A DNA stretch of 64,000 nt from Candidatus Kuenenia stuttgartensis. GTDB lineage: Bacteria > Planctomycetota > Planctomycetia > Planctomycetales > Planctomycetaceae. Under the pieces are notes generated by a model. That model ran no database searches and was not told the origin of the DNA. It saw only the letters and a program-made list of their open reading frames with translations. Shown here one piece after another: positions 1-64,000 of the stretch (position 1 is the first letter of the stretch; every line of letters begins with the position of its first letter). The position numbers were made by a program, and so were the translations under genes. Location: positions 1 to 64,000 of the forward strand of contig CAMDPK010000002.1 of NCBI GenBank assembly GCA_945904015.1, read 5' to 3'.

Positions 1-54
1 CCGCGCGGCGCTAGCCCCGGTTCAAGCTGCGTAACCGGGGCTAGCGCCGCGCGG
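1..54. repeat. Perfect inverted repeat, family A (copy A1)
   Basis: Two perfectly complementary 22-bp arms (1-22 and 33-54) surround a 10-nt loop. The arm core GGCGCTAGCCCCGGTT recurs at 7205-7263, so this is a dispersed repeat and not only a local terminator. It lies at the window edge, so the gene to its left is unknown. Confidence 0.85.
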
Positions 55-130
55 CTCATTTTCGGAATCCGGATGACATCCCCCGCTCGCCAATAGGGGA
101 AGACCTCTTCTCGGCGACCCCCAACGAAAA

Positions 131-159
131 GAGCCTGAGCTTTGTTCAAGCTCAGGCTC
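131..159 (-). terminator. Intrinsic terminator of the RTX gene
   Basis: A perfect 12-bp stem (131-142 with 148-159) closes a 5-nt loop. Read on the minus strand it is followed by TTTTCG. It lies 36 bp beyond the stop codon of the RTX metalloprotease gene, so it is a good candidate rho-independent terminator for that gene. Confidence 0.75.
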
Positions 160-194
160 TCTCGCTGTCACCGTCCGCGCGGGAACGGGGACGG

Positions 195-3100
195 TTACAG
201 CAGTTTCGTCAGCACTGTGGAGTCGAGCTGGAAGTTCTCTTTGATTTCACCGGCAACCCCGGTCACCGTGTCGTCTCCCTGATTGCCCGCGACGGTGTCG
301 GTGCCGCCTTGACCGTCGACGTTGTCGTTGCCGTCGCCGCCGAGCAGGATGTCTCGGCCGGCACCGCCTCGCAGCGTGTCATTGCCGTCACCACCAAGGA
401 TCGTGTCGTTGCCGGCGTTGCCTTGAACCACATCGTCGCCGTCGCCGCCGTCGATCAAGTCGTGGCCATCTTCGCCGAGAATCGTGTCGTTGCCGTCATC
501 GCCGCTGATCGTGTCATCGCCGAGACCGCCGAGAATCGAATCGTCGCCGTGGAAGCCGTTGACGAGGTCATTGCCATCGTTGCCATTGATCGTGTCGTTG
601 TCGGTTCCGCCATCGAGCGTGTCGTCCCCAGCCCCGCCGTCCAAGTTGTCGTCATCGGAGCCGCCCGCCAGGCTATCGTTGCCATCCATGCCGTTGAGCA
701 CGTCGTTGCCATTCAGCCCGGAGAGCGTGTCGTTGCCCGCACCGCCGTTGATGACATCGTTGAGGATGCCGCCCGTCAGGCTGTCGTCGCCGTCACCGCC
801 GTCGATGGTCGAGAGTCCGTCGCCGCCGTCGATGACGTCGCTGCCCGCACCGCCGTCAATGGAATCATCTCCGGCATCGCCACTGAGCGTGTCATCGCCG
901 TCGTTGCCGATGAGCGTGTCGTTGCCATCGCCGCCGCTCAGCAACTCGGCGCTGTCCGTGCCGACCAGCAAATCGTTGCCGGCTTCGCCGAACACTCGCA
1001 AGAGGACGCCGCCGAGCTTGGCTCCCGCGTCCGCCTGTACGCGGTCGTTGCCGGTACCGGCATTCAGCCGAAGTTCGGTCGCGCCCACTCCGCTCAGGTC
1101 CGCAACGTTGATGCGATCGGTGCCTCCCGCAGCCGTGACCTGCACGAGTTCGATGTCGCTGCTGAGAGACTGCGTCGTCGTGTCGATCGAGATGGTCAAC
1201 AATCCCGCCGCTTGTCCGACATTGAACGTGTTCGCTGAATTGCTGCCAAAGAACTCGAAGCTGTCGCTCCCTTCGCCGCCGACGATGGAATCGACGCCGT
1301 CGCCGAGCGCCGCAATGATCGAGTCGTCACCATCGCCGCCCAGGACCGTGTCTTTGCCCGCTCCGCCTCGCAACGTGTCGTTGCCCCCTTGTCCCTGAAT
1401 CGAATCGTTACCGGCCGCACCGACTAGACTGTCATCGCCGTCGCCACCTGCAAGCTGATCGTTCCCAACACCACCATTGAGCACGTCGTTCCCGGCACTG
1501 CCATTCAACGTGTCGTCGCCCGCTCCGCCCAGCAACGTGTCGCCGTTCACCGCTGCGACCGGCGTCGCGAGGGAAAAGGACAGATTGTCGATCGCAAATC
1601 GAGTTCCGCCGGTCGACGTTGGTGCCGACGTGAAATCCAACCGCATCCGCCGAACGGCCGTCGTGCCCGTGTAGCTGAAGTTCCCCTCGGTATACAGCAG
1701 GATCTGTTGTAGGTTGACCGTCGATGACGCAATCACGTTCAAGTTGCTGTCGAACAACGTGACCGCGACTCCATTGGGAATGCTGGGACCACTGCTGCGG
1801 GCGACGCCGAAGGACAACGTCGTCGCCGGCGACGTGAAATCCACCGTCAGCACACCCAGCGCATTGCCTTCCAATACTGGGTCGGTCAGAAACTGACTGA
1901 ATCCCGCTCCCGCACCAATCGAGACATTCAGATTGGCATCCGTCGAGTCGATCCCCGCGACTTGAAAACCAAACGTCGCTCCCAGAATCGACTGGCCGTT
2001 CGCGGGCGTGGAGGCTGGAACTTCGTCGAACGCGATTGTCGCTCGTCCAGCCGATGTCGTCGTGACGGCGGCGAGGACCGGGCCTGTCATCGGTCCCCCA
2101 GGCTGGGTGTTATTCCCCATGTATCCGACGGTCCACAGACGTGCGACTTCCCTTGTCAGCGGCTGCACGAGTTGGACGGGCTTGCTCGCAATTTGCCAGG
2201 TTCCACGCGGCCGGGCACTCACTCCGGTCGTCGAGATGACTGCCGCCAACGTGCTGGTCGCCGAGGTTCCGCTGAGTCCGGCCGTCGATGGGGTGAACGG
2301 GTCCGCTTGGCCGAAGTCCACCTGATAACCCATGTCCGCCAAGGCGGCGACGGTCACGCGACTGAGCGGGTTGCTGCCGGCACCAATCACGCTCGACATC
2401 AACTCGTTGCCGAATATGCTCTCGCGCCAGTGCAAGCCCGCCGATGCAGTTCCACCAACATTCTCCAATGGGACGTTGGGCTCAGTGGACCGGAAGATCC
2501 GGTCGTACTCACCGGTGGCTTGCGCTCCGATGAATCGCGGATTGCTCGTTCCCGCGCTGACGATCAAGCCTTGTTGAGCCCACACGGTGCCGAAGCCGAG
2601 GGCATGTCCGATCTCGTGCAAGATGACATCCGACAACGAACCGTCCGCTTCGATCGCGGCTAGATCGGCAGAGTCAATCGTGATCGACGCCATCGCCGGC
2701 AAGAACGAACCGGTTCGCTGCACGTCGATTCCCGTCTGCCCCATTACTCCGCCGGGACCATCAATCGCCGTGACCGTGACCGTGATCACCAGATCGTCGA
2801 TCGTGCCGACATTCGCCACGATCACGTCGGGCAAGTCGCCACGAATAATGGACTCCCACTTCGCTTCGGCCGCGTCGAACGCCGCAGTGTCGCTGGCACT
2901 TAGCCCAGCCGGCAAATCAATGACGATGTCGAATTGCCCTGGCGCACCAATCGGCACGCCGATCGTCCCGATGTCGTCCGCTCCGAACGAGGACACACCG
3001 TAGGGCAGCGTGATCGTTCGCAGCAGCGAGCCGTCGCGGTTGAAAATGTCCAGCGACGACGTGACGCTCAGCGCGGTCGCCGTCGAGACTCGCGAGCTTC

Positions 3101-4829
3101 CCAAGAAGATGTTGCCGTCCAGCACGCCCACGCCGGAATAAGTCCCCGCCGAGGTCGTCGTCACGCTGAAGCTGTCCGTGATCAGACCAGACAACGGATT
3201 GATTTCGACGATCGAACGCCCGTTTGCGACCGTCGCGATCAAGCGATCGGGATTCGTCGCACCGGCGAGTCCCCCCACCAGATTCGTATTGGGATTCACA
3301 CTGTTGATGTCCAGCACTGTGCTCACGCCGCCAAGCGCGGGATCAAAGACGAGGATGTCATCGTTCGCGGAATCCTGGATGTAGAGCAACCCGTTGAGAA
3401 ACGCCAAAGCGTCGTACCGTTGATTCGTCGGCCGCGGGATGAGCGTGCTGTCGAGGACGATGCCCGTGGTGGGATCGAGCCGATACAGCGTGTTCGTGCC
3501 GAAACCGTTGAGGTAGTACAACGAGTTGCCATCGAAGGCCAAACCATCACCGTTGACACTCGTCGGTTCCGGGGCCGCGAAGCGATTCAGCTCCGTACCG
3601 GTTTGCGGATCAAGTTCGACAATCTGACTGCGATTGTTGTTCGGCACCGCAAACAGCCGAGCCGGAAGCGGAGCCGGAGGAGCCGGAGGAGTCGGCACTT
3701 CTTCTGCGTTCATGAGATCGTTTCCGGCACCTCCATCGAGCATGTCGAAGCCGTCGCCGCCGAACAGCGTGTCGTTGCCCGACTGGCCGAGCAACGTGTC
3801 CGAGCCGAGGTTGCCGTCCATCGAATCGTTGCCAGCTCCACCCAAAATCGAATCATCGCCGTTGTTGCCTTGCAGCGAGTCAAAACCGCCGCGGCCGTTC
3901 AAAAAATCATTGCCGTCGTCCCCTTGGATCGCGTCCGCTCCGTCGCCGCCGTCCAACGAATCGTTGTCATCGCCTCCCAGCAGCGAATCGGCACCTTCGT
4001 TACCCAGCAGCGTGTCGTCGCCGAGTCCACCGCTCAACGAGTCGGCTCCCGCGCCCCCCAGCAGCGAGTCATTGTCGTCGCCGCCGTCGATCGAGTCGGC
4101 TCCCATCATGCCGTTGAGCGTGTCGAGGCCCGCAGATCCCGCGATCAAATCGTCGCCGTCGCCACCGGTCACGTCGTCGTTGTCCGCACCGCCATCAATC
4201 GTGTCGTTGCCGTCGTGGCCGATGATGATGTCGTCCCCGTCGCCACCGTCGATGCTGTCGTCGCCGTCTTCGCCGTTGATCGTGTCGTTGCCGCCGCCGC
4301 CGACAATCGTGTCGTTGCCGTCGTTGCCGTTGATCGACGAAGCGCCGTCGAGGCAAGTGATGACATCGTCGCCGTGATTGCCCAACAACGTCTCGACGAT
4401 GCCGTCGCTGCCGAGAATCGTGTCACTGCCGTGACCACCATCGACGTTGATCGTGGCCAAGTTTGGGTAGTTCGCGATGCTCACCAGGCTCAAGTCGATC
4501 GTGTTCGCCAGGTCGCCTCCCTGAATCACGAACGACGTGACCGAACTGGTCAACACGCTGCCGACGGACGAAACCGCGGTGCCGTTCGCCAGCACTTGCA
4601 CGGTCGTTCCCGCACCCGAGCCGGTGGAGCCAACGGTGATGTCATCGTTCGAGCTCGAGAAGATGTTGAGTTCGCCATTCACGAACAACGCCGACACGGA
4701 CAGCAGCGATTTGGCCTCAAGCTGCTCAAGCTGCCCGGCGACCGGCAACTTGGCCGCGCGACGCCGAGTGGCCGTCACTCGTTCCGTGAACCGACCGCGA
4801 ACCACTTCCAGCCACGATAGAAATCGCAT
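195..4829 (-). CDS. Large RTX (hemolysin-type Ca-binding) protein with M8/leishmanolysin-like metalloprotease domain
   Basis: Predicted secreted or surface protein of 1544 residues. The N-terminus is basic and contains LEQLEAKSLLS (about residues 35-45), resembling the LE-x-R-x-LLS motif common at the start of giant planctomycete surface proteins. Residues about 125-380 and about 1110-1530 are long arrays of GGxGxDxU nonapeptides, which in RTX proteins form calcium-bound beta rolls. Between them, residues about 395-640 look like beta-propeller repeats (DPQTG, DPTTG, DPALG). A metalloprotease segment follows, with HEIGHALGFGTVW starting at residue 738 and downstream HWRESIFGNELMSS, which fits the third histidine ligand and Met-turn region of leishmanolysin-like (M8) peptidases. 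A beta-rich segment (about 920-1100) precedes the second array. The repetitive DNA gives long spurious antisense frames. Protease activity and calcium binding are inferred from motifs; the substrate is unknown. Confidence 0.85.
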   Translation of the reverse strand: MRFLSWLEVVRGRFTERVTATRRRAAKLPVAGQLEQLEAKSLLSVSALFVNGELNIFSSSNDDITVGSTGSGAGTTVQVLANGTAVSSVGSVLTSSVTSFVIQGGDLANTIDLSLVSIANYPNLATINVDGGHGSDTILGSDGIVETLLGNHGDDVITCLDGASSINGNDGNDTIVGGGGNDTINGEDGDDSIDGGDGDDIIIGHDGNDTIDGGADNDDVTGGDGDDLIAGSAGLDTLNGMMGADSIDGGDDNDSLLGGAGADSLSGGLGDDTLLGNEGADSLLGGDDNDSLDGGDGADAIQGDDGNDFLNGRGGFDSLQGNNGDDSILGGAGNDSMDGNLGSDTLLGQSGNDTLFGGDGFDMLDGGAGNDLMNAEEVPTPPAPPAPLPARLFAVPNNNRSQIVELDPQTGTELNRFAAPEPTSVNGDGLAFDGNSLYYLNGFGTNTLYRLDPTTGIVLDSTLIPRPTNQRYDALAFLNGLLYIQDSANDDILVFDPALGGVSTVLDINSVNPNTNLVGGLAGATNPDRLIATVANGRSIVEINPLSGLITDSFSVTTTSAGTYSGVGVLDGNIFLGSSRVSTATALSVTSSLDIFNRDGSLLRTITLPYGVSSFGADDIGTIGVPIGAPGQFDIVIDLPAGLSASDTAAFDAAEAKWESIIRGDLPDVIVANVGTIDDLVITVTVTAIDGPGGVMGQTGIDVQRTGSFLPAMASITIDSADLAAIEADGSLSDVILHEIGHALGFGTVWAQQGLIVSAGTSNPRFIGAQATGEYDRIFRSTEPNVPLENVGGTASAGLHWRESIFGNELMSSVIGAGSNPLSRVTVAALADMGYQVDFGQADPFTPSTAGLSGTSATSTLAAVISTTGVSARPRGTWQIASKPVQLVQPLTREVARLWTVGYMGNNTQPGGPMTGPVLAAVTTTSAGRATIAFDEVPASTPANGQSILGATFGFQVAGIDSTDANLNVSIGAGAGFSQFLTDPVLEGNALGVLTVDFTSPATTLSFGVARSSGPSIPNGVAVTLFDSNLNVIASSTVNLQQILLYTEGNFSYTGTTAVRRMRLDFTSAPTSTGGTRFAIDNLSFSLATPVAAVNGDTLLGGAGDDTLNGSAGNDVLNGGVGNDQLAGGDGDDSLVGAAGNDSIQGQGGNDTLRGGAGKDTVLGGDGDDSIIAALGDGVDSIVGGEGSDSFEFFGSNSANTFNVGQAAGLLTISIDTTTQSLSSDIELVQVTAAGGTDRINVADLSGVGATELRLNAGTGNDRVQADAGAKLGGVLLRVFGEAGNDLLVGTDSAELLSGGDGNDTLIGNDGDDTLSGDAGDDSIDGGAGSDVIDGGDGLSTIDGGDGDDSLTGGILNDVINGGAGNDTLSGLNGNDVLNGMDGNDSLAGGSDDDNLDGGAGDDTLDGGTDNDTINGNDGNDLVNGFHGDDSILGGLGDDTISGDDGNDTILGEDGHDLIDGGDGDDVVQGNAGNDTILGGDGNDTLRGGAGRDILLGGDGNDNVDGQGGTDTVAGNQGDDTVTGVAGEIKENFQLDSTVLTKLL

Positions 4830-5180
4830 AGCCCCATCCTTGGGAGAATGTGAGATTCAGACACCCCTCGTGAGCCGCCCGCTCGCCCTTGCGGACGAAC
4901 GATCGACACTCACGGCACAAACCTCGTGTGATCGTCAGTCTTCATCAGCCTTTCGGGACCGTTCGATTCAATACAAACGGAAAGGTCGCAGCACTCTCCG
5001 CGACCGAACTGCCCCGGAGGCGGAAACTCTTCGCCATTTTTCCAGGTCGAACATCTCGCAGAGATCGACGTCTGCCTAAGTCGCCGGGCTTACCCAGCCG
5101 AGAATCCTCTTGGTCGATTCTCGTGTGCGTTGATAGATTCCCGCCCCTTGCCACCAAAGCCTCTGATCTCAGGACCAATC
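4830..5180. other. Divergent intergenic region (about 350 bp)
   Basis: This stretch separates the divergently transcribed RTX and L,D-transpeptidase genes and must carry both promoters. No convincing coding sequence, hairpin or repeat was seen. Several short frames cross it but none has a credible ribosome site or recognisable protein. Confidence 0.4.
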
Positions 5181-6404
5181 ATGCCCCGCTGGATTTCTCC
5201 GTTCTCGGCTGTGATCGTCGTGCTCCTGGGCTGCGCCGGATTCGCCGCCTATCGCAGCGGCTGGATTCCCGTGGAGTTTGGCGGGACACCCACTGGGGCC
5301 ATCGTCGATGCGAATTCGACTTTGGGCGGTCTGGATCAACCGCCGGAGTTTGAAGCCGATGACTCTGCGTCGCCCGACGTCTGCGGAGTCACTCGCGAGA
5401 GAAACACGAATCCAATCGAGCCGTTGCTGCCGGATGAGTCACTCGACCCGAACGGCTCCTCTCAGACCGCCGTCCGTCGTTCCAAATGGGACACCCTGTT
5501 GGACGAGGAGCCAGCCGACGACGATGCGATCGTTGTCCAACCATCTGTGTTCCAAAAGACCGTCGGCCCCACGTCCAGTCGGCTGCGACTCATCGCCGAA
5601 GAACAGCCGATCGCCGCGCCGAAAAAGTCCGAACCGACAAACGATCCTCCCGCCGCAGAATCCGAAACCAACACCGAGCCTGCTGTTCGCGTCGCCGAAC
5701 GCTCGAAGGAGCAGGAATCAACATTCGACTTCACAGCGATCGACCGCCAGATCAAAGCCGCGCAAGTCGTCGAGGCTCACAAGGCTTTGTCGAAGCTGTA
5801 TTGGCAACAGCCGGATTTGAGATCGCATGTGCAAGAACGAATCGACCTCACGGCGAAGGCGATCTATTTTTCGCCGCAACCGCACATTCAAGAGCCGTAT
5901 GTCGTGCAGGCCGGCGACCAACTTCGCAAAATCGCGACCAAGCATCACGTCCCGTGGCCGTATCTCGTGCGGCTCAATCGCATCGATCCCAAACGCCTGC
6001 GCGAAGGCCAGAAACTGAAAGTCATCGATGGACCCTTCGGAGCGGTCATCACGCTCACCGACTTTGAGCTGACGTTGCACCTCGGCGGTCAATATGTGCG
6101 CAGCTATCCGTGCTGCATCGGCAAGAACAATGCGACTCCCACTGGGAAGTTCAAGGTGCTCAACAAAGTCACCAGCCCGCAGTACACCGACCCCGACGGC
6201 AAAGTCTTTTCAGGCAGCGATCCCAAGAACCCTCTGGGAACTCACTGGATCGACCTGGGAGACAGCTACGGCATCCACGGAACCATCGAGCCAGATTCGA
6301 TTGGCAAGGCCGAGTCGCGGGGCTGCATCCGGCTGCTCAATGCGGATGTCAGCGAAGTTTACGATCTGCTCGAAACGGGGGCCGAGGTCGTGATCCGCCA
6401 ATAG
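5181..6404 (+). CDS. LysM domain L,D-transpeptidase (YkuD family)
   Basis: Envelope enzyme of 407 residues expected to cross-link peptidoglycan or attach proteins to it. An N-terminal membrane anchor or signal (ISPFSAVIVVLLGCAGFAAY) is followed by an acidic, proline-rich linker. A LysM domain runs from about residue 240 (YVVQAGDQLRKIATKH) to 283, and a YkuD catalytic domain fills the C-terminal 115 residues. The catalytic signature is complete: His366 in GIHGT and Cys382 in SRGCIRL, spaced as in the family. The ATG at 5181 was chosen because AGGA lies just upstream and the signal segment follows directly; a frame-extending ATG at 5130 adds 17 unlikely residues. Relevant because planctomycetes were once thought to lack peptidoglycan. 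Family call is firm; substrate is inferred. Confidence 0.9.
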   Translation: MPRWISPFSAVIVVLLGCAGFAAYRSGWIPVEFGGTPTGAIVDANSTLGGLDQPPEFEADDSASPDVCGVTRERNTNPIEPLLPDESLDPNGSSQTAVRRSKWDTLLDEEPADDDAIVVQPSVFQKTVGPTSSRLRLIAEEQPIAAPKKSEPTNDPPAAESETNTEPAVRVAERSKEQESTFDFTAIDRQIKAAQVVEAHKALSKLYWQQPDLRSHVQERIDLTAKAIYFSPQPHIQEPYVVQAGDQLRKIATKHHVPWPYLVRLNRIDPKRLREGQKLKVIDGPFGAVITLTDFELTLHLGGQYVRSYPCCIGKNNATPTGKFKVLNKVTSPQYTDPDGKVFSGSDPKNPLGTHWIDLGDSYGIHGTIEPDSIGKAESRGCIRLLNADVSEVYDLLETGAEVVIRQ

Positions 6405-6751
6405 GCTCGTGTTCTCTTGAGCGACCAAGTTTCGGCGTGAATTGAACATCGCTCTCGCCCAACGCTGCGGAATCGCCACACGATTGCTTCGTTGCCAATT
6501 CTCACCGCGCGGCATCTGCCCCGTGATTCTGCGAGGATTTCACGTTCCCGTGGCAGGACCACGCATCGTTTTCACAACGTCCCAGCAACGCAGGCGTCTT
6601 GAGCATGTCTGCTGCAACAGGCGGTCGTCATCAGCGACTCAGGGCAATTTGTCGTTCCGATTTTTGACGGTGCGGGCACGCAACCTAGGTTAGTCGAACA
6701 AACCGGTTGGTACAGGCCGGTGCTTGACTCACTCAGAAAACGGAAACCGCC
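6405..6751. other. Intergenic region (about 350 bp) upstream of the HPt-like gene
   Basis: No credible gene was found here. The right end holds a promoter-like pair described separately. The rest shows no repeat or strong hairpin. Confidence 0.4.
6664..6691 (+). promoter_or_regulatory. Candidate sigma-70-type promoter
   Basis: TTGACG (6664-6669) and TAGGTT (6686-6691) are separated by 16 bp and lie about 60 bp before the start codon of the HPt-like gene. The -35 box matches 5 of 6 consensus bases; the -10 box is weak. Position and spacing support it, but no experimental or comparative evidence is available. Confidence 0.3.
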
Positions 6752-7159
6752 ATGAACACTCAATTCTGCTCAGGCCAAGACAAGCTGATCGCGAAGATCA
6801 ACGGCCAGCTCGCGTTTCTGGAAGTCGCGCTGACGGCGCTCAAACAGGCCGACATCGGCGAAAAGGTTCTGACGCAAATGCACCGCGGCGTCACCTCCAT
6901 TCGCAGCACGCTTCGCACGGCCGACTCGCCAGACTTGGAGGCGTTTGCTTGCGACTTCGAAGACCTGCTGGGTTTGATCTGCGCCGGCGAGATCAAATTC
7001 TCGTCGGACATGATCCAAATCGTGCGTCGCAGCACAGCAACTCTGGCACAAGGCGTCGAGGCCCTCCAGAACGGCGACTCGGTGGCAGACGCAGTGCAGG
7101 AGACTCGTGACGCGGTCTTCTCGCTGTTGCTCGACCACGCTGTGACTGTCAAACGCTAA
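6752..7159 (+). CDS. HPt-like (CheA P1-like) helical protein without the phospho-accepting histidine
   Basis: Small, apparently all-helical cytoplasmic protein of 135 residues with no signal or membrane segment. The stretch MHRGVTSIRSTLR (from about residue 44) followed by LEAFACDFEDLLGLICAGEIKF resembles the CheA P1/HPt pattern, in which FHTIKG is followed by ALEDLLDRVRSGE. The position equivalent to the phosphorylated histidine appears to be Thr or Ser (TSIRS), so it could not act as a normal phosphotransfer protein. It may bind a kinase or regulator, or be an unrelated helical bundle. It stands alone, preceded by a long leader and followed by repeat A2. The family link is a visual inference only. 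Confidence 0.55.
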   Translation: MNTQFCSGQDKLIAKINGQLAFLEVALTALKQADIGEKVLTQMHRGVTSIRSTLRTADSPDLEAFACDFEDLLGLICAGEIKFSSDMIQIVRRSTATLAQGVEALQNGDSVADAVQETRDAVFSLLLDHAVTVKR

Positions 7160-7204
7160 GTCACGAGGTCGCAATAACTTCCCGAAGTGAAACAGGCTGA
7201 TATC

Positions 7205-7263
7205 AGCCGCAGGGCGCTAGCCCCGGTTCGGATGACACAAACCGGGGCTAGCGCCCTGCGGCT
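7205..7263. repeat. Inverted repeat, family A (copy A2)
   Basis: Perfect 24-bp arms (7205-7228 and 7240-7263) around an 11-nt loop, sharing the core GGCGCTAGCCCCGGTT with copy A1. It lies in the convergent junction between the HPt-like gene (+) and the BBP7-like gene (-), so it could also terminate transcription from both sides. Confidence 0.85.
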
Positions 7264-7274
7264 AATCGGGAAAT

Positions 7275-7305
7275 GGGCCGAGATCACGTTTCGTGATCCC
7301 GGCCC
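7275..7305 (-). terminator. Hairpin downstream of the BBP7-like gene
   Basis: 14-bp arms (7275-7288 and 7292-7305) with one mismatch and a 3-nt loop. It lies 50 bp beyond the stop codon of the minus-strand barrel gene. On that strand the stem is followed by ATTTCCC, a weak U tract, so termination is plausible but not certain. Confidence 0.5.
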
Positions 7306-7354
7306 AGCGATTGAAGGCGGTGGGGGCAAGCGTCTGTCCAAGTCGCCCCGTGAC

Positions 7355-9163
7355 TCAATACTGCCAGCTCACTCCGAAGCTGTAGTTGTTCGTCACGTAA
7401 GTATTTCGCTTCCCGTTGATCGTCGGAAACAGGCCGGCTGCGGGATTGCCTTGCCACAAGACGCTGCCTGTCGTGTCCGTCACTCCGCCGATCATCAGGA
7501 TCGAGTAGCCCGCCTTAAATCGAGCCTTCTCGAAAACTCCGAACCGTTTCAAAACCGGCACGTACTGGAACAACGGTGCCTCGGCAGCAATCGTCTGCTC
7601 CAACATCGGCGAGACGTGGGTCGTCGTCTGTGAGTCGGTGAATGAGTTCGGAGTCGCATCGTCTGTGGACGCCAACAACAGATTGGACTCGCGAGTGTGC
7701 ATCGCGATGTTGTCGCCACTCAAGCTCAACCGTGTGTAGTTCGCCAACAGGCCGACCTTCGTTGTGCCGGTCAGTAGGAGCGATTCGCCTCCAAAATCGT
7801 AGGTTAGCCCCAGTTCACCGCCACCCAAGTGTTGATCAGCATCGTTATTCAGGTACGACGTGATTGGGTAACGGAAGTGGTCGTGGAAGGAGAAGAAATT
7901 CAACGTGTTCTGTTGTTGGTTTCCGCCACCTTGTTGTTGGCCACCCGACGATTCGCCACCAGCGTTATCCACGATTCCATCGCGATCGTTGTCGATATGG
8001 TCGGGTGTTGCGTGAATCTTGATGTCCGGACTGAGAGTCTGGTTGCCGCCGCCGCCACCTTGCTGCTGCTGAGTGCTGGTGTAAGCGAGACCGCTGTCTT
8101 GTCCAAAGAATCGGAAGCCTTCTTTCAAGTAGAAGTACCGCATACCGACCGTCGGACGAACACGCAGCGACCCCCAGTTCAAGACCGGTGACATGACCCA
8201 CTCGACGTTGCCTCCGTACAACTCTGACCGGAGCTTCATCTGATACTCCAAGTCGTACGGCACGGTCACGCCACCAAGTGTCGTCCCATCCGCGAATTTG
8301 CGAATCGTCCCGTCATCCAAGGGCAACCCACCCAGGTTGTCGATGTTGTTCGCCAATACGTCGTTGATATCGTTGAATCGTCCCACCGTGGTCGGCTGTT
8401 GGGCCGTGAGTTGAGTCAATTCCGATTGAAGCTGCGCCGCAGCGGCCGTGTTTCCCTGCGCGTTGAGTTCATTGATGATGTGCAATTGCTCGATCAGAAA
8501 CAGAGCGTAGTCACGCTGCGTGTCGCGATGCTCCGACACCAGTGCGTCGCGGGCGTTGTAGTTGAAGCTGCCTTGATTGGTGAGAAAGCCCAACCGGACA
8601 CCACTGTCATCAGCGTTGTCATACCCCCAGATCACTCGCGCTCCCTGGTTGTTCATTCTGCGTTCGGGCTTGCCGAAATCGAATTTTCCGAACAACGGAT
8701 ATCCGACGGTCGAGTTCGCTTCGCTGTCCAGGAACGGAGTGAGGATGCCGCCCTGCTGTCCCTGCTGTCCACCACCGCCGCCTTGCTGCTGAGTTCCAAT
8801 TTGCGACTGAATGGTCTGCGGATAATTCTGAGCATCCGTGTTCCCCACGATCGAATCTGAAGTCCGAGTTCGCCCGGTCAAGTACTCGATGCTGAGGAGA
8901 TACCGACGAGTGAGATTGTTCTCGGATTCCGACCACAAGCCGTTGTTAAACGTCTGTTGGCTGAAGGAATTTTGGTACGGAGAAGTCTCCGGCCAGGGCG
9001 AATACGACGCCGGCGGTCCGGAGCCGGGCATCGGCACGCCTCCATAGCCGTCGTAGGCCATGCCGGGGGCCATCCCCATCGGCGATTGAGCCTGAGCCGT
9101 GAGAGTGCTCGCCGCAATGAGCGAGGTGACGAATACTGCTGTGAGCCAGTGCTTGAACCGCAT
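7355..9163 (-). CDS. Predicted outer-membrane beta-barrel protein, BBP7-like
   Basis: Secreted protein of 602 residues with a signal peptide (MRFKHWLTAVFVTSLIAAST, cleaved near AQA). The body has alternating beta-strand character, an early YLLSIEYLTGRT strand and a C-terminal NYSFGVSWQY ending in an aromatic residue, as expected for an outer-membrane barrel; the pattern resembles the planctomycete BBP7 porin family. Three Gln/Gly-rich inserts (about residues 130-140, 370-380 and 410-420) and a DNDRDGIVDN segment resembling thrombospondin type-3 Ca-binding loops probably lie in surface loops. The ATG at 9163 has AAGGAAG upstream; the longer frame lacks a signal at its start. Function (porin or structural barrel) is inferred. 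Confidence 0.75.
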   Translation of the reverse strand: MRFKHWLTAVFVTSLIAASTLTAQAQSPMGMAPGMAYDGYGGVPMPGSGPPASYSPWPETSPYQNSFSQQTFNNGLWSESENNLTRRYLLSIEYLTGRTRTSDSIVGNTDAQNYPQTIQSQIGTQQQGGGGGQQGQQGGILTPFLDSEANSTVGYPLFGKFDFGKPERRMNNQGARVIWGYDNADDSGVRLGFLTNQGSFNYNARDALVSEHRDTQRDYALFLIEQLHIINELNAQGNTAAAAQLQSELTQLTAQQPTTVGRFNDINDVLANNIDNLGGLPLDDGTIRKFADGTTLGGVTVPYDLEYQMKLRSELYGGNVEWVMSPVLNWGSLRVRPTVGMRYFYLKEGFRFFGQDSGLAYTSTQQQQGGGGGNQTLSPDIKIHATPDHIDNDRDGIVDNAGGESSGGQQQGGGNQQQNTLNFFSFHDHFRYPITSYLNNDADQHLGGGELGLTYDFGGESLLLTGTTKVGLLANYTRLSLSGDNIAMHTRESNLLLASTDDATPNSFTDSQTTTHVSPMLEQTIAAEAPLFQYVPVLKRFGVFEKARFKAGYSILMIGGVTDTTGSVLWQGNPAAGLFPTINGKRNTYVTNNYSFGVSWQY

Positions 9164-9343
9164 CAGAACTTCCTTGGACTGCTCGTCTTCGGAGTTTGTT
9201 GACACCCTCCGCGCATCCCAAAAGGCGCGCGGCAGGGAGACCTGCGGTTCTTATCGTCGTGGCGACTTGGCAAACTGTAGCGGTTATTCCAATCGTGCCG
9301 GTTTTCAGGGTCACGGAAGACCCGAAGAGTTTTCAAGCAACCA

Positions 9344-9423
9344 GTAGCCGCATTCGCCAGAACGCGGGAGCATGTGAGAATCGCCAATCTGCGGGGAACC
9401 CACATTCTGGCGAGTACGGCTAC
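9344..9423. repeat. Composite inverted repeat, family G (copy G1)
   Basis: Outer arms GTAGCCGCATTCGCCAGAA (9344-9362) and its near-complement (9405-9423) differ at two positions. The left arm plus following bases can fold alone (CCGCATTC GCCA GAACGCGG, one mismatch). The right end CTAC abuts the altronate-dehydratase gene; reading outwards, that gene ends TAA-ATG-TAG in frame, the second stop being the repeat terminus. Confidence 0.75.
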
Positions 9424-9425
9424 AT

Positions 9426-10973
9426 TTAGAGTACCGGCCCGATGATCCACGGCGCAAACTCATCGTCACCAATCCCTTGAGCCTCGCTCTTGGTCTTTTC
9501 GCCGCTAGCGACGGAGATGATCTTCTCGAAGATCTCTTGCCCAACTTGCTCAACCGACCCGCCTTCCAGGATACCGCCAGCGTTGATGTCCATGTCGTCG
9601 ATCATGCGATCGAACATCGGCGTGTTCGAGGCAACCTTGATGCTGGGAGCCGGCTTGCATCCGAAGCAGCTTCCTCGACCGGTCGTGAAGACGACGACAT
9701 TCGCGCCACCTGCCACCAAGCCTGTGACCGAAATCGGATCGAACCCCGGCGTGTCCATAAACACGAAGCCTTTGGCCGTGACCGGCTCGGCAAAATCGTA
9801 AACGGCATTGAGCGCGGTGTGGCCGGCCTTCGCGATCGCTCCCAATGACTTCTCATAGATGGTCGTGAGTCCCCCCTTCTTGTTTCCGACCGAGGGATTG
9901 TTGTCGATCGCTCCGCCGAACTTGGCGACGTACTCTTCCCACCAGCGAATTTGCTTCAGCAGTTTTTGCCCGACTTCGGGGGTGCGGGCGCGGCGGAGCA
10001 GCAGATGTTCGCCGCCGTAGATTTCCGGTGTCTCGGCCAGGATCGTCGTCCCGCCGTGCGCGACCAGCATGTCGCTGGCGATGCCGAGCGCGGGGTTGCA
10101 AGTGACTCCGCTGCTACCGTCGCTGCCGCCGCAGTTGGTGCCGAGAATAATCTCCGACACCGGGATCGGTTCGCGGCGAACTTGATTCACCTGCGGAAGC
10201 ATGTCTTTCAGGATGTCAGTCGCATAGCGAACAGTCTTCGCGATGCCTCCCTGCTCTTGCATGTTGAGCACCAGCGGTCGAGCCGGCTCCGGCTCACCCG
10301 GCACTCGCAGTTGGGTCAGACCATATTTGTCTTGCAGGTACGCTCCCTGCGACGTCTCGCAGCCGAGACCAACGATCAGATACGCGCCGATGTTGGGATG
10401 TTTGCAGAAGCCAGCGAGCGTCCGAGCCATCAAGCGGTGTTCGTCGCCGTCGTAGTCGAACGCGCAGCCTCCCTTGTGAACGAGCGGCACGACACCGTCG
10501 ATGTTCGGGAAATCGCGCAACAAATCCTTGTTGAATCGCTCGGCGATCATCTTCGACGTCGCGGCCGAACAATTCACCGTGCTGACGATGCCGATGTAAT
10601 TCCGAGTCGCCGCTCGACCATCGAGCCGGCGATAGCCTTGAAACGTGCGTCCGAGAATCGGCGTCGGATCGTCCGGAATGTCGGTGCCGATCGAATGGTC
10701 GAGTTGCAGCTCTCCCGGCTCCATGTTGTGCCGATGGACCCACTCGCCCGGTTCAATACTTTCGGTCGCGTATCCGATCACGCAGCCGTATCGCCGGACC
10801 GGCTCTTTCGGCGCGATCGGTCTCAACGCGATCTTGTGGCCGAGTTCCACGATCTCTTTCGCCGTGATGTTGTAGCTGCCAACACGAACCGCCAAGCCAG
10901 CTGGGATTGTGCGGCGAACGTACGCGATATTGTCCTCGGGGTTCAGCAACAAGGCGGGAGAATCTTGAGACAT
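9426..10973 (-). CDS. Altronate dehydratase family protein (UxaA/GarD family)
   Basis: Cytosolic enzyme of 515 residues, the usual length for altronate or galactarate dehydratases, which remove water from a sugar acid to give a 2-keto-3-deoxy product. An N-terminal SAF-type domain (about residues 1-90) precedes the catalytic region. Family signatures include GCETSQG, GTNCGGSDGSSGVTCNPALG, GNKKGGLTTIYEKSLG and TTGRGSCFGCKPAPSIK. The C-terminus DDEFAPWIIGPVL differs from E. coli GarD, favouring the UxaA-type branch, but substrate specificity cannot be settled by eye. The ATG at 10973 is preceded by GGAG; the open frame extends to 11276 without a better start. It stands alone, diverging from the sulfite-oxidase gene. 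Confidence 0.85.
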   Translation of the reverse strand: MSQDSPALLLNPEDNIAYVRRTIPAGLAVRVGSYNITAKEIVELGHKIALRPIAPKEPVRRYGCVIGYATESIEPGEWVHRHNMEPGELQLDHSIGTDIPDDPTPILGRTFQGYRRLDGRAATRNYIGIVSTVNCSAATSKMIAERFNKDLLRDFPNIDGVVPLVHKGGCAFDYDGDEHRLMARTLAGFCKHPNIGAYLIVGLGCETSQGAYLQDKYGLTQLRVPGEPEPARPLVLNMQEQGGIAKTVRYATDILKDMLPQVNQVRREPIPVSEIILGTNCGGSDGSSGVTCNPALGIASDMLVAHGGTTILAETPEIYGGEHLLLRRARTPEVGQKLLKQIRWWEEYVAKFGGAIDNNPSVGNKKGGLTTIYEKSLGAIAKAGHTALNAVYDFAEPVTAKGFVFMDTPGFDPISVTGLVAGGANVVVFTTGRGSCFGCKPAPSIKVASNTPMFDRMIDDMDINAGGILEGGSVEQVGQEIFEKIISVASGEKTKSEAQGIGDDEFAPWIIGPVL

Positions 10974-11135
10974 CGACAAGCTCCAAAAGGCGTCCGTGTG
11001 AGAATCGAATGAGTCCGCGAAAAGTAGCGAGTCAGTCCGACGAGTCCAAGCGGCCCGATTGGCCGTGACGAGCACGCTCGGTACGATCCCGCTCCGATTT
11101 GGATCTTCGCGCCTCGCATCGGGAGTCGTTCTGCT

Positions 11136-12320
11136 GTGATTCACACTTCGCTTGCCTCGCCCATCGACCGACGGTTGTTCTTGCGGCAGTTGTCGGCCGG
11201 AGCGATCGGTTTGATCTGTGTCTCCGCACGTCGCGGCTCCGCGTTGGCGGCGGACGAGAGCCGATTGCTGGTCCACTCGAAAGCCCCGATGAATGCCGAA
11301 CCGCCGTTGCCGGACCTCGTCAGGTCATGGGTCACGCCGGTCGAGTCGTTCTTCATTCGCAGTCACGGCAATACACCGGAGATCAACGCGGACTCGTACC
11401 GGCTGTCAGTCGAGGGCTTGGTCGAAACGCCGCTGACCTTGTCGCTCGTGGAACTCGGCCGCTTTGAGCAACACGCCGTCACGGCCACGCTGACCTGCGC
11501 CGGCAATCGCCGCACCGAGCACAGCCGCGTCAAGCCGATCAAAGGGGTCCAATGGCGTGAGGGAGCGATCGGCAACGCGAAGTGGCGTGGTGCTCGACTT
11601 TCGGACTTGCTCAAAAAAGTCGGCGTTCGAGAATCAGCCAAGCATGTGTGGTTCGAGGGCCTCGATTCCGTCGAAGACGGTGGCAAGTCGTTTGCGTTCG
11701 GCGGCTCGATCCCGCTGGAGAAAGCGATGCTCGATCGCGACGCCACGCCGGGGGCGTTACTCGCCACGACGATGAACGACAAGCCGCTGACGGCCGATCA
11801 TGGCTTCCCCGTGCGGACGGTTGTGCCCGGTTACATCGGTGCTCGCAGCGTGAAATGGCTCAGCAAAATCGTCGTCAGCGATCGGCCCTCGCCGAATCAT
11901 TTTGTGGCTGATGTCTACAAGCTGGTCGATGAGGGCACGCTGCTGGAAGTCGCCGAGAATGCGCCGATCTACCGCATGCCGCTGAACTCCGCGATCTGCA
12001 CGCCGACGGCTGGAGCGGCATTGAAACCAGGCCGAGTTGAAGTCGTCGGCTACGCACTGCCACCCGGCGTGCCGGGTGTTTCCATCCGCAAGGTCGAAGT
12101 CTCCGGAGACGGTGGCCGCTCGTGGATCGAGGCCAAGCTGACCTCGCCCGCGTCCGAGTTCTGCTGGCAACTCTGGTCCGCCGAAATCACTGCGAACTCG
12201 GCGACGAAGGAATTGATCGTCCGCGCGATCGACTCACGCGGCGAAGCTCAGCCGGAGATCGTGCGTTGGAATGCCAAGGGCTACCTCTTCAACGCTTGGC
12301 ATCACGTCCCTGTGAATTGA
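11136..12320 (+). CDS. Sulfite-oxidase family molybdopterin oxidoreductase, Tat-type signal
   Basis: Predicted periplasmic enzyme of 394 residues that uses molybdenum cofactor, probably to oxidise sulfite or a related substrate. The N-terminus DRRLFLRQLSAGAIGL is a twin-arginine-like signal. The Moco domain contains ATLTCAGNRR with Cys121 as the expected molybdenum ligand, then VKPIKGVQWREGAIGNAKWRG. The C-terminal 120 residues (VEVVGYALPPGVPGVSIRKVEVSGDGG) match the Mo-co dimerisation domain. No heme domain is present and no cytochrome subunit gene follows, so the electron acceptor is unknown. GTG start with GGAG about 12 nt upstream. The stop TGA is followed by in-frame ACG-TAG contributed by repeat G2. 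Confidence 0.9.
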   Translation: MIHTSLASPIDRRLFLRQLSAGAIGLICVSARRGSALAADESRLLVHSKAPMNAEPPLPDLVRSWVTPVESFFIRSHGNTPEINADSYRLSVEGLVETPLTLSLVELGRFEQHAVTATLTCAGNRRTEHSRVKPIKGVQWREGAIGNAKWRGARLSDLLKKVGVRESAKHVWFEGLDSVEDGGKSFAFGGSIPLEKAMLDRDATPGALLATTMNDKPLTADHGFPVRTVVPGYIGARSVKWLSKIVVSDRPSPNHFVADVYKLVDEGTLLEVAENAPIYRMPLNSAICTPTAGAALKPGRVEVVGYALPPGVPGVSIRKVEVSGDGGRSWIEAKLTSPASEFCWQLWSAEITANSATKELIVRAIDSRGEAQPEIVRWNAKGYLFNAWHHVPVN

Positions 12321-12322
12321 AC

Positions 12323-12375
12323 GTAGCCGCACTCGCCAGAGTGCGGGCCGCCCGCGTTCTGGCGAACGTGGTTAC
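12323..12375. repeat. Composite inverted repeat, family G (copy G2)
   Basis: Begins GTAGCCGCACTCGCCAGA directly after the sulfite-oxidase stop codon and ends CGAACGTGGTTAC. The left arm folds as CCGCACTC GCCA GAGTGCGG and the right arm as CCGCGTTC TGGC GAACGTGG (one wobble pair). The loops GCCA and TGGC are complementary. Related to copy G1. Confidence 0.8.
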
Positions 12376-12389
12376 AGTTGGAAAAGGAA

Positions 12390-12489
12390 GTAGGGTGGGA
12401 CCAGCGGCGCTTCGACGCGCCGGCCCACCAGAAAACAATGTGATTGAAGATGGTGGGCCGGCGCTCGAAGCGAGCTGGCCCCACCCTAC
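12390..12489. repeat. Composite inverted repeat, family I
   Basis: Begins GTAGGGTGGGACCAGC and ends GCTGGCCCCACCCTAC. Each roughly 40-nt arm can fold on itself around TTCG or CGAA, and the two arms pair imperfectly with each other. It ends 14 bp before the dsbB start codon, so the dsbB ribosome site lies just outside the right arm. Confidence 0.8.
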
Positions 12490-12503
12490 TGGAGAGGCAC
12501 GAA

Positions 12504-13109
12504 ATGACGGACTCAACTTCGTTGGAGCACAGCTCCGGCACCTCATCCACGAAATGCGCGGCGAGGTGTCTGATTGCTGCGATGGTTGTGGCTGTCGTCG
12601 GCACCGCCGGCAGCGTGTATTTGAGCATGGGGCTTGGGCTCAAAGCCTGTCCGCTCTGTTTTTACCAACGATCGTTTGTCATGGCGGTGCTCGCCGTGCT
12701 GGCACTCGGCCGATTTCTGGAACGATCACGTCCCGGCTTGATCTGTTTGCTGTGCGTTCCGTTGGCATGGGCGGGGTTCGGAGTCGCCGCGTTTCATGAG
12801 TACCTTGTACTGACCGGCGTCCTCGAATGTCCGCCAGCGTTGTTCGGAATCGGCACCGCTCCGGCACAAAGTCTGGCCGTCTTCATCGCGCTGGCTGCCG
12901 CAGTCACTGGAGGAGCTTGGTGCGGTCGTCACGAATCGCCACGGCAAAGAGCGTGTGCGCTCATCGTTGCCGTGATGCTGGGGACCGTCATGGAGGGTGC
13001 GTGCGTGAAGAGTGCTCCGCCGCTGCCGCCGGTGCCCGCCGCCGCCTACGACCCAATCAAACAGCCGCTCGATACATGTCGCCGTCCTTTCAATGCACCG
13101 AAGAATTGA
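12504..13109 (+). CDS. dsbB: Disulfide bond formation protein B (DsbB family)
   Basis: Inner-membrane quinone-linked oxidoreductase of 201 residues that would reoxidise a periplasmic DsbA-type thiol oxidase. The first redox pair is CPLC (Cys49 and Cys52) in the family context KACPLCFYQR; the second pair is probably Cys109 (LECPPALF) and Cys140 (GAWC). Four hydrophobic segments fit the DsbB topology. GGAGAGG precedes the ATG at 12504. No dsbA is visible nearby. The C-terminal 40 residues are an extra hydrophobic and proline-rich tail. Starts just downstream of repeat I and probably runs with the following desaturase-type gene, 3 bp away. Confidence 0.8.
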   Translation: MTDSTSLEHSSGTSSTKCAARCLIAAMVVAVVGTAGSVYLSMGLGLKACPLCFYQRSFVMAVLAVLALGRFLERSRPGLICLLCVPLAWAGFGVAAFHEYLVLTGVLECPPALFGIGTAPAQSLAVFIALAAAVTGGAWCGRHESPRQRACALIVAVMLGTVMEGACVKSAPPLPPVPAAAYDPIKQPLDTCRRPFNAPKN

Positions 13110-13112
13110 CTC

Positions 13113-13946
13113 ATGCCCACGCCGCCGCAAGAAGCTGCGATTCGCTTCGGATGTTTCTTTGGAACACTGTTGGCGATGGCGATCTGGGAGTTTCTCGCGC
13201 CGCGGCGACCGCTGACTCAAAACAAACGCCAGCGCTGGTTCAGCAACTTGGGTTTAGCGCTGTTGAACAATCTCGTGTGGCGACTGCTGATGCCGGCTGG
13301 TGCCGTCGGGCTGGCGATGACGGTCCAAGCTCGCGGCTGGGGATTGTTCAATTCCGTCGAGCTGCCGGCGTGGTTCGAGGTCGCGGCCTCGGTCGTGCTG
13401 TTTGACCTTGCGATTTACTGGCAGCACTGGTTGTTTCACCGAGTTCCGTGGCTGTGGCGACTGCATCTGGTACATCACGTCGATCTCGACTTCGACACGA
13501 CGACCGGCATCCGCTTCCACACGGTCGAGACTTTGTTGTCGTTCGCGTGGAAAGCCGCCATCATCGCGTTGCTTGGAGCACCCGCGTTGGCCGTGATGAT
13601 CTTTGAGATCCTGTTGAACGCGACGGCTCTGTTCAATCACAGCAACTCTCGGCTGCCGCTGTGGCTTGACCGCATCCTGCGGCTGATCCTGGTGACACCC
13701 GACATGCACCGCGTGCATCATTCGATCGAGAACCACGAGACCAACAGCAACTACGGCTTCTGCCTATCGTGGTGGGATTTTCTCTTTCGCACCTACGACG
13801 CCCAACCCGATGCTGGTTACGAGGGCATGATCATCGGCCGCCCCGAGTTTCGGGATGCACAGGTCGAGCGGCTTCCCTTCATGCTGCTCCTGCCGTTCCG
13901 ACGCGGATTGCCTCCAGCCCCTTGCCGGCACATTCACGACGCTTGA
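13113..13946 (+). CDS. Sterol desaturase / fatty acid hydroxylase superfamily protein
   Basis: Integral membrane di-iron oxygenase family protein of 277 residues. The histidine boxes are visible in order: HWLFHRVPWLWRLHLVHH (HxxxH and HxxHH type), FNHSN, and MHRVHHSIENHETNSNYG. Hydrophobic segments surround them. These proteins hydroxylate or desaturate lipids at the membrane; the substrate here cannot be told. It starts 3 bp after dsbB and is followed after 48 bp by the efflux operon, so all may be co-transcribed. The extension WDFLFRTYDAQPDAGYEGM at the C-terminal side is typical of bacterial members. Confidence 0.88.
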   Translation: MPTPPQEAAIRFGCFFGTLLAMAIWEFLAPRRPLTQNKRQRWFSNLGLALLNNLVWRLLMPAGAVGLAMTVQARGWGLFNSVELPAWFEVAASVVLFDLAIYWQHWLFHRVPWLWRLHLVHHVDLDFDTTTGIRFHTVETLLSFAWKAAIIALLGAPALAVMIFEILLNATALFNHSNSRLPLWLDRILRLILVTPDMHRVHHSIENHETNSNYGFCLSWWDFLFRTYDAQPDAGYEGMIIGRPEFRDAQVERLPFMLLLPFRRGLPPAPCRHIHDA

Positions 13947-13994
13947 TCGATTTCCGGCTTGTTGTTCGTCAGCCGTTTCATTCCGATACGCCGC

Positions 13995-16900
13995 ATGAAC
14001 CCGATCATCTTCGCTCTGCGCCGGCCGATCACCGTCATGGTTGGGATCATCGCCGTCGTGCTGACAGCGTTTGTCGCGGTGCGGCCGAAGGCGTTTGACG
14101 TCGCACTGGCGAAGGTCGGCATCGAGTTGCCGCTCAAGCGGATGCCGATCGACATCTTTCCGGCGCTGAACCTGCCGGTGATCTACGTCTGTCAGCCGTA
14201 TGGCGGCATGGACCCAGCTCAGATGGAAGGGTTGCTGACCAATTACTACGAGTACCACTTCCTCTACATCAACGGCATCCATCACGTCGAGAGCCGCAAT
14301 GTCCAGGGCACCGCGTTGATGAAGCTCATCTTTCATCCGGGCACGAACATGGCCCAGGCGATGGCCGAGACGATCAACTACGTCAACCGCTCGCGAGCGA
14401 TGATGCCCCCTGGCACAGTCCCGCCGTTCGTCATGCGGTTCGACACCGGCAGCGTGCCGGTCGGTTACTTGGTCTTCTCGTCTGAGACGCGCACGATTGG
14501 CGAGATCTCAGATCTGGCTCTGATGAAAGTGCGGCCGATGTTTTCGGCACTGCCGGGCGTGAGTGCTCCGCCGCCGTTTGGCGGGAGCGCTCGCAGCATT
14601 GTCGTCCGCGCCGACCCGGATCGCTTGCGAGCTTATGGCATCGCGCCCGACGACGTCGTCAACGCGCTCGTGTCCGGCAACACGATCAGCCCGTCCGGCA
14701 ATCTGCGGATCGGCGACAGCTATCCGATGGTGCCGACCAACGCGATGGTCAAAGACATTCGCGAACTCGGCAACATCCCGATCAAAGTCGGCGCGGGAGG
14801 CGGATCAATTGGCGGAGCCGCCGCGATCGGCAGCGCGAGCACCGTTTATCTGCGCGACATCGGTTCGATTGACGACGCAACCGACATTACGACTGGCTAC
14901 TCGCTCGTGAACGGCCGCCGAGCGGTTTACATCCTCGCGACTAAGCGGGCCGATGCCTCGACGATGAGCGTCATCGACGAAATCAAAGCTGCGATGCCGA
15001 AGTTCCGTGCCGAGGTTCCGTCCGACATCAACGTCTCGTTTGAGTTCGATCAATCGCCGTACGTCACGCGCGCGATCAACAGCCTTGCGACCGAAGGGAC
15101 TCTTGGAGCGATCCTCACTGGCCTGATGGTACTGGTGTTCTTGCGCGACTGGCGGAGTGCGCTGGTCGTCGTGCTCAATATCCCGCTGGCGATTGCGGCG
15201 TCGATCGTCGGTCTGTGGCTCTGCGGCCAGACGATCAACCTGATGACCCTCGGTGGACTCGCACTGGCGGTCGGCATTCTGGTCGATGAAGCGACCGTCG
15301 AGATCGAAAACATCCACACGCAAATGCAACACACCTCATCCGTCGCCTGGGCGGTGCGGCTCGGCAACGCGCAAACCGCGATCCCGCGATTGCTGGCGAT
15401 GCTCTGCATCCTGGCCGTTTTCGTGCCGAGCTTCTTCATGTCAGGAGCCGCTCGCGAACTGTTCGTCCCGCTGTCGCTGGCCGTCGGCTTCTCGATGATC
15501 GCGTCGTACATCCTGTCGAGCACCTTCGTGCCAGTGGTGGCAACGTGGCTGCTCAACGTGGGGCAGGTTTCCAACCTGCCCGGCCACACCGCCATCGAAT
15601 CAGAACATCCACATGCGGTTGGACAGGCCGGGCAGGTTGAAAACCTGCCCCACGGGATCTACTCCAGCCTTGTCACCGCAATCGTCCGCCTGCGTTGGCT
15701 CGTTGTGCCCGCATATCTGGTGGTCTGCGGAGCAACCCTCTTCTGGGCCAGCGGCCGGCTGGGCGTCGAAATTTTTCCGACGGTCGATGCCGGTGAATTC
15801 CGACTGCGGTTCCGTGCTCCCGATGGCACGCACATCGAAAGGACCGAGAAATTCGCGCTTGAGATCCTCGACACCGTCAAACAAAAAGTCGGCGAGCAGA
15901 ACGTCGCGATGACGCTCGGTTACATCGGCACGGTGCCAGCCAGCTTTCCGATCAACTCGGTCTATCACTTTTCACGTGGGCCGGAAGAGGGATTATTGCG
16001 GATCGCCCTCACGCCAAACTCCGGCATCAGCACGGAGGCGATGAAAGAAGAACTCCGCCGCGAGTTTCTCGACCGCTTCCCGACCGTGCGATTCTCGTTC
16101 GAGCCGGCCGACATCATCAGTGAAGTCATGAGCTTCGGTTCGGCGACGCCGATTGAGATCGCCGCGCGCGGTGGCAGCCTCGACGAGAACCACGAGTACA
16201 TCGGCAAAGTCCAAATCGCACTCGGCAAACTCCCCGCGATCCGAGACATGCAGGTCGTGCAGGCTCGCTATTACCCGACGGTCGAGATCAAAGTGGATCG
16301 CGAGAAGGCCGGCCTCTCCGGCACGACGGTCTCGCAAGTCGCGCGGTCGATCGTCACCGCAACATCCTCCAGCCGCTTTGTCGTGCCGAACTATTGGCCC
16401 GATCCGAAAACCGGCATCGGTTATCAAGTGCAGGTCGAAATCCCGCAGCCGCAGCTCGACAGCATCGAAGACCTCGGAGCCGTTCCGATTCAACGCAGTT
16501 CAGGTGCTGCCTCCGGTCAATCCTTGCTGCTCCGTGACGTCGCTTCGCTGGTGGATGGAAAGTCGCCCGGCGAATACGACCGCTACAACATGAAACGCGA
16601 AATCAGCCTCACCGCCAACATCGTGGGTGACGATCTCGGTGCCGTCTCACAGCAAATCACACTCGCTCTGAATGCTGTCGGCAAAGAAGACGCGGACGCC
16701 AAAGCGAAGGTCCACCAGGAAGCCGTCGCGAAAGCGAACGCCGCCGGAAACCCCGATCCGCCCAAACCCGCCAGCATCCACCACGAACTGCGCGGCCAGA
16801 TCCCGCCGCTGCGTGCGATCATGAACGGCCTGGGCATCGGCCTGCTGCTGGCGGTGCTCGTGATCTTCTTGATGTTGAGCGCCAATTTCCAAAGCTGGCG

Positions 16901-17438
16901 ACTCGCGTTCGTCACGGTCTCGACCGCGCCCGCTGTGATCACCGGAGTCGCGATGTCGCTGCTACTGACCGGCAGCACGCTCAACATCCAAAGCTTCATC
17001 GGCGCGATCATGAGTCTCGGCGTCGCGATGGCCAACGCGATCCTGCTGGTGACATTTGCGGAAGAACGCCGTAAGTTGGGCACTCTTGCCCAGCCTGATT
17101 TGGAGAAAAATCACGACGGCAAACACAAAAGACGGGACGGGCAAGAGTGCCCATCCTACGACGCGGCCGTGTACGGCGCGACCAGCCGGCTGCGAGCGAT
17201 CGCCATGACCAGTGCTGCGATGCTGGCCGGCATGTTGCCGCTGGCTCTGGGCCTCGGCGAATCCGGCCAACAAACCGCACCGCTCGGCCGAGCCGTCATG
17301 GGCGGCCTGCTCGCCGCGACGTTCGCGACACTGCTCATCCTGCCTGCTGTTTTCGCGATCGTGCAATCGCGAGCCACCACGAAGTCCGCTTCGCTCGACC
17401 CCGAAGACCCAGAGAGTGCGAATTACGTCACGATGTAG
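13995..17438 (+). CDS. RND-family efflux pump inner-membrane subunit with two repeat-derived inserts
   Basis: Proton-driven tripartite efflux pump subunit of 1147 residues (AcrB/CzcA superfamily). Typical features: first helix ITVMVGIIAVVLTAF, porter region PIDIFPALNLPVIYV, the helix 4 motif GGLALAVGILVDEATVEIEN, and the duplicated second half with VEIFPTVDAGEFRLRFRAPDGTHIE and ATSRLRAIAMTSAAMLAGMLPLALG. Two palindromic repeats lie within the frame: residues 522-553 (family B) between the sixth and seventh helices, and about residues 1026-1055 (family C) just before ATSRLRAIAM. Both fall in predicted cytoplasmic loops and keep the frame open. The stop codon TAG (17436-17438) is part of a third repeat, C2. 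ATG 13995 chosen over 13959 because it places the first helix correctly. Followed by adaptor and TolC genes. Confidence 0.92.
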   Translation: MNPIIFALRRPITVMVGIIAVVLTAFVAVRPKAFDVALAKVGIELPLKRMPIDIFPALNLPVIYVCQPYGGMDPAQMEGLLTNYYEYHFLYINGIHHVESRNVQGTALMKLIFHPGTNMAQAMAETINYVNRSRAMMPPGTVPPFVMRFDTGSVPVGYLVFSSETRTIGEISDLALMKVRPMFSALPGVSAPPPFGGSARSIVVRADPDRLRAYGIAPDDVVNALVSGNTISPSGNLRIGDSYPMVPTNAMVKDIRELGNIPIKVGAGGGSIGGAAAIGSASTVYLRDIGSIDDATDITTGYSLVNGRRAVYILATKRADASTMSVIDEIKAAMPKFRAEVPSDINVSFEFDQSPYVTRAINSLATEGTLGAILTGLMVLVFLRDWRSALVVVLNIPLAIAASIVGLWLCGQTINLMTLGGLALAVGILVDEATVEIENIHTQMQHTSSVAWAVRLGNAQTAIPRLLAMLCILAVFVPSFFMSGAARELFVPLSLAVGFSMIASYILSSTFVPVVATWLLNVGQVSNLPGHTAIESEHPHAVGQAGQVENLPHGIYSSLVTAIVRLRWLVVPAYLVVCGATLFWASGRLGVEIFPTVDAGEFRLRFRAPDGTHIERTEKFALEILDTVKQKVGEQNVAMTLGYIGTVPASFPINSVYHFSRGPEEGLLRIALTPNSGISTEAMKEELRREFLDRFPTVRFSFEPADIISEVMSFGSATPIEIAARGGSLDENHEYIGKVQIALGKLPAIRDMQVVQARYYPTVEIKVDREKAGLSGTTVSQVARSIVTATSSSRFVVPNYWPDPKTGIGYQVQVEIPQPQLDSIEDLGAVPIQRSSGAASGQSLLLRDVASLVDGKSPGEYDRYNMKREISLTANIVGDDLGAVSQQITLALNAVGKEDADAKAKVHQEAVAKANAAGNPDPPKPASIHHELRGQIPPLRAIMNGLGIGLLLAVLVIFLMLSANFQSWRLAFVTVSTAPAVITGVAMSLLLTGSTLNIQSFIGAIMSLGVAMANAILLVTFAEERRKLGTLAQPDLEKNHDGKHKRRDGQECPSYDAAVYGATSRLRAIAMTSAAMLAGMLPLALGLGESGQQTAPLGRAVMGGLLAATFATLLILPAVFAIVQSRATTKSASLDPEDPESANYVTM
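15557..15654. repeat. Composite inverted repeat, family B, inside the RND pump gene (copy B1)
   Basis: 29-bp arms with one mismatch (15557-15585 and 15626-15654) around a 40-nt centre. Each arm folds alone (GGGCAGGTT, short loop, AACCTGCCC). The 96 bp from GTG to CAC are exactly 32 codons in frame, encoding a peptide that begins VGQVSNLP and ends AGQVENLPH. Confidence 0.9.
17071..17159. repeat. Composite inverted repeat, family C, inside the RND pump gene (copy C1)
   Basis: Left end GTAAGTTGGGCACTCTTGCC and right end GGCAAGAGTGCCCATCCTAC are complementary arms around a diverged A-rich centre. The left terminus reads GTAAG where copy C2 has GTAGG, and the pump gene reads through as CGT AAG. 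It adds about 29 residues (KLGTLAQPDLEK...RRDGQECPSY). Confidence 0.85.
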
Positions 17439-17490
17439 GATGGGCACTCTTGCCCGTCCCTGCCGCGACGGGCAAGAGTGCCCGTCCTAC
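17435..17490. repeat. Composite inverted repeat, family C (copy C2)
   Basis: Arms begin GTAGGATGGGCACTCTTGCC and end GCAAGAGTGCCCGTCCTAC with a short centre. Each arm is itself a hairpin (GGATGGGCA CTCT TGCCCGTCC, one wobble). The TAG in its first four bases is the stop codon of the RND pump gene. It ends 15 bp before the adaptor gene. Confidence 0.9.
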
Positions 17491-17505
17491 AAAACGAGTC
17501 CCACG

Positions 17506-18852
17506 ATGCCCACAAAACTTCTGCTCTTCTCGATCAGTCTCGCCACTCTGACCGGCTGCGGTTCCACAGCCGCGACCTCCGCGCCCGCCACCGAATCCGC
17601 TCACAGCGTCATGCGAGTCACTCCGATCAAGGCGGTTCGCAAGACACTGGTGCGGATCACCGAGCAGCCGGGCCAGATCGAGGCGTTCGAGGAAACGGCG
17701 ATTCACGCCAAGCTCGCGGGGTTCGTCAAGAAGGTGCATGTCGATATCGGCGACAAGGTCACGGGACCGTCGCGAGTTAGCACCGATCAGCCGGAGCAGC
17801 CCGGCCAAATCCTCGCCGAGTTGGAGATCCCGGAACTCGACGCCGAGTTGAAACAGAAGCAAGCGCTCGTCGCACAAGCAGCGGCCGAGGTCACACAGTC
17901 TGAAGCGGGCATCAAGGTCGCGAAGTCGGCCAAGACGTCGGCGGAGGCGCTGGTGGCGGAAGCTCGCGCATCTGTCGAACGGGCCGACGCGATGTACGAA
18001 CGTTGGAAATCGGAGTTCGAGCGAGTCCGCGAACTCGTCGCCAAGCAGGCGGTCACGCAAAAAGTCGCCGACGAAACCGAGCAGCAATTCAAAGCGGCCG
18101 ACGCCGCGCGGCGTGAGATTGCCGCCAAGATCAAATCGGTTCAAGCCAAGCTCAGCGAATCGTCCGCCAACATCGAAAAGGCGGACGCGGATCTCGTCGC
18201 CGCTCAATCGAAGCACAAGGTCGCTGAAGCGGACGAACAAAAGACACGCGCGCTGCTCAGCTACGCCACGCTCCGAGCGCCGTTCGACGGAATCATCACC
18301 GAGCGGCATCTCGACACAGGCCATCTCGTGCAGCCCAGCGGTGTTTCCGGCAAGCCGCTGTTTGTTGTCGTGCGAGCCGACACGGTGCGCATTTTTCTGG
18401 AAGTCCCCGAAGCGGACGCCGGTTTCATCGCGGCCAACAGTCCCGCGAAGATTAAAGTCCCATCATTGTCCGCCGAGTCGTTCGAGGGAAAAGTTGCCCG
18501 CACCGCGTGGACGTTGCAAACAAGTTCGCGAACGCTGCGAACCGAGATCGATGTCGAAAATCCCAGCGGCCGATTGCGTCCGGGGATGTACGCCACCGCC
18601 GAAATCGAAGTCGCTCGCCGAGTCGATGCGCTGTCGCTGCCGAAGTCGGCGGTCTTCAAGAAGGGGCCAGATTCCTTTTGCAAAAGCATCTCGTCCGAAA
18701 ACACGATCAAAGAGCTCCCGATCAAGACCGGCATCGTCGCGGGGACCGATGTCGAAATCGTCTCCGGCCTGACCGGCGAGGAATCGCTGATCGGAGCGAA
18801 TCTTGCCGCGTACAAAGAGGGCCAAGCGGTCGAAGTGATCGTGGCGAAGTGA
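17506..18852 (+). CDS. RND efflux periplasmic adaptor (membrane fusion protein), lipoprotein
   Basis: 448-residue HlyD/AcrA-type adaptor that bridges the RND pump and the TolC channel. Lipoprotein signal: LLLFSISLATLTGCGS with the lipobox Cys. A biotinyl-lipoyl half (FVKKVHVDIGDKV), a long coiled-coil hairpin of KQALVAQAAAEV and ADAARREIAAKI type repeats, the second lipoyl half (YATLRAPFDGIITERHLDTGHLV), then beta-barrel and membrane-proximal domains. The ATG at 17506 is the first start after repeat C2; the longer frame starting at 17212 runs through the pump gene and repeat and is not real. Second gene of the efflux operon. Confidence 0.92.
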   Translation: MPTKLLLFSISLATLTGCGSTAATSAPATESAHSVMRVTPIKAVRKTLVRITEQPGQIEAFEETAIHAKLAGFVKKVHVDIGDKVTGPSRVSTDQPEQPGQILAELEIPELDAELKQKQALVAQAAAEVTQSEAGIKVAKSAKTSAEALVAEARASVERADAMYERWKSEFERVRELVAKQAVTQKVADETEQQFKAADAARREIAAKIKSVQAKLSESSANIEKADADLVAAQSKHKVAEADEQKTRALLSYATLRAPFDGIITERHLDTGHLVQPSGVSGKPLFVVVRADTVRIFLEVPEADAGFIAANSPAKIKVPSLSAESFEGKVARTAWTLQTSSRTLRTEIDVENPSGRLRPGMYATAEIEVARRVDALSLPKSAVFKKGPDSFCKSISSENTIKELPIKTGIVAGTDVEIVSGLTGEESLIGANLAAYKEGQAVEVIVAK

Positions 18853-19080
18853 CCCGCTCCGCCGTCGCCGTCAAAGTCCACCGGCCCTCGCGAGTCTCTC
18901 TCGCTTTCGCGACTGACACGACTGTTGCCACACGAGCAATCGGAGCGTTCGGAATCCTGCACCCGGTCGCTCCCTCTTGCCGATCCCGAACTCGCGGCCT
19001 CGTGCTCGATTGGACGGCGGAACGGATTCCGCGCTCGGCATCGGCAAAAGCTGCCGCCGCGCCACCGAGGATCCTGATTC

Positions 19081-20706
19081 GTGATTGCCGAGCTGCGACA
19101 ACTTGGCTTCGCTGCTGTTTGCGGTCTGCTGGCGATCATCGCCGGCTGCGCGACATCATCGACCGTCAGCGTCCGCGAGATTCGGCCGCACTCGATCGCC
19201 GCGAAGCCAAAAACCAACAACGCAAAGCTCGCGCATCGTCCGCATCGCGAGTTCATCGACACGAAGTCCATTGCCTCTGACACACCCAACGTCATCGAGC
19301 CGACATCGTTCGTGGTGGAAGTCACCGTGCCTCCGCAGCCTGCGGAACCAGGTCACTCGTCGCCGATCACGCCGCAGCCAGCAGCACCGACCGGATATTC
19401 GATTGACCTCGCATCGGCGTTGCAGCTTGCGGCCGGGCAGAATCCGAACGTCGCGTTCGCACGCGAGCGGATCAACGAGGCGTATGCTCAGCACGCGCGA
19501 GCCGAAGCTTTGTGGCTGCCGTCAATCCGAGCCGGTGGCAACTGGAACAAGCACGAAGGTCGCATTCAGGATGTGAAGGGCGACGTGTTCAACACGAGCC
19601 GCGGTTCGTTCTTCGGTGGACTTGGAGCCAACACGGTTGGAGCCGGTTCGCCGACGGTGCCGGGCGTGTTCGCGTCGTTTCATCTGACCGATGCGATTCA
19701 CCAGCCGACGATCACCGGCCACTCCGCCGCATCGCGGCAGTATTCGGCGTCCGTGACCGAGCAAGACGTGATGCTGCAAACGGCGACCGCGTACCTGGAA
19801 CTGCTGCGAGCCAACCAAGAACTCGCGATCGCTCGCGACATCGAGCAACTTGCTCAAAAGCTGACGGACCTGACCAAGGCGTATTCCGACACCGGTCAAG
19901 GACTCGCCGCAGATCACGACCGCGCTCGTGCGGAGTGGGCCGTGAGACGGAACGAATCGGTGCGGGCTGAAGAAGGGGTGCAGGTCGCGAGTGCGCGACT
20001 CGCACAACTGCTGCACATCGACCCGTCGGTCGAATTGTTGCCGACCGAAACGACCGTTGCACCGCTGTCGCTGACGAACGGGAACGGTTCGCTGCAAGAA
20101 CTCGTCGCGACCAGCTTGTCGCACCGCGCCGAAATCTGCGAGCAACGTCAGCTTGTCGCCGAGGCTTGCGCACGCTTGAAACGCGAAAAGCACGCGCCGC
20201 TGCTGCCCAGCGTGCTGCTCGGCGTCAGTTACGGCGGATTCGGCGGTGGACTCGGTGACAACTTCCGTCGGCCGGGCGACCGGCTCGACGCCGACGCCAT
20301 CGCATTTTGGGAGGTCCGCAATCTCGGACTCGGTGAGAAAGCCGCTCGTGACGAAGCGAGTTCACGAGTCAACCAAGCGCGCTGGCGCGAGATCGCGACT
20401 CTCGACCGCATCGCTCGCGAAGTGGTCGAAGCACACGCGCAGGTCGCGGCTCGGCAACGGCAACTCGCAGTCGCCGAAGAGGGTGTTCAAGCCGCCGCGA
20501 GTTCGTTCGAGCGAAACTCGGAACGCATTCGCAACGCTCAAGGCTTGCCGTTGGAGACACTCCAATCGTTGCAGGCGCTGGCTCAAGCTCGACGTGAATA
20601 TCTCCGCACAATCAACGACTACAACGTCGCGCAGTTTCAACTGCAACGCGCGCTGGGCTGGTCCCAAGTAGGTCAGCCTTCCCAGGCTGACCCGATCAAG
20701 AATTGA
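19081..20706 (+). CDS. TolC-family outer membrane efflux lipoprotein
   Basis: 541-residue outer-membrane channel subunit of the tripartite pump. GTG start followed by a lipoprotein signal (GFAAVCGLLAIIAGCATS). After a proline-rich linker, two TolC repeats are visible, beginning IDLASALQLAAGQNPNVAFARERINEAYAQ and including long coiled-coil helices (NQELAIARDIEQLAQKLTDL; RQRQLAVAEEGVQAAASS). The last residues (SQVGQPSQADP) are encoded by the left arm of repeat D, so the C-terminus has been replaced or extended by it. It lies 228 bp after the adaptor gene with no gene in the gap. Confidence 0.9.
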   Translation: MIAELRQLGFAAVCGLLAIIAGCATSSTVSVREIRPHSIAAKPKTNNAKLAHRPHREFIDTKSIASDTPNVIEPTSFVVEVTVPPQPAEPGHSSPITPQPAAPTGYSIDLASALQLAAGQNPNVAFARERINEAYAQHARAEALWLPSIRAGGNWNKHEGRIQDVKGDVFNTSRGSFFGGLGANTVGAGSPTVPGVFASFHLTDAIHQPTITGHSAASRQYSASVTEQDVMLQTATAYLELLRANQELAIARDIEQLAQKLTDLTKAYSDTGQGLAADHDRARAEWAVRRNESVRAEEGVQVASARLAQLLHIDPSVELLPTETTVAPLSLTNGNGSLQELVATSLSHRAEICEQRQLVAEACARLKREKHAPLLPSVLLGVSYGGFGGGLGDNFRRPGDRLDADAIAFWEVRNLGLGEKAARDEASSRVNQARWREIATLDRIAREVVEAHAQVAARQRQLAVAEEGVQAAASSFERNSERIRNAQGLPLETLQSLQALAQARREYLRTINDYNVAQFQLQRALGWSQVGQPSQADPIKN

Positions 20707-20748
20707 CGTCGTTTGCCAATTCGCGTCAGGCTGGGAAGCCTGACCTAC
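20668..20748. repeat. Composite inverted repeat, family D, at a convergent junction
   Basis: Left arm 20668-20692 (GGTCAGCCT TCCC AGGCTGACC) and right arm 20724-20748 (GTCAGGCT GGGA AGCCTGAC) are each hairpins and are complementary to one another. The left arm encodes the TolC-type protein's C-terminus; the CTAC at the right end supplies the TAG stop (20745-20747) of the minus-strand kinase. Confidence 0.88.
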
Positions 20749-22640
20749 AGCCTGGGCAATCGCTTCGATGGAGCCTTCGGCTCGACCAGTTCTTCGACTT
20801 CAATGTCGGAAAACCACGCGGGACCGTCGTCGACCGACAGGCGGAACTCTGAAAGCTCGGGAGGGCCTGCCAGCGGCATTGTTCCCACCGATTGACCGTC
20901 CACTGACGCGAACCAATGCGTCGCGTCGCGGCGCAAGCGAACGAGTCGCGACTGATCGTCTGCGGACGAAGGCAACCGCACGGGCTTGGTCACCGGTTGC
21001 GAGGGTCCGCGATCAGCCGGTCGGTGCGTGAACCACGAGGATTGTCCTTCGAGCCGAATCGACGATCGAGGCGGATTGTCACCGTCTGCGGCCATCATGC
21101 CGAAGTGGATCTCAATCGCACTTGCTCGATGCAACCGCACGGCCAACGAGAGTTCGAAGTGCGACAACGGGTGGGGTGGCTGCTCGTCGGAGCGAAACAG
21201 CTTTCGTGCAATCACGCCGCTCGTACCGGCGAGGATCTTCGCGGTCTCCTCGTCGACTGCCGGAACCCATGTTCCACCGCGAGTCTTCCAGCCTTGAAGC
21301 GAGCGACCTCTGAAGAGTGGTTCGCTCCAACCGCTGGGAACCAGCCGCAGTTGAACCGGCGCTTCCCGTCGCGGACGAGTGAAGGCCCACACGGACAATC
21401 CGCTGATCGCGGCCACTCCAGCCAGACCAAGCCACGCGCGGCGCGTCCCTCGTGGCAGCGTATGAGGAGCAGGCACCGGCTGTGTGGCACCCAACGGGAC
21501 TGTGTCCTGACTCGGCGAGGCTGCGTGAATCTGCGGCAAGTCCGTGGTCGCGGTCAACGCCGCGAGCGGTAGTTCGGTCAACGTTGCGGAGTTCAACGAA
21601 TTCCAAACGCCTTCGATGCGGCCGAGCAACTCCGAATACGAAGCCACGCGATCTTCGGGACGTCGAGCCATCATGTCGGCAACGAGCGTGTCGGTCGCGT
21701 CGCTGATGTCCGCTCGAACGGAGCGCAATCGAGGTGCCTCCGCCGACATCTTCTGACTGAGAATCTGCATCATCGGCCGCCCGGAATACGGCGGCTGGCC
21801 CGCGAGCAAATGAAAGATCGTCGCTCCCAGCGAGTAAATGTCAGCTCGCGCATCGACCTGCTCGCCGGAGATCTGTTCAGGAGCAATGTAGTGCGGACTG
21901 CCGACCGCCGTGTTCGCCGACGTCAATCGCGTGCGAGCGTCAGCCTCCGCCGTCGCCAAAAACGCCAAACCAAAATCGGCGATCTTCACCAGCGGCATTC
22001 CGGGTGGCAGCGGGAATCCGGCAGGCGGCTCAACCAGCAACAGATTCGCGGGCTTGATGTCGCGATGCACAATTCCTTGCTCGGCCGCATGCGACAACCC
22101 CGATGCCGTTTGCCGCGCGAGTCCCCACGCCAGCGTTTCGGACGCGCTGCCGTGCTGTTCCGATTTCTGTTGCCGCTCGATCAGTGTTTCGAGATCTTCG
22201 CCATCGACCAACTCCATGACGAAAAACAGCCGGCCATCGTGTTTGCCAAAATCAATCGCGGCAATGATATTGGGATGCTTGAGCCGCGCGACCGCGCGTG
22301 CTTCCTGCTCAAAGCGCGAGGCCATCGACCGGTCGGTCATCTGATTGACGAGGATCGTCTTGATCGCGACGACGCGGTCCAGCGTTTTTTGTTTAGCTCG
22401 ATAAACGACACCCATCCCGCCATGCCCGAGGGCCGTGAGCAATTCATAGCCCGGCACGACGTCGGTCGGCCGCAACAGCGTCTGCAAGATGTCCATTTGC
22501 ACGGCCGACAGCAATCCGCGCCGCGCGATCAACGACTCCAGTGTTTCGCCGCTACGAGCCGCTTCGGCCATCAGTTGCTCGGCCAATTCCGTCGGCAGCA
22601 TCGACAGTTCTTTCGCGAGACTCAGAAAGTCGCGACTCAT
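20745..22640 (-). CDS. Membrane serine/threonine protein kinase with C-terminal DUF1080-like domain
   Basis: 631-residue Hanks-type kinase. After a helical N-terminus (1-60), the kinase domain has the glycine loop LGHGGMGVVY, Lys94 (VVAIKTIL), the catalytic HRDIKPAN with Asp194, and ADFGLA with Asp222, so it should be active. A proline-rich linker leads to one membrane helix (AWLGLAGVAAISGLSVWAF, about residue 405-425). The external part (EPLFRGRSLQGWKTRGGTW...) resembles DUF1080 / 3-keto-disaccharide hydrolase or LamG-like beta-sandwich folds that bind glycans, suggesting a sensor domain. The start codon overlaps the stop of the redoxin gene by 4 bp (ATGA). The stop codon is supplied by repeat D. 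Confidence 0.9.
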   Translation of the reverse strand: MSRDFLSLAKELSMLPTELAEQLMAEAARSGETLESLIARRGLLSAVQMDILQTLLRPTDVVPGYELLTALGHGGMGVVYRAKQKTLDRVVAIKTILVNQMTDRSMASRFEQEARAVARLKHPNIIAAIDFGKHDGRLFFVMELVDGEDLETLIERQQKSEQHGSASETLAWGLARQTASGLSHAAEQGIVHRDIKPANLLLVEPPAGFPLPPGMPLVKIADFGLAFLATAEADARTRLTSANTAVGSPHYIAPEQISGEQVDARADIYSLGATIFHLLAGQPPYSGRPMMQILSQKMSAEAPRLRSVRADISDATDTLVADMMARRPEDRVASYSELLGRIEGVWNSLNSATLTELPLAALTATTDLPQIHAASPSQDTVPLGATQPVPAPHTLPRGTRRAWLGLAGVAAISGLSVWAFTRPRREAPVQLRLVPSGWSEPLFRGRSLQGWKTRGGTWVPAVDEETAKILAGTSGVIARKLFRSDEQPPHPLSHFELSLAVRLHRASAIEIHFGMMAADGDNPPRSSIRLEGQSSWFTHRPADRGPSQPVTKPVRLPSSADDQSRLVRLRRDATHWFASVDGQSVGTMPLAGPPELSEFRLSVDDGPAWFSDIEVEELVEPKAPSKRLPRL

Positions 22641-23329
22641 GGATCATTCCCACCAGCGGTTCCGCTGTCGCCCGCCGCTTCCTGCTTGAGCATGTCCAAC
22701 TGTTCGAGCAGCGCCTTCACGGAGGGCCGATCCGCCAGCGATTCGCCGACGTAGGCGAACCGCGTCTGGCCTTGCCTGTCGAGGATGTACGTCGCCGGCT
22801 TCGACAAATCCTTCCGAATGCCGAGCTGATCGACCACTTTCAATTGGACATCCAGCACGATCGGAAACGGGATCTTTTCGATCGGCGTGTCGAGATTGTT
22901 CTTGACCGACACCACGAAGTCGCGATGCCGCCGCGAGTCCTCCGGCGTCTCGATCGGAAAGACGACGACGACCTCGGCATCCCGTTTCGCAAACTGCGAA
23001 TAGTTGGAAAGCAACCGCGACGTCTGCGTCGCACAATACAGACAGACCGAACCGGCGAACCCGCGAGTCACGACCAACACGACGCTTTTCTTGCCGAGAT
23101 ATTCCTTCAGCGAAGTTTCGTTGCCGTTGATGTCCGTGAAAATGAAATCACCGATGCTCTCATCACCAATCGTCTGACTCTGCACTTTGTCCTTGAACTG
23201 AATCAGCCGATGGTCCTCGCCGTACCGGCTGACGCTGGGGTCAAAGGGAACCGTTGCCGACTTGTCTCCGCAACCAGCCAACAACAGCATTGCCACGAAC
23301 AACAATGGAATCCGAATGCTCGCCTTCAC
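22637..23329 (-). CDS. Redoxin-domain (AhpC/TSA-like) lipoprotein
   Basis: 230-residue predicted periplasmic thioredoxin-fold protein. Lipoprotein signal RIPLLFVAMLLLAGCGD. The fold is recognisable from GNETSLKEYLGKKSVVLVVTRGFAGSVCLYCATQTSRLL, where CLYC is the likely redox motif, and from VVFPIETPEDSRRHRDF and YILDRQGQTRFAYVGES. GTG at 23329 was chosen because GGAGGTGA lies 6-7 nt upstream, a very strong site, and it leads straight into the signal; the longer frame from 23371 is unlikely. Third gene of the TlpA-DUF1501-redoxin-kinase operon and translationally coupled to the kinase. Confidence 0.82.
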   Translation of the reverse strand: MKASIRIPLLFVAMLLLAGCGDKSATVPFDPSVSRYGEDHRLIQFKDKVQSQTIGDESIGDFIFTDINGNETSLKEYLGKKSVVLVVTRGFAGSVCLYCATQTSRLLSNYSQFAKRDAEVVVVFPIETPEDSRRHRDFVVSVKNNLDTPIEKIPFPIVLDVQLKVVDQLGIRKDLSKPATYILDRQGQTRFAYVGESLADRPSVKALLEQLDMLKQEAAGDSGTAGGNDP

Positions 23330-23377
23330 CGCGTCACCTCCGAGCGGAGATCGTAGCAATCGCCGATTCAATGACCA

Positions 23378-24796
23378 TCAAGCCAACCGCGGCCAGAGCG
23401 ACTGCCCCGGCGACAGGCGATGCGGCTGACCGCTGGCATCCGCCACGAGTTTCTGCGGATCGACTCCAAGTGCGTCGAGCATCGTCGCTGTGAGGTCGCC
23501 GGGGGACACCGGATCGGCGATGACTTCGGCGGCGTGTCGGTCGGTCGCTCCGAACACCGAGCCGCCGCGAAGGCCGGCACCGGCCAGCAGAATCGTGTTC
23601 GCTCGCGGCCAATGATCGCGGCTGGCCCAGGGTTTTGAGATCCTCGGCGTGCGGCCGAAATCACCCATCCACACGACCAACGTTTCGTCGAGCAACCCTC
23701 GCTGCGCGAGATCCTCCAACAGCGCGGACAGCGTCTGATCCGCTCGCGGCGCGAGCGACTGACTGAGCAGCGGAAAATGATTGCGATGAGTGTCCCACGG
23801 ATTGTTCGCCGGTCGCGGCCCCCGTCCGTCGGCCCAGTCCTGATCCTCGTGGCCCCAATAGACCGTGACGAACTTCGCCCCAGCCTCGATCAACCGCCGA
23901 GCAAGCAACACCGATTGTCCATGCCGAAAACGGCCGTACTTTTCGTGAGTCGCCGCTGATTCCGTTTCGATGTCAAACGCCTGTTGCACGGCCGATGATT
24001 CGAGGATCGAAAATGCCTGTTGCTGATAATCATCGAGCCGCTCGGTCGCGACTTGCCGCCGGCGCTGCAAATCCGAATCGAAATCGCGGAGCAGCGCGGA
24101 TCGGCGTCGCAGTCGGTCGATGGAAACTTCATTCGCTCGACGAAGCTGCGGTTTCTGCACGACTCCGTTCGTCGACACTTCGACCAGGAACGGATCAAAC
24201 GACGGCCCCAAAATGCCACCGCTCTGGCCCGGCAGGACGCGAGCTTCCATCTTCATGATTTCCGGAAGCTGAATCGCCTTGGGCATCGCAGCCGGTGTTC
24301 GGTCGGCGCGCAACAACGCTCCGCTCATGTGCGGCAAGTCGGTCGGCTCGACCTTCAACCCGCCGGCCGAGCTGATGTGCTTGTAGCCGGTCAACATTTG
24401 ATAGACGGCCGGATCGTGCACCCCCTCGTCGTGCCGGACCGAACGGACTTGCACGAGCCGATGAGCTTGTTGAGCGACACGCGGCAACAGCTCACCGATG
24501 GTCAGCCCCGGCACGCTCGTCGCGATGGGTCGATACGGACCACGAATCTCGGCGGGAGCCTCTGGCTTCAGATCGAACAGGTCGATGTGGCTCGGCCCGC
24601 CGTCGAGATAGATCAGCAAGCACGCCTTCGCGCGAGCCGCCGTGGACTTCACCACCTCCGATTGGATTCCTCGGACCTCCGCCGACTGCAAAGTCTTCGC
24701 CAGCGATAATCCAGCGAGTCCGAGCGTGCCAGCCCGCACGACTCCGCGGCGAGTCCAACCGGACGAATTCAACAGCAAAAGGTCAGCGGCCCGCAT
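23378..24796 (-). CDS. DUF1501 domain-containing protein
   Basis: About 472 residues, sulfatase/alkaline-phosphatase-like fold family highly expanded in planctomycetes, usually exported and paired with DUF1549/DUF1553 proteins; the catalytic role is not established. Typical motifs: KACLLIYLDGGPSHIDLFDLKPEAPAEIRG near the start, TGYKHIS, and the C-terminal LDETLVVWMGDFGRTPRIS with RDHWPRANTILLAGAGLRGG. The N-terminus has TRRGVVRAGTLGLAGLSL, a Tat-like signal. ATG 24796 is used here; an upstream GTG at 24808 abuts the stop of the TlpA gene and is also possible. No DUF1549 partner lies beside this copy, unlike the copy at 27296. Confidence 0.88.
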   Translation of the reverse strand: MRAADLLLLNSSGWTRRGVVRAGTLGLAGLSLAKTLQSAEVRGIQSEVVKSTAARAKACLLIYLDGGPSHIDLFDLKPEAPAEIRGPYRPIATSVPGLTIGELLPRVAQQAHRLVQVRSVRHDEGVHDPAVYQMLTGYKHISSAGGLKVEPTDLPHMSGALLRADRTPAAMPKAIQLPEIMKMEARVLPGQSGGILGPSFDPFLVEVSTNGVVQKPQLRRANEVSIDRLRRRSALLRDFDSDLQRRRQVATERLDDYQQQAFSILESSAVQQAFDIETESAATHEKYGRFRHGQSVLLARRLIEAGAKFVTVYWGHEDQDWADGRGPRPANNPWDTHRNHFPLLSQSLAPRADQTLSALLEDLAQRGLLDETLVVWMGDFGRTPRISKPWASRDHWPRANTILLAGAGLRGGSVFGATDRHAAEVIADPVSPGDLTATMLDALGVDPQKLVADASGQPHRLSPGQSLWPRLA

Positions 24797-24808
24797 GATG
24801 GCTTCCAC

Positions 24809-25417
24809 TCACGACGGCTTGTCGTTCGATTTCGCTTCCGCCTTCCGCACCTCACGCTCCAGAACCGCACGAATATCACCGCCGTCGGGAGACGACCACG
24901 CCAAACGGCCATTCGCTCCGAAGACGTAAAGCATGGGGATGGAATCGGCCTCAAGCGCCTGAGTCGTCCGCACCGCTGCCCAGCCAGTTGACCAAGTGAC
25001 GCCAAACGTCTCGATCATTTTTCGGACTTCTTCCAGTTCTCCCTTCCCTTCCTCCGTCAGCCCAACAAACACCACACCGCGACTCGCAAAGGCTTCATGA
25101 AGCTTGACCAGTTGAGGCATGCTTTCACGGCACGGCCCGCACCAACTGGCCCAGACTTCGATCACCACGACTTTTCCCGCGAGAGCATCACGATCGGGCG
25201 GCGGACCATTGATCCAGCCCGCCGCCTCGATCGCAGGCAACCGGATCCCCGTAAGCGAGCTGCCGAAAAAAGGGATCATACTTCGCGGCGACGCCATCCA
25301 CGCCAAAGCCGCGACACCGATCGCCAAACTCAGCAACAACAAAAAGATTTGCTTCGAGTAACTGACCCTTCGAAATTGATTCGGGACATCTGAGTCCATC
25401 GCGGGATCTTGCGACAT
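24809..25417 (-). CDS. TlpA-like membrane-anchored thioredoxin-family protein
   Basis: 202-residue thiol-disulfide protein tethered by one N-terminal helix (QIFLLLLSLAIGVAALAW) with a periplasmic thioredoxin domain. Active site WASWCGPC with Cys93 and Cys96. Such proteins reduce disulfides, for example during cytochrome c maturation, which fits an organism with many CxxCH proteins. First gene of a four-gene minus-strand operon; its stop codon touches the next gene. Confidence 0.88.
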   Translation of the reverse strand: MSQDPAMDSDVPNQFRRVSYSKQIFLLLLSLAIGVAALAWMASPRSMIPFFGSSLTGIRLPAIEAAGWINGPPPDRDALAGKVVVIEVWASWCGPCRESMPQLVKLHEAFASRGVVFVGLTEEGKGELEEVRKMIETFGVTWSTGWAAVRTTQALEADSIPMLYVFGANGRLAWSSPDGGDIRAVLEREVRKAEAKSNDKPS

Positions 25418-25539
25418 GAAAACTCCTCGAAATCATGACGACACCAATCGGCCGACTTCACGTCACCGGAAACCGATTTCAACTCGCCCACGGTACAACT
25501 CGGCCATCAACCCTGCCAGATCATTGCCCCGCCAACGGC

Positions 25540-26613
25540 TCATTTTTCGATCTGAGCGACGACCAACGATCCCATTTCCGACGTGCTGACGCTCTTGCCT
25601 CCGGCAGCAATGTCGACAGTCCGATGACCCGCGTTGAGAACATTGTCCACCGCCACCTCGATCGCGCAAGCTTCCGATTCCAACGCCAGCGAGTGCCGCA
25701 GCAACATTGCCGCCGCCAGGATCGTCGCCAACGGATTCGCGACCCCCTTGCCGGCGATGTCCGGCGCGGAGCCGTGAATCGGCTCGTACAAGCCCGGCCC
25801 CGATGAACCCAACGACGCCGACGGCAACATGCCCATCGAACCGGGCAGCATGGCACCTTCGTCGGTCAAAATGTCGCCGAACAGATTCTCGGTCACAATG
25901 ACATCAAAGCTACGCGGCTTGCTGATGAGGTGCATCGCCATCGCATCGACCAGCAAGACCTCGTACTGCACGTCGGGGAACTCGTCCCGGACGATTCGCT
26001 GCGAGACCTCGCGCCACAACCGCGACACTTCGAGCACATTGGCCTTGTCAACTTGTGTCAGTTTTTTGCGGCGACCCTGAGCAGCTCGCGCGGCCATTCG
26101 CGTGATGCGTTCGATCTCAGCGGTATTGTAAATCATCGTGTTGAACGCCTCTTCGCCCGACGGATGCGGACGGCGTCCCGACTCGCCGAAATAAATGCCA
26201 CCGGTCAGCTCGCGGAAGAAAAGAATGTCGACTCCCTCGACGATCGCTCGCTTGAGCGGCGACGCATCGACCAGCACGTCGTAGGCCTTCACCGGCCGCA
26301 CGTTCGCGAACAGTTGCAGTTCCTTCCGAATTTTCAACAGCCCCGCTTCCGGCCGAGTCTTCGCACGCGGGTCGTCCCACTTCGGCCCCCCGACCGCGCC
26401 GAGCAGGATTGCTTGCGAACTCTTGCATGCGGCCGTCGTCGCGTCCGGCAGCGCGCTGCCCGTCGCGTCGATCGCGCAGCCGCCGATCAGGCACGTTTCA
26501 AACGTGAATTGATGCCCGAACTTGCGAGCCACCGCGTTGAGCGTCTTCTGCCCCTCGGCAACCACCTCAGGCCCGATGCCGTCACCGGGCAACAACACAA
26601 TTTTGGCATCCAT
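25540..26613 (-). CDS. leuB: 3-isopropylmalate dehydrogenase
   Basis: 357-residue NAD-dependent enzyme of leucine biosynthesis, oxidising and decarboxylating 3-isopropylmalate. Family landmarks: [14 protein letters not shown] at the N-terminus, ELTGGIYFG, and the region from [27 protein letters not shown] through [18 protein letters not shown]. Length is standard. ATG at 26613 chosen because it starts the Rossmann-like strand; the frame is open to 26652. Apparently monocistronic; no other leu genes in the window. Confidence 0.95.
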
Positions 26614-26900
26614 CGTTCGCTCGACCTTTCGCAGAATTTCGTCGGAATCCAATCGGGCGAGGAATGTAACGGTCTCCGGCAGTCATCTCCACGATGCCGT
26701 TCCGCAGAACTGACACGACCCGCACGACGGTCGATTTCGCTGTTCCAGATGCGACCAATGCCAGCCGCACGTTGTCTCGGCGGATCGGCGAGTTTGACCG
26801 ATCAGAGTTGAAGCGAACCGCAATCCTCAGCCGATTCCCACAGAAATCTCAACGTCCTTGCGGCGTCGCGCCGCCGTCTCGACTCGCGAAAGAGCGACCC

Positions 26901-27161
26901 ATGCTTCGCACATTCTGCTTTGCCGTCGGCATCTTCATCGCCATGTGGGGTACGACCTTTCTGATGGTCGACCAAATGACCTTCGCCTGGAAAGTCGAAC
27001 CGACCATCGAACGCGATCCCTCGTTCCGTGGCTTCTACGTCACGCTCAACGAAAGCAAGCAGCGTGTTTTCAACCCGCCGCAATGGTTGGCCTTTTGCCT
27101 GATGTCCGTCGGCACGGTCACGATGCTGTATTCGATCGCACTGCCGAAGAAGGCGGGCTGA
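26901..27161 (+). CDS. Small two-helix membrane protein
   Basis: 86 residues with two hydrophobic helices (TFCFAVGIFIAMWGTTFLM and WLAFCLMSVGTVTMLYSIAL) separated by a polar loop containing KVEPTIERDPSFRGFY and NPPQWLAF. ATG 26901 gives a compact protein; the open frame continues upstream to 26694 but that part looks non-coding. No function is recognised. It diverges from leuB and converges on a DUF1501 gene, with repeat H in between. Confidence 0.6.
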   Translation: MLRTFCFAVGIFIAMWGTTFLMVDQMTFAWKVEPTIERDPSFRGFYVTLNESKQRVFNPPQWLAFCLMSVGTVTMLYSIALPKKAG

Positions 27162-27167
27162 GAGTTA

Positions 27168-27297
27168 AACGTAGCCGCCTCGTTCCACGAGGCGGAGCAA
27201 TAACGACAGACTTGCCATTAGCAGCCGACCCCATTTTTTCTCTTCTTCCAAGCTGTCATTCCATAGCTCCGCCTCGTGGAATGAGGCGGCTACGTTC
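27168..27297. repeat. Composite inverted repeat, family H, at a convergent junction
   Basis: 31-nt arms (27168-27198 and 27267-27297) with one mismatch around a 68-nt centre. Each arm is a hairpin: CCGCCTCGT TCC ACGAGGCGG on the left, CCGCCTCGT GGA ATGAGGCGG on the right. Reading out of the right end, the DUF1501 gene ends TGA-ACG-TAG in frame, the last codon being the repeat terminus. Confidence 0.88.
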
Positions 27298-28660
27298 ACA
27301 GCAACTCTGCAATCGGTCGCCCATCCGACAAGATCGCGATCGGACGACCGGAGTGATCCAGAAAGCTGCGCGACGCATCGATCCCCAGATGCCCGTAGAT
27401 CGTGGCCAACAAATCTTGCGGCGTGAACGGCTTTTCGGTGGGGAATTCGGACTTCGAGTTCGTCGCGCCCACGACCTGTCCCATCCGCAAGCCGCCTCCT
27501 GAAAGCAGCGCTGAGTACGCCTGCGGCCAGTGATCGCGGCCGGTCCCTTGAGCGTTGTGGCTCAAGCGCGGAGTGCGGCCGAACTCGCCCACGACGACGA
27601 CGAGAATCTTCTTGTCGAGTCCGCGCTCGAAGATGTCTTCGATCAGCGTCGCGAGCGCGTGATCCATGTACGGCAGCCGAGTTCGCATGTAATCGCCGAA
27701 GTGTCCGGGGCGCTGGGCGTTCATGATGTGGTCGTCCCAGTTCGTGAACTCCGGGCCGTTCTTGGGAGTGTTGATCGCCACGTTGATGACCGCCGCACCC
27801 GCCTCAGCCAATCGCCGAGCCAGCAAACATCCCTGGCCCCACAAATTGCGGCCGTAGCGGTCCCGCAACCGATCGTCCTCATTCGACAGATCAAACGCGG
27901 TGGCCGTCGTCGAACTGGTGAGCAATTCAAACGCTCGCTCGCGAAACTGACCGGCCGCTTCAAGCTGTCCGCTTTGATCGAGGTCTTTCCGCAAGCGGTC
28001 GAAGTCGGTCAGCAACGATTTGCGATTCTCCAACATGACCGCATCGCGTCCGACACTGATCTGCGTTTTCAACGGAGCGTAGTTCGCGGCCGATGGATCG
28101 CCCGCCGCAAACGCCGCGTGATGCCGGCCAAGATACGTCGGCCGCGTGTAGTTCGGCTGATTCGGCACGCCGACGTACGGCGGAATCGCATTCGCTCCCA
28201 TGCCGCGCACGCGGCTGGCGATCGAGCCGAAATCAGGATGTTCGCTCTTCGATTGCGACGTCGGATCAAGCACGCTCGGCAGCTTGCCGGTCATCACGAT
28301 GATGCCGCCGTCACTGTGAATCCCGATGTCGTGATTGAGCGACCGCACCAGCGAAAACTTGTCGGCGACCGCCGCCTGCCGAGGAAACAGTTCGCAAATC
28401 TCCATCCCCGGCACACTGGTCGCGATCGGATGGAAAACACTGCGATACTCGACCGGAGCCTGCGGCTTGAGGTCGTACGTTTCCAACTGCGACGGCCCGC
28501 CGTGCAGATACAGCATGATGACCGACGTGTCCGCGTTCGAAGTTCCGGCCGCCGCTCGAGCCGCCAACAGGTCGCTCAGCGCCAATCCGCCCAAGGCCAA
28601 CGAACCGACTTGCAAGAAGTCGCGACGACTCACTGGACCAGAACAACGAGAGGGATTCAT
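27296..28660 (-). CDS. DUF1501 domain-containing protein, Tat signal
   Basis: 454-residue exported protein. Tat signal SRRDFLQVGSLALGGLALSDLL. Core motifs VIMLYLHGGPSQLETYDLKPQAPVEYR, MTGKLPSV, and ILVVVVGEFGRTPRLSHNAQGTGRDHWPQAYSALLSGGGLRMG. The DUF1501 family is related to sulfatases and phosphatases, but its role in planctomycetes is unproven. It lies 10 bp downstream of a DUF1549/DUF1553 gene, the canonical gene pair. Its stop codon overlaps repeat H. Confidence 0.92.
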   Translation of the reverse strand: MNPSRCSGPVSRRDFLQVGSLALGGLALSDLLAARAAAGTSNADTSVIMLYLHGGPSQLETYDLKPQAPVEYRSVFHPIATSVPGMEICELFPRQAAVADKFSLVRSLNHDIGIHSDGGIIVMTGKLPSVLDPTSQSKSEHPDFGSIASRVRGMGANAIPPYVGVPNQPNYTRPTYLGRHHAAFAAGDPSAANYAPLKTQISVGRDAVMLENRKSLLTDFDRLRKDLDQSGQLEAAGQFRERAFELLTSSTTATAFDLSNEDDRLRDRYGRNLWGQGCLLARRLAEAGAAVINVAINTPKNGPEFTNWDDHIMNAQRPGHFGDYMRTRLPYMDHALATLIEDIFERGLDKKILVVVVGEFGRTPRLSHNAQGTGRDHWPQAYSALLSGGGLRMGQVVGATNSKSEFPTEKPFTPQDLLATIYGHLGIDASRSFLDHSGRPIAILSDGRPIAELL

Positions 28661-28670
28661 TGGCGATCTC

Positions 28671-30257
28671 TCAATGATTCAAACAAAACTCCGACGACGC
28701 CAGCAGTGCCCAGACGAGTTGCTTCAACACCGCCTCTTTGCGGTCTCCGGCGGCTTTCAGTTGCTCCGTGACTTCCGCGATCTCGTCGACGGAGGGACGT
28801 CGCGACAGAACGCTCAGGTAGACTTCATCGGCCACAGCCTCCGGGGAATCGAGAGTCTTGAGCCGAGTCAGCAAGTTTTCCGGCTGTGAATCGAGCAACT
28901 TCAGCAATTCGGCGTCGTTCATCAGGAACAAGGCTGCTCTCAATGACGGAGCGAATTCCCCTTCGGGTTCCATCGGCGGGTTCGCGAAGGCTTTCAGAAA
29001 CTTTTGCTTGATGGCGTCGCTCGGCGCGGAGCCGACCGCTCGTGTCACGCTGGCAAACAATTGCTCGGCCGACAGCGGCTTCTCCAGCGCGACCGCGAAG
29101 TGTTCCGGCAGCGGTTCTTTCGCGTCCGCCGGAAGAACTCCCGAACGTTGATAGGTGCGACTCATTGCCAACTCGCACAGCAGCCACTTGAGATCGAACT
29201 TGTGCTCGGTCAATTCGCGGGCCAGCAGGTCGAGCAACTCCGGATGCGACGGTGGATTCTCGCTGTGATGCAGATCGAGCGGGTGCACGAGGCCGCGGCC
29301 CATCGCGATGAACCACACGCGGTTGGCGATGCTCTTCGCGAACTGCGTGTTGTCGGCCATCGTGATTTGATTGGCGAGTTGCTCCAGCGGGCTGAACTTT
29401 GGCCGGCCGGGGTCTTTCGTCTTCTTGTCCGGCGGTTCGAGATACTCCTCTCCCTTCGCAAACTCCGGGATCGCGATCTCATCACGACCAGGAACGCGCG
29501 GGCCGACCGACTTCTTGTCCGCATTGAAGACCGATTGAAATTCGATCTTCTTCGTCAGCAGGTTTTCGCTGACGGCCGGAAACTTGGTTTCGTTCCGCAG
29601 CGCGGTGTTCAAGAAGACGACGTACATCCCTTGAAAGTCGGCCTGCTTGTAGTCCTTGATGAAAAGATGGTCGTGGCATTGGGCACATTGCAGGTCCATG
29701 CCCAAGAACAGCCGCCCGACGTCGCGAGTCAGGATCGGATAGTCGATCGCGTTCTGACCGTAATGCTCCAACCGCTTGCTGAGAAAAAATGCTGAGGCCC
29801 GCGTCTGCTCGTTCTTCGGATCGGGCGAGATCATCTCGCGAGCAAGCACATCCCACGGCTTGTTCTGCTTGAACGATTCGCGGAGGTAGGCGATCCATTC
29901 GGAGTGCTCGCCGCGACGCTCCATCAGCGTGACGTGCATTAGGTCCGCCATGCGGTTGGGGAACTCGTCGCTCGCCAACAGCTTGTCGATGAGCTTTTCC
30001 CGCTTGTCGGCCGCCGAGTCCTGCAAGAACTCACGAGCTTCGCTCGCACTTGGAATGCGCCCGGCGAAGTCGAGAAACACTCGCCGCAAGAATTCCGCAT
30101 CGTCCGACATCGTCGCGACCGGCTGGCCAGCGAGCTTCGCATCGATCAACGCATCGATCCGCGAGTGCAGCGGCTCATCGGCCAGCGAGGCCGTCGCCGC
30201 TCCCAACACGACACTCACGAGCAAGAACCAGCAACGCGATCGTGATCTCAAACGCAT
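28671..30257 (-). CDS. DUF1549 and DUF1553 domain-containing secreted protein (PSCyt2/PSD1)
   Basis: 528-residue exported protein with a signal peptide (RCWFLLVSVVLGAATASLA). The DUF1549 part runs from about residue 25 (HSRIDALIDAKLAG; FLRRVFLDFAGRIPSASEAREFL) and holds CAQCHDH, a heme-type CxxCH motif. The DUF1553 part contains FAKSIANRVWFIAMGRGLVHPLD and the terminal LVWALLASSEFCLNH. Such proteins are planctomycete hallmarks with unknown biochemistry. It pairs with the DUF1501 gene 10 bp downstream. ATG 30257 chosen over GTG 30269. Shorter than the usual 800-1100 residues because it lacks the N-terminal PSCyt1 domain. Confidence 0.9.
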   Translation of the reverse strand: MRLRSRSRCWFLLVSVVLGAATASLADEPLHSRIDALIDAKLAGQPVATMSDDAEFLRRVFLDFAGRIPSASEAREFLQDSAADKREKLIDKLLASDEFPNRMADLMHVTLMERRGEHSEWIAYLRESFKQNKPWDVLAREMISPDPKNEQTRASAFFLSKRLEHYGQNAIDYPILTRDVGRLFLGMDLQCAQCHDHLFIKDYKQADFQGMYVVFLNTALRNETKFPAVSENLLTKKIEFQSVFNADKKSVGPRVPGRDEIAIPEFAKGEEYLEPPDKKTKDPGRPKFSPLEQLANQITMADNTQFAKSIANRVWFIAMGRGLVHPLDLHHSENPPSHPELLDLLARELTEHKFDLKWLLCELAMSRTYQRSGVLPADAKEPLPEHFAVALEKPLSAEQLFASVTRAVGSAPSDAIKQKFLKAFANPPMEPEGEFAPSLRAALFLMNDAELLKLLDSQPENLLTRLKTLDSPEAVADEVYLSVLSRRPSVDEIAEVTEQLKAAGDRKEAVLKQLVWALLASSEFCLNH

Positions 30258-30475
30258 AATCGGCTTCACTTCGGTCGGAATAGGAGGCGGGGCGGAAACG
30301 CGGAGAGTCCGTGGCTAGGCACGTCGGGCGGGCAGTATAAACAGCTCCCGCCCGGAATGCCGAGCAAATTCGCAGGCGAGTTCCGGATGCGTCCGGCCGA
30401 ATACCGTGAGCCGAATGCCGATCGCCGTTATACCGTTTTTCTGTTTTTCGAGACCCACAAGGCCGACTTCTCACG

Positions 30476-31822
30476 ATGCACATCGCAATCATCACAGCCG
30501 GCGGAGCGGGAATGTTCTGTGGGTCGTGCATGCACGACAACACTTGGGCGAGAGCGTTGATGGCCGCCGGTGCCGAGGTCTCTTTGATCCCGACTTACAC
30601 GCCCATCCGAGTCGATGAAACCGATGTCAGTTCGCCACACGTTTTCTTTGGCGGCATCAACGTCTATTTGGCCTCGAAGTGGCGCTGGTGGCGAGCGATA
30701 CCGGGCTTTGCGAGACGCTGGCTCGATCACCCGGCGATCATCCGATTGGCGACTCGCAAAGCGGTGAGCAACGACGCGGCCAAACTCGGCCAACTCACGC
30801 TCGACATGCTGGCCGGCGAGACCGGCCCGCAGCGCGAGCAAGTCGAAGAGCTCGCAAAGTTCATCGGCGAGCAATTGCGTCCGGACATCGTCATCTTCAG
30901 CAACACGCTACTGGCCGGAGCTGTCCGCCGAATCAAACAACTCTTCACTGGCCCGGTTCTTTGCGTGCTGCAAGGGGACGACATCTTCCTCGACTCGCTG
31001 CCGGATTCGCATCGCGAGCCAGTCCTGCAAGCTCTGCGAAACCGCGCTCGCGACTTCGACGGCTTCATCACTCACAGCCACTACTACGCCGAGCACATGC
31101 AGGGGATGTTGTTCCCAAACGTGGGGCAGGTTTCCAACCTGCCCACGACGGCCGGGCAGGTTGAAAACCTGCCCCACTTTCACATCCTGCCGCTCGGCAT
31201 CGACCTGACTGGTCACGACGGCCTGCCGCGTCCAGCCGGTGATCCATTCACGATCGGCTACTTCGCTCGACTCTGCCCCGAGAAGGGTTTGCACCTGCTC
31301 GTCGAAGCGTTCGCTCGTTTGCACGCGAAGCATCCGCGCACGCGGTTGCGAGTCGGCGGCTACTTGGGTGAGCGAGATCGACTGTACTTTGCGCACGTCC
31401 GTTCGCAGGCGGCACAACTCGGCCCGGCGTGCGAGTTCGTCGGCAGCCCGGCATCGCAGGCCGAAAAGGTCGAGTTCTTGAAGTCGCTAGATGTGCTCAG
31501 CGTCCCGACGGTCTATCGCGAGCCGAAAGGTCTCTCGATCCTCGAAGCCTTGGCCAACGGCGTCCCGTTCGTGCAACCGGCTCACGGAGCGTTCCCCGAA
31601 CTCCTGGCAGCCACGCAAGGTGGCCTGCTGTTCGAGCCAGGCAACCTCGACGACTTGGTTGCAAAATGGGAGTCGCTGCTGCGGCATCCCGACGAACGAT
31701 TGCGACTCGCCGGTGCCGGTCAAGCAATGGTGCGAGAGTTGTACTCGTCACAGGCGATGGCCGAACAATCTTGGCGACTGTTTGATTCGCTGACTCGACG
31801 ACAGGAGACTGCGCGTTCATGA
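30476..31822 (+). CDS. GT4-type glycosyltransferase with repeat-derived peptide insert
   Basis: 448-residue GT-B fold enzyme that would transfer a sugar from a nucleotide donor. N-terminal acceptor half (MHIAIITAGGAGMFCGSCMHD) and C-terminal donor half with IGYFARLCPEKGLHLLVEAF, PTVYREPKGLSILEALANGVPFVQPAHGAFPE and the GLLFEPGN loop. Residues 216-234 (VGQVSNLPTTAGQVENLPH) are exactly the 57 bp of a family B repeat inserted on a codon boundary, between the two halves of the fold. Stop overlaps the following kinase start by 4 bp (ATGA), so the two are coupled and probably act on one sugar pathway. Confidence 0.88.
   Translation: MHIAIITAGGAGMFCGSCMHDNTWARALMAAGAEVSLIPTYTPIRVDETDVSSPHVFFGGINVYLASKWRWWRAIPGFARRWLDHPAIIRLATRKAVSNDAAKLGQLTLDMLAGETGPQREQVEELAKFIGEQLRPDIVIFSNTLLAGAVRRIKQLFTGPVLCVLQGDDIFLDSLPDSHREPVLQALRNRARDFDGFITHSHYYAEHMQGMLFPNVGQVSNLPTTAGQVENLPHFHILPLGIDLTGHDGLPRPAGDPFTIGYFARLCPEKGLHLLVEAFARLHAKHPRTRLRVGGYLGERDRLYFAHVRSQAAQLGPACEFVGSPASQAEKVEFLKSLDVLSVPTVYREPKGLSILEALANGVPFVQPAHGAFPELLAATQGGLLFEPGNLDDLVAKWESLLRHPDERLRLAGAGQAMVRELYSSQAMAEQSWRLFDSLTRRQETARS
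31121..31177. repeat. Composite inverted repeat, family B, inside the glycosyltransferase gene (copy B2)
   Basis: 24-bp arms (31121-31144 and 31154-31177) with one mismatch around a 9-nt centre. Total length is 57 bp, exactly 19 codons, and it starts at a codon boundary of the host gene, in the same reading frame as copy B1 in the RND gene. Confidence 0.92.
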
Positions 31823-32856
31823 CTCCTCAACGCTTGGCGGAGCTTGTTTCGACTTTTCCCTCGCGGCGAATCGCTGTGATTGGGGACTTCTTTCTCGACA
31901 AGTACCTCGAAGTCGATCACGGGCTGGATGAGCCGTCGTTTGAGACGGGGCTGAACGCGAATCAAGTGGCGGCGATTCGCCGGTTCGCGGGGGCGGCGGG
32001 GACGGTTGTCAATAATTTGGCGGCGTTGGGTTGCAAGACACTGCACGCGATTGGGGTCGTCGGCGATGACGGCGAGGCGTTTGATCTGCGGCACTGCTTG
32101 CACAAAGTCGGATGCTCGACCGACGGGTTGGTGACGTGTGGCGAGATCATGACGCCGACGTATCTCAAGCCGCGCGACATGCGCGATCCGAGTCTCGCAG
32201 GCGAACACGAGCGGTACGACACGAAGAATCGCTCGCCAATGCCGCGAGCGGTTCTCGATCAGGTGCTCGCGACGCTCGACCGGCTGTTGCCGGAGGTGGA
32301 GGCGGTCATCGTGCTCGATCAAGTCGTCGAGGACGATTGCGGCGTCATCACCGCCGCGATGCGAACGGCTTTGGCCGAGCGTGCTCGGCGGCATCCGAGC
32401 GTGCTGTTCTGGGCAGACAGCCGCAAGCACATCCGCCAGTTCCGCAACATGCTTATCAAGCCAAACCAATTCGAGTCGGTTGGTCACGCGAACCCACTGC
32501 CGGACGAACGCATCGACCTCGAACGGTTGAAATCCGAATTGCCCTCGCTGAGAACGACGACCGAAGCACCGGTTTGCGTGACGCTCGGCGAGCGAGGTTT
32601 GATGGTCAGCGAGCCGGTGCCGACGTTCGTTCCCGCCGTGCGAATTGAAGGCCCGATCGACCCGACCGGTGCGGGGGACAGTGTCACGGCCGGCATGGTG
32701 CTGTCGCTGATCTGCGGCGCGACGATGCCCGAAGCGGCGTTGATTGGGAATCTTGTGGCGTCAATCACCGTGCAGCAGCTCGCGACGACCGGCGTCGCTC
32801 GGCCCGAGGCATTGCCGCCTCGGCTGGAGGTGTGGCGGCGGCAGAATCGGGAATGA
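31819..32856 (+). CDS. PfkB-family carbohydrate kinase (HldE/RfaE N-domain-like)
   Basis: 345-residue sugar kinase resembling the heptose-7-phosphate kinase domain of HldE: RRIAVIGDFFLDKYLEVD at the start, the substrate region GAAGTVVNNLAALGC, and the anion-hole and catalytic base motif DPTGAGDSVTAG near residue 280. No nucleotidyltransferase domain is present. Coupled by a 4-bp overlap to the glycosyltransferase upstream, which suggests production of an activated sugar for a glycan, possibly LPS-type. Exact substrate is an inference. Confidence 0.82.
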   Translation: MTPQRLAELVSTFPSRRIAVIGDFFLDKYLEVDHGLDEPSFETGLNANQVAAIRRFAGAAGTVVNNLAALGCKTLHAIGVVGDDGEAFDLRHCLHKVGCSTDGLVTCGEIMTPTYLKPRDMRDPSLAGEHERYDTKNRSPMPRAVLDQVLATLDRLLPEVEAVIVLDQVVEDDCGVITAAMRTALAERARRHPSVLFWADSRKHIRQFRNMLIKPNQFESVGHANPLPDERIDLERLKSELPSLRTTTEAPVCVTLGERGLMVSEPVPTFVPAVRIEGPIDPTGAGDSVTAGMVLSLICGATMPEAALIGNLVASITVQQLATTGVARPEALPPRLEVWRRQNRE

Positions 32857-32888
32857 GTGTCGGGCTGAGTGGCGACGCGATATCTTGC

Positions 32889-32947
32889 CGTGGGGCAGGT
32901 TTTCAACCTGCCCTTGAGGTCCGGGCAGGTTGAAAACCTGCCCCACG
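32889..32947. repeat. Composite inverted repeat, family B (copy B3)
   Basis: 25-bp perfect arms (32889-32913 and 32923-32947) around 9 nt. It sits between the PfkB kinase and dienelactone hydrolase genes, ending 17 bp before the latter's start codon; the ribosome site AAAGGAAC lies just outside. The frame continues from the repeat into the downstream gene, which invites mis-annotation of the start. Confidence 0.92.
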
Positions 32948-32964
32948 AATTGAAAGGAACAATC

Positions 32965-33744
32965 ATGCGGCGACTGATGATCAGCTTGGTGGTGATGTTG
33001 TTGGCGGCCTCGGCCGAGGCTGCGGTGCAGACGAAGACCGTGAGTTACAAGCACGGCGATTTGGAATGCAAAGGTTTCCTCGCGTGGGATGACTCGGTCG
33101 ATGGCAAGCGGCCCGGCGTGCTGGTCGTGCATGAGTGGTGGGGTTTGGACGAGTACGCTCGGTCGCGAGCGCAACAGCTCGCCAAGCTGGGCTACGTCGC
33201 GTTCGCGTGCGACATGTACGGTGAAGGCAAGATTGCCGAACATCCCGACGACGCTCGCAAGATGGCTGGCGTCGTCCGCATGAATGTCGAGACTTGGCGC
33301 AAGCGAGCACAGGTGTCGCTGGAAGTGTTGAAAGCTCAGCCGCAGTGCGACAACGGCAAGCTCGCGGCGATCGGCTACTGTTTCGGCGGTTCGACCGCGT
33401 TGCAACTCGCCTACACGGGGGCCGATCTCAAAGCGGTCGCGACGTTTCACGCCGCGCTGCCGGCTCCGACGGCCGACGAAGCCAAGTCGCTGAAGGCTCG
33501 CGTACTGGTCTGCCACGGCGGAGCAGACACGTTCATTCCTGAAATGGCGATCAAGTCATTTCGCGAGCCGCTCGACAAGGCGGCTGCGAAATACGAGTTC
33601 GTCGCCTACCCCGGAGTCGTTCACAGCTTCACCGTTCCTGGTGCCGAAACTCGCAATCTCCCCGGCATGAAGTACGACAAGCAGGCCGACGAAGATTCTT
33701 GGAAACGAATGACGAAACTCTTCGCCGAGCAGTTTGGAAAGTGA
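32965..33744 (+). CDS. Secreted dienelactone hydrolase family protein
   Basis: 259-residue alpha/beta hydrolase with a signal peptide ([16 protein letters not shown]). The Cys-Asp-His triad of dienelactone hydrolases is complete: Cys139 in IGYCFGGS, Asp188 in CHGGADTF and His220 in [41 protein letters not shown] is also typical. The ATG at 32965 has AAAGGAAC upstream; an apparent longer start at 32869 would include repeat B3 and place the signal peptide internally, so it was rejected. The natural substrate is unknown. Confidence 0.9.
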
Positions 33745-33749
33745 CCTCA

Positions 33750-34754
33750 ATGACCCAACCGACCACCGCTGGCTTTCCGTCTGTCCGCCTGCGACGACTG
33801 CGGTCCAACCCGCGGCTGCGCGATCTGGTTCGCGAGACGGAGCTCAATCCGCGTGATTTCATCCTGCCGCTGTTCGTGCGGCACGGGCAGAACCAACGAG
33901 TGCCAATTCGGTCGATGCCCGGCCACGATCAGATGACCGTCGATCATCTGCCGCGTGAGATCGACGAGATCGCGTCGCTTGGCATTCCGGCGGTGATCCT
34001 GTTTGGCATCCCGGAACACAAGGATGCGGTCGGCAGCGACGCCTACGATCCGAACGGCGTCATTCAGCAAGCGGTGCGAGCGATCAAGGGGACTCGGTCG
34101 GATGTGCTTGTCATGACCGACGTCTGCTTCTGCGAGTTCACCGATCACGGCCACTGCGGCATCGTCAACGACAAGCACGGGCACACCGACGTCGACAACG
34201 ACGCGACGCTCGAAATCCTCGTCAAGGAGGCGGTCGCGCAGTGTCAGGCGGGTGCGGACTTGATCGCTCCCAGCGGCATGATGGACGGCATGATCGCCGC
34301 GTTGCGTTCCGGTTTGGACTCGGCCAGCTTCCAGAACATCCCGATCATGAGCTACGCCGCGAAATACGCCTCGGCGTTTTACGGCCCGTTTCGCGATGCG
34401 GCCGAGAGTACTCCGCAATTCGGCGATCGCCGCAGCTATCAAATGGACCCAGCGAATGCGGCCGAGGCTCTGCGCGAAGTCGCGCTCGATGTCGCCGAAG
34501 GGGCCGACATTCTGATGGTCAAACCGGCGCTCAGTTACCTCGACGTGATCCGCCGAGTGAAGCAAGCTCACCCGGAGATTCCGCTCGCGGCGTACAACGT
34601 TAGCGGCGAGTTCTCAATGGTCAAAGCCGCCGCCGCCAACGGCTGGATCGACGAGCAACGCATCACGCTCGAAATCCTGACGTCAATCAAACGCGCCGGT
34701 GCCGACATGATCCTGACCTACTTCGCCAAAGACGCCGCCAACTGGTTGGGATAG
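33750..34754 (+). CDS. hemB: Delta-aminolevulinic acid dehydratase (porphobilinogen synthase)
   Basis: 334-residue heme-biosynthesis enzyme that condenses two aminolevulinates. Zinc-site cysteines are present at 126, 128 and 136 in [16 protein letters not shown], so it is the zinc-dependent type. Active-site lysines are Lys205 ([15 protein letters not shown]) and Lys258 (ILMVKPAL). Starts 5 bp after the hydrolase gene and may be co-transcribed with it. Confidence 0.96.
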
Positions 34755-34756
34755 GG

Positions 34757-34849
34757 GCAGTTTCAAAACCAGCACGACGCGCCAGCGAGTGGTCGGTCAC
34801 TCGCGGAAAACAACCACTTGCTGGCGCGTCGTGCTGGCCTTGAAACCGC
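34757..34849. repeat. Inverted repeat, family J, at a convergent junction
   Basis: Arms of about 37 nt (34757-34793 and 34813-34849) share the core CCAGCACGACGCGCCAGC and its complement, with a few mismatches. It fills almost the whole 103-bp gap between the stops of hemB and the response regulator gene. Confidence 0.82.
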
Positions 34850-34857
34850 TTCTTGCC

Positions 34858-35280
34858 TCAGTTGTCCAAGAAACGCAGCACGGGACGCAGTTCGCGGACG
34901 AGTCGGCTGAATTCTTCGTCCAAATCGGACTTCAACAAATAGCCCGCCACAGACTTGGCATGAGCGGCAATCTGATCGCGGTCGCTGTTGGAGGTCGTGA
35001 GGACGATCACGATTGAGTCTTTCAACCGAGCGTCCTCTCGCAGCGCGTTCAGAAACTCGATGCCATTCATCCGCGGCAGATTCAAATCGAGCAGAATCAC
35101 AAACGGTGGCTGGATCGGAGCCGTGTCGCCCTCGCCGTGAAGCATTTTCATCGCGGCGATGCCATCCGGCGCGACCAACAACGGATTGGCAATGCGTCGC
35201 TTTTCGAAGACGCGGCGGATCGCCTCGACATCCACATCATCATCTTCCACGAGCAATATTGAAGGCAGAGGGCTAACCAT
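34858..35280 (-). CDS. CheY-like response regulator (Rcp1 type)
   Basis: 140-residue single-domain receiver. ILLVEDDDVDVEAIRRVF supplies the acidic pocket, VILLDLNLPRMNGIEFL the phospho-accepting Asp (about residue 64), and VLTTSNSDRDQ and YLLKSD the conserved Thr/Ser and Lys. No output domain. The start overlaps the end of the histidine kinase gene by 8 bp, so the two are a coupled pair, as is common for Rcp1-like regulators of phytochrome-type kinases. Confidence 0.93.
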   Translation of the reverse strand: MVSPLPSILLVEDDDVDVEAIRRVFEKRRIANPLLVAPDGIAAMKMLHGEGDTAPIQPPFVILLDLNLPRMNGIEFLNALREDARLKDSIVIVLTTSNSDRDQIAAHAKSVAGYLLKSDLDEEFSRLVRELRPVLRFLDN

Positions 35281-37690
35281 GATGCACTCCCTGTGCTGAG
35301 ACGGTCTTCGGCCAACTGAAACGAAAAGTGGAACCTTGTCCCTCGCGCGAGACGACTGTCACCGTGCCACCTTGGCGTTCAACGACCTTTTTGACAACAG
35401 CCAATCCGATCCCGCTGGCTTCCAATTCGTCGCGCGGCTTCAGCGTTTGAAACATGCGAAAAATGCGACGTTGGTACTCGACAGGGATGCCAGGCCCGTC
35501 GTCACTGATGGAGAACTCCACAAACCGGCCATTGGATTGGGCCGAGACTTCGATCTTTCCCGCGCTGGCGTGATGATGTTTCACTGCGTTGTCGAGCAAG
35601 TTCCGAAAGACCAACTCCAGCGGAGTCCGGTACGTCGTGAGCTTCGGCAAGTCCGGGTGAATCACCACCTTGAATTCGGGCGGAGGTGCGAGTAATTCAA
35701 CCAACGCTCGAACCAATTGGCCGGTATCGACGGTGATCAGATCGCCCGTCATCTGTCCGGCTCGCGAATACTGCAGCAGGTCGTCCAATAGCCGATCCAT
35801 CCGAGCCACTCGTTGCCGCAGCTTTCGAAGATGCTCGAGTGACGTTTCCGACAGGTTCGCTTTCGCGTCCTCCGCGATCCACTTCGAGAGATTTTCGATG
35901 CCCCGCAGCGGAGCCTTCAGGTCGTGTGACGCGATGTACGCGAAGTCGTCCAATTCCTGGTTGCTGCGCACCAGTTCATGGGCCTGCTGTCTCAGTTCCT
36001 GCGCATCTCGTTTGAGCTGGGTGATGTCCTGCACCTGCCCGAAAAAGTGCAACGGCTGATCTTCCGCGTCCACCACGACCGTGACGCTGAGCAACGCCCA
36101 CACCAACTCGCCATTCGAACGCACATAACGCTTTTCGGTTTGATAAGTCCGCCGGTCGCCGGACAAAAATTGATTCATCGACTCCTGATCCATCGGCAAG
36201 TCGTCGGGATGCGTGATGTCACGAAAATGCTTGCCCTGCAATTGGTCGCTCGTGTAGCCGACCATCCGGCAGTAGGCCGCGTTGACTCGCACATAGCGGC
36301 CGCGCAGATCGACCAGGTCCATCGCGATCGGCGAATCGTCGAACGCCGCGCTGAAATGCCGCTCGCTTTCGCGCAGCGCGTCTTCGACTTGTTTCATCGC
36401 GGTGATATCCAGATGCGATCCCGCGATCCGCACCGGACGCCCCATCGTATCCCGTACCATCAAGCCGCGTGACAACACCCAACGATTGGTGCCATCTCGG
36501 TGCCGCAGGCGATGCTCAAGCTCATAGTTGTCCCGCTTTCCCGCCAAAAACTCGCGAAACTTTGCCAACGCTCGGCTGTGGTCATCGGGATGAATGCGGC
36601 TTTCCCACGCTTCAAAGCCGCTGGGAAGTTCGTGGTCTGCAAAGCCCAACATGCTCTTCCAGCGAGGTGATTGATGCACCTCGTTCGTCAGCAGATTCCA
36701 ATCCCAAATGCCGGCGTCGGTCCCGCGGATGACCAGTTCCAGTTGCTCCCGCGCGCGAGTTCGTTCCTCGAAAACAGCCACCATCGCTAACGTCATCAGG
36801 ACCAAGGCCAACAAGAGCGCTTGCGCGGCCAACATCTGGAGGGTGATCGACACGTCGGCTCTCGGAATCGGCCCGCGTCCCTGAGCAGCAAACCACACGG
36901 CGACCAAAGAAACCGCAAGCGTCGCGGTGGAAGCTCCCCACGTACCAAACCGCATGGCCGCCCAAAACAGCAACGGGACGACAAAATACGGCCGGATGAA
37001 AAGCGAAGAAACCGTATTGGGAGTTTGCTGCGACACGAGCACAGTGATTCCCAGCAACAGCACCAACAGACCAATCGCTTCGGCCCACCGCGCGCGCGGT
37101 AAGACTCGCATCGCTAACAGGCCCGATGTGTTCCAGGCAATCACCAGCGGCGTCATCAACAGCAGGCCGAGCAAGTCGGCCATCATCCAGACTCGCCACA
37201 CAGCCCCGAAGGACACGGCGTCCGTCGTCAGCGAAATCAACGAGGCTCCCAATACGGCTCCAACGGCACACGCAGGCGTCGCTGCTACGGCCGCCAAGCC
37301 GAAGACCTCCTTCAACCGATGCAGCGTGATGGGCGTGCCCACATAGCGCACCAAGGCCCACGCCGCCAACCAGGACTCCACGACATTGATCGCCGCGAAT
37401 CCAAGGCTGAGCCACAGCGAATTGCCGGCCCACAGGTTTGCGATCAGATTCGCCACGCTGCCGCTCGCCAGCAAACATCGCCAGTCCCGGCGCACTCGCA
37501 ATACCATCACGCCGATCAGCAATCCGTTCGGCAACCAAAAGCCCGCGACCTGCTCCGGTTGAACCACAAACAGCAGACTGAACCGAGCCAGCAGCAGATA
37601 CGCCAATGCCATCAGCGTCGCGCAGGTTCTCAATGTCCAGGGACACGGCGGAGAATACTCGGAAGGAGCATCTCCAGTTCGTGTCACCAT
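35273..37690 (-). CDS. MASE1-PAS-PAS sensor histidine kinase
   Basis: 805-residue membrane sensor. N-terminal about 310 residues form a multi-helix MASE1-like domain (LMALAYLLLARFSLLFV; GFWLPNGLLIGVMVLRV; FAAINVVESWLAAW). Two PAS domains follow (LVIRGTDAGIWDWNLL with its PAC SRGLMVRDTMGRPVRIAGSHLDIT, and HFSAAFDDSPIAMDLVD). The HisKA box is FAYIASHDLKAPLRGI and the ATPase has NLLDNAVKHH and FSISDDGPGIP. ATG 37690 chosen; the TTG at 37699 is less likely. Pairs with the overlapping receiver gene. The signal sensed is unknown. Confidence 0.93.
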   Translation of the reverse strand: MVTRTGDAPSEYSPPCPWTLRTCATLMALAYLLLARFSLLFVVQPEQVAGFWLPNGLLIGVMVLRVRRDWRCLLASGSVANLIANLWAGNSLWLSLGFAAINVVESWLAAWALVRYVGTPITLHRLKEVFGLAAVAATPACAVGAVLGASLISLTTDAVSFGAVWRVWMMADLLGLLLMTPLVIAWNTSGLLAMRVLPRARWAEAIGLLVLLLGITVLVSQQTPNTVSSLFIRPYFVVPLLFWAAMRFGTWGASTATLAVSLVAVWFAAQGRGPIPRADVSITLQMLAAQALLLALVLMTLAMVAVFEERTRAREQLELVIRGTDAGIWDWNLLTNEVHQSPRWKSMLGFADHELPSGFEAWESRIHPDDHSRALAKFREFLAGKRDNYELEHRLRHRDGTNRWVLSRGLMVRDTMGRPVRIAGSHLDITAMKQVEDALRESERHFSAAFDDSPIAMDLVDLRGRYVRVNAAYCRMVGYTSDQLQGKHFRDITHPDDLPMDQESMNQFLSGDRRTYQTEKRYVRSNGELVWALLSVTVVVDAEDQPLHFFGQVQDITQLKRDAQELRQQAHELVRSNQELDDFAYIASHDLKAPLRGIENLSKWIAEDAKANLSETSLEHLRKLRQRVARMDRLLDDLLQYSRAGQMTGDLITVDTGQLVRALVELLAPPPEFKVVIHPDLPKLTTYRTPLELVFRNLLDNAVKHHHASAGKIEVSAQSNGRFVEFSISDDGPGIPVEYQRRIFRMFQTLKPRDELEASGIGLAVVKKVVERQGGTVTVVSREGQGSTFRFSWPKTVSAQGVHHG

Positions 37691-37724
37691 GATGGCCAAC
37701 CTTTTGGTCGGAGGCGAATGTTGC

Positions 37725-39131
37725 TCAGCCTTCCAAGCCGATCATGCGGCCGTTGCTGTCACCGAACGCATCAGTCTTCGCATCCATGCGGTCAAAACAC
37801 GACAAGAACAAATTATTGAGCGGCGTTTCCTGTTCGATCTTGATGAATCGCCCCGGCTGAACCGTGCCGCCGCCTCGCCCGGCGAGAATGATCGGCAGGT
37901 TGTGGTGCGAGTGCGCGTTGCCGTCGCCAAGTCCGCTGCCGAACAAAACGAGACAGTGATCGAGCAGCGTCCCTTCGCCCTCTTTAACCGACTTGAGTTG
38001 CTGCAGAAAGTAGGCGAACTGCTCCATCTGAAACTTGTCGATCTTCTTGAGCTTCTCGACTTTGTCCGCCTCATTGCGGTGATGCGACAGTTCGTGATGC
38101 CCCTCGTTGACGCCGACGGACGGATAGGTCTTGTTGCTCCCTTCATTCGCGGCCATGCAAGTGATGACGCGAGTGGTGTCCGTGCGGAACGCCAACATCA
38201 TCAGGTCGTACATCAACCGCAAATGTTCGCGGCCATCCTTGGGGATGCCCTTCGGAACCTCGTAGTCCGGTCGCGAGTTCTTCGCCTGCACCTCGGCTTG
38301 CTCGATGCGTGTTTCAATCTCGCGGACACTAGTGAAATACTCGTCAATCTTCTGGCGGTCGGTCTGCCCGAGCTTGTCCTTCAACTTGGCTGCGTCACCG
38401 GCAACGACATCGAGCACACTCTTGCGATACGCCGCTCGCTTCGCGCGGACTTGCGGATCGTTCTCCTCGCCACCGAACAGCCGCTCAAAAACCGAACGCG
38501 GGTTGATCTCTTTGGCCATCGGCGTCGATTCCGACTTCCAGGAAATCGTGTTCGAGTACGCGCAGCTATACCCCGAATCGCAATTGCCCGACGTGCGACC
38601 CGGCTCGATGCCGACTTCCAGCGACGGCATTCGCGTCAGTTGCCCAATCTTCGACGCGATCCACTGATCCGCTGACATGCCGACCTTGATGTTCGCTCCC
38701 GCCGTCTTCACCGGATGCGCCCCCGTCAGCAAGCTGGCCGCCGACCGAGCATGATCGCCCGGCCCATCCCCTTTGGCCCGGCCGTTGTCCTGAGCCAGTC
38801 CGCTGATCACCAGCAGGTCACTCTTCAGCGGAGCCAGCGCTTCGAGCGATTCGACCAACTCAAAGCCTTCACCCGGCGTCTTCGGAAACCACGCCGACTG
38901 AATCACCCCATTGGGCTGCGACACAAACGCCATGCGTGTTGGAATGCTCTTCCCAGCCGCCGTTGCTTTCTCGGCCGGCGCTCCCAACGCATGAGTTGCC
39001 AACATCGAATCCAGCACGGGCAGAGCGACCGCCGCCCCCAATCCCTGCAATAAAGTCCGGCGAGACAGAAGCCCCGAACTGGAAAACGTCCGATTGGTCG
39101 CTCGCTGAGCGGCGGTGATAAGTTGAATCAT
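37725..39131 (-). CDS. DUF1552 domain-containing protein, Tat signal
   Basis: 468-residue exported protein. Tat-like signal LSRRTLLQGLGAAVALPVLDSML. DUF1552 features: RMAFVSQPNGVIQSAWFP, SAASLLTGAHPVKTAGANIKVGMSADQ, LEVGIEPGRTSGNCDSGYSCAYSNTISW, and the C-terminal LVLFGSGLGDGNAHSHHNLPIILAGRGGG. In planctomycetes this gene normally directly follows a DUF1592-type gene; here a toxin-antitoxin pair separates the two. Function unestablished. Confidence 0.92.
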   Translation of the reverse strand: MIQLITAAQRATNRTFSSSGLLSRRTLLQGLGAAVALPVLDSMLATHALGAPAEKATAAGKSIPTRMAFVSQPNGVIQSAWFPKTPGEGFELVESLEALAPLKSDLLVISGLAQDNGRAKGDGPGDHARSAASLLTGAHPVKTAGANIKVGMSADQWIASKIGQLTRMPSLEVGIEPGRTSGNCDSGYSCAYSNTISWKSESTPMAKEINPRSVFERLFGGEENDPQVRAKRAAYRKSVLDVVAGDAAKLKDKLGQTDRQKIDEYFTSVREIETRIEQAEVQAKNSRPDYEVPKGIPKDGREHLRLMYDLMMLAFRTDTTRVITCMAANEGSNKTYPSVGVNEGHHELSHHRNEADKVEKLKKIDKFQMEQFAYFLQQLKSVKEGEGTLLDHCLVLFGSGLGDGNAHSHHNLPIILAGRGGGTVQPGRFIKIEQETPLNNLFLSCFDRMDAKTDAFGDSNGRMIGLEG

Positions 39132-39172
39132 GATTCATCTCCGCTAGTCTGGTTTTCGTGTTTCGTTTCAGG

Positions 39173-39490
39173 CTAGAAACCGAGTTGCTGAACTCGATTC
39201 AGCCATGAATTGTGGTCTCGGCTTCCATGAGCGATCGACAGGATGATGATTTCATCGAAAACGATCTGAAAGAAAATGAGGTAGGAGAATCTCTGAAGAA
39301 TCACTCGCCGAATCTCGGTATCGAGCGGATTTGCTTCCCACAGGGGAAAGGATGCAGGATCCGCTTCGATGGCGTCCAAAGTCGAGTAAACCAATTTGAG
39401 AAAGTCCGCTCCCAATCTGCCATGTTCTTCCAAGTAGTTTGCGGCTTGCACAATCTCCCGATGGACCGGGCTGAGGACTCGGACATTCAT
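39173..39490 (-). CDS. RelE/ParE-type toxin
   Basis: 105-residue protein with the RelE/ParE pattern: VLSPVHREIVQAANYLEEHG, FLKLVYSTLDAIEADPASFPLWE and IRRVILQRFSYLIFFQIVFDEIIILSIAHGSRDHNSW. Ends are normal for the family. The start overlaps the antitoxin stop by 4 bp (ATGA). ParE members poison gyrase while RelE members cleave mRNA; which applies here is not visible. The DUF1552 gene begins 41 bp downstream. Confidence 0.88.
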   Translation of the reverse strand: MNVRVLSPVHREIVQAANYLEEHGRLGADFLKLVYSTLDAIEADPASFPLWEANPLDTEIRRVILQRFSYLIFFQIVFDEIIILSIAHGSRDHNSWLNRVQQLGF

Positions 39491-39720
39491 CGCTTGACCT
39501 CGGCCAGTTCCTTCCAGGCGAGTGCCATCGATTCCTCCAAGCTCAATGACTCATAGTTGCCAGACTTCACTGACTCCACTCGCCGTTTGAGTTCTTCCAC
39601 GAACGCGGGCGACAAATCGTCTGGATCCCACTCCAGGCTCTGCCAAACTTGCTCGGCCAGCGCCTGTCGCTGTTGACGAGGCAATTTGAGAACTTCGGTC
39701 AGTAAATCGCTGGCACTCAT
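39487..39720 (-). CDS. Antitoxin of addiction module (TIGR02574-like)
   Basis: 77-residue acidic protein (SDLLTEVLKLPRQQRQALAEQVWQSLEW; SPAFVEELKRRVESVKSGN; SLEESMALAWKELAE), the typical form of short antitoxins paired with ParE-type toxins. Its ATG overlaps the stop of the DUF1592-type gene by 4 bp and its stop overlaps the toxin start by 4 bp. No separate promoter space exists, so expression may depend on the upstream gene or on an internal promoter. Confidence 0.85.
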   Translation of the reverse strand: MSASDLLTEVLKLPRQQRQALAEQVWQSLEWDPDDLSPAFVEELKRRVESVKSGNYESLSLEESMALAWKELAEVKR

Positions 39721-42347
39721 GGAACGTCTCCTTCTTTGCCGTCGCCACGTCGCATCTGGAACGGTTCGCTGAGCACGATCTGGGTGATGAGCGTCGAGAA
39801 CCGAAAGCCATCGGTGGCGTGAACGTCCAAAAGTTTATCGACCGCACAGCGGTCATAGTATTCCAGTCCTCGGCCGATGGCATAAGTCATCAGCTTTTCG
39901 GCGAGGCAGCGGCTGAATTGTTTGCTGCGGCCCTTCAGGATCGCGATCAGTTCTGTCGAGCCGTTGAACTTCTCGCCGCTAGGTAGCACTCCTGAAGCGT
40001 CAACATCGTGCTGACCGTCACGATCGCGCCAGTGGCCGATCGCATCAAAGTGCTCGAAGCCGAAACCCAGTTCGTCCATCTGGCGATGACACGAGTTGCA
40101 GATCGCGTTCTCGCGATGCAGCTTCAATTGGTCTCGCAGCGACGCTTCCGGCTTGGCCTTTTGAGTTTCTTCGAGGCTCGGCACATTCGGCGGCGGCGGA
40201 GGCGGCGCGGTGCCGAGGATGTTTTCCATGATCCACTTGCCCCGTTTCACGGGTGAGGTACGGCCGGGATTTGAGGTCACGGTCAGGATGCTGGCTTGCG
40301 TCAGCAATCCCGCTCGCCCAGGAGCGCCGTCGAGCGACACTTTTCGGAACTCGTCACCTTGCACGCCGGCGATGCCGTAATGCTTCGCGAGTCGCTCATT
40401 GACGAAGGTGAATTTGCCAGCCAGCAACTCCAACGTGCTGAGGTCTTCACGCAGGACGTGCTCAAAGAACTTCGTGGTCTCGCGGAGCATGTCGTCGCGA
40501 AGCTGCGGCGAGTAGTTCGGGAATTTGTCGACGTCGGGTGTGAGTTCATCGAGGCTCCGCAGGTTGAGCCATTGCAGTGCGAAGTTTTCGACGAACGCAT
40601 CCGAGCGTTGATCCTTCAGCAGCCGTTTGACTTGTTGCTGAATCACGTCGGGTTTGCGGAGTTCGTTCTTCTCGGCCAGCGCGAGCAGTTCGTCGTCGGG
40701 CATCGAACTCCAAAGGAAGTACGACAGCCGAGTCGCCAACTCGAACTGCGTGATTTCGTGCCGAGCCTTCGGATCGTTCGGGTTCGCATCCGCTTCGACG
40801 CGAAACAGGAAATTCGGTGAGCAGAGCACGCCCTGCAACGCGAACTGCATTCCGCGTTCAAAGGTCTCGCCTTGTGAGACGGACGACTCGACGAGCGGTA
40901 CGAAGCGATTGATTTCTTCGTCGGTGACAGGCCGACGGAACGCTCGCCGCATCAGCGGACGCAGGTTCTCGCGCACGGCCTCGGGCAGCGGTCGTGTCGC
41001 CGTCGGCGTTGCGACAAGCAGCTTGCGATGCGATTCCGGCAGGTCGTCCTCGCGCACATCGAGCGGGCCGGCGACTTCCAACCAACCGATGTAGAGGTTG
41101 CGATCTTTACCGCCGCGCGTGGCTTTCGGGTCGTAGAAATCGTTCGGAAATGCGGCGGTAAACTTGTGGTCACCGGCTGCCATTCGCAGTTTGAATTCGT
41201 ACTCGTCAGGTTCTCGCCGGCCTTTGACCTCGAAGGTGTGAACCGGCTTGTCGTCGATCGAGAACACCATTTTCGCGAGTTCGTTTCCCGCCTGATCTGC
41301 CGCCGCTCGGCCTCGCAAAAGGTATTCGCCGTCTCGCGGAACTTTATGCTCGGCGACGACATGGCCGACGGAATTGATTCCGAAAAACTCTCCTTGATCC
41401 TCGGCCGCTCCGCCCGGCTTGAGCTGCTTGCCGGCGAAGCGGACCTTGCGAGACGTCGCAGGGTCGGCCGTGCTGATGACCTTCTCGCTGATCTTCTCGG
41501 CCGCATCGAGATACTTCTCCATGAGCAGCGGCGAGACCGACAGCACGTCGCCGATGTTGTCGAAGCCGTAGCCGACGTCGTCCGACGGGAAATCCTTCGC
41601 CGGCTCGAAGTCCACACCCAGCAGATCGCGCACCGTGTTGTTGTACTCCGTGCGGTTCAATCGCCGGACGGTGACTCGGCCGGGATCACGTTCGAGTTTG
41701 CAGTCGATGTTGAAGAGTTTGTCTTCCAGCCACGACGCGACCGCCAGGTAATCGTCGTGCGTCGGCCGTTCACGGCCCTCTTCGACCGGCGGCATCGCTT
41801 CGATCTGCAACATCGGGAGCACTTTCTCCCAAACCTTGCGAGACTTCTGCACCGACTTCTCGCTGTCGAAGTTATGCAGTGCGATCCCCCCTTCGGGATC
41901 TTTCTCGCCGTGGCATTCGAGACAATGTTTCTTGAGAAACGGAGCGACCTGCGTTTGAAACGTGTCCGGCTTCGCGGCTTCGACTCGCTGAGGTTCGACA
42001 GCTCCCGTGCCCCACATCACGACGCCCAAGAGCAGAATGACTCCGACGCCGCACGCGCTCCAGAGCGGCCACAATCGTTGAGCGACCGACCGCGCGGGAC
42101 GCTTCGCCTTTTGAGCTCGCGTCGGGAAAGCCGACTGCGACTTGACGGCCGGCCGCTTCATCACGGCGGCGTAATTTCGTTCGACAGCGCGTTCAAAAGC
42201 GGTCGCGGCCGGCACCGTGTAGGCCGCTTGGCATTCTTCGACGGGGCAACGTCCCTGCTTGCCGGTGTGCCGCGCATCGACCTTAAACGTGGCACCGCAT
42301 TTGGCACAGGTGATCGGGATCAGTTGTTTGGTGGGCTTGCCGGACAT
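39717..42347 (-). CDS. PSCyt1/DUF1587/DUF1592/DUF1588/DUF1585 multi-domain protein with N-terminal zinc ribbon
   Basis: 876-residue planctomycete protein. An N-terminal zinc-ribbon-like segment (ITCAKCGATFKVDARHTG, CPVEEC) precedes one membrane helix (LWPLWSACGVGVILLLGVVMW), so the ribbon should be cytoplasmic and the rest external. Then a cytochrome-type domain with CLECHG, DUF1587 (VRRLNRTEYNNTVRDLLGVDF), a carbohydrate-binding-like beta region, DUF1592 (LATRLSYFLWSSMPDDELL), DUF1588 (GLLTQASILTVTSNPGRTSPVKRG and ICNSCHRQMDELGFGFEHFD) and DUF1585 at the end. Two CxxCH motifs suggest c-type heme. ATG 42347 chosen over GTG 42356. Role unproven; polymer degradation has been suggested for such families. 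Confidence 0.92.
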   Translation of the reverse strand: MSGKPTKQLIPITCAKCGATFKVDARHTGKQGRCPVEECQAAYTVPAATAFERAVERNYAAVMKRPAVKSQSAFPTRAQKAKRPARSVAQRLWPLWSACGVGVILLLGVVMWGTGAVEPQRVEAAKPDTFQTQVAPFLKKHCLECHGEKDPEGGIALHNFDSEKSVQKSRKVWEKVLPMLQIEAMPPVEEGRERPTHDDYLAVASWLEDKLFNIDCKLERDPGRVTVRRLNRTEYNNTVRDLLGVDFEPAKDFPSDDVGYGFDNIGDVLSVSPLLMEKYLDAAEKISEKVISTADPATSRKVRFAGKQLKPGGAAEDQGEFFGINSVGHVVAEHKVPRDGEYLLRGRAAADQAGNELAKMVFSIDDKPVHTFEVKGRREPDEYEFKLRMAAGDHKFTAAFPNDFYDPKATRGGKDRNLYIGWLEVAGPLDVREDDLPESHRKLLVATPTATRPLPEAVRENLRPLMRRAFRRPVTDEEINRFVPLVESSVSQGETFERGMQFALQGVLCSPNFLFRVEADANPNDPKARHEITQFELATRLSYFLWSSMPDDELLALAEKNELRKPDVIQQQVKRLLKDQRSDAFVENFALQWLNLRSLDELTPDVDKFPNYSPQLRDDMLRETTKFFEHVLREDLSTLELLAGKFTFVNERLAKHYGIAGVQGDEFRKVSLDGAPGRAGLLTQASILTVTSNPGRTSPVKRGKWIMENILGTAPPPPPPNVPSLEETQKAKPEASLRDQLKLHRENAICNSCHRQMDELGFGFEHFDAIGHWRDRDGQHDVDASGVLPSGEKFNGSTELIAILKGRSKQFSRCLAEKLMTYAIGRGLEYYDRCAVDKLLDVHATDGFRFSTLITQIVLSEPFQMRRGDGKEGDVP

Positions 42348-42483
42348 CAGGCTCACACTTTGGCGGGGCGGAGGGCGGACGAGAGGAGTCTACCCGGAGA
42401 ATTTGGGGCGGGACAGCATCTTGTGGCCAAGTCGAGACTCGGCCTGACGGCCTCACCGGACAACCATTAAACTCCGCGCCCAA

Positions 42484-42558
42484 CGTGGGGTAGGCGGCTC
42501 GCCTGCCCACTTTCTCGTCACTATCTCAGCGAAGCACAGGCGAGCCGCCCGTGCCACG
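42484..42558. repeat. Composite inverted repeat, family K
   Basis: 22-nt arms (42484-42505 and 42537-42558) with a few mismatches around 31 nt. Inner hairpins AGGCG GCT CGCCT and AGGCG AGC CGCC have complementary loops. It ends 7 bp before the murJ ATG and lies in the divergent gap, so it must be transcribed with murJ. Confidence 0.78.
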
Positions 42559-42565
42559 AGAGTTC

Positions 42566-44104
42566 ATGCCTCAAGCCGCCACTTCGCTTCGGTCTGTCTC
42601 TGTCCTGACGTTGCTGACGCTGGGGCAGATGGGGCTGCAATTCGCATTGCAATTGCTGCTGGCGAAGTGGTTCGGGACCGAGTCGGAAATGGAGGCGTTC
42701 GTCGCGGCCTCGACGTTGCCGCTGGTTGTCAGCGGGTTGTTAGCCGGCTCTTTGGCGTCCGCATTTGTGCCGATCTACGTGGAGACTCGTGAGCGTGCCG
42801 GCGAGACCGCCGCGTGGTCAATGGCGGTGCAGCTTGTGTGCTGGCTGTCGCTGTTCACGCTCTTGTTGTGGCAGGTCGCGAAACATTTTGCGGAGCCGTG
42901 GATGCGAACCCTGCATCCCGGCTACGACGACGGACAAATCTGGCGCACAGCCGAACTGTTTCAAACGCTGTCGAGCCTCATGGTCTGGAACAGTCTGAGC
43001 GGGTTGGCCCGCGCGTGGAATCATTGTCACGGACGTTTCGCCGTGACTGGATTCGCGGCGCTGCTCGGCAACGCAATCACGATCGCGCTAGCCTGGCGCG
43101 GTGGGGCGAACGGCGGCATGGACAAGATCGCGCAAGCCGTCAGCATCGGTGCAGTGGTTGCGTTGGCGATTCAGATGCCTTGGATTCAGATTTTCTCACG
43201 TGGTTGGCCGGTGACGAAGGAATCGCAGTCGGCAGTGAATCGCTGCCTGGTGTTGATGCTGCCGCTGGTCATCGGGCTGTCGTGCAATCAACTCGATCCG
43301 CTGCTGGATCGGTATCTGTCTTCCGAACTTTCGGTTTCCGTGCCGGGCAGCGTTGCTCGACTCGGCTTCGCATCGCGACTGGCCGCCGCCGTGTTGACTC
43401 TGAGCACGGGCGGCCTCGCGGTTGTCGCTTTTCCGGCGCTCGCACGGCATGCGGCCGAACGAGACGATGACAAGTTGCGAGCCGAGATCGCCGCCGCGTT
43501 GCGATTCCTGACGCTGCTGCTGGTGCCAGTGGTTGTTGCCCTCGTGTGGTTCGGCAGTCCGTTGATTCGAGACTTGTTGCAGCGTGGACAGTTCTCGGCC
43601 GAGGACACGCGCGTGGTGGCGTCGACGTTGGCAATGTTGTGCGGCCTGATCGTCGGTGGCAGCTTGGGCGAGATCGCCGCGAAAGTGTTTTATTCGTGGC
43701 AAAACATGCGGACGCCGGTGATCGTCGGGTTGATTGGTTTCAGCATCGGTGCGGTGTTGAAGTTTCAATGGGTTCAGCCGCACGGCGTCCTGGGCTTGGC
43801 GTCGGCGACGTCGGCGTATTATCTGCTCAATGTGGTCGTGCTGTTGGGATTGATCGCCATGCGGCTGGGGTTGGGTATCTTCCGCGGAGTGCTCGGCACG
43901 CTGATCCGAGTGGCAATTGGCTCGGCCGCAGCAGCGGGTGTCGGTTCGCTGCTGTTGCGGACGTCGCTGCCGTGGCCATCACTGTGGGGAGCGGCGGCTG
44001 GCGGTGTCACGCTGCTGATCGTGCTCGTGTTGCTGCGTGACGACGTCGCTTGGCGAGCGGTGCGAATGGTGCTTCCCGCTCGGACGCAGGAACCGCAAAC
44101 GTGA
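42566..44104 (+). CDS. murJ: Lipid II flippase MurJ
   Basis: 512-residue polytopic membrane protein of the MVF/MOP superfamily that flips lipid II during peptidoglycan synthesis. Characteristic features: SVSVLTLLTLGQMGLQFALQLLLAKWFG, AFVAASTLPLVVSGLLAGSLASAFVPIYVE, RYLSSELSVSVPGSVARLGFASRLAAAVLTLSTGGLAVVAFPALA and about 14 hydrophobic helices. ATG at 42566 chosen over GTG 42551, which lies inside repeat K. Together with the L,D-transpeptidase it supports peptidoglycan synthesis in this organism. Confidence 0.85.
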   Translation: MPQAATSLRSVSVLTLLTLGQMGLQFALQLLLAKWFGTESEMEAFVAASTLPLVVSGLLAGSLASAFVPIYVETRERAGETAAWSMAVQLVCWLSLFTLLLWQVAKHFAEPWMRTLHPGYDDGQIWRTAELFQTLSSLMVWNSLSGLARAWNHCHGRFAVTGFAALLGNAITIALAWRGGANGGMDKIAQAVSIGAVVALAIQMPWIQIFSRGWPVTKESQSAVNRCLVLMLPLVIGLSCNQLDPLLDRYLSSELSVSVPGSVARLGFASRLAAAVLTLSTGGLAVVAFPALARHAAERDDDKLRAEIAAALRFLTLLLVPVVVALVWFGSPLIRDLLQRGQFSAEDTRVVASTLAMLCGLIVGGSLGEIAAKVFYSWQNMRTPVIVGLIGFSIGAVLKFQWVQPHGVLGLASATSAYYLLNVVVLLGLIAMRLGLGIFRGVLGTLIRVAIGSAAAAGVGSLLLRTSLPWPSLWGAAAGGVTLLIVLVLLRDDVAWRAVRMVLPARTQEPQT

Positions 44105-44124
44105 GCGAGCCACCCTCCAAACGC

Positions 44125-44160
44125 CAACAGCCCGGCCGCTCGAAAGCCGCCGGGCTGTTG
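44125..44160. terminator. Hairpin between convergent murJ and glnB
   Basis: 11-bp perfect stem (44125-44135 with 44150-44160) and a 14-nt loop, without a clear U tract on either side. Its position between two converging genes suggests a bidirectional terminator. It does not share the composite architecture of the nearby repeats. Confidence 0.6.
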
Positions 44161-44181
44161 CCTTGAATTGATCCTCGAACT

Positions 44182-44610
<429 letters not shown>

Positions 44611-46359
44611 CTAGCGGCTGATGAAGTCCGGGTAGGCGTGAGCACCCATTTCCGGAACGTCCAAGCCTTCAATCTCGATCTCGCGGCTGACACGCAGCGG
44701 CGTGATCTTATCGCTGATTTTGAACCAGACGTAGGCCATCGTGAACCCGAAGACCCACACGACTCCGGCATCGATCAACTGCGCCCACAACTGCGAAGTA
44801 TCGCCGAAGAAGAGTCCGCGAACGCCGTCCGTGAGAACGCCGTCCTCGGCACCATTCGCGTCGTAGAGCGGGCGAACCACGTTGTTCCAGCCCATGCCGT
44901 ATTTGCCGTTGGCGAAGAGCCCCAGCGAGATCACTCCCCAAGTGCCGTTCACACCATGCACTGAGATCGCACCGACCGGATCGTCGACGCCTCGACGCTC
45001 CCAGAAGAAGACACTTTCCACGACCAGCACACCGGCAATCGCACCGATCACCACCGCCGCCCAGGAATCCACGAAGGCACAGGGAGCAGTGATCGCCACC
45101 AAGCCGGACAACATGCCGTTGCACAACATCGAGGGATCAGGCTTCATTCCCTTGGCCATCAGGTAGAACATCGTCGCGATCGCGCCCGTGATGCCGGCCA
45201 GCATGGTGTTCACGACGACCGCGCTGATGCGCAAGTCGGTGCCCGACAGCGTTGAGCCGGGATTGAACCCGAACCAACCAAATGCCAGGATAAACGTGCC
45301 GATCACCACCATCGGAACGTGGTGACCTGGAATGGCGACCGGTTTGCCATCCACAAACTTTCCGAGTCGCGGACCAATCACAATCGCACCCGCCAGTGCG
45401 ATGGCACCTCCCATCGCATGCACCACGCCAGATCCGGCGAAGTCCACGGCTCCGTGACCGAGTCCCATCGTGGTGCCGAGATTGGCCAACCAACCACCGC
45501 CCCAAACCCAGTTTGCATACAGGCAGTACGGCAACGCGACCCACAGACCGTACAGCACGAAATTCTTCCAAGACCAGCGCTCGCACATCGAACCGGTCGG
45601 AATCGTCGCGGTCGTGTCCATGAACACCATCATGAAGAAGAACAAGGCCATGACGCTGACGTCGTCCATGCCGTGCAGGAAGAAGCCTTTGGTGCCCATC
45701 AAGCCGTACGCAAAAATACCGGAACCTGGCGCGGTTTCTCCCAGGCCGATGCCGCTGTTCAGAATCGACGTTCCTGGGCCGAGCGACGAATACCAACCTG
45801 GTGCCACCGGTCCGTTGAACCAGTTGCCCCAACCGATTGCGAAGCCGTACGCCCAGAAGGCGATGCAGCCCAGCGGATAAATCATCATGTTCATCGTCAC
45901 GGTGTGCGCCGCATTCTTCGAGCGGCACAGACCGGTCTCAACCATCGCGAAACCCGCCTGCATGAACATGACCAGGAACCCGGCGATCAGCACCCAGACC
46001 ATATTGATCGAGAAGGTGTTGTGAGCGATCCGGTCATAAAGTTTGTCCGGCGTCATGTCCTTCGGCGGGCCGTCGCCGACGGGTCCGGCCGATGGAGTCG
46101 TCCAATAGCCCGCGGCACCACCACCAGCATCCGGCCAAAGCGCAGGCGCGGGAGCCGGCGGATTCGTGCCCGTGAAATACGGAGGCACCTCTGGTGCGGG
46201 GGCCGCAGTCGGTGCGGTTGTTTCCGGCGCGGCGACGGGGGCCGCAGCCTCGGTCGGCGCGACTTTCTCCGCGGTCTTCTCTTCCTGGGCGAACCCACAC
46301 ACGGCCCCGAAGGACAGCAGCAGTCCCAGGGCCATCAACGGCAAAAACCTTCGCAACAT
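44611..46359 (-). CDS. amtB: Ammonium transporter
   Basis: 582-residue Amt family channel. Signal-like N-terminus LLPLMALGLLLSFGAVCGFA is followed by an unusual 75-residue Ala/Pro-rich periplasmic extension before the first Amt helix (NMVWVLIAGFLVMFMQAGFAMVETG). Core motifs GSGVVHAMGGAIALAGAIVIGPRLGKF, FGWFGFNPGSTL and VHGVNGTWGVISLG are intact. ATG 46359 has AAGGAG upstream; longer frames to 46473 are not supported. Paired with glnB and preceded by a candidate sigma-54 promoter, as expected for nitrogen-controlled genes. Confidence 0.93.
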   Translation of the reverse strand: MLRRFLPLMALGLLLSFGAVCGFAQEEKTAEKVAPTEAAAPVAAPETTAPTAAPAPEVPPYFTGTNPPAPAPALWPDAGGGAAGYWTTPSAGPVGDGPPKDMTPDKLYDRIAHNTFSINMVWVLIAGFLVMFMQAGFAMVETGLCRSKNAAHTVTMNMMIYPLGCIAFWAYGFAIGWGNWFNGPVAPGWYSSLGPGTSILNSGIGLGETAPGSGIFAYGLMGTKGFFLHGMDDVSVMALFFFMMVFMDTTATIPTGSMCERWSWKNFVLYGLWVALPYCLYANWVWGGGWLANLGTTMGLGHGAVDFAGSGVVHAMGGAIALAGAIVIGPRLGKFVDGKPVAIPGHHVPMVVIGTFILAFGWFGFNPGSTLSGTDLRISAVVVNTMLAGITGAIATMFYLMAKGMKPDPSMLCNGMLSGLVAITAPCAFVDSWAAVVIGAIAGVLVVESVFFWERRGVDDPVGAISVHGVNGTWGVISLGLFANGKYGMGWNNVVRPLYDANGAEDGVLTDGVRGLFFGDTSQLWAQLIDAGVVWVFGFTMAYVWFKISDKITPLRVSREIEIEGLDVPEMGAHAYPDFISR

Positions 46360-46710
46360 TTTCGTCCGCTCCTTACGTAAACGAGGCATCACGGAAGCTC
46401 GCGAACCAGCGAGACGCTGTCCGAAACCCAGGCCGCAACAAACGGCGACAAGGCCGAGCCAGTAGTCATTCAACCCACCGCGCGAACCACCGAGGTCACA
46501 CGGGATTCAACGCCGGCCATTCGCGACACAAGCCGCTCGACACCGCCTCAGAACTGGCACACTCCGAGGTCTTGACCAACCACCATCAATCCGTTGAGCG
46601 GGGCTGATCACGTCGAACCTCTTGTCCCGCGCCATCGCCAGCCTTCCCGGCTCGCAACAGGCACAGCCAACAGCCGCCGCGCAGTCGCGCAGCAGCCGAG
46701 CGGTCATGTT

Positions 46711-46726
46711 GGCAACCACTGTGCCG
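46711..46726 (-). promoter_or_regulatory. Candidate sigma-54 promoter for amtB-glnB
   Basis: On the minus strand the sequence is CGGCACAGTGGTTGCC: GG and GC are separated by exactly 10 nt, matching the -24/-12 pattern (TGGCAC-N5-TTGC) with one deviation at the first base. Sigma-54 control of amtB-glnK operons is well known. The distance to the start codon, about 350 bp, is long, and no clear NtrC site was found. Confidence 0.5.
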
Positions 46727-46904
46727 AAAAGTCCGATGAGGCTCGTCGCCAAAGAGTGTCGAGACCGAGACGCTGGGATTTTTCCGAGAATTCTTCAATT
46801 TCTCACGTCCAAGAAATCTTGGGCAATCGTCCGGACTCGGCCTAAAACTACTCGGCAATGCCAGTCCCTTCAACTCCGCTGACCGAATCTCAAGCAGCCG
46901 CCAT

Positions 46905-46967
46905 CGTGGGGCAGGTTTTCAACCTGCCCGTGACATCCGGCCGGGCAGGTTGAAAACCTGCCCCACG
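46905..46967. repeat. Composite inverted repeat, family B (copy B4)
   Basis: 25-bp perfect arms (46905-46929 and 46943-46967) around 13 nt. Each arm is a hairpin with loop TTC or GAA. It lies about 115 bp before the TIM-barrel gene in the amtB divergent region. Confidence 0.92.
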
Positions 46968-47081
46968 TCTTGCCGCCGCAACCGCTCAAAGTCATGCTGC
47001 CGTTGGCTGCGACGCGAACCAGGCGGCCTCGGTCGCAGCCGGGATGGGCCGCCCGATTTTCCTCGCGCAGGAGCCTTCGCC

Positions 47082-48041
47082 ATGTCCAGCCATCCCACGT
47101 TTGGTTCGCGTTTTAGCCGTCGCAAAGTCCTGGCCACCGCCATCGCCGCCGGAGCCGCTTCGGCCTGGCATCCCATCACTCATTCGGCCGCCGCCGAGAA
47201 AGCGAAAACCGTCGTGACCAAAGGGAACATCAAACAGTCGATCGTCTTCTGGTGCTTCAACGTCGGGGGCGAGAAGTGGGACATCGAGAAGCAATGCCAA
47301 GTCGCCAAGCAGCTCGGTTGTGTGTCGATCGAGCTGGGTGACCACAAAGATTTCCCCGTCATCAAAAAGCACGGCCTGACCTGTGCGATCGCCGGCAATC
47401 GGATGCCCGGTGCTCCGTTCATGCGCGGATTGAACAACCCGGACTATCACGCCGAAGTCATCGCGCGGACGAAAGAGGCGATCGACGGCTGTGCCGAATA
47501 TGGCTACGGCAACGTGATCGCCTTCACCGGCTACAAGTGGAAGAAGGCTGAGGACGAAAAGAGCGGCGAGATCTCGCTGGCTGAGGGAGCCGACAACTGC
47601 GTCAAAGCCCTCAAAGAACTGTGTGCCTACGCCGACAAGAAGAACGTCAACATCTGCGTCGAGCACCTCAACACTCGCGATGGCTCGCATCCGATGAAAG
47701 GGCACCCCGGCTATCAGGGAGACGACATCGACTACGTCGCCAACATCGCTCGCCGAGTCGGCTCGCCGCGAGCGAAGATTCTGTTCGACATCTACCACGT
47801 TCAAATCATGAACGGCGACGTGATCCGCCGCATCGAGCAGTGCAAAGACGTCATCGGCCACATCCACACGGCAGGCAATCCCGGCCGAGCGGAACTCGAC
47901 GACAAGCAGGAGATCAACTACCCGCCGATCATGCGCAAGCTGCTGGAGATCGGCTACAAGGGCTACGTCGGCCAGGAATTCATTCCGACCCGTGACCCAT
48001 TCGTCGGCCTGACCGAAGCCGTCAAACTCTGCGACGTGTGA
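47082..48041 (+). CDS. Xylose isomerase-like TIM barrel protein (hydroxypyruvate isomerase-like), Tat signal
   Basis: 319-residue exported sugar-phosphate isomerase/epimerase family protein. Tat signal FSRRKVLATAIAAGAASAW. The barrel shows the metal-site pattern with CVEHLNTRDGSHPMKGHPGYQGDDIDYV, ILFDIYHVQIMNGDVIRRI, IGHIHTAGNPGRAELDDKQEINY and YVGQEFIPTRDPF, closest to hydroxypyruvate isomerase. AGGAG precedes ATG 47082. Export of such enzymes is frequent in planctomycetes; substrate unknown. Confidence 0.9.
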   Translation: MSSHPTFGSRFSRRKVLATAIAAGAASAWHPITHSAAAEKAKTVVTKGNIKQSIVFWCFNVGGEKWDIEKQCQVAKQLGCVSIELGDHKDFPVIKKHGLTCAIAGNRMPGAPFMRGLNNPDYHAEVIARTKEAIDGCAEYGYGNVIAFTGYKWKKAEDEKSGEISLAEGADNCVKALKELCAYADKKNVNICVEHLNTRDGSHPMKGHPGYQGDDIDYVANIARRVGSPRAKILFDIYHVQIMNGDVIRRIEQCKDVIGHIHTAGNPGRAELDDKQEINYPPIMRKLLEIGYKGYVGQEFIPTRDPFVGLTEAVKLCDV

Positions 48042-48051
48042 CGGCTACGTT

Positions 48052-49824
48052 CTACTCCGCCGCGTCCAACAACCGTTGCCAGCGAGCCATCAGCACGCGG
48101 TGGCCGCCGGACGCTGGATCGTCCTCGTCAATTTCTTTCAACGCGCGGATCGCCGGTTTGAGTTTTTTCAGCTTCACCAAAGCCGTCGCCATCAGAGATT
48201 GATTGGCGGCCACCCAGCCGCCGCTCGAATGTTGATTGGCGTAGACGACGCATTGATCGACAGCCGCCTGCGTCCGGTTTTGTTCGAACTGGCAGAGCGC
48301 CAACCAGAAGCACGCATCGTCGCCCGCCAACAGGTGCAGCTTGCGAACGTGAGCATACTCCGGCTGCATCAGCATTCCTCGCAACACTTGTGTCGCCGTC
48401 GCGCCGACAACGGAGAGGTCATCCTTTTGCTTGCCGTCGAGAGCCACAATATGCAGTCCTTTCGCCGTGGGCGGGTCCACGTCGTACAGCTGCGCCGCTA
48501 AATAACCGGGGATGACGTCGGACCAGCGACCCATGACATGCTCCATTCGTCGTTTCATCATGATCCGTTCGGGCTTGGCAAACTCCAAATCGAAACTACG
48601 GCCATCCGGCTTCGCCAGAAATCGTTGCACGCGAACCGGAGCGGCCAGCGAGTGCGACAGCTTGAGAAGTTCCTTTTGCTGTTCGCGAGTCATCCGCATA
48701 GTTGTTTCACGCACGATTTCCGGGTACGGCCAGATGGCGACATCGTCCGCCGACCAAGCCGCAGCAGGATGCTTGGCCACGCGCGACCACAAGCCGGGTT
48801 GATCCTCCGAATCCTCCAACGAGTCGGACACAACCACCGAATTGTCGCCGGTCAGCTCTTGTTGCAACCGCTTCATGCGAATCGACAGTTGCTCTGAATG
48901 ACAAATCAGCTCGACCTGTGGAGCCTCCAGCATCGCCGCCGTCAGGGTGAACTTGTCACCGCTTTCGCGGGCGATCGCCTCCAACAGTTTCGGATCGCGC
49001 TGCGCTTGCCGCAACGACATCGGCAAACGGGGCAGCGCGGATTTCGGATCGGCGACATCGGCGGTCAACGGCAAGCCCAGCGTTGGATCGAACAGCAAAA
49101 TATCCTTCTCGAACAGAACACCTACCAAGAAGTTCTCATCGCTCGCAGCCTCATCAGCCGTGCGACGTGGCGAGAGAATCACTGAGTCCACGTTGCGTTG
49201 CCGCAACAACTCCGCGAACGCCCAAGCTCGATCGGCGGCAGTGCCCCGGCCGAGGACCATCACGTCAAACGGTCCCGCCGGAGCTTGACGGCTGCGCGGC
49301 GGAATCAGCACGACATTGCGAACGACATAATCAAACAGATTCACGACGACGTCGAGATCCTTCTCCGCGTCGCCCGCAGCGAACCTTGTCGCCTTGCTGG
49401 CCCACAGACAGTCCCGCAGGTACATCGCGTCGCGTTCGACGAATTGCTCCAGCGAGACCTGTTCAATCCATTCTTTCGGCAACGATTTCAAGAGGCCGTG
49501 CGGACGATGTGGCTCCCAACCCTCTCCGCGTTTTTCGGCTTCGGCTTTCGCCCCTTTGGCCCACTCGTTGAGCACCGCGATCGCCTGTTCGGGACCAGAC
49601 GCGATGCCGAGTTTTTCCGGCCGCAGACCCTCCATCGCGTTCTGCAAGTTCCGGAGAATGCGTGACTCCGCCTGTTGATCGGCTTGCTCGCTCTGTGACT
49701 TGTCGGACTTGTTGGTCGCCGCCGGCGGCGCGCAGCCAGACCAAAGTAGAACCAGACTCAACAACACACTCCGCGAATCCCATCGGAACAGACTGCGGGA
49801 ACAAACTCGATCGGCATCTCGCAT
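48052..49824 (-). CDS. Lipoprotein with transglutaminase-like region lacking the catalytic cysteine
   Basis: 590-residue predicted lipoprotein (LLSLVLLWSGCAPPAATN). Residues about 150-260 (LFDYVVRNVVLIPP, GRGTAADRAWAFAELLRQRNVDSVILSPR, LLFDPTLGLPL) follow the layout of the transglutaminase-like fold, but the position of the catalytic Cys in the usual GxCxDxA segment is occupied by Thr-Ala, so it is probably inactive or misassigned. The C-terminal 150 residues (ACFWLALCQFEQNRTQAAVDQCVVYANQ; NQSLMATALVKLKKLKPAIRALKEID) look like TPR repeats. It follows kdsA after 45 bp on the same strand. No function is known. Confidence 0.65.
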   Translation of the reverse strand: MRDADRVCSRSLFRWDSRSVLLSLVLLWSGCAPPAATNKSDKSQSEQADQQAESRILRNLQNAMEGLRPEKLGIASGPEQAIAVLNEWAKGAKAEAEKRGEGWEPHRPHGLLKSLPKEWIEQVSLEQFVERDAMYLRDCLWASKATRFAAGDAEKDLDVVVNLFDYVVRNVVLIPPRSRQAPAGPFDVMVLGRGTAADRAWAFAELLRQRNVDSVILSPRRTADEAASDENFLVGVLFEKDILLFDPTLGLPLTADVADPKSALPRLPMSLRQAQRDPKLLEAIARESGDKFTLTAAMLEAPQVELICHSEQLSIRMKRLQQELTGDNSVVVSDSLEDSEDQPGLWSRVAKHPAAAWSADDVAIWPYPEIVRETTMRMTREQQKELLKLSHSLAAPVRVQRFLAKPDGRSFDLEFAKPERIMMKRRMEHVMGRWSDVIPGYLAAQLYDVDPPTAKGLHIVALDGKQKDDLSVVGATATQVLRGMLMQPEYAHVRKLHLLAGDDACFWLALCQFEQNRTQAAVDQCVVYANQHSSGGWVAANQSLMATALVKLKKLKPAIRALKEIDEDDPASGGHRVLMARWQRLLDAAE

Positions 49825-49869
49825 GAAAACAACCTTCGGCCAAGGAACGGAATGAAGAATCGCTGACGT

Positions 49870-50718
49870 TTACTCGCCCACGGCGGTCATTTCCAGGAAC
49901 AGCGACCGCAGCCGAGCCAGTTGATTGAACAGCCGTGTTACGTCGGAAAGTCGCAGCATGTTGGGACCGTCGCTGAGTGCTCGATCGGGATCGGGGTGCG
50001 TTTCCAGAAACACTGCGTCGCAACCGGCCGCGACGGCGGCTCGCGAGAGCGTCGGCACCATCTCGCGCTGGCCGCCGGTCGTGCTGCCCCCCGGCATCTG
50101 CACGCTGTGCGTCGCGTCGTAACACACGGGAGCACCGCTGCGCTGCATGATCGGGATGCACCGAAAGTCGTTGACCAACCGGCCGTATCCAAACGTCGTC
50201 CCGCGCTCGGTCAGCAGCACGCGCGGGCAGCCGGCCTCTTCGCATTTCTTGACGATGTGCGTTGTGTCTTCGGCCGCGACAAACTGCGGCTTCTTGATGT
50301 TGACCACGCCACCGCTCGCGGCACACGCCGTCGCGATCGCGTGAACCAAATCGGTCTGTCGCGCGAGAAACGCCGGCACTTGCAGGATCTGACACACCTT
50401 CGCGGCCGGCTCGGCTTGCTGCGGTTCATGAATGTCGGTCGTCACCGGCAACCCAGTCACCTCGCGCACCTTCGCGAGAATTTCGAGGCCGCGTTCCAGG
50501 CCGGGTCCACGGAAGCTGTGAAAGCTCGTCCGATTGGCTTTGTCGAAGCTCGATTTGAAGACCAGTTGCCAATCGTTGGCGTCCGCCCACTCGGCCAACC
50601 GCTTGGCGACGTCGAGCACCAGTTGTTCGCTCTCGATGACGCACGGCCCGGCAATGAACAGCAGCGGATGCCCCGCACCGCACTGCATGTTGCCAATTCT
50701 GATCGGGTTGTCTGGCAT
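49870..50718 (-). CDS. kdsA: 3-deoxy-D-manno-octulosonate 8-phosphate synthase
   Basis: 282-residue cytosolic aldolase of Kdo biosynthesis, joining arabinose 5-phosphate and phosphoenolpyruvate. Diagnostic sequence: [92 protein letters not shown]-type VNIKKPQF and [14 protein letters not shown] Kdo pathway points to an LPS-bearing outer membrane. Repeat L1 lies directly upstream. Confidence 0.96.
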
Positions 50719-50746
50719 GATTCCGTTCCGCCCTTCGCTTCCAACT

Positions 50747-50848
50747 CAGTGCAAAGTGCAAAGTGCAGAGTGACGAGTGCAAAGTGAAAAATGTCTGAAC
50801 GAGATTCTCACTTTGCACTTTGCAGTCTTCACTCTGCACTTGGCACTG
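50747..50848. repeat. Composite inverted repeat, family L (copy L1)
   Basis: Left arm is a tandem of AGTGCAAAGTGC/AGTGCAGAGTG units (50747-50790), right arm the imperfect complement (50806-50848). It occupies most of the gap between the lipid kinase and kdsA genes. The same unit family recurs at 60332-60472. Confidence 0.82.
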
Positions 50849-50882
50849 TCCTATTCGATCCTCAAACCGAGACGTGATGACT

Positions 50883-51755
50883 TCACGGCGCGAACACCTC
50901 CAGCGCCGCCGGCAGCAGTTCCAGCGTCACGGGCGTGAACCCTGCCGGGTCGCCGTCCATTTGCCACGGGACCGCGACGTCCGCTTCGATTCGCACTCGC
51001 GACGCCTTCAGGCACGTCACATCGGCCAGCTTTTGATGCCGTCCGGCGATCACATGCCCAAAGTACCGCACCATTTGAAATGTCGAGCCTCGCTCAAAAA
51101 GGCACAAGTCCAACTGACCGTCTTCGGCAGTGGCTTGCGGAGCAAACGGAATCCCGTAGGCGTACTTCGGCACGTTGACCGCAATCAGCAGTCGCGCGAG
51201 TCGCGGCTGCGGCTCGTCGTTCACAAAGACTCGCACGGGCGGATGATCGTACTTGCGGATCGAGTGCCACATCGGCGGCACGTAGTGCCATTTGCGGATG
51301 TTGCCGCGCCGACTTGCGTGCGCCCGCTGCAAGACGGCCGCATCGAAGCCGCAGCTCGCCATCAACGTGAACCGCCGCCCGTTGAGCTGTCCGAGATCGA
51401 GCCTGCGCCGCGAGCCGCTCGCAATCAATTCGGCGACTTGTACTCCCGACGGCTGAATTCTGAGATACTTCGCCAGCAGATTCTCAGTCCCCAGCGGCAA
51501 CGTCGCGAGCGGCAATCCCGGATACCGATTCACCACGTCGCCAATCGTCCCGTCGCCGCCGGCCGCGACCACGCACACGAGATGCTCTCGCGCCGCGGGA
51601 TCGGCCAGCTTCGCCTGCATGCGTTCACGACTCGCAAACAGACGCGGCTGAATTCCGCGTCGTTTCAGTTCGCGGATCAATTCCAGCAAAACGCCGCGAC
51701 GAGTCCCCGTTCCGGAGGTCGGATTTCGCTGAATCGCCACCCACGGACGCTTCAT
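50883..51755 (-). CDS. Diacylglycerol kinase-like lipid kinase (YegS/BmrU family)
   Basis: 290-residue kinase of the DAGK catalytic family. WVAIQRNPTSGTGTRRGVLLELIRELKRRG at the start, the nucleotide-binding VCVVAAGGDGTIGDVVNRYPGLPLATLPLGTENLLAKYL, and the C-terminal MDGDPAGFTPVTLELLP (the usual DGE variant). The start overlaps the stop of the HAD gene by 4 bp. Likely phosphorylates a lipid headgroup; substrate not determinable. Confidence 0.9.
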   Translation of the reverse strand: MKRPWVAIQRNPTSGTGTRRGVLLELIRELKRRGIQPRLFASRERMQAKLADPAAREHLVCVVAAGGDGTIGDVVNRYPGLPLATLPLGTENLLAKYLRIQPSGVQVAELIASGSRRRLDLGQLNGRRFTLMASCGFDAAVLQRAHASRRGNIRKWHYVPPMWHSIRKYDHPPVRVFVNDEPQPRLARLLIAVNVPKYAYGIPFAPQATAEDGQLDLCLFERGSTFQMVRYFGHVIAGRHQKLADVTCLKASRVRIEADVAVPWQMDGDPAGFTPVTLELLPAALEVFAP

Positions 51756-52447
51756 GGCAACATCTCCAGCAGGTCGCTGAGTTGCCGCAACTCCGAGTGA
51801 TCCACCTCGCGCCGCAGGTGCAAGGCCGCGATTCCGGCCGCGCGTGCCGATTCGACATCGTTCACCAAATCGTCACCGATCATCAGCACTTCGCTCGGAT
51901 CGCATTCCGCAGCCGCAACGACGGCGGAATAAAAACCACGATGCGTCTTTCGGTATCCGACCAGAGACGAGATGACTCGACAGCGGACATCGCGCAATTC
52001 GGCCAGTCCGTCACAGACGCGATTCAGCCGCGAGTCGAAATTCGACGCGATCAGCACTCGATAGCCACGTTGGCTGAGTTCCTTCAGCGTCACGGCGACA
52101 TCGTCAAAACACCGCCACGATTCCGGCTGCCCGAAGTGCTCGAACAACGACTCAAAACACGCGGAGGGATCGGTCACATCCGGCAAGACCTCCTGTACGA
52201 CCTGTCGCCAGAATTCACGCTCATACTCTTCGTTCGTCCGGCCCGGCTCGCCGAATTTCTCGACCGCCGATTCGTCGGCGCGGCGGAAGGCGTCGGCAAA
52301 CCGCAACCGAACTTCTTCGGCGGGCAGTCGCGATCCAAACCGCTGGCCATGCAGCGCGTACGCCGCAGCGACCGATGGCTCGGCATAGATCAACGTCCCC
52401 ACGGCATCCAGCGCAATGCACCGAAATCGCTTCGCCGAGCCACTCAT
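51752..52447 (-). CDS. HAD-superfamily hydrolase
   Basis: 231-residue phosphatase-type protein. Motif I CIALDAVGTLIY with nucleophile Asp14 (the second Asp of the usual DxD is Val), helical cap region, motif II VLIASNFDSR, and the terminal EVLMIGDDLVNDVESARAAGIAALHL. Loss of the second motif I Asp may weaken phosphatase activity but is also seen in some REG-2-like members. ATG 52447 has AAGGAGGT 4-5 nt upstream, a strong site, so the longer frame to 52573 is rejected. Coupled to the lipid kinase gene. Confidence 0.88.
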   Translation of the reverse strand: MSGSAKRFRCIALDAVGTLIYAEPSVAAAYALHGQRFGSRLPAEEVRLRFADAFRRADESAVEKFGEPGRTNEEYEREFWRQVVQEVLPDVTDPSACFESLFEHFGQPESWRCFDDVAVTLKELSQRGYRVLIASNFDSRLNRVCDGLAELRDVRCRVISSLVGYRKTHRGFYSAVVAAAECDPSEVLMIGDDLVNDVESARAAGIAALHLRREVDHSELRQLSDLLEMLP

Positions 52448-52544
52448 TCGTACCTCCTTGAGTTCCACATTTCGCAGTCTGTCGCCACTCGCACGGATCG
52501 CCAAGCCCAACACCGACGAGACGAGGTGGAGCCGCAACCCAAAA

Positions 52545-52633
52545 TAACCCGAAGCGTCAGCGAGGGCGAACACTTCAAATGACTGTGAATTGAACGCGTA
52601 TTGAAGCTTCGCCCTCGCTGACGCTTCGGGTTA
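52545..52633. repeat. Inverted repeat, family F
   Basis: Perfect 26-bp arms (52545-52570 and 52608-52633; core CCCGAAGCGTCAGCGAGGGC) around 37 nt. It lies in the divergent gap between the HAD and pseudouridine synthase genes. Unlike most others its arms do not fold well on their own. Confidence 0.9.
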
Positions 52634-52693
52634 CTTTTGCAGTACGCTGCGACACTTCACCGATCAAAACAGAACCAGTCAGCGAGTCTGCTC

Positions 52694-53392
52694 GTGAATC
52701 ACGATCCAGCAAACGTGCCGCGATCAAACCAAAAACTCAAAGTCTTGTTTGAGGACAATCATTGCCTCGCGTTGCTCAAGCCGACACGCCTTTTGACGAT
52801 GGGCGACCGCACCGGCGATGTGTCACTGGTCGATCTGGCTCGCGAATATTTGCGGCGAAAATACGACAAGCCGGGTAACGTGTTTGTCGGAGTCGTGCAT
52901 CGACTGGACCGGCCGGTGTCAGGAGTGCTGGTGTTCGCTCGGACGAGCAAAGCGGCGGCGCGGTTGTCGGAGCAGTTTCGGAAACACTCGGTTCGCAAGT
53001 TCTATCACTGCGTGATCGAGGGCCGTCCGACGAAACCAACCGGCGAGTTAGTCGATTTGCTGGCCAAGGATGAGGCACGAAATCTGAGTCGGACAGTCCA
53101 GAGGTCAGAAGAAGGCAAACTGTCACGGCTGTCGTATCGCTGCTTGAAGTCGGTCGGTTCGCTGAGCTTGTTGGAAATCGAATTGCTCACCGGCCGCAGT
53201 CATCAGATTCGAGTGCAGTTGTCGTCTCGCGGATGGCCCATCTGCGGTGATGCGAAATACGGCTCGAAGACGAAACTCGACGGCTGGTTGGCTCTGCACG
53301 CAGCCTCGCTGACGTTCGAGCATCCGACGCAACGCGAACCGATCACAGTGACCGCTCCGCATTCGACCGAATGGAAGCGGTTCGGCGTGTAG
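52694..53392 (+). CDS. RluA-family pseudouridine synthase
   Basis: About 232 residues. The catalytic motif VVHRLDRPVSG with Asp72 is intact, as are LFEDNHCLALLKPTRLLTM and LTGRSHQIRVQLSSRGWPICGDAKYGS. It lacks an S4 domain, so it is of the RluA/RluC-like short type. It isomerises uridines in rRNA or tRNA; the target is unknown. The start is uncertain: GTG at 52694 is used, with GTG 52715 and TTG 52637 as alternatives. Its stop lies 4 bp before repeat C3. Confidence 0.88.
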   Translation: MNHDPANVPRSNQKLKVLFEDNHCLALLKPTRLLTMGDRTGDVSLVDLAREYLRRKYDKPGNVFVGVVHRLDRPVSGVLVFARTSKAAARLSEQFRKHSVRKFYHCVIEGRPTKPTGELVDLLAKDEARNLSRTVQRSEEGKLSRLSYRCLKSVGSLSLLEIELLTGRSHQIRVQLSSRGWPICGDAKYGSKTKLDGWLALHAASLTFEHPTQREPITVTAPHSTEWKRFGV

Positions 53393-53396
53393 CTGG

Positions 53397-53461
53397 AGGA
53401 TGGGCACTCTTGCCCGTCCCTTTTCGGACGAACAGCGGACGGGCAAGAGTGCCCATCCTAC
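53397..53461. repeat. Composite inverted repeat, family C, at a convergent junction (copy C3)
   Basis: Left arm GAGGATGGGCACTCTTGCCC and right arm GGGCAAGAGTGCCCATCCTAC around a short centre. It fills the gap between the rluA-type and aldo/keto reductase genes. The right-end CTAC contains the reductase stop codon TAG (53458-53460). At the left end GTAG has become GGAG. Confidence 0.9.
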
Positions 53462-54423
53462 GACACCGCCGCTTTCGAGACGATCGGCCCGCGCGCGGCG
53501 ATGGCCGCATTGATGCGAGCGATTTCGCCAAGCGTGAGCGACCAGTTCATCGCTTCAGCGTTCTCGCGGATTTGATGCGGGCGTTTGGCTCCGCAGAGCG
53601 CGACAGTGATGCCGGCTCGCTGAATCGTCCAATTGAGCACGATCTGCGAAACCGGGCGACCGAGTTCAATCGACATCGCTCGCAGTTCGTCCAGGAAGTC
53701 TTGATTCCTCTGCCATTCGTCGCCGGAGAACATCGGATATTTTCGGCGGCCGTCCTTCGCGTTGAAAACATGCTCGCGCGGTAGATGTCCAGCCAGCAGT
53801 CCTTTCATCAGCGGCCAGTAGACAACGGCGGCGACTCCGTGTTCGACGCACCACGGCAACTGCGAATCTTCGATCTCCCGTTGCAGCATGTTGAAATGCG
53901 GCTGATACGCCGTCAGCGGGCAGACCGCATGAAACCTCGCGAGCAATTCGGTGCTCGCGTTCGAGAGTCCCGCGCTGAGCACTTTGCCTTGCCGGATCAA
54001 CTCGCCAATCGCGCCAGCCGACTCTTCGATCGGGACTTCTGGATCGGGAGCGTGCAAGTAGTAGAGGTCAATGCGATCTGTTTGCAGCCTCCGCAGGCTC
54101 TCGTCACATTCGCTTTGCAGTGTCTCCGGCCGGCCACACCGGGCCTGTTTGCCTTCGATCCAGTGGATGCCTCCCTTCGTCGCCAACACGATTTTGTCGC
54201 GATCTTGCCGCAACACACGGGCAATCATCCGCTCGCTTTCGCCGTCGAATCCGTAGCAAAACGCCGTGTCAAAGAAATTGATGCCCGCATCGAATGCCTC
54301 GCGAATCGTGGCCAAGCTGTCGGCCTCATTGACGTCGATGCTGGTAATCCCGGAGATCGGCCAGCAGCCCATTCCCAGCGGAGTCACCTTCAAAGAAGCT
54401 CGACCCAAGGTGCGAAGTGTCAT
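53458..54423 (-). CDS. Aldo/keto reductase
   Basis: 321-residue NADPH-dependent oxidoreductase. Catalytic features: FFDTAFCYGFDGESERMIARVL (Asp and Tyr), VLATKGGIHW (Lys), TDRIDLYYLHAPDPEVPIEES (His) and the C-terminal cofactor-binding VALCGAKRPHQIRENAEAM. Substrate unknown. Stands alone and ends in repeat C3, whose terminal TAG is its stop codon, so its last residues (KAAVS) lie next to the element. Confidence 0.93.
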   Translation of the reverse strand: MTLRTLGRASLKVTPLGMGCWPISGITSIDVNEADSLATIREAFDAGINFFDTAFCYGFDGESERMIARVLRQDRDKIVLATKGGIHWIEGKQARCGRPETLQSECDESLRRLQTDRIDLYYLHAPDPEVPIEESAGAIGELIRQGKVLSAGLSNASTELLARFHAVCPLTAYQPHFNMLQREIEDSQLPWCVEHGVAAVVYWPLMKGLLAGHLPREHVFNAKDGRRKYPMFSGDEWQRNQDFLDELRAMSIELGRPVSQIVLNWTIQRAGITVALCGAKRPHQIRENAEAMNWSLTLGEIARINAAIAARGPIVSKAAVS

Positions 54424-54590
54424 TTCATGCCCTCTCGAAAATGCGAAGACAATCGCATTTTGGAGCGGATCGTAGAGGACTCGAATCGGCCCGCAAGTTG
54501 TCCCGACCGCGAAACGGTGGTTGATGATTGCCTCCGCCCGCGCGTCGCGCTCTAATAGCCGCCGACGTTCAGTTCCCGTGGAGCAAAATC

Positions 54591-55406
54591 ATGAAGCACA
54601 GTCTCTGGTTGGTGATGTCGGCGTCGCTATTGGTTGTCGTCGCCTGTGGTGCGATCGTCTGGTCGGATGCCTCACGGGCGATCGCTCAAACGGGGGCGAG
54701 TAAAGCGAAGACGAAAATCGGGACGAGCAAATCCAAAGTGGCGGACTCGAAAGAACTCGACTCGCGCGCGGAGAAGAACCTCGAGGCGTTCCTGGCCGAT
54801 ACCGTCAAACTGGCCGACGAATACGAGAAGGCCGGCAAGTTCGAGGAGGCTCAAGATCAGCTTCGCAATGTCGGCAGACTGAAGCCGGACATGCCGGGTC
54901 TCAAAGAGAAGATTGAAAAGCTCGGCGAGGCGGTGTTTGAGACCAACGATTTCGATTTGGACCTGGATGTTTCAGACAGTTGGAAAAAGATGGTTCTGGT
55001 CTCCAAAGGCAAACCGGTTCGCGTCGAAGCTTCCGGGAATTACAAGATGACGCTGGCAGGCCCGACGGACGCCAACGGTCTGCCGACCAAAGATCCCCGT
55101 ACCGACATGGCTGCGGGAGTGCGCTGCGGAGCCTTGATGGGCATCGTCGTTGCAACCCAGGATTCGGGTGCCGGAGCCACCACTGGAGCTGGTGCCAATA
55201 CTGGAGCTGGTGCCGGAAAGGCAACCGGTCGCAACAACGACAAAGTCGGCGAGGCGTTTGAAATCGGAGCCAGCAAGGAATTCACGCCGAAGGAAGACGG
55301 CATTCTGCTGCTCAACGTGAACCTGCCGGCCGGTCACAAAAGTACCGGAAAGCTACGAGTACATGTCTCCGGGCACCTCAAGATGTTGCCGAAGGAGCTG
55401 CGGTGA
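54591..55406 (+). CDS. Secreted protein with Gly/Ala/Thr repeat, unknown function
   Basis: 271 residues with a signal peptide or anchor (LWLVMSASLLVVVACGAIVW). A Lys/Ser-rich stretch and a helical region (EKNLEAFLADTVKLADEYEKAGKFEEAQDQLRNVGRL) resembling a TPR are followed by a beta-rich part (FDLDLDVSDSWKKMVLVSKGKPVRVEASGNYKM). A low-complexity segment GAGATTGAGANTGAGAGK interrupts the beta domain, and the end (GILLLNVNLPAGHKSTGKLRVHVSG) resembles LecA/PA-IL-like galactose-binding beta sandwiches, only as a visual impression. GGAG precedes ATG 54591. It overlaps the next gene by 1 bp. Confidence 0.7.
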   Translation: MKHSLWLVMSASLLVVVACGAIVWSDASRAIAQTGASKAKTKIGTSKSKVADSKELDSRAEKNLEAFLADTVKLADEYEKAGKFEEAQDQLRNVGRLKPDMPGLKEKIEKLGEAVFETNDFDLDLDVSDSWKKMVLVSKGKPVRVEASGNYKMTLAGPTDANGLPTKDPRTDMAAGVRCGALMGIVVATQDSGAGATTGAGANTGAGAGKATGRNNDKVGEAFEIGASKEFTPKEDGILLLNVNLPAGHKSTGKLRVHVSGHLKMLPKELR

Positions 55407-56419
55407 TGACCGACGTCGCCGCGTCACCGCTGCGAGTCGGCCTGATCGGCTTGGGCCGTCCCGGCCTGCATTTGATGGAACGTTTCGCGGCTGGCGGTCC
55501 GTTTCTCGTCGTGGCGGTGTGGGCTGATCCGATCGTCGCAGAGGTCGTCTCGCCATTCGGTGTGCGATTGGTCAATCATCCCCATGAACTCCTGGCAGCG
55601 GCGGATGTCGATGTGGTTTGGTTTGCGGAACTTGACGCTTTCCGAAATGACTTCACGGCGGCGGACACACTCTGCGAGAAGCACACAATCGTAGAAACTC
55701 CACTGACATTGTCTTCCGCCATCGCCGATCGAGCCTTCAATGAAGCCGCCCGCAGCAACCGATTATTGCTCGTCCATCACCCACGTCGCTCCGATCCAGA
55801 TTTTCAGCAAGCATTGGCAGTCACCCAGGACTTCGCTCCGAGTGTCCTCCAAGCCGTGAAGTTCGTGTCCTGGAGCTACGGACTTTCTCCGCGCGGAGCG
55901 ACACGTGGCCACGGGCCGCTTCCCCCCGACGCCAGTGACGATGCGCAGATCACAAAGTTGCGATTCGCCGCTCATGCACTCGACCAACTGTTGCCATTGG
56001 TGAGCGACCGTCCCCTCCGCGTGTTTGCGACCAGCGATCAAGATTTTTCTGGATCCCCCAAACTCTTCGCTGGCCATTCACTCTCGCTCCAAATGACATT
56101 CGAGCAGGGCTGCCAAGCCGAAATTGACATTCGTCTGGATAGCCCCACGAGATTTCAGAGCGGTTGGTTGTTGACCACTGCGGGAGGCGGTTACGCCAAA
56201 GGCCGGCGATTCACGCTGACCGACGACGGTGAGGTCTTTGATTCACCGGTCACTGCCGCGTCGGACGACAACGAGGACGCCGACCAGTATGCCTGGCTCG
56301 CCCAACGGATTTGTTCTGGAATGCGGGATCACGTCGAAGAGGCTCGTGTCCGCACCGTCGTCGCATTGTTGGACGCAGCGCAGCGCTCACTCGAATCGCG
56401 GCAAGTGGTCGATCTGTAA
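55406..56419 (+). CDS. Gfo/Idh/MocA-like oxidoreductase
   Basis: 337-residue NAD(P)-binding sugar dehydrogenase-like protein. LRVGLIGLGRPGLHLMERFAAGGPFLVVAVWADP is the Rossmann start, with a later VETPLTLSSAIADRAFNEAARSNRLLLVHHPR matching the usual EKP region in degenerate form (VETP). The substrate domain is poorly conserved. ATG 55406 shares one base with the upstream stop and has AAGGAG upstream, so the two genes are coupled. Its TAA stop lies directly at the edge of repeat B5. Confidence 0.8.
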   Translation: MTDVAASPLRVGLIGLGRPGLHLMERFAAGGPFLVVAVWADPIVAEVVSPFGVRLVNHPHELLAAADVDVVWFAELDAFRNDFTAADTLCEKHTIVETPLTLSSAIADRAFNEAARSNRLLLVHHPRRSDPDFQQALAVTQDFAPSVLQAVKFVSWSYGLSPRGATRGHGPLPPDASDDAQITKLRFAAHALDQLLPLVSDRPLRVFATSDQDFSGSPKLFAGHSLSLQMTFEQGCQAEIDIRLDSPTRFQSGWLLTTAGGGYAKGRRFTLTDDGEVFDSPVTAASDDNEDADQYAWLAQRICSGMRDHVEEARVRTVVALLDAAQRSLESRQVVDL

Positions 56420-56475
56420 CGTGGGGCAGGTTTTCAACCTGCCCAGCACGGAGCAGGTTGAAAACCTGCTCCACG
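56420..56475. repeat. Composite inverted repeat, family B, at a convergent junction (copy B5)
   Basis: 25-nt arms (56420-56444 and 56451-56475) with two non-Watson-Crick positions around 6 nt. Each arm is a hairpin (GCAGGTT TTC AACCTGC; GCAGGTT GAA AACCTGC). It starts right after the oxidoreductase TAA and ends 2 bp before the Dabb gene TAA, filling the gap. Confidence 0.92.
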
Positions 56476-56477
56476 GG

Positions 56478-56891
56478 TTACTTCTGCGTCCAATAGTCCA
56501 CGACGCAGACGTCATCGACCTGCGGGCCGACGAGCTTCACAAAGTCTTTGTGGGCGACGTGCGGCAGATAGACGTCACGTCCCTTCTCGTCGGCGAACGT
56601 CACGAAGAAGCAATGCGTGAATCCCTTCGACTTTCCTTCGGAACTGACGTCGGTGCCCCATTCGAACTCGCGGATCGTGTCGATCTTGCTCGGCAGGCCA
56701 CCAAAGGCCGTTTCGATTTCTTTGATCTGCTCTTTGGTCGTGCCTTCTTTGAACTTGAAGAGCACAACATGCCGCAGCACTTTTCGCGGAGCTTCTTTGG
56801 ACTGCGCCGAGGTTTGGACGCTGTTGATCAAGCTCGCCATTGTCACCGCCACCATTGCAGAAACGATTGCCATCCCAAAGGTCTGTCGCAT
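56478..56891 (-). CDS. Secreted Dabb-domain (stress responsive alpha/beta barrel) protein
   Basis: 137 residues with a signal peptide (FGMAIVSAMVAVTMASLINS). The mature part matches the Dabb fold: LRHVVLFKFKEGTTKEQIKEIETAFGGL, EFEWGTDVSSEGKSKGFTHCFFVTF and YLPHVAHKDFVKLVGPQVDDVCVVDY. Dabb proteins are dimeric ferredoxin-like barrels, some enzymatic, many unknown. Located 50 bp downstream of a small membrane protein gene. Confidence 0.9.
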   Translation of the reverse strand: MRQTFGMAIVSAMVAVTMASLINSVQTSAQSKEAPRKVLRHVVLFKFKEGTTKEQIKEIETAFGGLPSKIDTIREFEWGTDVSSEGKSKGFTHCFFVTFADEKGRDVYLPHVAHKDFVKLVGPQVDDVCVVDYWTQK

Positions 56892-56941
56892 CGAGAATTC
56901 CTCGTTCGAAAACGATTGCCAAGTCGGTCGCGGTGCCGCGG

Positions 56942-57130
56942 CTACGTGGACTCTTTCATGGTCTCGTAACCCATGTAGATCACGATGGCCGCCGTGACCA
57001 GAAACAGGATGTCAAAGACCATCATTCCCGAATACGGAATGCCAATCACAAGATCGACGATGGCCGTCACGGCGACCAGGCCGGAAGCCACCATGGACCC
57101 AATCAACAGACGTTTGATCTGCTTCGACAT
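56942..57130 (-). CDS. Small two-helix membrane protein
   Basis: 62 residues, two hydrophobic helices (LLIGSMVASGLVAVTAIVDLVIGI and MVFDILFLVTAAIVIYMGYETM). ATG 57130 preferred to a GTG at 57148. No known family recognised. Upstream of the Dabb gene on the same strand, so possibly co-transcribed. Confidence 0.6.
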   Translation of the reverse strand: MSKQIKRLLIGSMVASGLVAVTAIVDLVIGIPYSGMMVFDILFLVTAAIVIYMGYETMKEST

Positions 57131-57395
57131 CGACAACTCGCGTGACACGGACGAGGGAGAATCACTGTTTCAATCGGCCACAAACGCGACCGAACGGCGA
57201 GCGAGTATAAAGACGACGTGCCCGGCAACTCCAGCCGAGCGGCAACTCATTCTGGCGACGCATCGCCGTTGCTTCCAAAACCGTTGGCCACTAACTTCAC
57301 GCCCTTCGCCAGCCATTGTCTTGAGTTGGCGGATCGGCAACCTCATTGCCGGTGAAGGAAATTCTCTTACCCCAGCCCCAGCAGGAGCACACATC

Positions 57396-57761
57396 GTGGC
57401 CAAAGACAAGAACAGTGACACCCTCAAGATCGATCCAGAAACCGCCCCCGAGGTTCCGGCCGCTGCGCCGGCCGCCGCCGCCCAGCAGACTCTGACCGTG
57501 GAAGACACCCACTCAGTCGCCAGCTACGCCAACTTCTGCCGCGTGTCGAGCACGCCGGAAGAGCTGATTCTCGATCTGGGACTGAACCCCAATCCGTTCG
57601 CTCAGGGGAGCGTCACGATCCATGTGGGACAGCGGATCATCATGAATCACTTTACGGCGAAGCGACTTCTGCAAGCGCTGGCCGTCACGCTGCAACGCCA
57701 TGAGCAGGCGTTCGGCACGCTCGAAACCGACGTCATGCGACGTTTGCGTTCGGCAACGTAA
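57396..57761 (+). CDS. DUF3467 domain protein
   Basis: 121 residues. A Pro/Ala-rich N-terminus leads to the DUF3467-like core YANFCRVSSTPEELILDLGLNPN, GSVTIHVGQRIIMNHFTAKRLLQALAVTLQRHEQAFG. GTG 57396 has AGGAG upstream; the open frame to 56985 is antisense to another gene and rejected. DUF3467 function is unknown. A second DUF3467-type gene follows 121 bp downstream. Confidence 0.8.
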   Translation: MAKDKNSDTLKIDPETAPEVPAAAPAAAAQQTLTVEDTHSVASYANFCRVSSTPEELILDLGLNPNPFAQGSVTIHVGQRIIMNHFTAKRLLQALAVTLQRHEQAFGTLETDVMRRLRSAT

Positions 57762-57882
57762 TTCGCCCCGCGATGGCAGCCAACATCCACAAGAACGTCG
57801 GTGTGCGGAACTGCCGCCACCGACGTTTTGCTGTCTGATGTGCTTAATCTCGCAACACTGAGCATCCACTGGGAGTGGCATT

Positions 57883-58563
57883 ATGAATGACATGCAACCC
57901 GAGCCGAACGACGACAACCCGGAAGAGAATCCCAACCGCGAGGTCGTCAGTCAGGAAGTTCAAAATACTCACATCGGTGCGTTGGTGCCGGAATCCATCG
58001 CGGCCGGTGTTTTCACCACCGGAGCCGTTGTGCTCAACGGACCGCACGAATTCATCATCGACTTCTTGCTGCGCATGTCGAAGCCACAGCAAGTGGCGGC
58101 TCGCGTCGTCTTGCCTCCGGCGGTCGTGCCCCGGTTCATCGCGGCCTTGCGCGAGAACGTCAAGAACTACACAGACCGGTTCGGCAGCCCGGCGATGCCC
58201 GGAACTCCAGCACATCCCCTCTGTCCGCCGGCGACGGCCGAGGCGTATCAGCAACAACAGCAACAGCCGCAGCCGCAAGGCTCGGCACAGGAACTCTACG
58301 AACAGCTCAAAATCAAAGACACGGAACTGGGTGGTGCGTACGCCAACGCGGTGATGATCGGCCACACGGCAACGGAATTCTTGTTCGACTTCATCACCAC
58401 GTTCTTTCCACGATCGGTCGTGTCGTCACGAGTCTACATGTCGGCTCCAAACGTGCCGCGACTTTTGGAATCGCTGACGCATTCATTCGACCAGTTCCAA
58501 CGCAAGCTCGCCGCCGGGCAACAACCGCCTCCGCCGCAAAAGCCGCTGGACGATTTGCTGTAG
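57883..58563 (+). CDS. Tandem DUF3467-like protein
   Basis: 226 residues containing two divergent DUF3467-like units: residues about 35-105 (AAGVFTTGAVVLNGPHEFIIDFLLRM...VVPRFIAALRENVKNYTDRFG) and about 150-210 (GAYANAVMIGHTATEFLFDFITTFFPRSVVSSRVYMSAPNVPRLLESLTHSFDQFQRKL), joined by a Gln/Pro-rich linker (QQQQQQPQPQ). Such an internal duplication suggests an intramolecular version of a dimer. Both ends are disordered. Its TAG stop (58561-58563) is the left terminus of repeat E. Confidence 0.75.
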   Translation: MNDMQPEPNDDNPEENPNREVVSQEVQNTHIGALVPESIAAGVFTTGAVVLNGPHEFIIDFLLRMSKPQQVAARVVLPPAVVPRFIAALRENVKNYTDRFGSPAMPGTPAHPLCPPATAEAYQQQQQQPQPQGSAQELYEQLKIKDTELGGAYANAVMIGHTATEFLFDFITTFFPRSVVSSRVYMSAPNVPRLLESLTHSFDQFQRKLAAGQQPPPPQKPLDDLL

Positions 58564-58672
58564 CCCTGTCGCTCCGCGACAGGGAAGCCGAACGCCCAAC
58601 AAGTGAAGCCGTTTCGCCAGATCGGAGTCATTGGCAGCGCTCGGCGTTCCTGTCACGGAGTGACAGGGCTAC
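58560..58672. repeat. Composite inverted repeat, family E, supplying both stop codons of a convergent gene pair
   Basis: Left hairpin CCCTGTCGC TCC GCGACAGGG (58560-58584 with flanks) and right hairpin CCTGTCAC GGA GTGACAGG (58649-58672) around 64 nt. GTAG at the left end contains the TAG of the DUF3467 gene; CTAC at the right end contains the TAG of the minus-strand gene. Confidence 0.92.
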
Positions 58673-60504
58673 TTTTGAGCGGCCGGTCTCGCGGGAGCCG
58701 GTGTCGCTTTTTTGCCGCCGCCGACTTCTTGGCGACCCTCGTTGGCGTTGGCCTCATCGTCGGCCTTCTTGAGTTCCGCCAATTCGTCTCGCTGCTCTTT
58801 GATTCGCTCATCGCTGAGATGACGGCTGATCAGTTGAGCCGAATCGCCGCAGAGCTTGTCGATTTTCTTTTCGAGGCCCTTGTCCTTCTTCGCCTGAGCT
58901 TTTTTGAGCATCGCGGCTTTGACGGCATCGAGCAGAGTTTGAAAATGGTGGGCTTTCGGCTGTCGGTCAAGATCGGCCAGCGTCTCGTTAAACCGGGTCC
59001 AATCGCCGGCCTTCGCTGCCCCTTTCGCGCGAGCGATCATCAACGCTCGCCGAGCGACCGAATCGATCAACTCGGCCCGCAGCAGTTCCAGTTGGCTTTC
59101 GATTTGCAGACGCAGCGAATCGTCCGGCAATTCCGCGGTCGTCGTTGGAGCGACTCCGGGGATGAACGGGAAACGCCCCAGCAAATTTCCGCCACTGGAA
59201 ACGTACAACCAGATCAGCGGCTTCCCCGGATTCAGCGGCACGGTCACTCGCCCACGACGATCGGTGACCAGTTCCAGCACCTTGTTGAACTGCGTGACAA
59301 ACTGGGGGCCGGCCGGTTTCGGCGGGGCATCCTCGGACTCAGCTTCATCAGATTTCTTGGCCTCAGAAACCTTCGCTGCTTCGGGCGGAGCCTGTGGAGC
59401 CGGGACAATCTGCCGTTCATAGACATTGACTTGATAGCCGATCAGCGGCTTCGTCGGGTTGTTGTGCGGCGTGAGGCGGATGCGCGTCTCGTTGAACGCC
59501 GGACGCACACCGATGGCCCAACTTTCGACACGTTTGGTGTTCTTGCCCAACGGCAGGCGCAGACCGGTATGAATCGAGCACTCGCCGCGAGCACGATCGC
59601 TCGATTCCATCAGCAGGTACGACCACGGAATCATCTGCACCTGAGTCACTTCACGATCCTTGTTGAAGTATCGCAGCAGCGGTTGGAAATAATTGCCCTT
59701 CGCCAGTTGCTCAACCGACGGATCGGCAGAGGGGAACTCACCGGCTCGCACGCGGACTTTGCCCACACCCCCTTCGGCGCTTTCGATCAGGACCAGCGGA
59801 CGAAACAAATTCCGGATGACATCGCCCAGTTCGTTGGTCAACGCGCGACGATCGCCGACAATTCGCTCCTGCCGCACGCTCAGTTGCTGAGTCATCCGAT
59901 CCCACTCCCGTCCACAAACCCGCAACACGCTGCCGTGTCCCGAAACACAAACCACGAACGCTTTGTCGAGTTCCTTGTCCGCGAGTTGTGCTTCTAGCGA
60001 CGCCCAATTCAGACGCGACAACCCGTCCTCGTTCTCCGGCGCGAGCCAGCGATTTTCCTCGACCGCCGCGAACCACATTTCACCAAACGTGCGGTCAATC
60101 CAAGTCGTCAGCTCTGCCAAAACTTCGTGCCGCATGCGAGCCGTCAATGATGGATGTTCGTCGAAGGCCACGCTGATTCGCACGCGATATGGCTGCAATT
60201 CCATCGGCGTTGGCGGCGGCGCTTCGGCTGGCTTCTCGACGATTTTGACTTTCGAAGCCGGAACATCAGCCGGAGCCGTGGGATTGTCCTGTGCGACAGC
60301 CGGCGTGACGAGAACTGCGATGAGCAACAACCAGTGCAAAGTGCAGAGTGCAGAGTGCAAAGTGAAAAATGGCGGACGGCGTCGCACAAATTTTCTCACG
60401 CCAAACGCGACGGCGCGGCAACTCAGTCGGTCACTTTGCACTTTGCACTCTGCACTCTGCACTTTGCACTCTCCTTCATTCGGTCGGGTATCACGGCCTC
60501 TCAT
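58669..60504 (-). CDS. Secreted protein of unknown function whose N-terminus is built from a palindromic repeat
   Basis: 611 residues if started at ATG 60504, which overlaps the upstream stop by 4 bp. Residues about 10-55 are repeat L2 translated (ECKVQSAECKVQS at the left, TLHSALCTLH at the right), the latter running straight into the hydrophobic core WLLLIAVLVTPAVA, so the signal peptide is partly repeat-derived. The mature part has VRISVAFDEHPSLTARMRHEVLAELTTWIDRTFGEMW, a low-complexity Lys/Ala/Glu C-terminus and no recognised family. It may work with the adjacent solute-binding-like protein. An internal start inside the repeat cannot be excluded. Confidence 0.65.
   Translation of the reverse strand: MRGRDTRPNEGECKVQSAECKVQSDRLSCRAVAFGVRKFVRRRPPFFTLHSALCTLHWLLLIAVLVTPAVAQDNPTAPADVPASKVKIVEKPAEAPPPTPMELQPYRVRISVAFDEHPSLTARMRHEVLAELTTWIDRTFGEMWFAAVEENRWLAPENEDGLSRLNWASLEAQLADKELDKAFVVCVSGHGSVLRVCGREWDRMTQQLSVRQERIVGDRRALTNELGDVIRNLFRPLVLIESAEGGVGKVRVRAGEFPSADPSVEQLAKGNYFQPLLRYFNKDREVTQVQMIPWSYLLMESSDRARGECSIHTGLRLPLGKNTKRVESWAIGVRPAFNETRIRLTPHNNPTKPLIGYQVNVYERQIVPAPQAPPEAAKVSEAKKSDEAESEDAPPKPAGPQFVTQFNKVLELVTDRRGRVTVPLNPGKPLIWLYVSSGGNLLGRFPFIPGVAPTTTAELPDDSLRLQIESQLELLRAELIDSVARRALMIARAKGAAKAGDWTRFNETLADLDRQPKAHHFQTLLDAVKAAMLKKAQAKKDKGLEKKIDKLCGDSAQLISRHLSDERIKEQRDELAELKKADDEANANEGRQEVGGGKKATPAPARPAAQK
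60332..60472. repeat. Composite inverted repeat, family L, at a gene 5-prime end (copy L2)
   Basis: Arms of AGTGCAAAGTGC / AGTGCAGAGTGC-like units (60332-60364 and 60432-60472) are near-complementary around 67 nt. On the minus strand it is entirely within the open frame of the 58669 gene. Confidence 0.85.
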
Positions 60505-63350
60505 TCGGTCGGATACCACGGCTCCGAAATCCACTGTTCCACGTCGTGATAAGGATGCAGCGGAGCTTCCGGAATTCCACGCACCGTTTTGCGAAAGACG
60601 AGCGCGTCGTCGATTTCCCAGAGCGGAATGAACTGCACGGTTCCGGATAGCTCGCGATGCAGTTCTTGCAAGGACGCAACGGTTGTGGCCCAATCGGCCA
60701 CTCGGTCGAGGTCAATCAAACCTTGCCGCAACCAGTCGGGCAGATACCGAATCGACTCCACTCGCGCGACGGTGTCGAGCGATAGCAGCGGCCAGAGTTC
60801 CATCATCGGCTCGGTCATGCGGGTCGTGCGGTAGACCAAATCCCAGGCAGGCGGCTCGGACGTTGCGGCCGGCGCGGCGACGGCATCTTGACCCGAAGCG
60901 ACGGGCAGGCGGTCGGCCCCTGGCGGGCGCGCGGCTTGCGAAGGTGCTGCCAAGCTGACGAGTTCAACGTTGATGTCGATGCGTTTCCAGTCTTCGATCA
61001 AGCGTTTCGCGGCAGCTTCGGCCAGCGGTTCCGGTTCACAGATCATTCGCAGCGTCCGCATCTCGGCACCGAGATTCTTCTTGCCCGCCGTCGCCAGTGC
61101 GAACGCGAGCGACATGTCGGCCTCGCGCGGAGTCACCAGGCTGTGATACGCCGACAGGTTTGTCGCCCACGGAGCGGTCACGACTCGGCCACGATCCGGC
61201 TGACTTTTCTTGACCAACGTTTGCAATGACTTCCGGTACTCGGCATCAAAACTGAGCGCTGCGAACTGTCGTGATTGTTGATCGGTGATCGCCATCCCGG
61301 TCCACACCAATTCCGACTTCGCTTCGTCGTAGGTCAAGCCGCTGTCCGGCGGCAGCTTGGTTGGGACTTTCGCCTTTGGCAGAGATTCCCGCAGCGTGCG
61401 AACCGTCAGATCGTGCAGCATGACATCGCGCAGCACCTGTGAACGGTCGAGGCCGTACAGCAGTGCCCGCCGTAGTTCCGGGCTGCGGAGCGGTTTGCTT
61501 TGGGGATTGAACTGCACGAAGTGCGTTTGCGGCACAGCGTATTTGCGGACGAAAAACCGTCCGTCCGCCGCCAGCTTGTCGAGCTGCCAAGCCGGGACGC
61601 ACGGGATCATCGAAATCTCACCGCGCAGCAAGCCTTGCACCGCTTTCTCGTGCGACGGGTAGCGAAACTCAAGAACTTCGGCGACGTGTCGTTGCAAGAC
61701 TCGCTCTGGTTCGTTCACTGTCCGTCGCAGCGATACGGCGTTCTCACCCACCGCTTGTACGCGGTAGCGTTGATCGAGTTCCGCGCTGGTTTGTTCGCTG
61801 GTCCCCAATGGCATCGCGAAGAGCGCTTCGGTCCGCACCGGAATGCGAGAAAACTTGACGGAGAACTCGAACGGCCCGCGCACGGCGATCCCGTCGATGA
61901 AGCTCGCCAGTCGTTCATCGAAATGCCGAGAACTTGGTTCCAGGCGTTCCAACAGCGCGGTGACTACACCCGATGCCGTGACGATCGGCGACGATTCCCA
62001 CGACGACCGATTCGACCGGAGCGTGAACACCGCTTGCCGGCCCAGATCGGTCGGCTCCCAACTTTCCAGGAACCGCGACCGATATCGCGCCCCGCCGTCG
62101 ATGCGTGCCGGCTCGAAGAACGGCAACCGAGTCAAACCATCGCGACGACGAGTCGCCTCGGTCGCAAACGGAAAACTGGTGACCGGAATCACGGGGTCGA
62201 CGCTGCCAACTTTGAGGATCTGCCAGCGCTGGGCGGCTTGCCGATGCGGGTTCTTCAAACTCGGAGTCGTGGGCCAAACGAGCGCGGCTTCGTCCACCAG
62301 CGCCGCGGCTTGATCGAATTTCCCCGCGGCACTCGCGGGCGATGCTTCACTCAACAATCGATTCGTCTCGACAATCAGCTTGTCGCGCCAGCTCGCACCA
62401 TTGGGATGGTCCGCTTGTAACTTGATCAATCGGGTCAGATGAAACCGAGCCTGCCGGAAGTCGCGGGCTTTCACGGCCGGATCCACCAAAATGTCGATCG
62501 CCTTGCCGAGTTCGGCCGAACATTTCGCGAGGTCTTGTCCCATCGTCGCGTACCGCACCAAGGGGTCTTTCGAATTGATTGCCGCTTTGACTCGCTCGTG
62601 CATTTGTTCGAGCAACGCGAACGCCGCCTCGGCCTCGCCTTGAGCCAACTTTCCTTGAGCATCCAGCAACAAAAAACGATTCAACCGCTCGTCATGGCCG
62701 GGCCACCCCAAATGCCGGCGGTCCACGAACAACAGCAACTCGTAGGCGTCATCCAGTTCCGCCTTGTCGAGCAACAAATCAACGCGCCGCAGAACCACAT
62801 CCTCAAAGTTGATGATGTCGCCGACGAATTTGTCGACGTTCAGTTTGTAGGACGAGTCGTCCTCGTCCTCAGAGACTTTCGTGCTGTCGGGGAGTTCGAC
62901 TTCGATGTTGTCGAATTTCTCTCGCAGCTTGCGATGCTCGTCGCCCGACTGCCGCAGCCGCGCGGCGTAAGCGTCCTGCGCCTCGCCCGCCATCCGCGTG
63001 ATCTTCGGCGGCTGAGCCAACTGCTTCCGTTTCTCGTTGATCTGATCGAGCGTTTTCGGTCGAGGCTGCAACGGCTTCACCGTCAGCACGTCATCGTTCT
63101 TGAGAAAGATCCAATCGAACGGCGGCTTCGTGAGCAGATCCGCCTTCGACGGCAGATTCCGCAGCACCTCGGCCTTTTTCGGGAGCGGTGCTTCCGTGGA
63201 CTGTTCAGGCTTCGCGGGTTCCGTTTCGGCTTTCGCCGGAGCGTCCGCATTCTGAGCCAACCCGGATGTCGCTTGGGCCAGCACCAAAACGACGATGACG
63301 AGCCAAATCCACGTCACGAGTTTCCGCTGTCGGGTGCGCTGTACTGCCAT
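60501..63350 (-). CDS. Large extracellular solute-binding protein, family 5 (SBP_bac_5-like)
   Basis: 949 residues with a signal peptide (LVTWIWLVIVVLVLAQATSGLAQ). The N-terminal half (about 30-400) is helical with TPR-like stretches (LDKAELDDAYELLLFVDRRHLGWPGHDERLNRFLLL; AEAAFALLEQMHERV) and is not part of the usual family. The second half resembles oligopeptide/nickel-binding SBP_bac_5 proteins: YRSRFLESWEPTDLGRQAVFTLR, ARVQ-type YPSHEKAVQGLLRGEISMIPCVPAWQLDKLA, HFVQFNPQSKPLRSPELRRALLYGLDRSQVLRDVML. No permease or ATPase gene follows, so transport by an ABC system in cis is unlikely. Coupled to the following gene by a 4-bp overlap. ATG 63350 starts the signal peptide. Confidence 0.8.
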   Translation of the reverse strand: MAVQRTRQRKLVTWIWLVIVVLVLAQATSGLAQNADAPAKAETEPAKPEQSTEAPLPKKAEVLRNLPSKADLLTKPPFDWIFLKNDDVLTVKPLQPRPKTLDQINEKRKQLAQPPKITRMAGEAQDAYAARLRQSGDEHRKLREKFDNIEVELPDSTKVSEDEDDSSYKLNVDKFVGDIINFEDVVLRRVDLLLDKAELDDAYELLLFVDRRHLGWPGHDERLNRFLLLDAQGKLAQGEAEAAFALLEQMHERVKAAINSKDPLVRYATMGQDLAKCSAELGKAIDILVDPAVKARDFRQARFHLTRLIKLQADHPNGASWRDKLIVETNRLLSEASPASAAGKFDQAAALVDEAALVWPTTPSLKNPHRQAAQRWQILKVGSVDPVIPVTSFPFATEATRRRDGLTRLPFFEPARIDGGARYRSRFLESWEPTDLGRQAVFTLRSNRSSWESSPIVTASGVVTALLERLEPSSRHFDERLASFIDGIAVRGPFEFSVKFSRIPVRTEALFAMPLGTSEQTSAELDQRYRVQAVGENAVSLRRTVNEPERVLQRHVAEVLEFRYPSHEKAVQGLLRGEISMIPCVPAWQLDKLAADGRFFVRKYAVPQTHFVQFNPQSKPLRSPELRRALLYGLDRSQVLRDVMLHDLTVRTLRESLPKAKVPTKLPPDSGLTYDEAKSELVWTGMAITDQQSRQFAALSFDAEYRKSLQTLVKKSQPDRGRVVTAPWATNLSAYHSLVTPREADMSLAFALATAGKKNLGAEMRTLRMICEPEPLAEAAAKRLIEDWKRIDINVELVSLAAPSQAARPPGADRLPVASGQDAVAAPAATSEPPAWDLVYRTTRMTEPMMELWPLLSLDTVARVESIRYLPDWLRQGLIDLDRVADWATTVASLQELHRELSGTVQFIPLWEIDDALVFRKTVRGIPEAPLHPYHDVEQWISEPWYPTE

Positions 63351-63483
63351 CGTTCGACCTCCGGCCGAGCAATTTACGCGGACGGACCACCGAACGGAAT
63401 CATTCGACGCCCGCCAAACACCGCATTTCTTGGCCTCGCAGCCCTTGCGGTTCAAAATCCCAAATCTCAGATTGCCAACCCCT

Positions 63484-64000
63484 ATGACCATCGACCTGCA
63501 AGTCCACTTGTTGCCCAGCCTGGTTTCCGAAGAGCAGCTTCGCGGCGGCGTGGCCGTCGTCATCGACGTTCTGCGAGCCAGCACGACCATCACTCAAGCC
63601 CTTGCCAGCGGAGCGACCGCCGTCATTCCCACCGCGACCATTGAGGACGCACACGCCGCCGCCGCGTCGATCGCAGGGTTTACGTTGTCGCCCACTAGCC
63701 CTGAAGTTTCCGCCAACGTCCGCGCTCAAGCTGGAGTCATCTTGGGAGGCGAACGGGGCGGCACACTTATCTCAGGCTTTGACTTGGACAACTCGCCGCT
63801 GAAGTACGCATCGGGAGTCGTCAACGGCAAGACGGTTGTCTTCACGACCACAAATGGCACACAAGCCCTTCTAAAATGTCGGCTGGCCGCACGCACGCTG
63901 GTCGGTTGCTTCAGTAATCTGCATGCGGTGGTCGCCCTCCTGACGAATGACACACGGCCGATTCACCTCGTCTGCGCCGGCACGGATGGCATCGTCTCGA
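63484..64000 (+). CDS. comB: 2-phosphosulfolactate phosphatase (ComB), cut by the window edge
   Basis: The first 172 residues are visible; the frame is open at 64000. Family signatures: VVIDVLRASTTITQALASGA, GVILGGERGGTLISGFDLDNSP and VVFTTTNGTQALLKC. ComB removes phosphate from 2-phosphosulfolactate in coenzyme M-type synthesis, but bacterial homologues are widespread without that pathway, so the substrate here is uncertain. It diverges from the solute-binding gene with 133 bp between them. Confidence 0.88.
   Translation, partial: MTIDLQVHLLPSLVSEEQLRGGVAVVIDVLRASTTITQALASGATAVIPTATIEDAHAAAASIAGFTLSPTSPEVSANVRAQAGVILGGERGGTLISGFDLDNSPLKYASGVVNGKTVVFTTTNGTQALLKCRLAARTLVGCFSNLHAVVALLTNDTRPIHLVCAGTDGIVS

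Follow-up and report, generated by a model that had tools for sequence, protein, structure and literature searches.

How does a bacterial genome come to hold many palindromes that share a design but not a sequence? The question is raised by the start of contig CAMDPK010000002.1 of Candidatus Kuenenia stuttgartensis, a stretch of 64,000 nt that we call the window. The initial annotation described about 20 inverted-repeat elements across 60 kb, in at least nine sequence families, and suggested that a common mechanism generates or maintains them. The answer proposed here has two parts: it is highly probable that 17 of the 19 elements examined are REPINs spread by RAYTs, and that the other two are convergent heptad arrays, most likely produced by a process that does not involve RAYTs.

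Inverted repeats in the window and the genome

At least 19 distinct sites were kept from the 25 longest of 31 inverted pairs in the window, each pair being at least 20 nt; weak pairs at 23352 and 55888, together with rows duplicating a site, were excluded. The elements measure 54-138 bp and span positions 1 to 60470 (Table 1), and 15 of the 19 were recovered by a stricter caller. In 81 stretches totaling 1.64 Mb, or 22% of the 7.43-Mb genome with the window counted in, the stricter caller found 321 inverted repeats; for 40 of these stretches, 163 were observed compared with 1 in one Markov-2 simulation. The observation first reported is borne out, such repeats lie far above chance, and our count of about 11 window families slightly exceeds the nine claimed. 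The 321 repeats fall into 74 clusters, 40 of which have two or more members, and so the possibility, raised at the outset, that all belong to a single insertion-sequence family is rejected. (Single-linkage clustering, which fused 241 of the 321 elements into one group, was discarded.) The REPIN families are dispersed and multicopy, with 35, 33, 23 and 20 pairs in the 1.64 Mb for F00, F01, F02 and F03, respectively.

Read from sequence, 17 window elements appear to consist of two REPs in inverted order separated by a linker, with the REP hairpins inverted and their tags pointing outward. The initial annotation had each arm forming a hairpin in eight of its families, which holds in part: 11 of the 19 arms fold better than mononucleotide shuffles at p ≤ 0.05, and the eight with a p value in Table 1 do not, two of these (50747 and 60333) having arms of 7-nt tandem repeats. 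Among the 27 families with at least three members, half or more of the arms pass the test in 19, and fewer than half pass in eight, including the bulged families F01 (3% of 33), F02 (39% of 23) and F08 (30% of 10). Because most arms of these three families fail the test, their hairpins are a by-eye reading of the sequence. Their tags read CCAG, GTAA and TCAG where most REPs have GTAG, yet these families flank Y1 genes on both sides. Of the 261 arms in families of at least three members, 110 have GTAG or GTGG among their first 8 nt, and a tag of this kind is found in the GTRG families only. The complementary loops that had been pointed out are present, but they were set aside as a special sign, since they follow automatically when the second arm is the reverse complement of the first.

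Table 1. Inverted-repeat elements of the window and their probable assignments
Coordinates	Assignment	Family	Tag	Basis or context	Arm p
1..54	REPIN	F08		bulged hairpin, C-GCTA-G loop by eye	0.18
7202..7266	REPIN	F08		inverted repeat, clustering, arm folding	
9344..9423	REPIN by architecture	F12-like (GTAGCCGCATTCGCCAGAACGCGG)	GTAG		0.085
15557..15654	REPIN	F00	GTGG	within AcrB-family gene 13959-17438, frame preserved	
17067..17163	REPIN	F03		close to 3' end of AcrB-family frame 13959-17438	0.15
17434..17491	REPIN	F03	GTAG	inverted repeat, clustering, arm folding	
20668..20748	REPIN (GTAGGTCAGCCTTCCCAGGCTGACC)		GTAG	linked on one flank to Y1 gene of L189	
27168..27296	REPIN	F23	GTAG	F23 on both flanks of L183 Y1 gene	
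31118..31180	REPIN, 63 bp	F00		within glycosyltransferase gene 30476-31822, frame preserved	
32889..32947	REPIN	F00		inverted repeat, clustering, arm folding	
34757..34849	REPIN	F01		bulged hairpin, C-GCCA-G loop by eye	0.51
42484..42558	REPIN by architecture		GTGG variant		0.455
46905..46967	REPIN	F00		clustering, arm folding, comparison with relatives	
50747..50848	inverted heptad arrays	AGTGCAA + variants		period-7 arms	0.24
52541..52637	REPIN	F02	GTAA	bulge, C-GTCA-G loop by eye	
53397..53459	REPIN	F03		clustering, arm folding, comparison with relatives	
56420..56475	REPIN	F00		clustering, comparison with relatives	0.055
58560..58672	REPIN	F06	GTAG	family assigned by sequence; arm folding	
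60333..60470	inverted heptad arrays	AGTGCAA + variants		period-7 arms	0.105

Y1 genes and their flanking REP families

The window had been described as free of transposase and RAYT genes, which is correct for Y1/RAYT: family-model searches and a search with the C69 protein gave no match within it. Elsewhere, the genome has 11 matches (C60 being a weak one). Eight of the 11 reach the Pfam cut-off, C111 being borderline with scores of 23.2 and 21.9 in two runs; the F00 partner C229 was found by the NCBIfam model only, scoring 74.7 bits where the cut-off is 80; C76 was recognized only through its 42% identity to the C69 protein; and the C5 frame is just 140 aa long.

Some of these RAYT genes sit between REPINs of the window families. 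Linkage was scored at 93 distinct Y1 loci from this genome and its relatives, ten loci that duplicated a place having been removed beforehand. The same REP family lies within 1.2 kb on both flanks at 27 of the 93 loci compared with 17 of 2000 random points, where the controls all come from this genome and most Y1 loci from relatives, and where the query arms come from this genome, some of them from the C69 and C5 stretches themselves. By the same test, 66 of the 93 loci have no same-family flanking pair. Within this genome, four of the 11 loci have one (C69 with F02, C5 with F06, C229 with F00 and C76 with F08). In L127 and L132, Y1 genes have F01 on both sides. In total, 19 families are linked on both flanks, among them F00, F01, F02, F03, F06, F08 and F23, which account for 14 of the 19 window elements. 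The probable REPINs are thus assigned by both-flank linkage of the family in 14 cases, by one-flank linkage in one, and by architecture only in two; for these last two, at 9344 and 42484, a scan of the 93 loci found no Y1 gene with the 9344 family on both flanks and none linked to the 42484 family. The common mechanism first suggested is supported for most elements through RAYT linkage and is of a known kind, whereas the two heptad elements differ.

By analogy with published RAYT work, a RAYT would bind the single-stranded hairpin of its cognate REP and cut close to the tag, and copies would spread. Gain, loss and switching of RAYTs could then leave one genome with numerous families alike in design but unrelated in sequence. 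REPINs or BIMEs with their RAYT (TnpA-REP) are similar to the elements here in having an inverted REP pair with a variable linker and outward tags, more than one family in a genome, each with a RAYT of its own, and perfect and bulged palindromes that track different RAYT groups (PMC8266576, PMC3686654, PMC3733652). The initial annotation had contrasted its palindromes with ordinary REP sequences forming one family; that contrast does not stand, as the presence of multiple REP families in one genome is already known. Published accounts list 24 GTAG families, several of which coexist in some organisms including R. baltica (PMC3733652), and RAYT-defined REP classes numbering 22 in pseudomonads and 13 in stenotrophomonads (PMC3686654). 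Matches to RAYT models here reach 13 per genome, fragments included, compared with at most four RAYTs per strain in PMC3686654. As in the TIRYT elements described in PMC3733652, the inverted repeats on the flanks of certain Y1 genes in relatives begin with GGGGTC and not GTAG, in a survey of flanking repeats that left contig-end gene coordinates uncorrected and counted five places twice; such repeats adjoin genes of relatives, and no window family is of that type.

In a tree of 92 Y1 cores (L095, of 59 aa, was left out), a branch with 97/95 support separates all 15 rows labeled as bulged from all 22 GTRG, 5 GGGGTC and 5 GGAGT rows. REP labels change 21 times on the tree compared with 42.4 times when shuffled, and none of 200 shuffles was as low; the labels were set by hand, unblinded and partly by motif alone, and 45 of the 92 rows are unlabeled. 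The bulged rows came from the C69-protein search and the remaining labeled rows from family-model searches, so that label is not independent of collection. GTRG rows are scattered over several clades. Considered by themselves, GGGGTC and GGAGT give 4 changes where 4.9 are expected, which is hardly beyond the shuffles.

Orthologous sites in relatives

Eight window sites could be compared with relatives (42484, 46905, 50747, 52541, 53397, 56420, 58560 and 60333); the other 11 had no orthologue in the relatives' stretches compared. A search for empty sites, proposed from the start, found them, together with sites that are filled differently. The 42484 element is missing from five of the six relatives compared and present in G009; the F02 element at 52541 is missing from four relatives (a G002 row that was not credible being set aside); and the F03 element at 53397 is missing from three, and in G006 that point is occupied by an F12-type REPIN. 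One protein loop is filled by several unrelated families in different species, and copies inside genes preserve the frame. Rickettsia palindromic elements are likewise intragenic and preserve the reading frame; the difference here is that several unrelated families fill one protein loop across species.

These comparisons bear on whether the palindromes could instead be non-mobile structural elements made by the host, such as terminators or mRNA stabilizers, maintained by selection for hairpins. Such an origin could account for the 60333, 58560 and pstB-phoU sites, which are occupied in most of the compared relatives by different families. We consider it improbable, however, given element-free sites in close relatives, the same families on both sides of RAYT genes, intragenic copies that preserve the frame, and near-identical copies that are dispersed.

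Convergent heptad arrays

The elements at 50747 and 60333 have arms of tandem heptads rather than the hairpin arms of a REP, and RAYTs do not account for them. With a strict array caller, period 7 leads with 68 arrays, compared with 0, 8, 6 and 7 for periods 5, 6, 8 and 9; period 14, a multiple of 7, gives 67. The arrays are convergent (+-) in 13 of 15 strict pairs and -+ in none, and 28 of 29 period-7 arms, read from outside to inside, have more G than C. Pairs of ATTGCAA arrays no more than 250 nt apart are convergent in 20 of 20 cases, counted on contigs with matches on both strands; at greater distances there is a convergent pair in G006 (~470 nt), a divergent one in G010 (~1.5 kb), and others further apart. 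Many unrelated 7-mers form convergent arrays within this one genome, and the description "shared design, unshared sequence" is better suited to this class than to the hairpin class.

A search with a plain 20-mer detected 8 of 40 genomes including this one, all eight being among the 12 of the genus and none among the 28 others; a strict convergent ATTGCAA pattern, found in 0 of 149 genomes across the phylum, missed this genome as well and was too strict to be informative. The closest known parallel is the heptameric repeats of Xanthomonas and cyanobacteria, which also form 7-nt tandem arrays. According to PMC4692102, Xanthomonas GGGAATC heptamers form 70 and 75 convergent close array pairs in two genomes, and Nostoc heptamers form few. 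In comparison with the Xanthomonas heptamer so described (PMC4692102), there are here many unrelated 7-mers in one genome, and motifs that vary from species to species at one site. The GGG run of the Xanthomonas type, capable of forming a G-quadruplex, is lacking in the AGTGCAA units of both window elements, although some other heptads of the genome contain GGG.

Two origins can be considered for these arrays. The first is that they are mobile elements with heptad ends, moved by a hypothetical transposase. Consistent with mobility are the dispersal of the AGTGCAA family in 13 copies, an exact 28-bp arm common to two octad loci, the heptad-free 50747 site of G003 and G006, and the restriction of AcrB-loop heptads to G009 and G005. 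Yet the spacers, compared by eye, are unlike between loci and alike among orthologues, and the 19 families that flank Y1 genes on both sides include no member of the set of 11 clusters whose arms have period 7. The sole candidate for a mobilizing gene between two heptad palindromes reads by eye as phoU, between ribF and pstB, and was rejected. On balance, we regard a mobile element as rather unlikely.

The second is that the arrays arise and change in place, through 7-nt slippage and templated copying between arms; this is a serious possibility, to which we give a little less than an even chance. The dominance of period 7 is in its favor, as is the 60333 site, where the heptad motif differs among species and the two arms match in most, and where a spacer that is alike by eye in seven relatives accompanies several motif states. 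With arms cut by hand, agreement within species at 60333 is 0.487 compared with 0.210 when shuffled, and 4 of 20,000 shuffles were as high; this is not a clean probability, because the species are related and the signal is largely between three motif groups. Against change in place, the arms agree poorly in G003 (0.08), G002 (0.00) and G005 (0.30), the fixed orientation is left unexplained, and the AGTGCAR and ATTGCAA spacers look non-homologous, so that replacement is possible. If slippage in steps of 7 nt did occur, fold-back copying from one arm to the other might perhaps keep the arms alike.

Because different 7-mers occupy one site in different species while the arms mostly match, the arms would either template each other or be rewritten together. 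We suggest, tentatively, that the genus has, in addition to REPINs, a sequence-independent generator of palindromes that is not a transposon family: it would make paired convergent 7-nt arrays in which the sequence is free while period, orientation and arm likeness are kept.

Finally, RAYT-REP co-evolution could be tested well in this genus, with its many RAYT-REP pairs, REP architectures that track RAYT branches, and sites occupied by one family in some species and by another in others. The palindromes are also shown adding linkers to proteins. Heptad sites with differing 7-mers and matching arms make the cause of the preference of bacterial tandem repeats for 7 nt testable by comparison of strains.

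Repeat families and their architectures

The inverted-repeat elements described by the initial annotation proved to be real: 19 sites in about 11 families were verified in the window, with a chance control and an arm-folding test. The window covers bases 1-64000 of contig C2, which comprises 107,939 bases of a draft genome of 7.43 Mb in 286 contigs, and sampled stretches of this genome totalling 1.64 Mb hold 321 elements in 74 clusters. For one protein encoded in the window, the top hits among named genomes come from planctomycete MAGs, which upholds the planctomycete label given by the initial annotation.

Three architectures were seen. The GTRG families (F00, F03, F06, F23 and others) have a GTAG or GTGG tag facing outward, a near-perfect stem and a loop of 3-4 nt. 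The bulged families, which include F01, F02 and F08, were read by eye: their tag (for example CCAG, TCAG, TGAG, GTAA or GTAG) is followed by 3 bp of stem, then by two bulged bases, GA or CA, on the 5′ side, and finally by a stem closed by C-GNNA-G. Heptad arrays, the third class, have no hairpin. Perfect and bulged REP types are described for two RAYT groups in PMC8266576, and the GTRG and bulged families resemble them. The bulk of what we found belongs to a known, though rich, system, in which 17 of the 19 window elements are very probably REPINs (paired inverted REPs). Our confidence in this reading is set slightly lower because most arms of F01, F02 and F08 failed the folding test, and because of how rows of the Y1 tree were collected.

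Linkage to Y1 transposase genes

The Pfam Y1_Tnp model, the NCBIfam REP_Tyr_transpos model and one protein search located 11 Y1 places in this genome, two of them IS200-like and one, on contig C60, a weak match; the NCBIfam model matched at E<=1e-5 in 35 of 40 genomes, this one included. The same family lies on both flanks of 27 of 93 distinct Y1 loci, as against 17 of 2000 random points, all taken from this genome. Here the Y1 gene on contig C229 pairs with F00, the commonest family in the window, and those on C69, C5 and C76 with F02, F06 and F08; congeners supply pairs for F01 (G010, G001), F03 (G001) and F23 (G006). In a family-independent scan, with uncorrected gene coordinates and five places counted twice, 62 of 98 Y1 loci had an inverted repeat nearby, 29 of them on both sides. 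GGGGTC-type inverted repeats, like the published TIRYT type, adjoin Y1 genes at L161, L163, L170, L172 and L122.

In a tree of 92 Y1 cores, a 97/95 branch parts 15 bulged rows from 32 rows with other labels; the labels were the author's own and not blinded, and the bulged rows came from the C69-protein search, so that the split is support, not proof, that REP architecture goes with RAYT branch. Five GGGGTC rows fall together with 14 unlabelled rows in a clade at 100/99, five GGAGT rows with four unlabelled rows in one at 100/93, and GTRG rows are scattered over several places.

Orthologous sites

The element at 52541 is absent from four relatives, that at 42484 from five of six, and that at 53397 from three, with an F12-type REPIN in G006 at the same GTAG...CTAC point. 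Site 58560 holds F06 in this genome and G006, a single F06 REP in G011, and a single F03-like REP in G005, G003 and G009. Both REPINs within genes keep the frame. One loop of the AcrB-family gene, read by eye, holds different palindromes by species (Table); G002 and G003 fall outside the family assignment, G006 outside the alignment, with no match in G001 or G008. In the glycosyltransferase gene, elements occur in this genome, G005 (a single REP) and G007 and in none of seven other aligned relatives, G003 and G010 lying outside the alignment.

Table. Elements and sites (window positions unless a locus, L, is named)
Site	Position	Content	Genomes	Basis
AcrB-family loop	15557-15654	F00 REPIN	this genome	
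AcrB-family loop		bulged REPIN	G007	by eye
AcrB-family loop		bulged REPIN	G004	like protein sequence, not DNA
AcrB-family loop		F07/F08 pair	G011	by eye
AcrB-family loop		another palindrome	G010	by eye
AcrB-family loop		heptads	G009	by eye
AcrB-family loop		heptads, right arm shorter	G005	by eye
Glycosyltransferase gene	31118-31180	F00 REPIN	this genome	
Heptad site	60333	AGTGC-type	this genome, G005, G003	
Heptad site	60333	ATTGCAA	G006, G009, G011, G010	
Heptad site	60333	ATTGAAA/ATTGGAA	G007, G004	
Heptad site	60333	mixed	G002	
pstB-phoU		ATTGCAA	this genome, G010	by eye
pstB-phoU		GATT-type	G005	by eye
pstB-phoU		AATGNCC-type	G009, G007	by eye
pstB-phoU		ATTTGAR	G002, G004	by eye
pstB-phoU		nothing	G003	by eye
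Gene reading as phoU	L028:16753-17659	between two ATTGCAA heptad palindromes		
Octad inverted repeats	L020:7025-7097; L028:4759-4835	GTGACAAG and variants		
Upstream of IS200-like gene	L009, upstream of 4830	palindromic unit, two copies		
1544-aa frame, minus strand	195-4829	27-bp tandem repeats (nine-residue units)		

Heptad arrays

Period-7 arrays number 86 in the 1.64-Mb sample, compared with 4 in a Markov-1 control; periods 6 (54 vs 7), 8 (18 vs 7) and 14 (16 vs 0) also exceed it. An inverted 9-mer partner lies within 150 nt of 54 of the 86, as against 111 of 2000 random 30-mers, and under a stricter rule 91 arrays include 22 inverted same-motif pairs no more than 150 nt apart. Of 296 inverted-repeat arms at least 20 nt long, 37 are periodic, 29 of them with period 7, in 11 clusters; shuffled arms gave about nine periodic and about one of period 7. 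The two octad loci have an exact 28-bp arm in common and different spacers.

The orientation hardly varies: of 15 adjacent array pairs 13 are convergent and none divergent, all 20 ATTGCAA pairs within 250 nt (seven genomes) are convergent, and G exceeds C in 28 of 29 period-7 arms (13 of the 29 from one family, hence not independent) compared with 171 of all 321 arms. Contrary to this rule, the left arm at pstB-phoU is C-rich in G009 and G007.

Heptads occur at 60333 in nine of ten congeners, G001 being only suggestive, and both there and at pstB-phoU they differ between species. Left and right arms at 60333 agree better within than across species, largely because three motif groups exist, and agreement is poor in G003, G002 and G005. 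Both heptad sites flanking the phoU-like gene of L028 vary across species.

Published parallels are the convergent GGGAATC arrays of Xanthomonas (PMC4692102) and the TAACTGA direct repeats of Beggiatoaceae and cyanobacteria (PMC4679880), the latter source quoting a proposal that 7 nt is favoured by contact length with polymerase. Among the open-licence papers listed, none dealt with heptad palindromes in planctomycetes. We consider the heptad class to be the part of this finding worth following.
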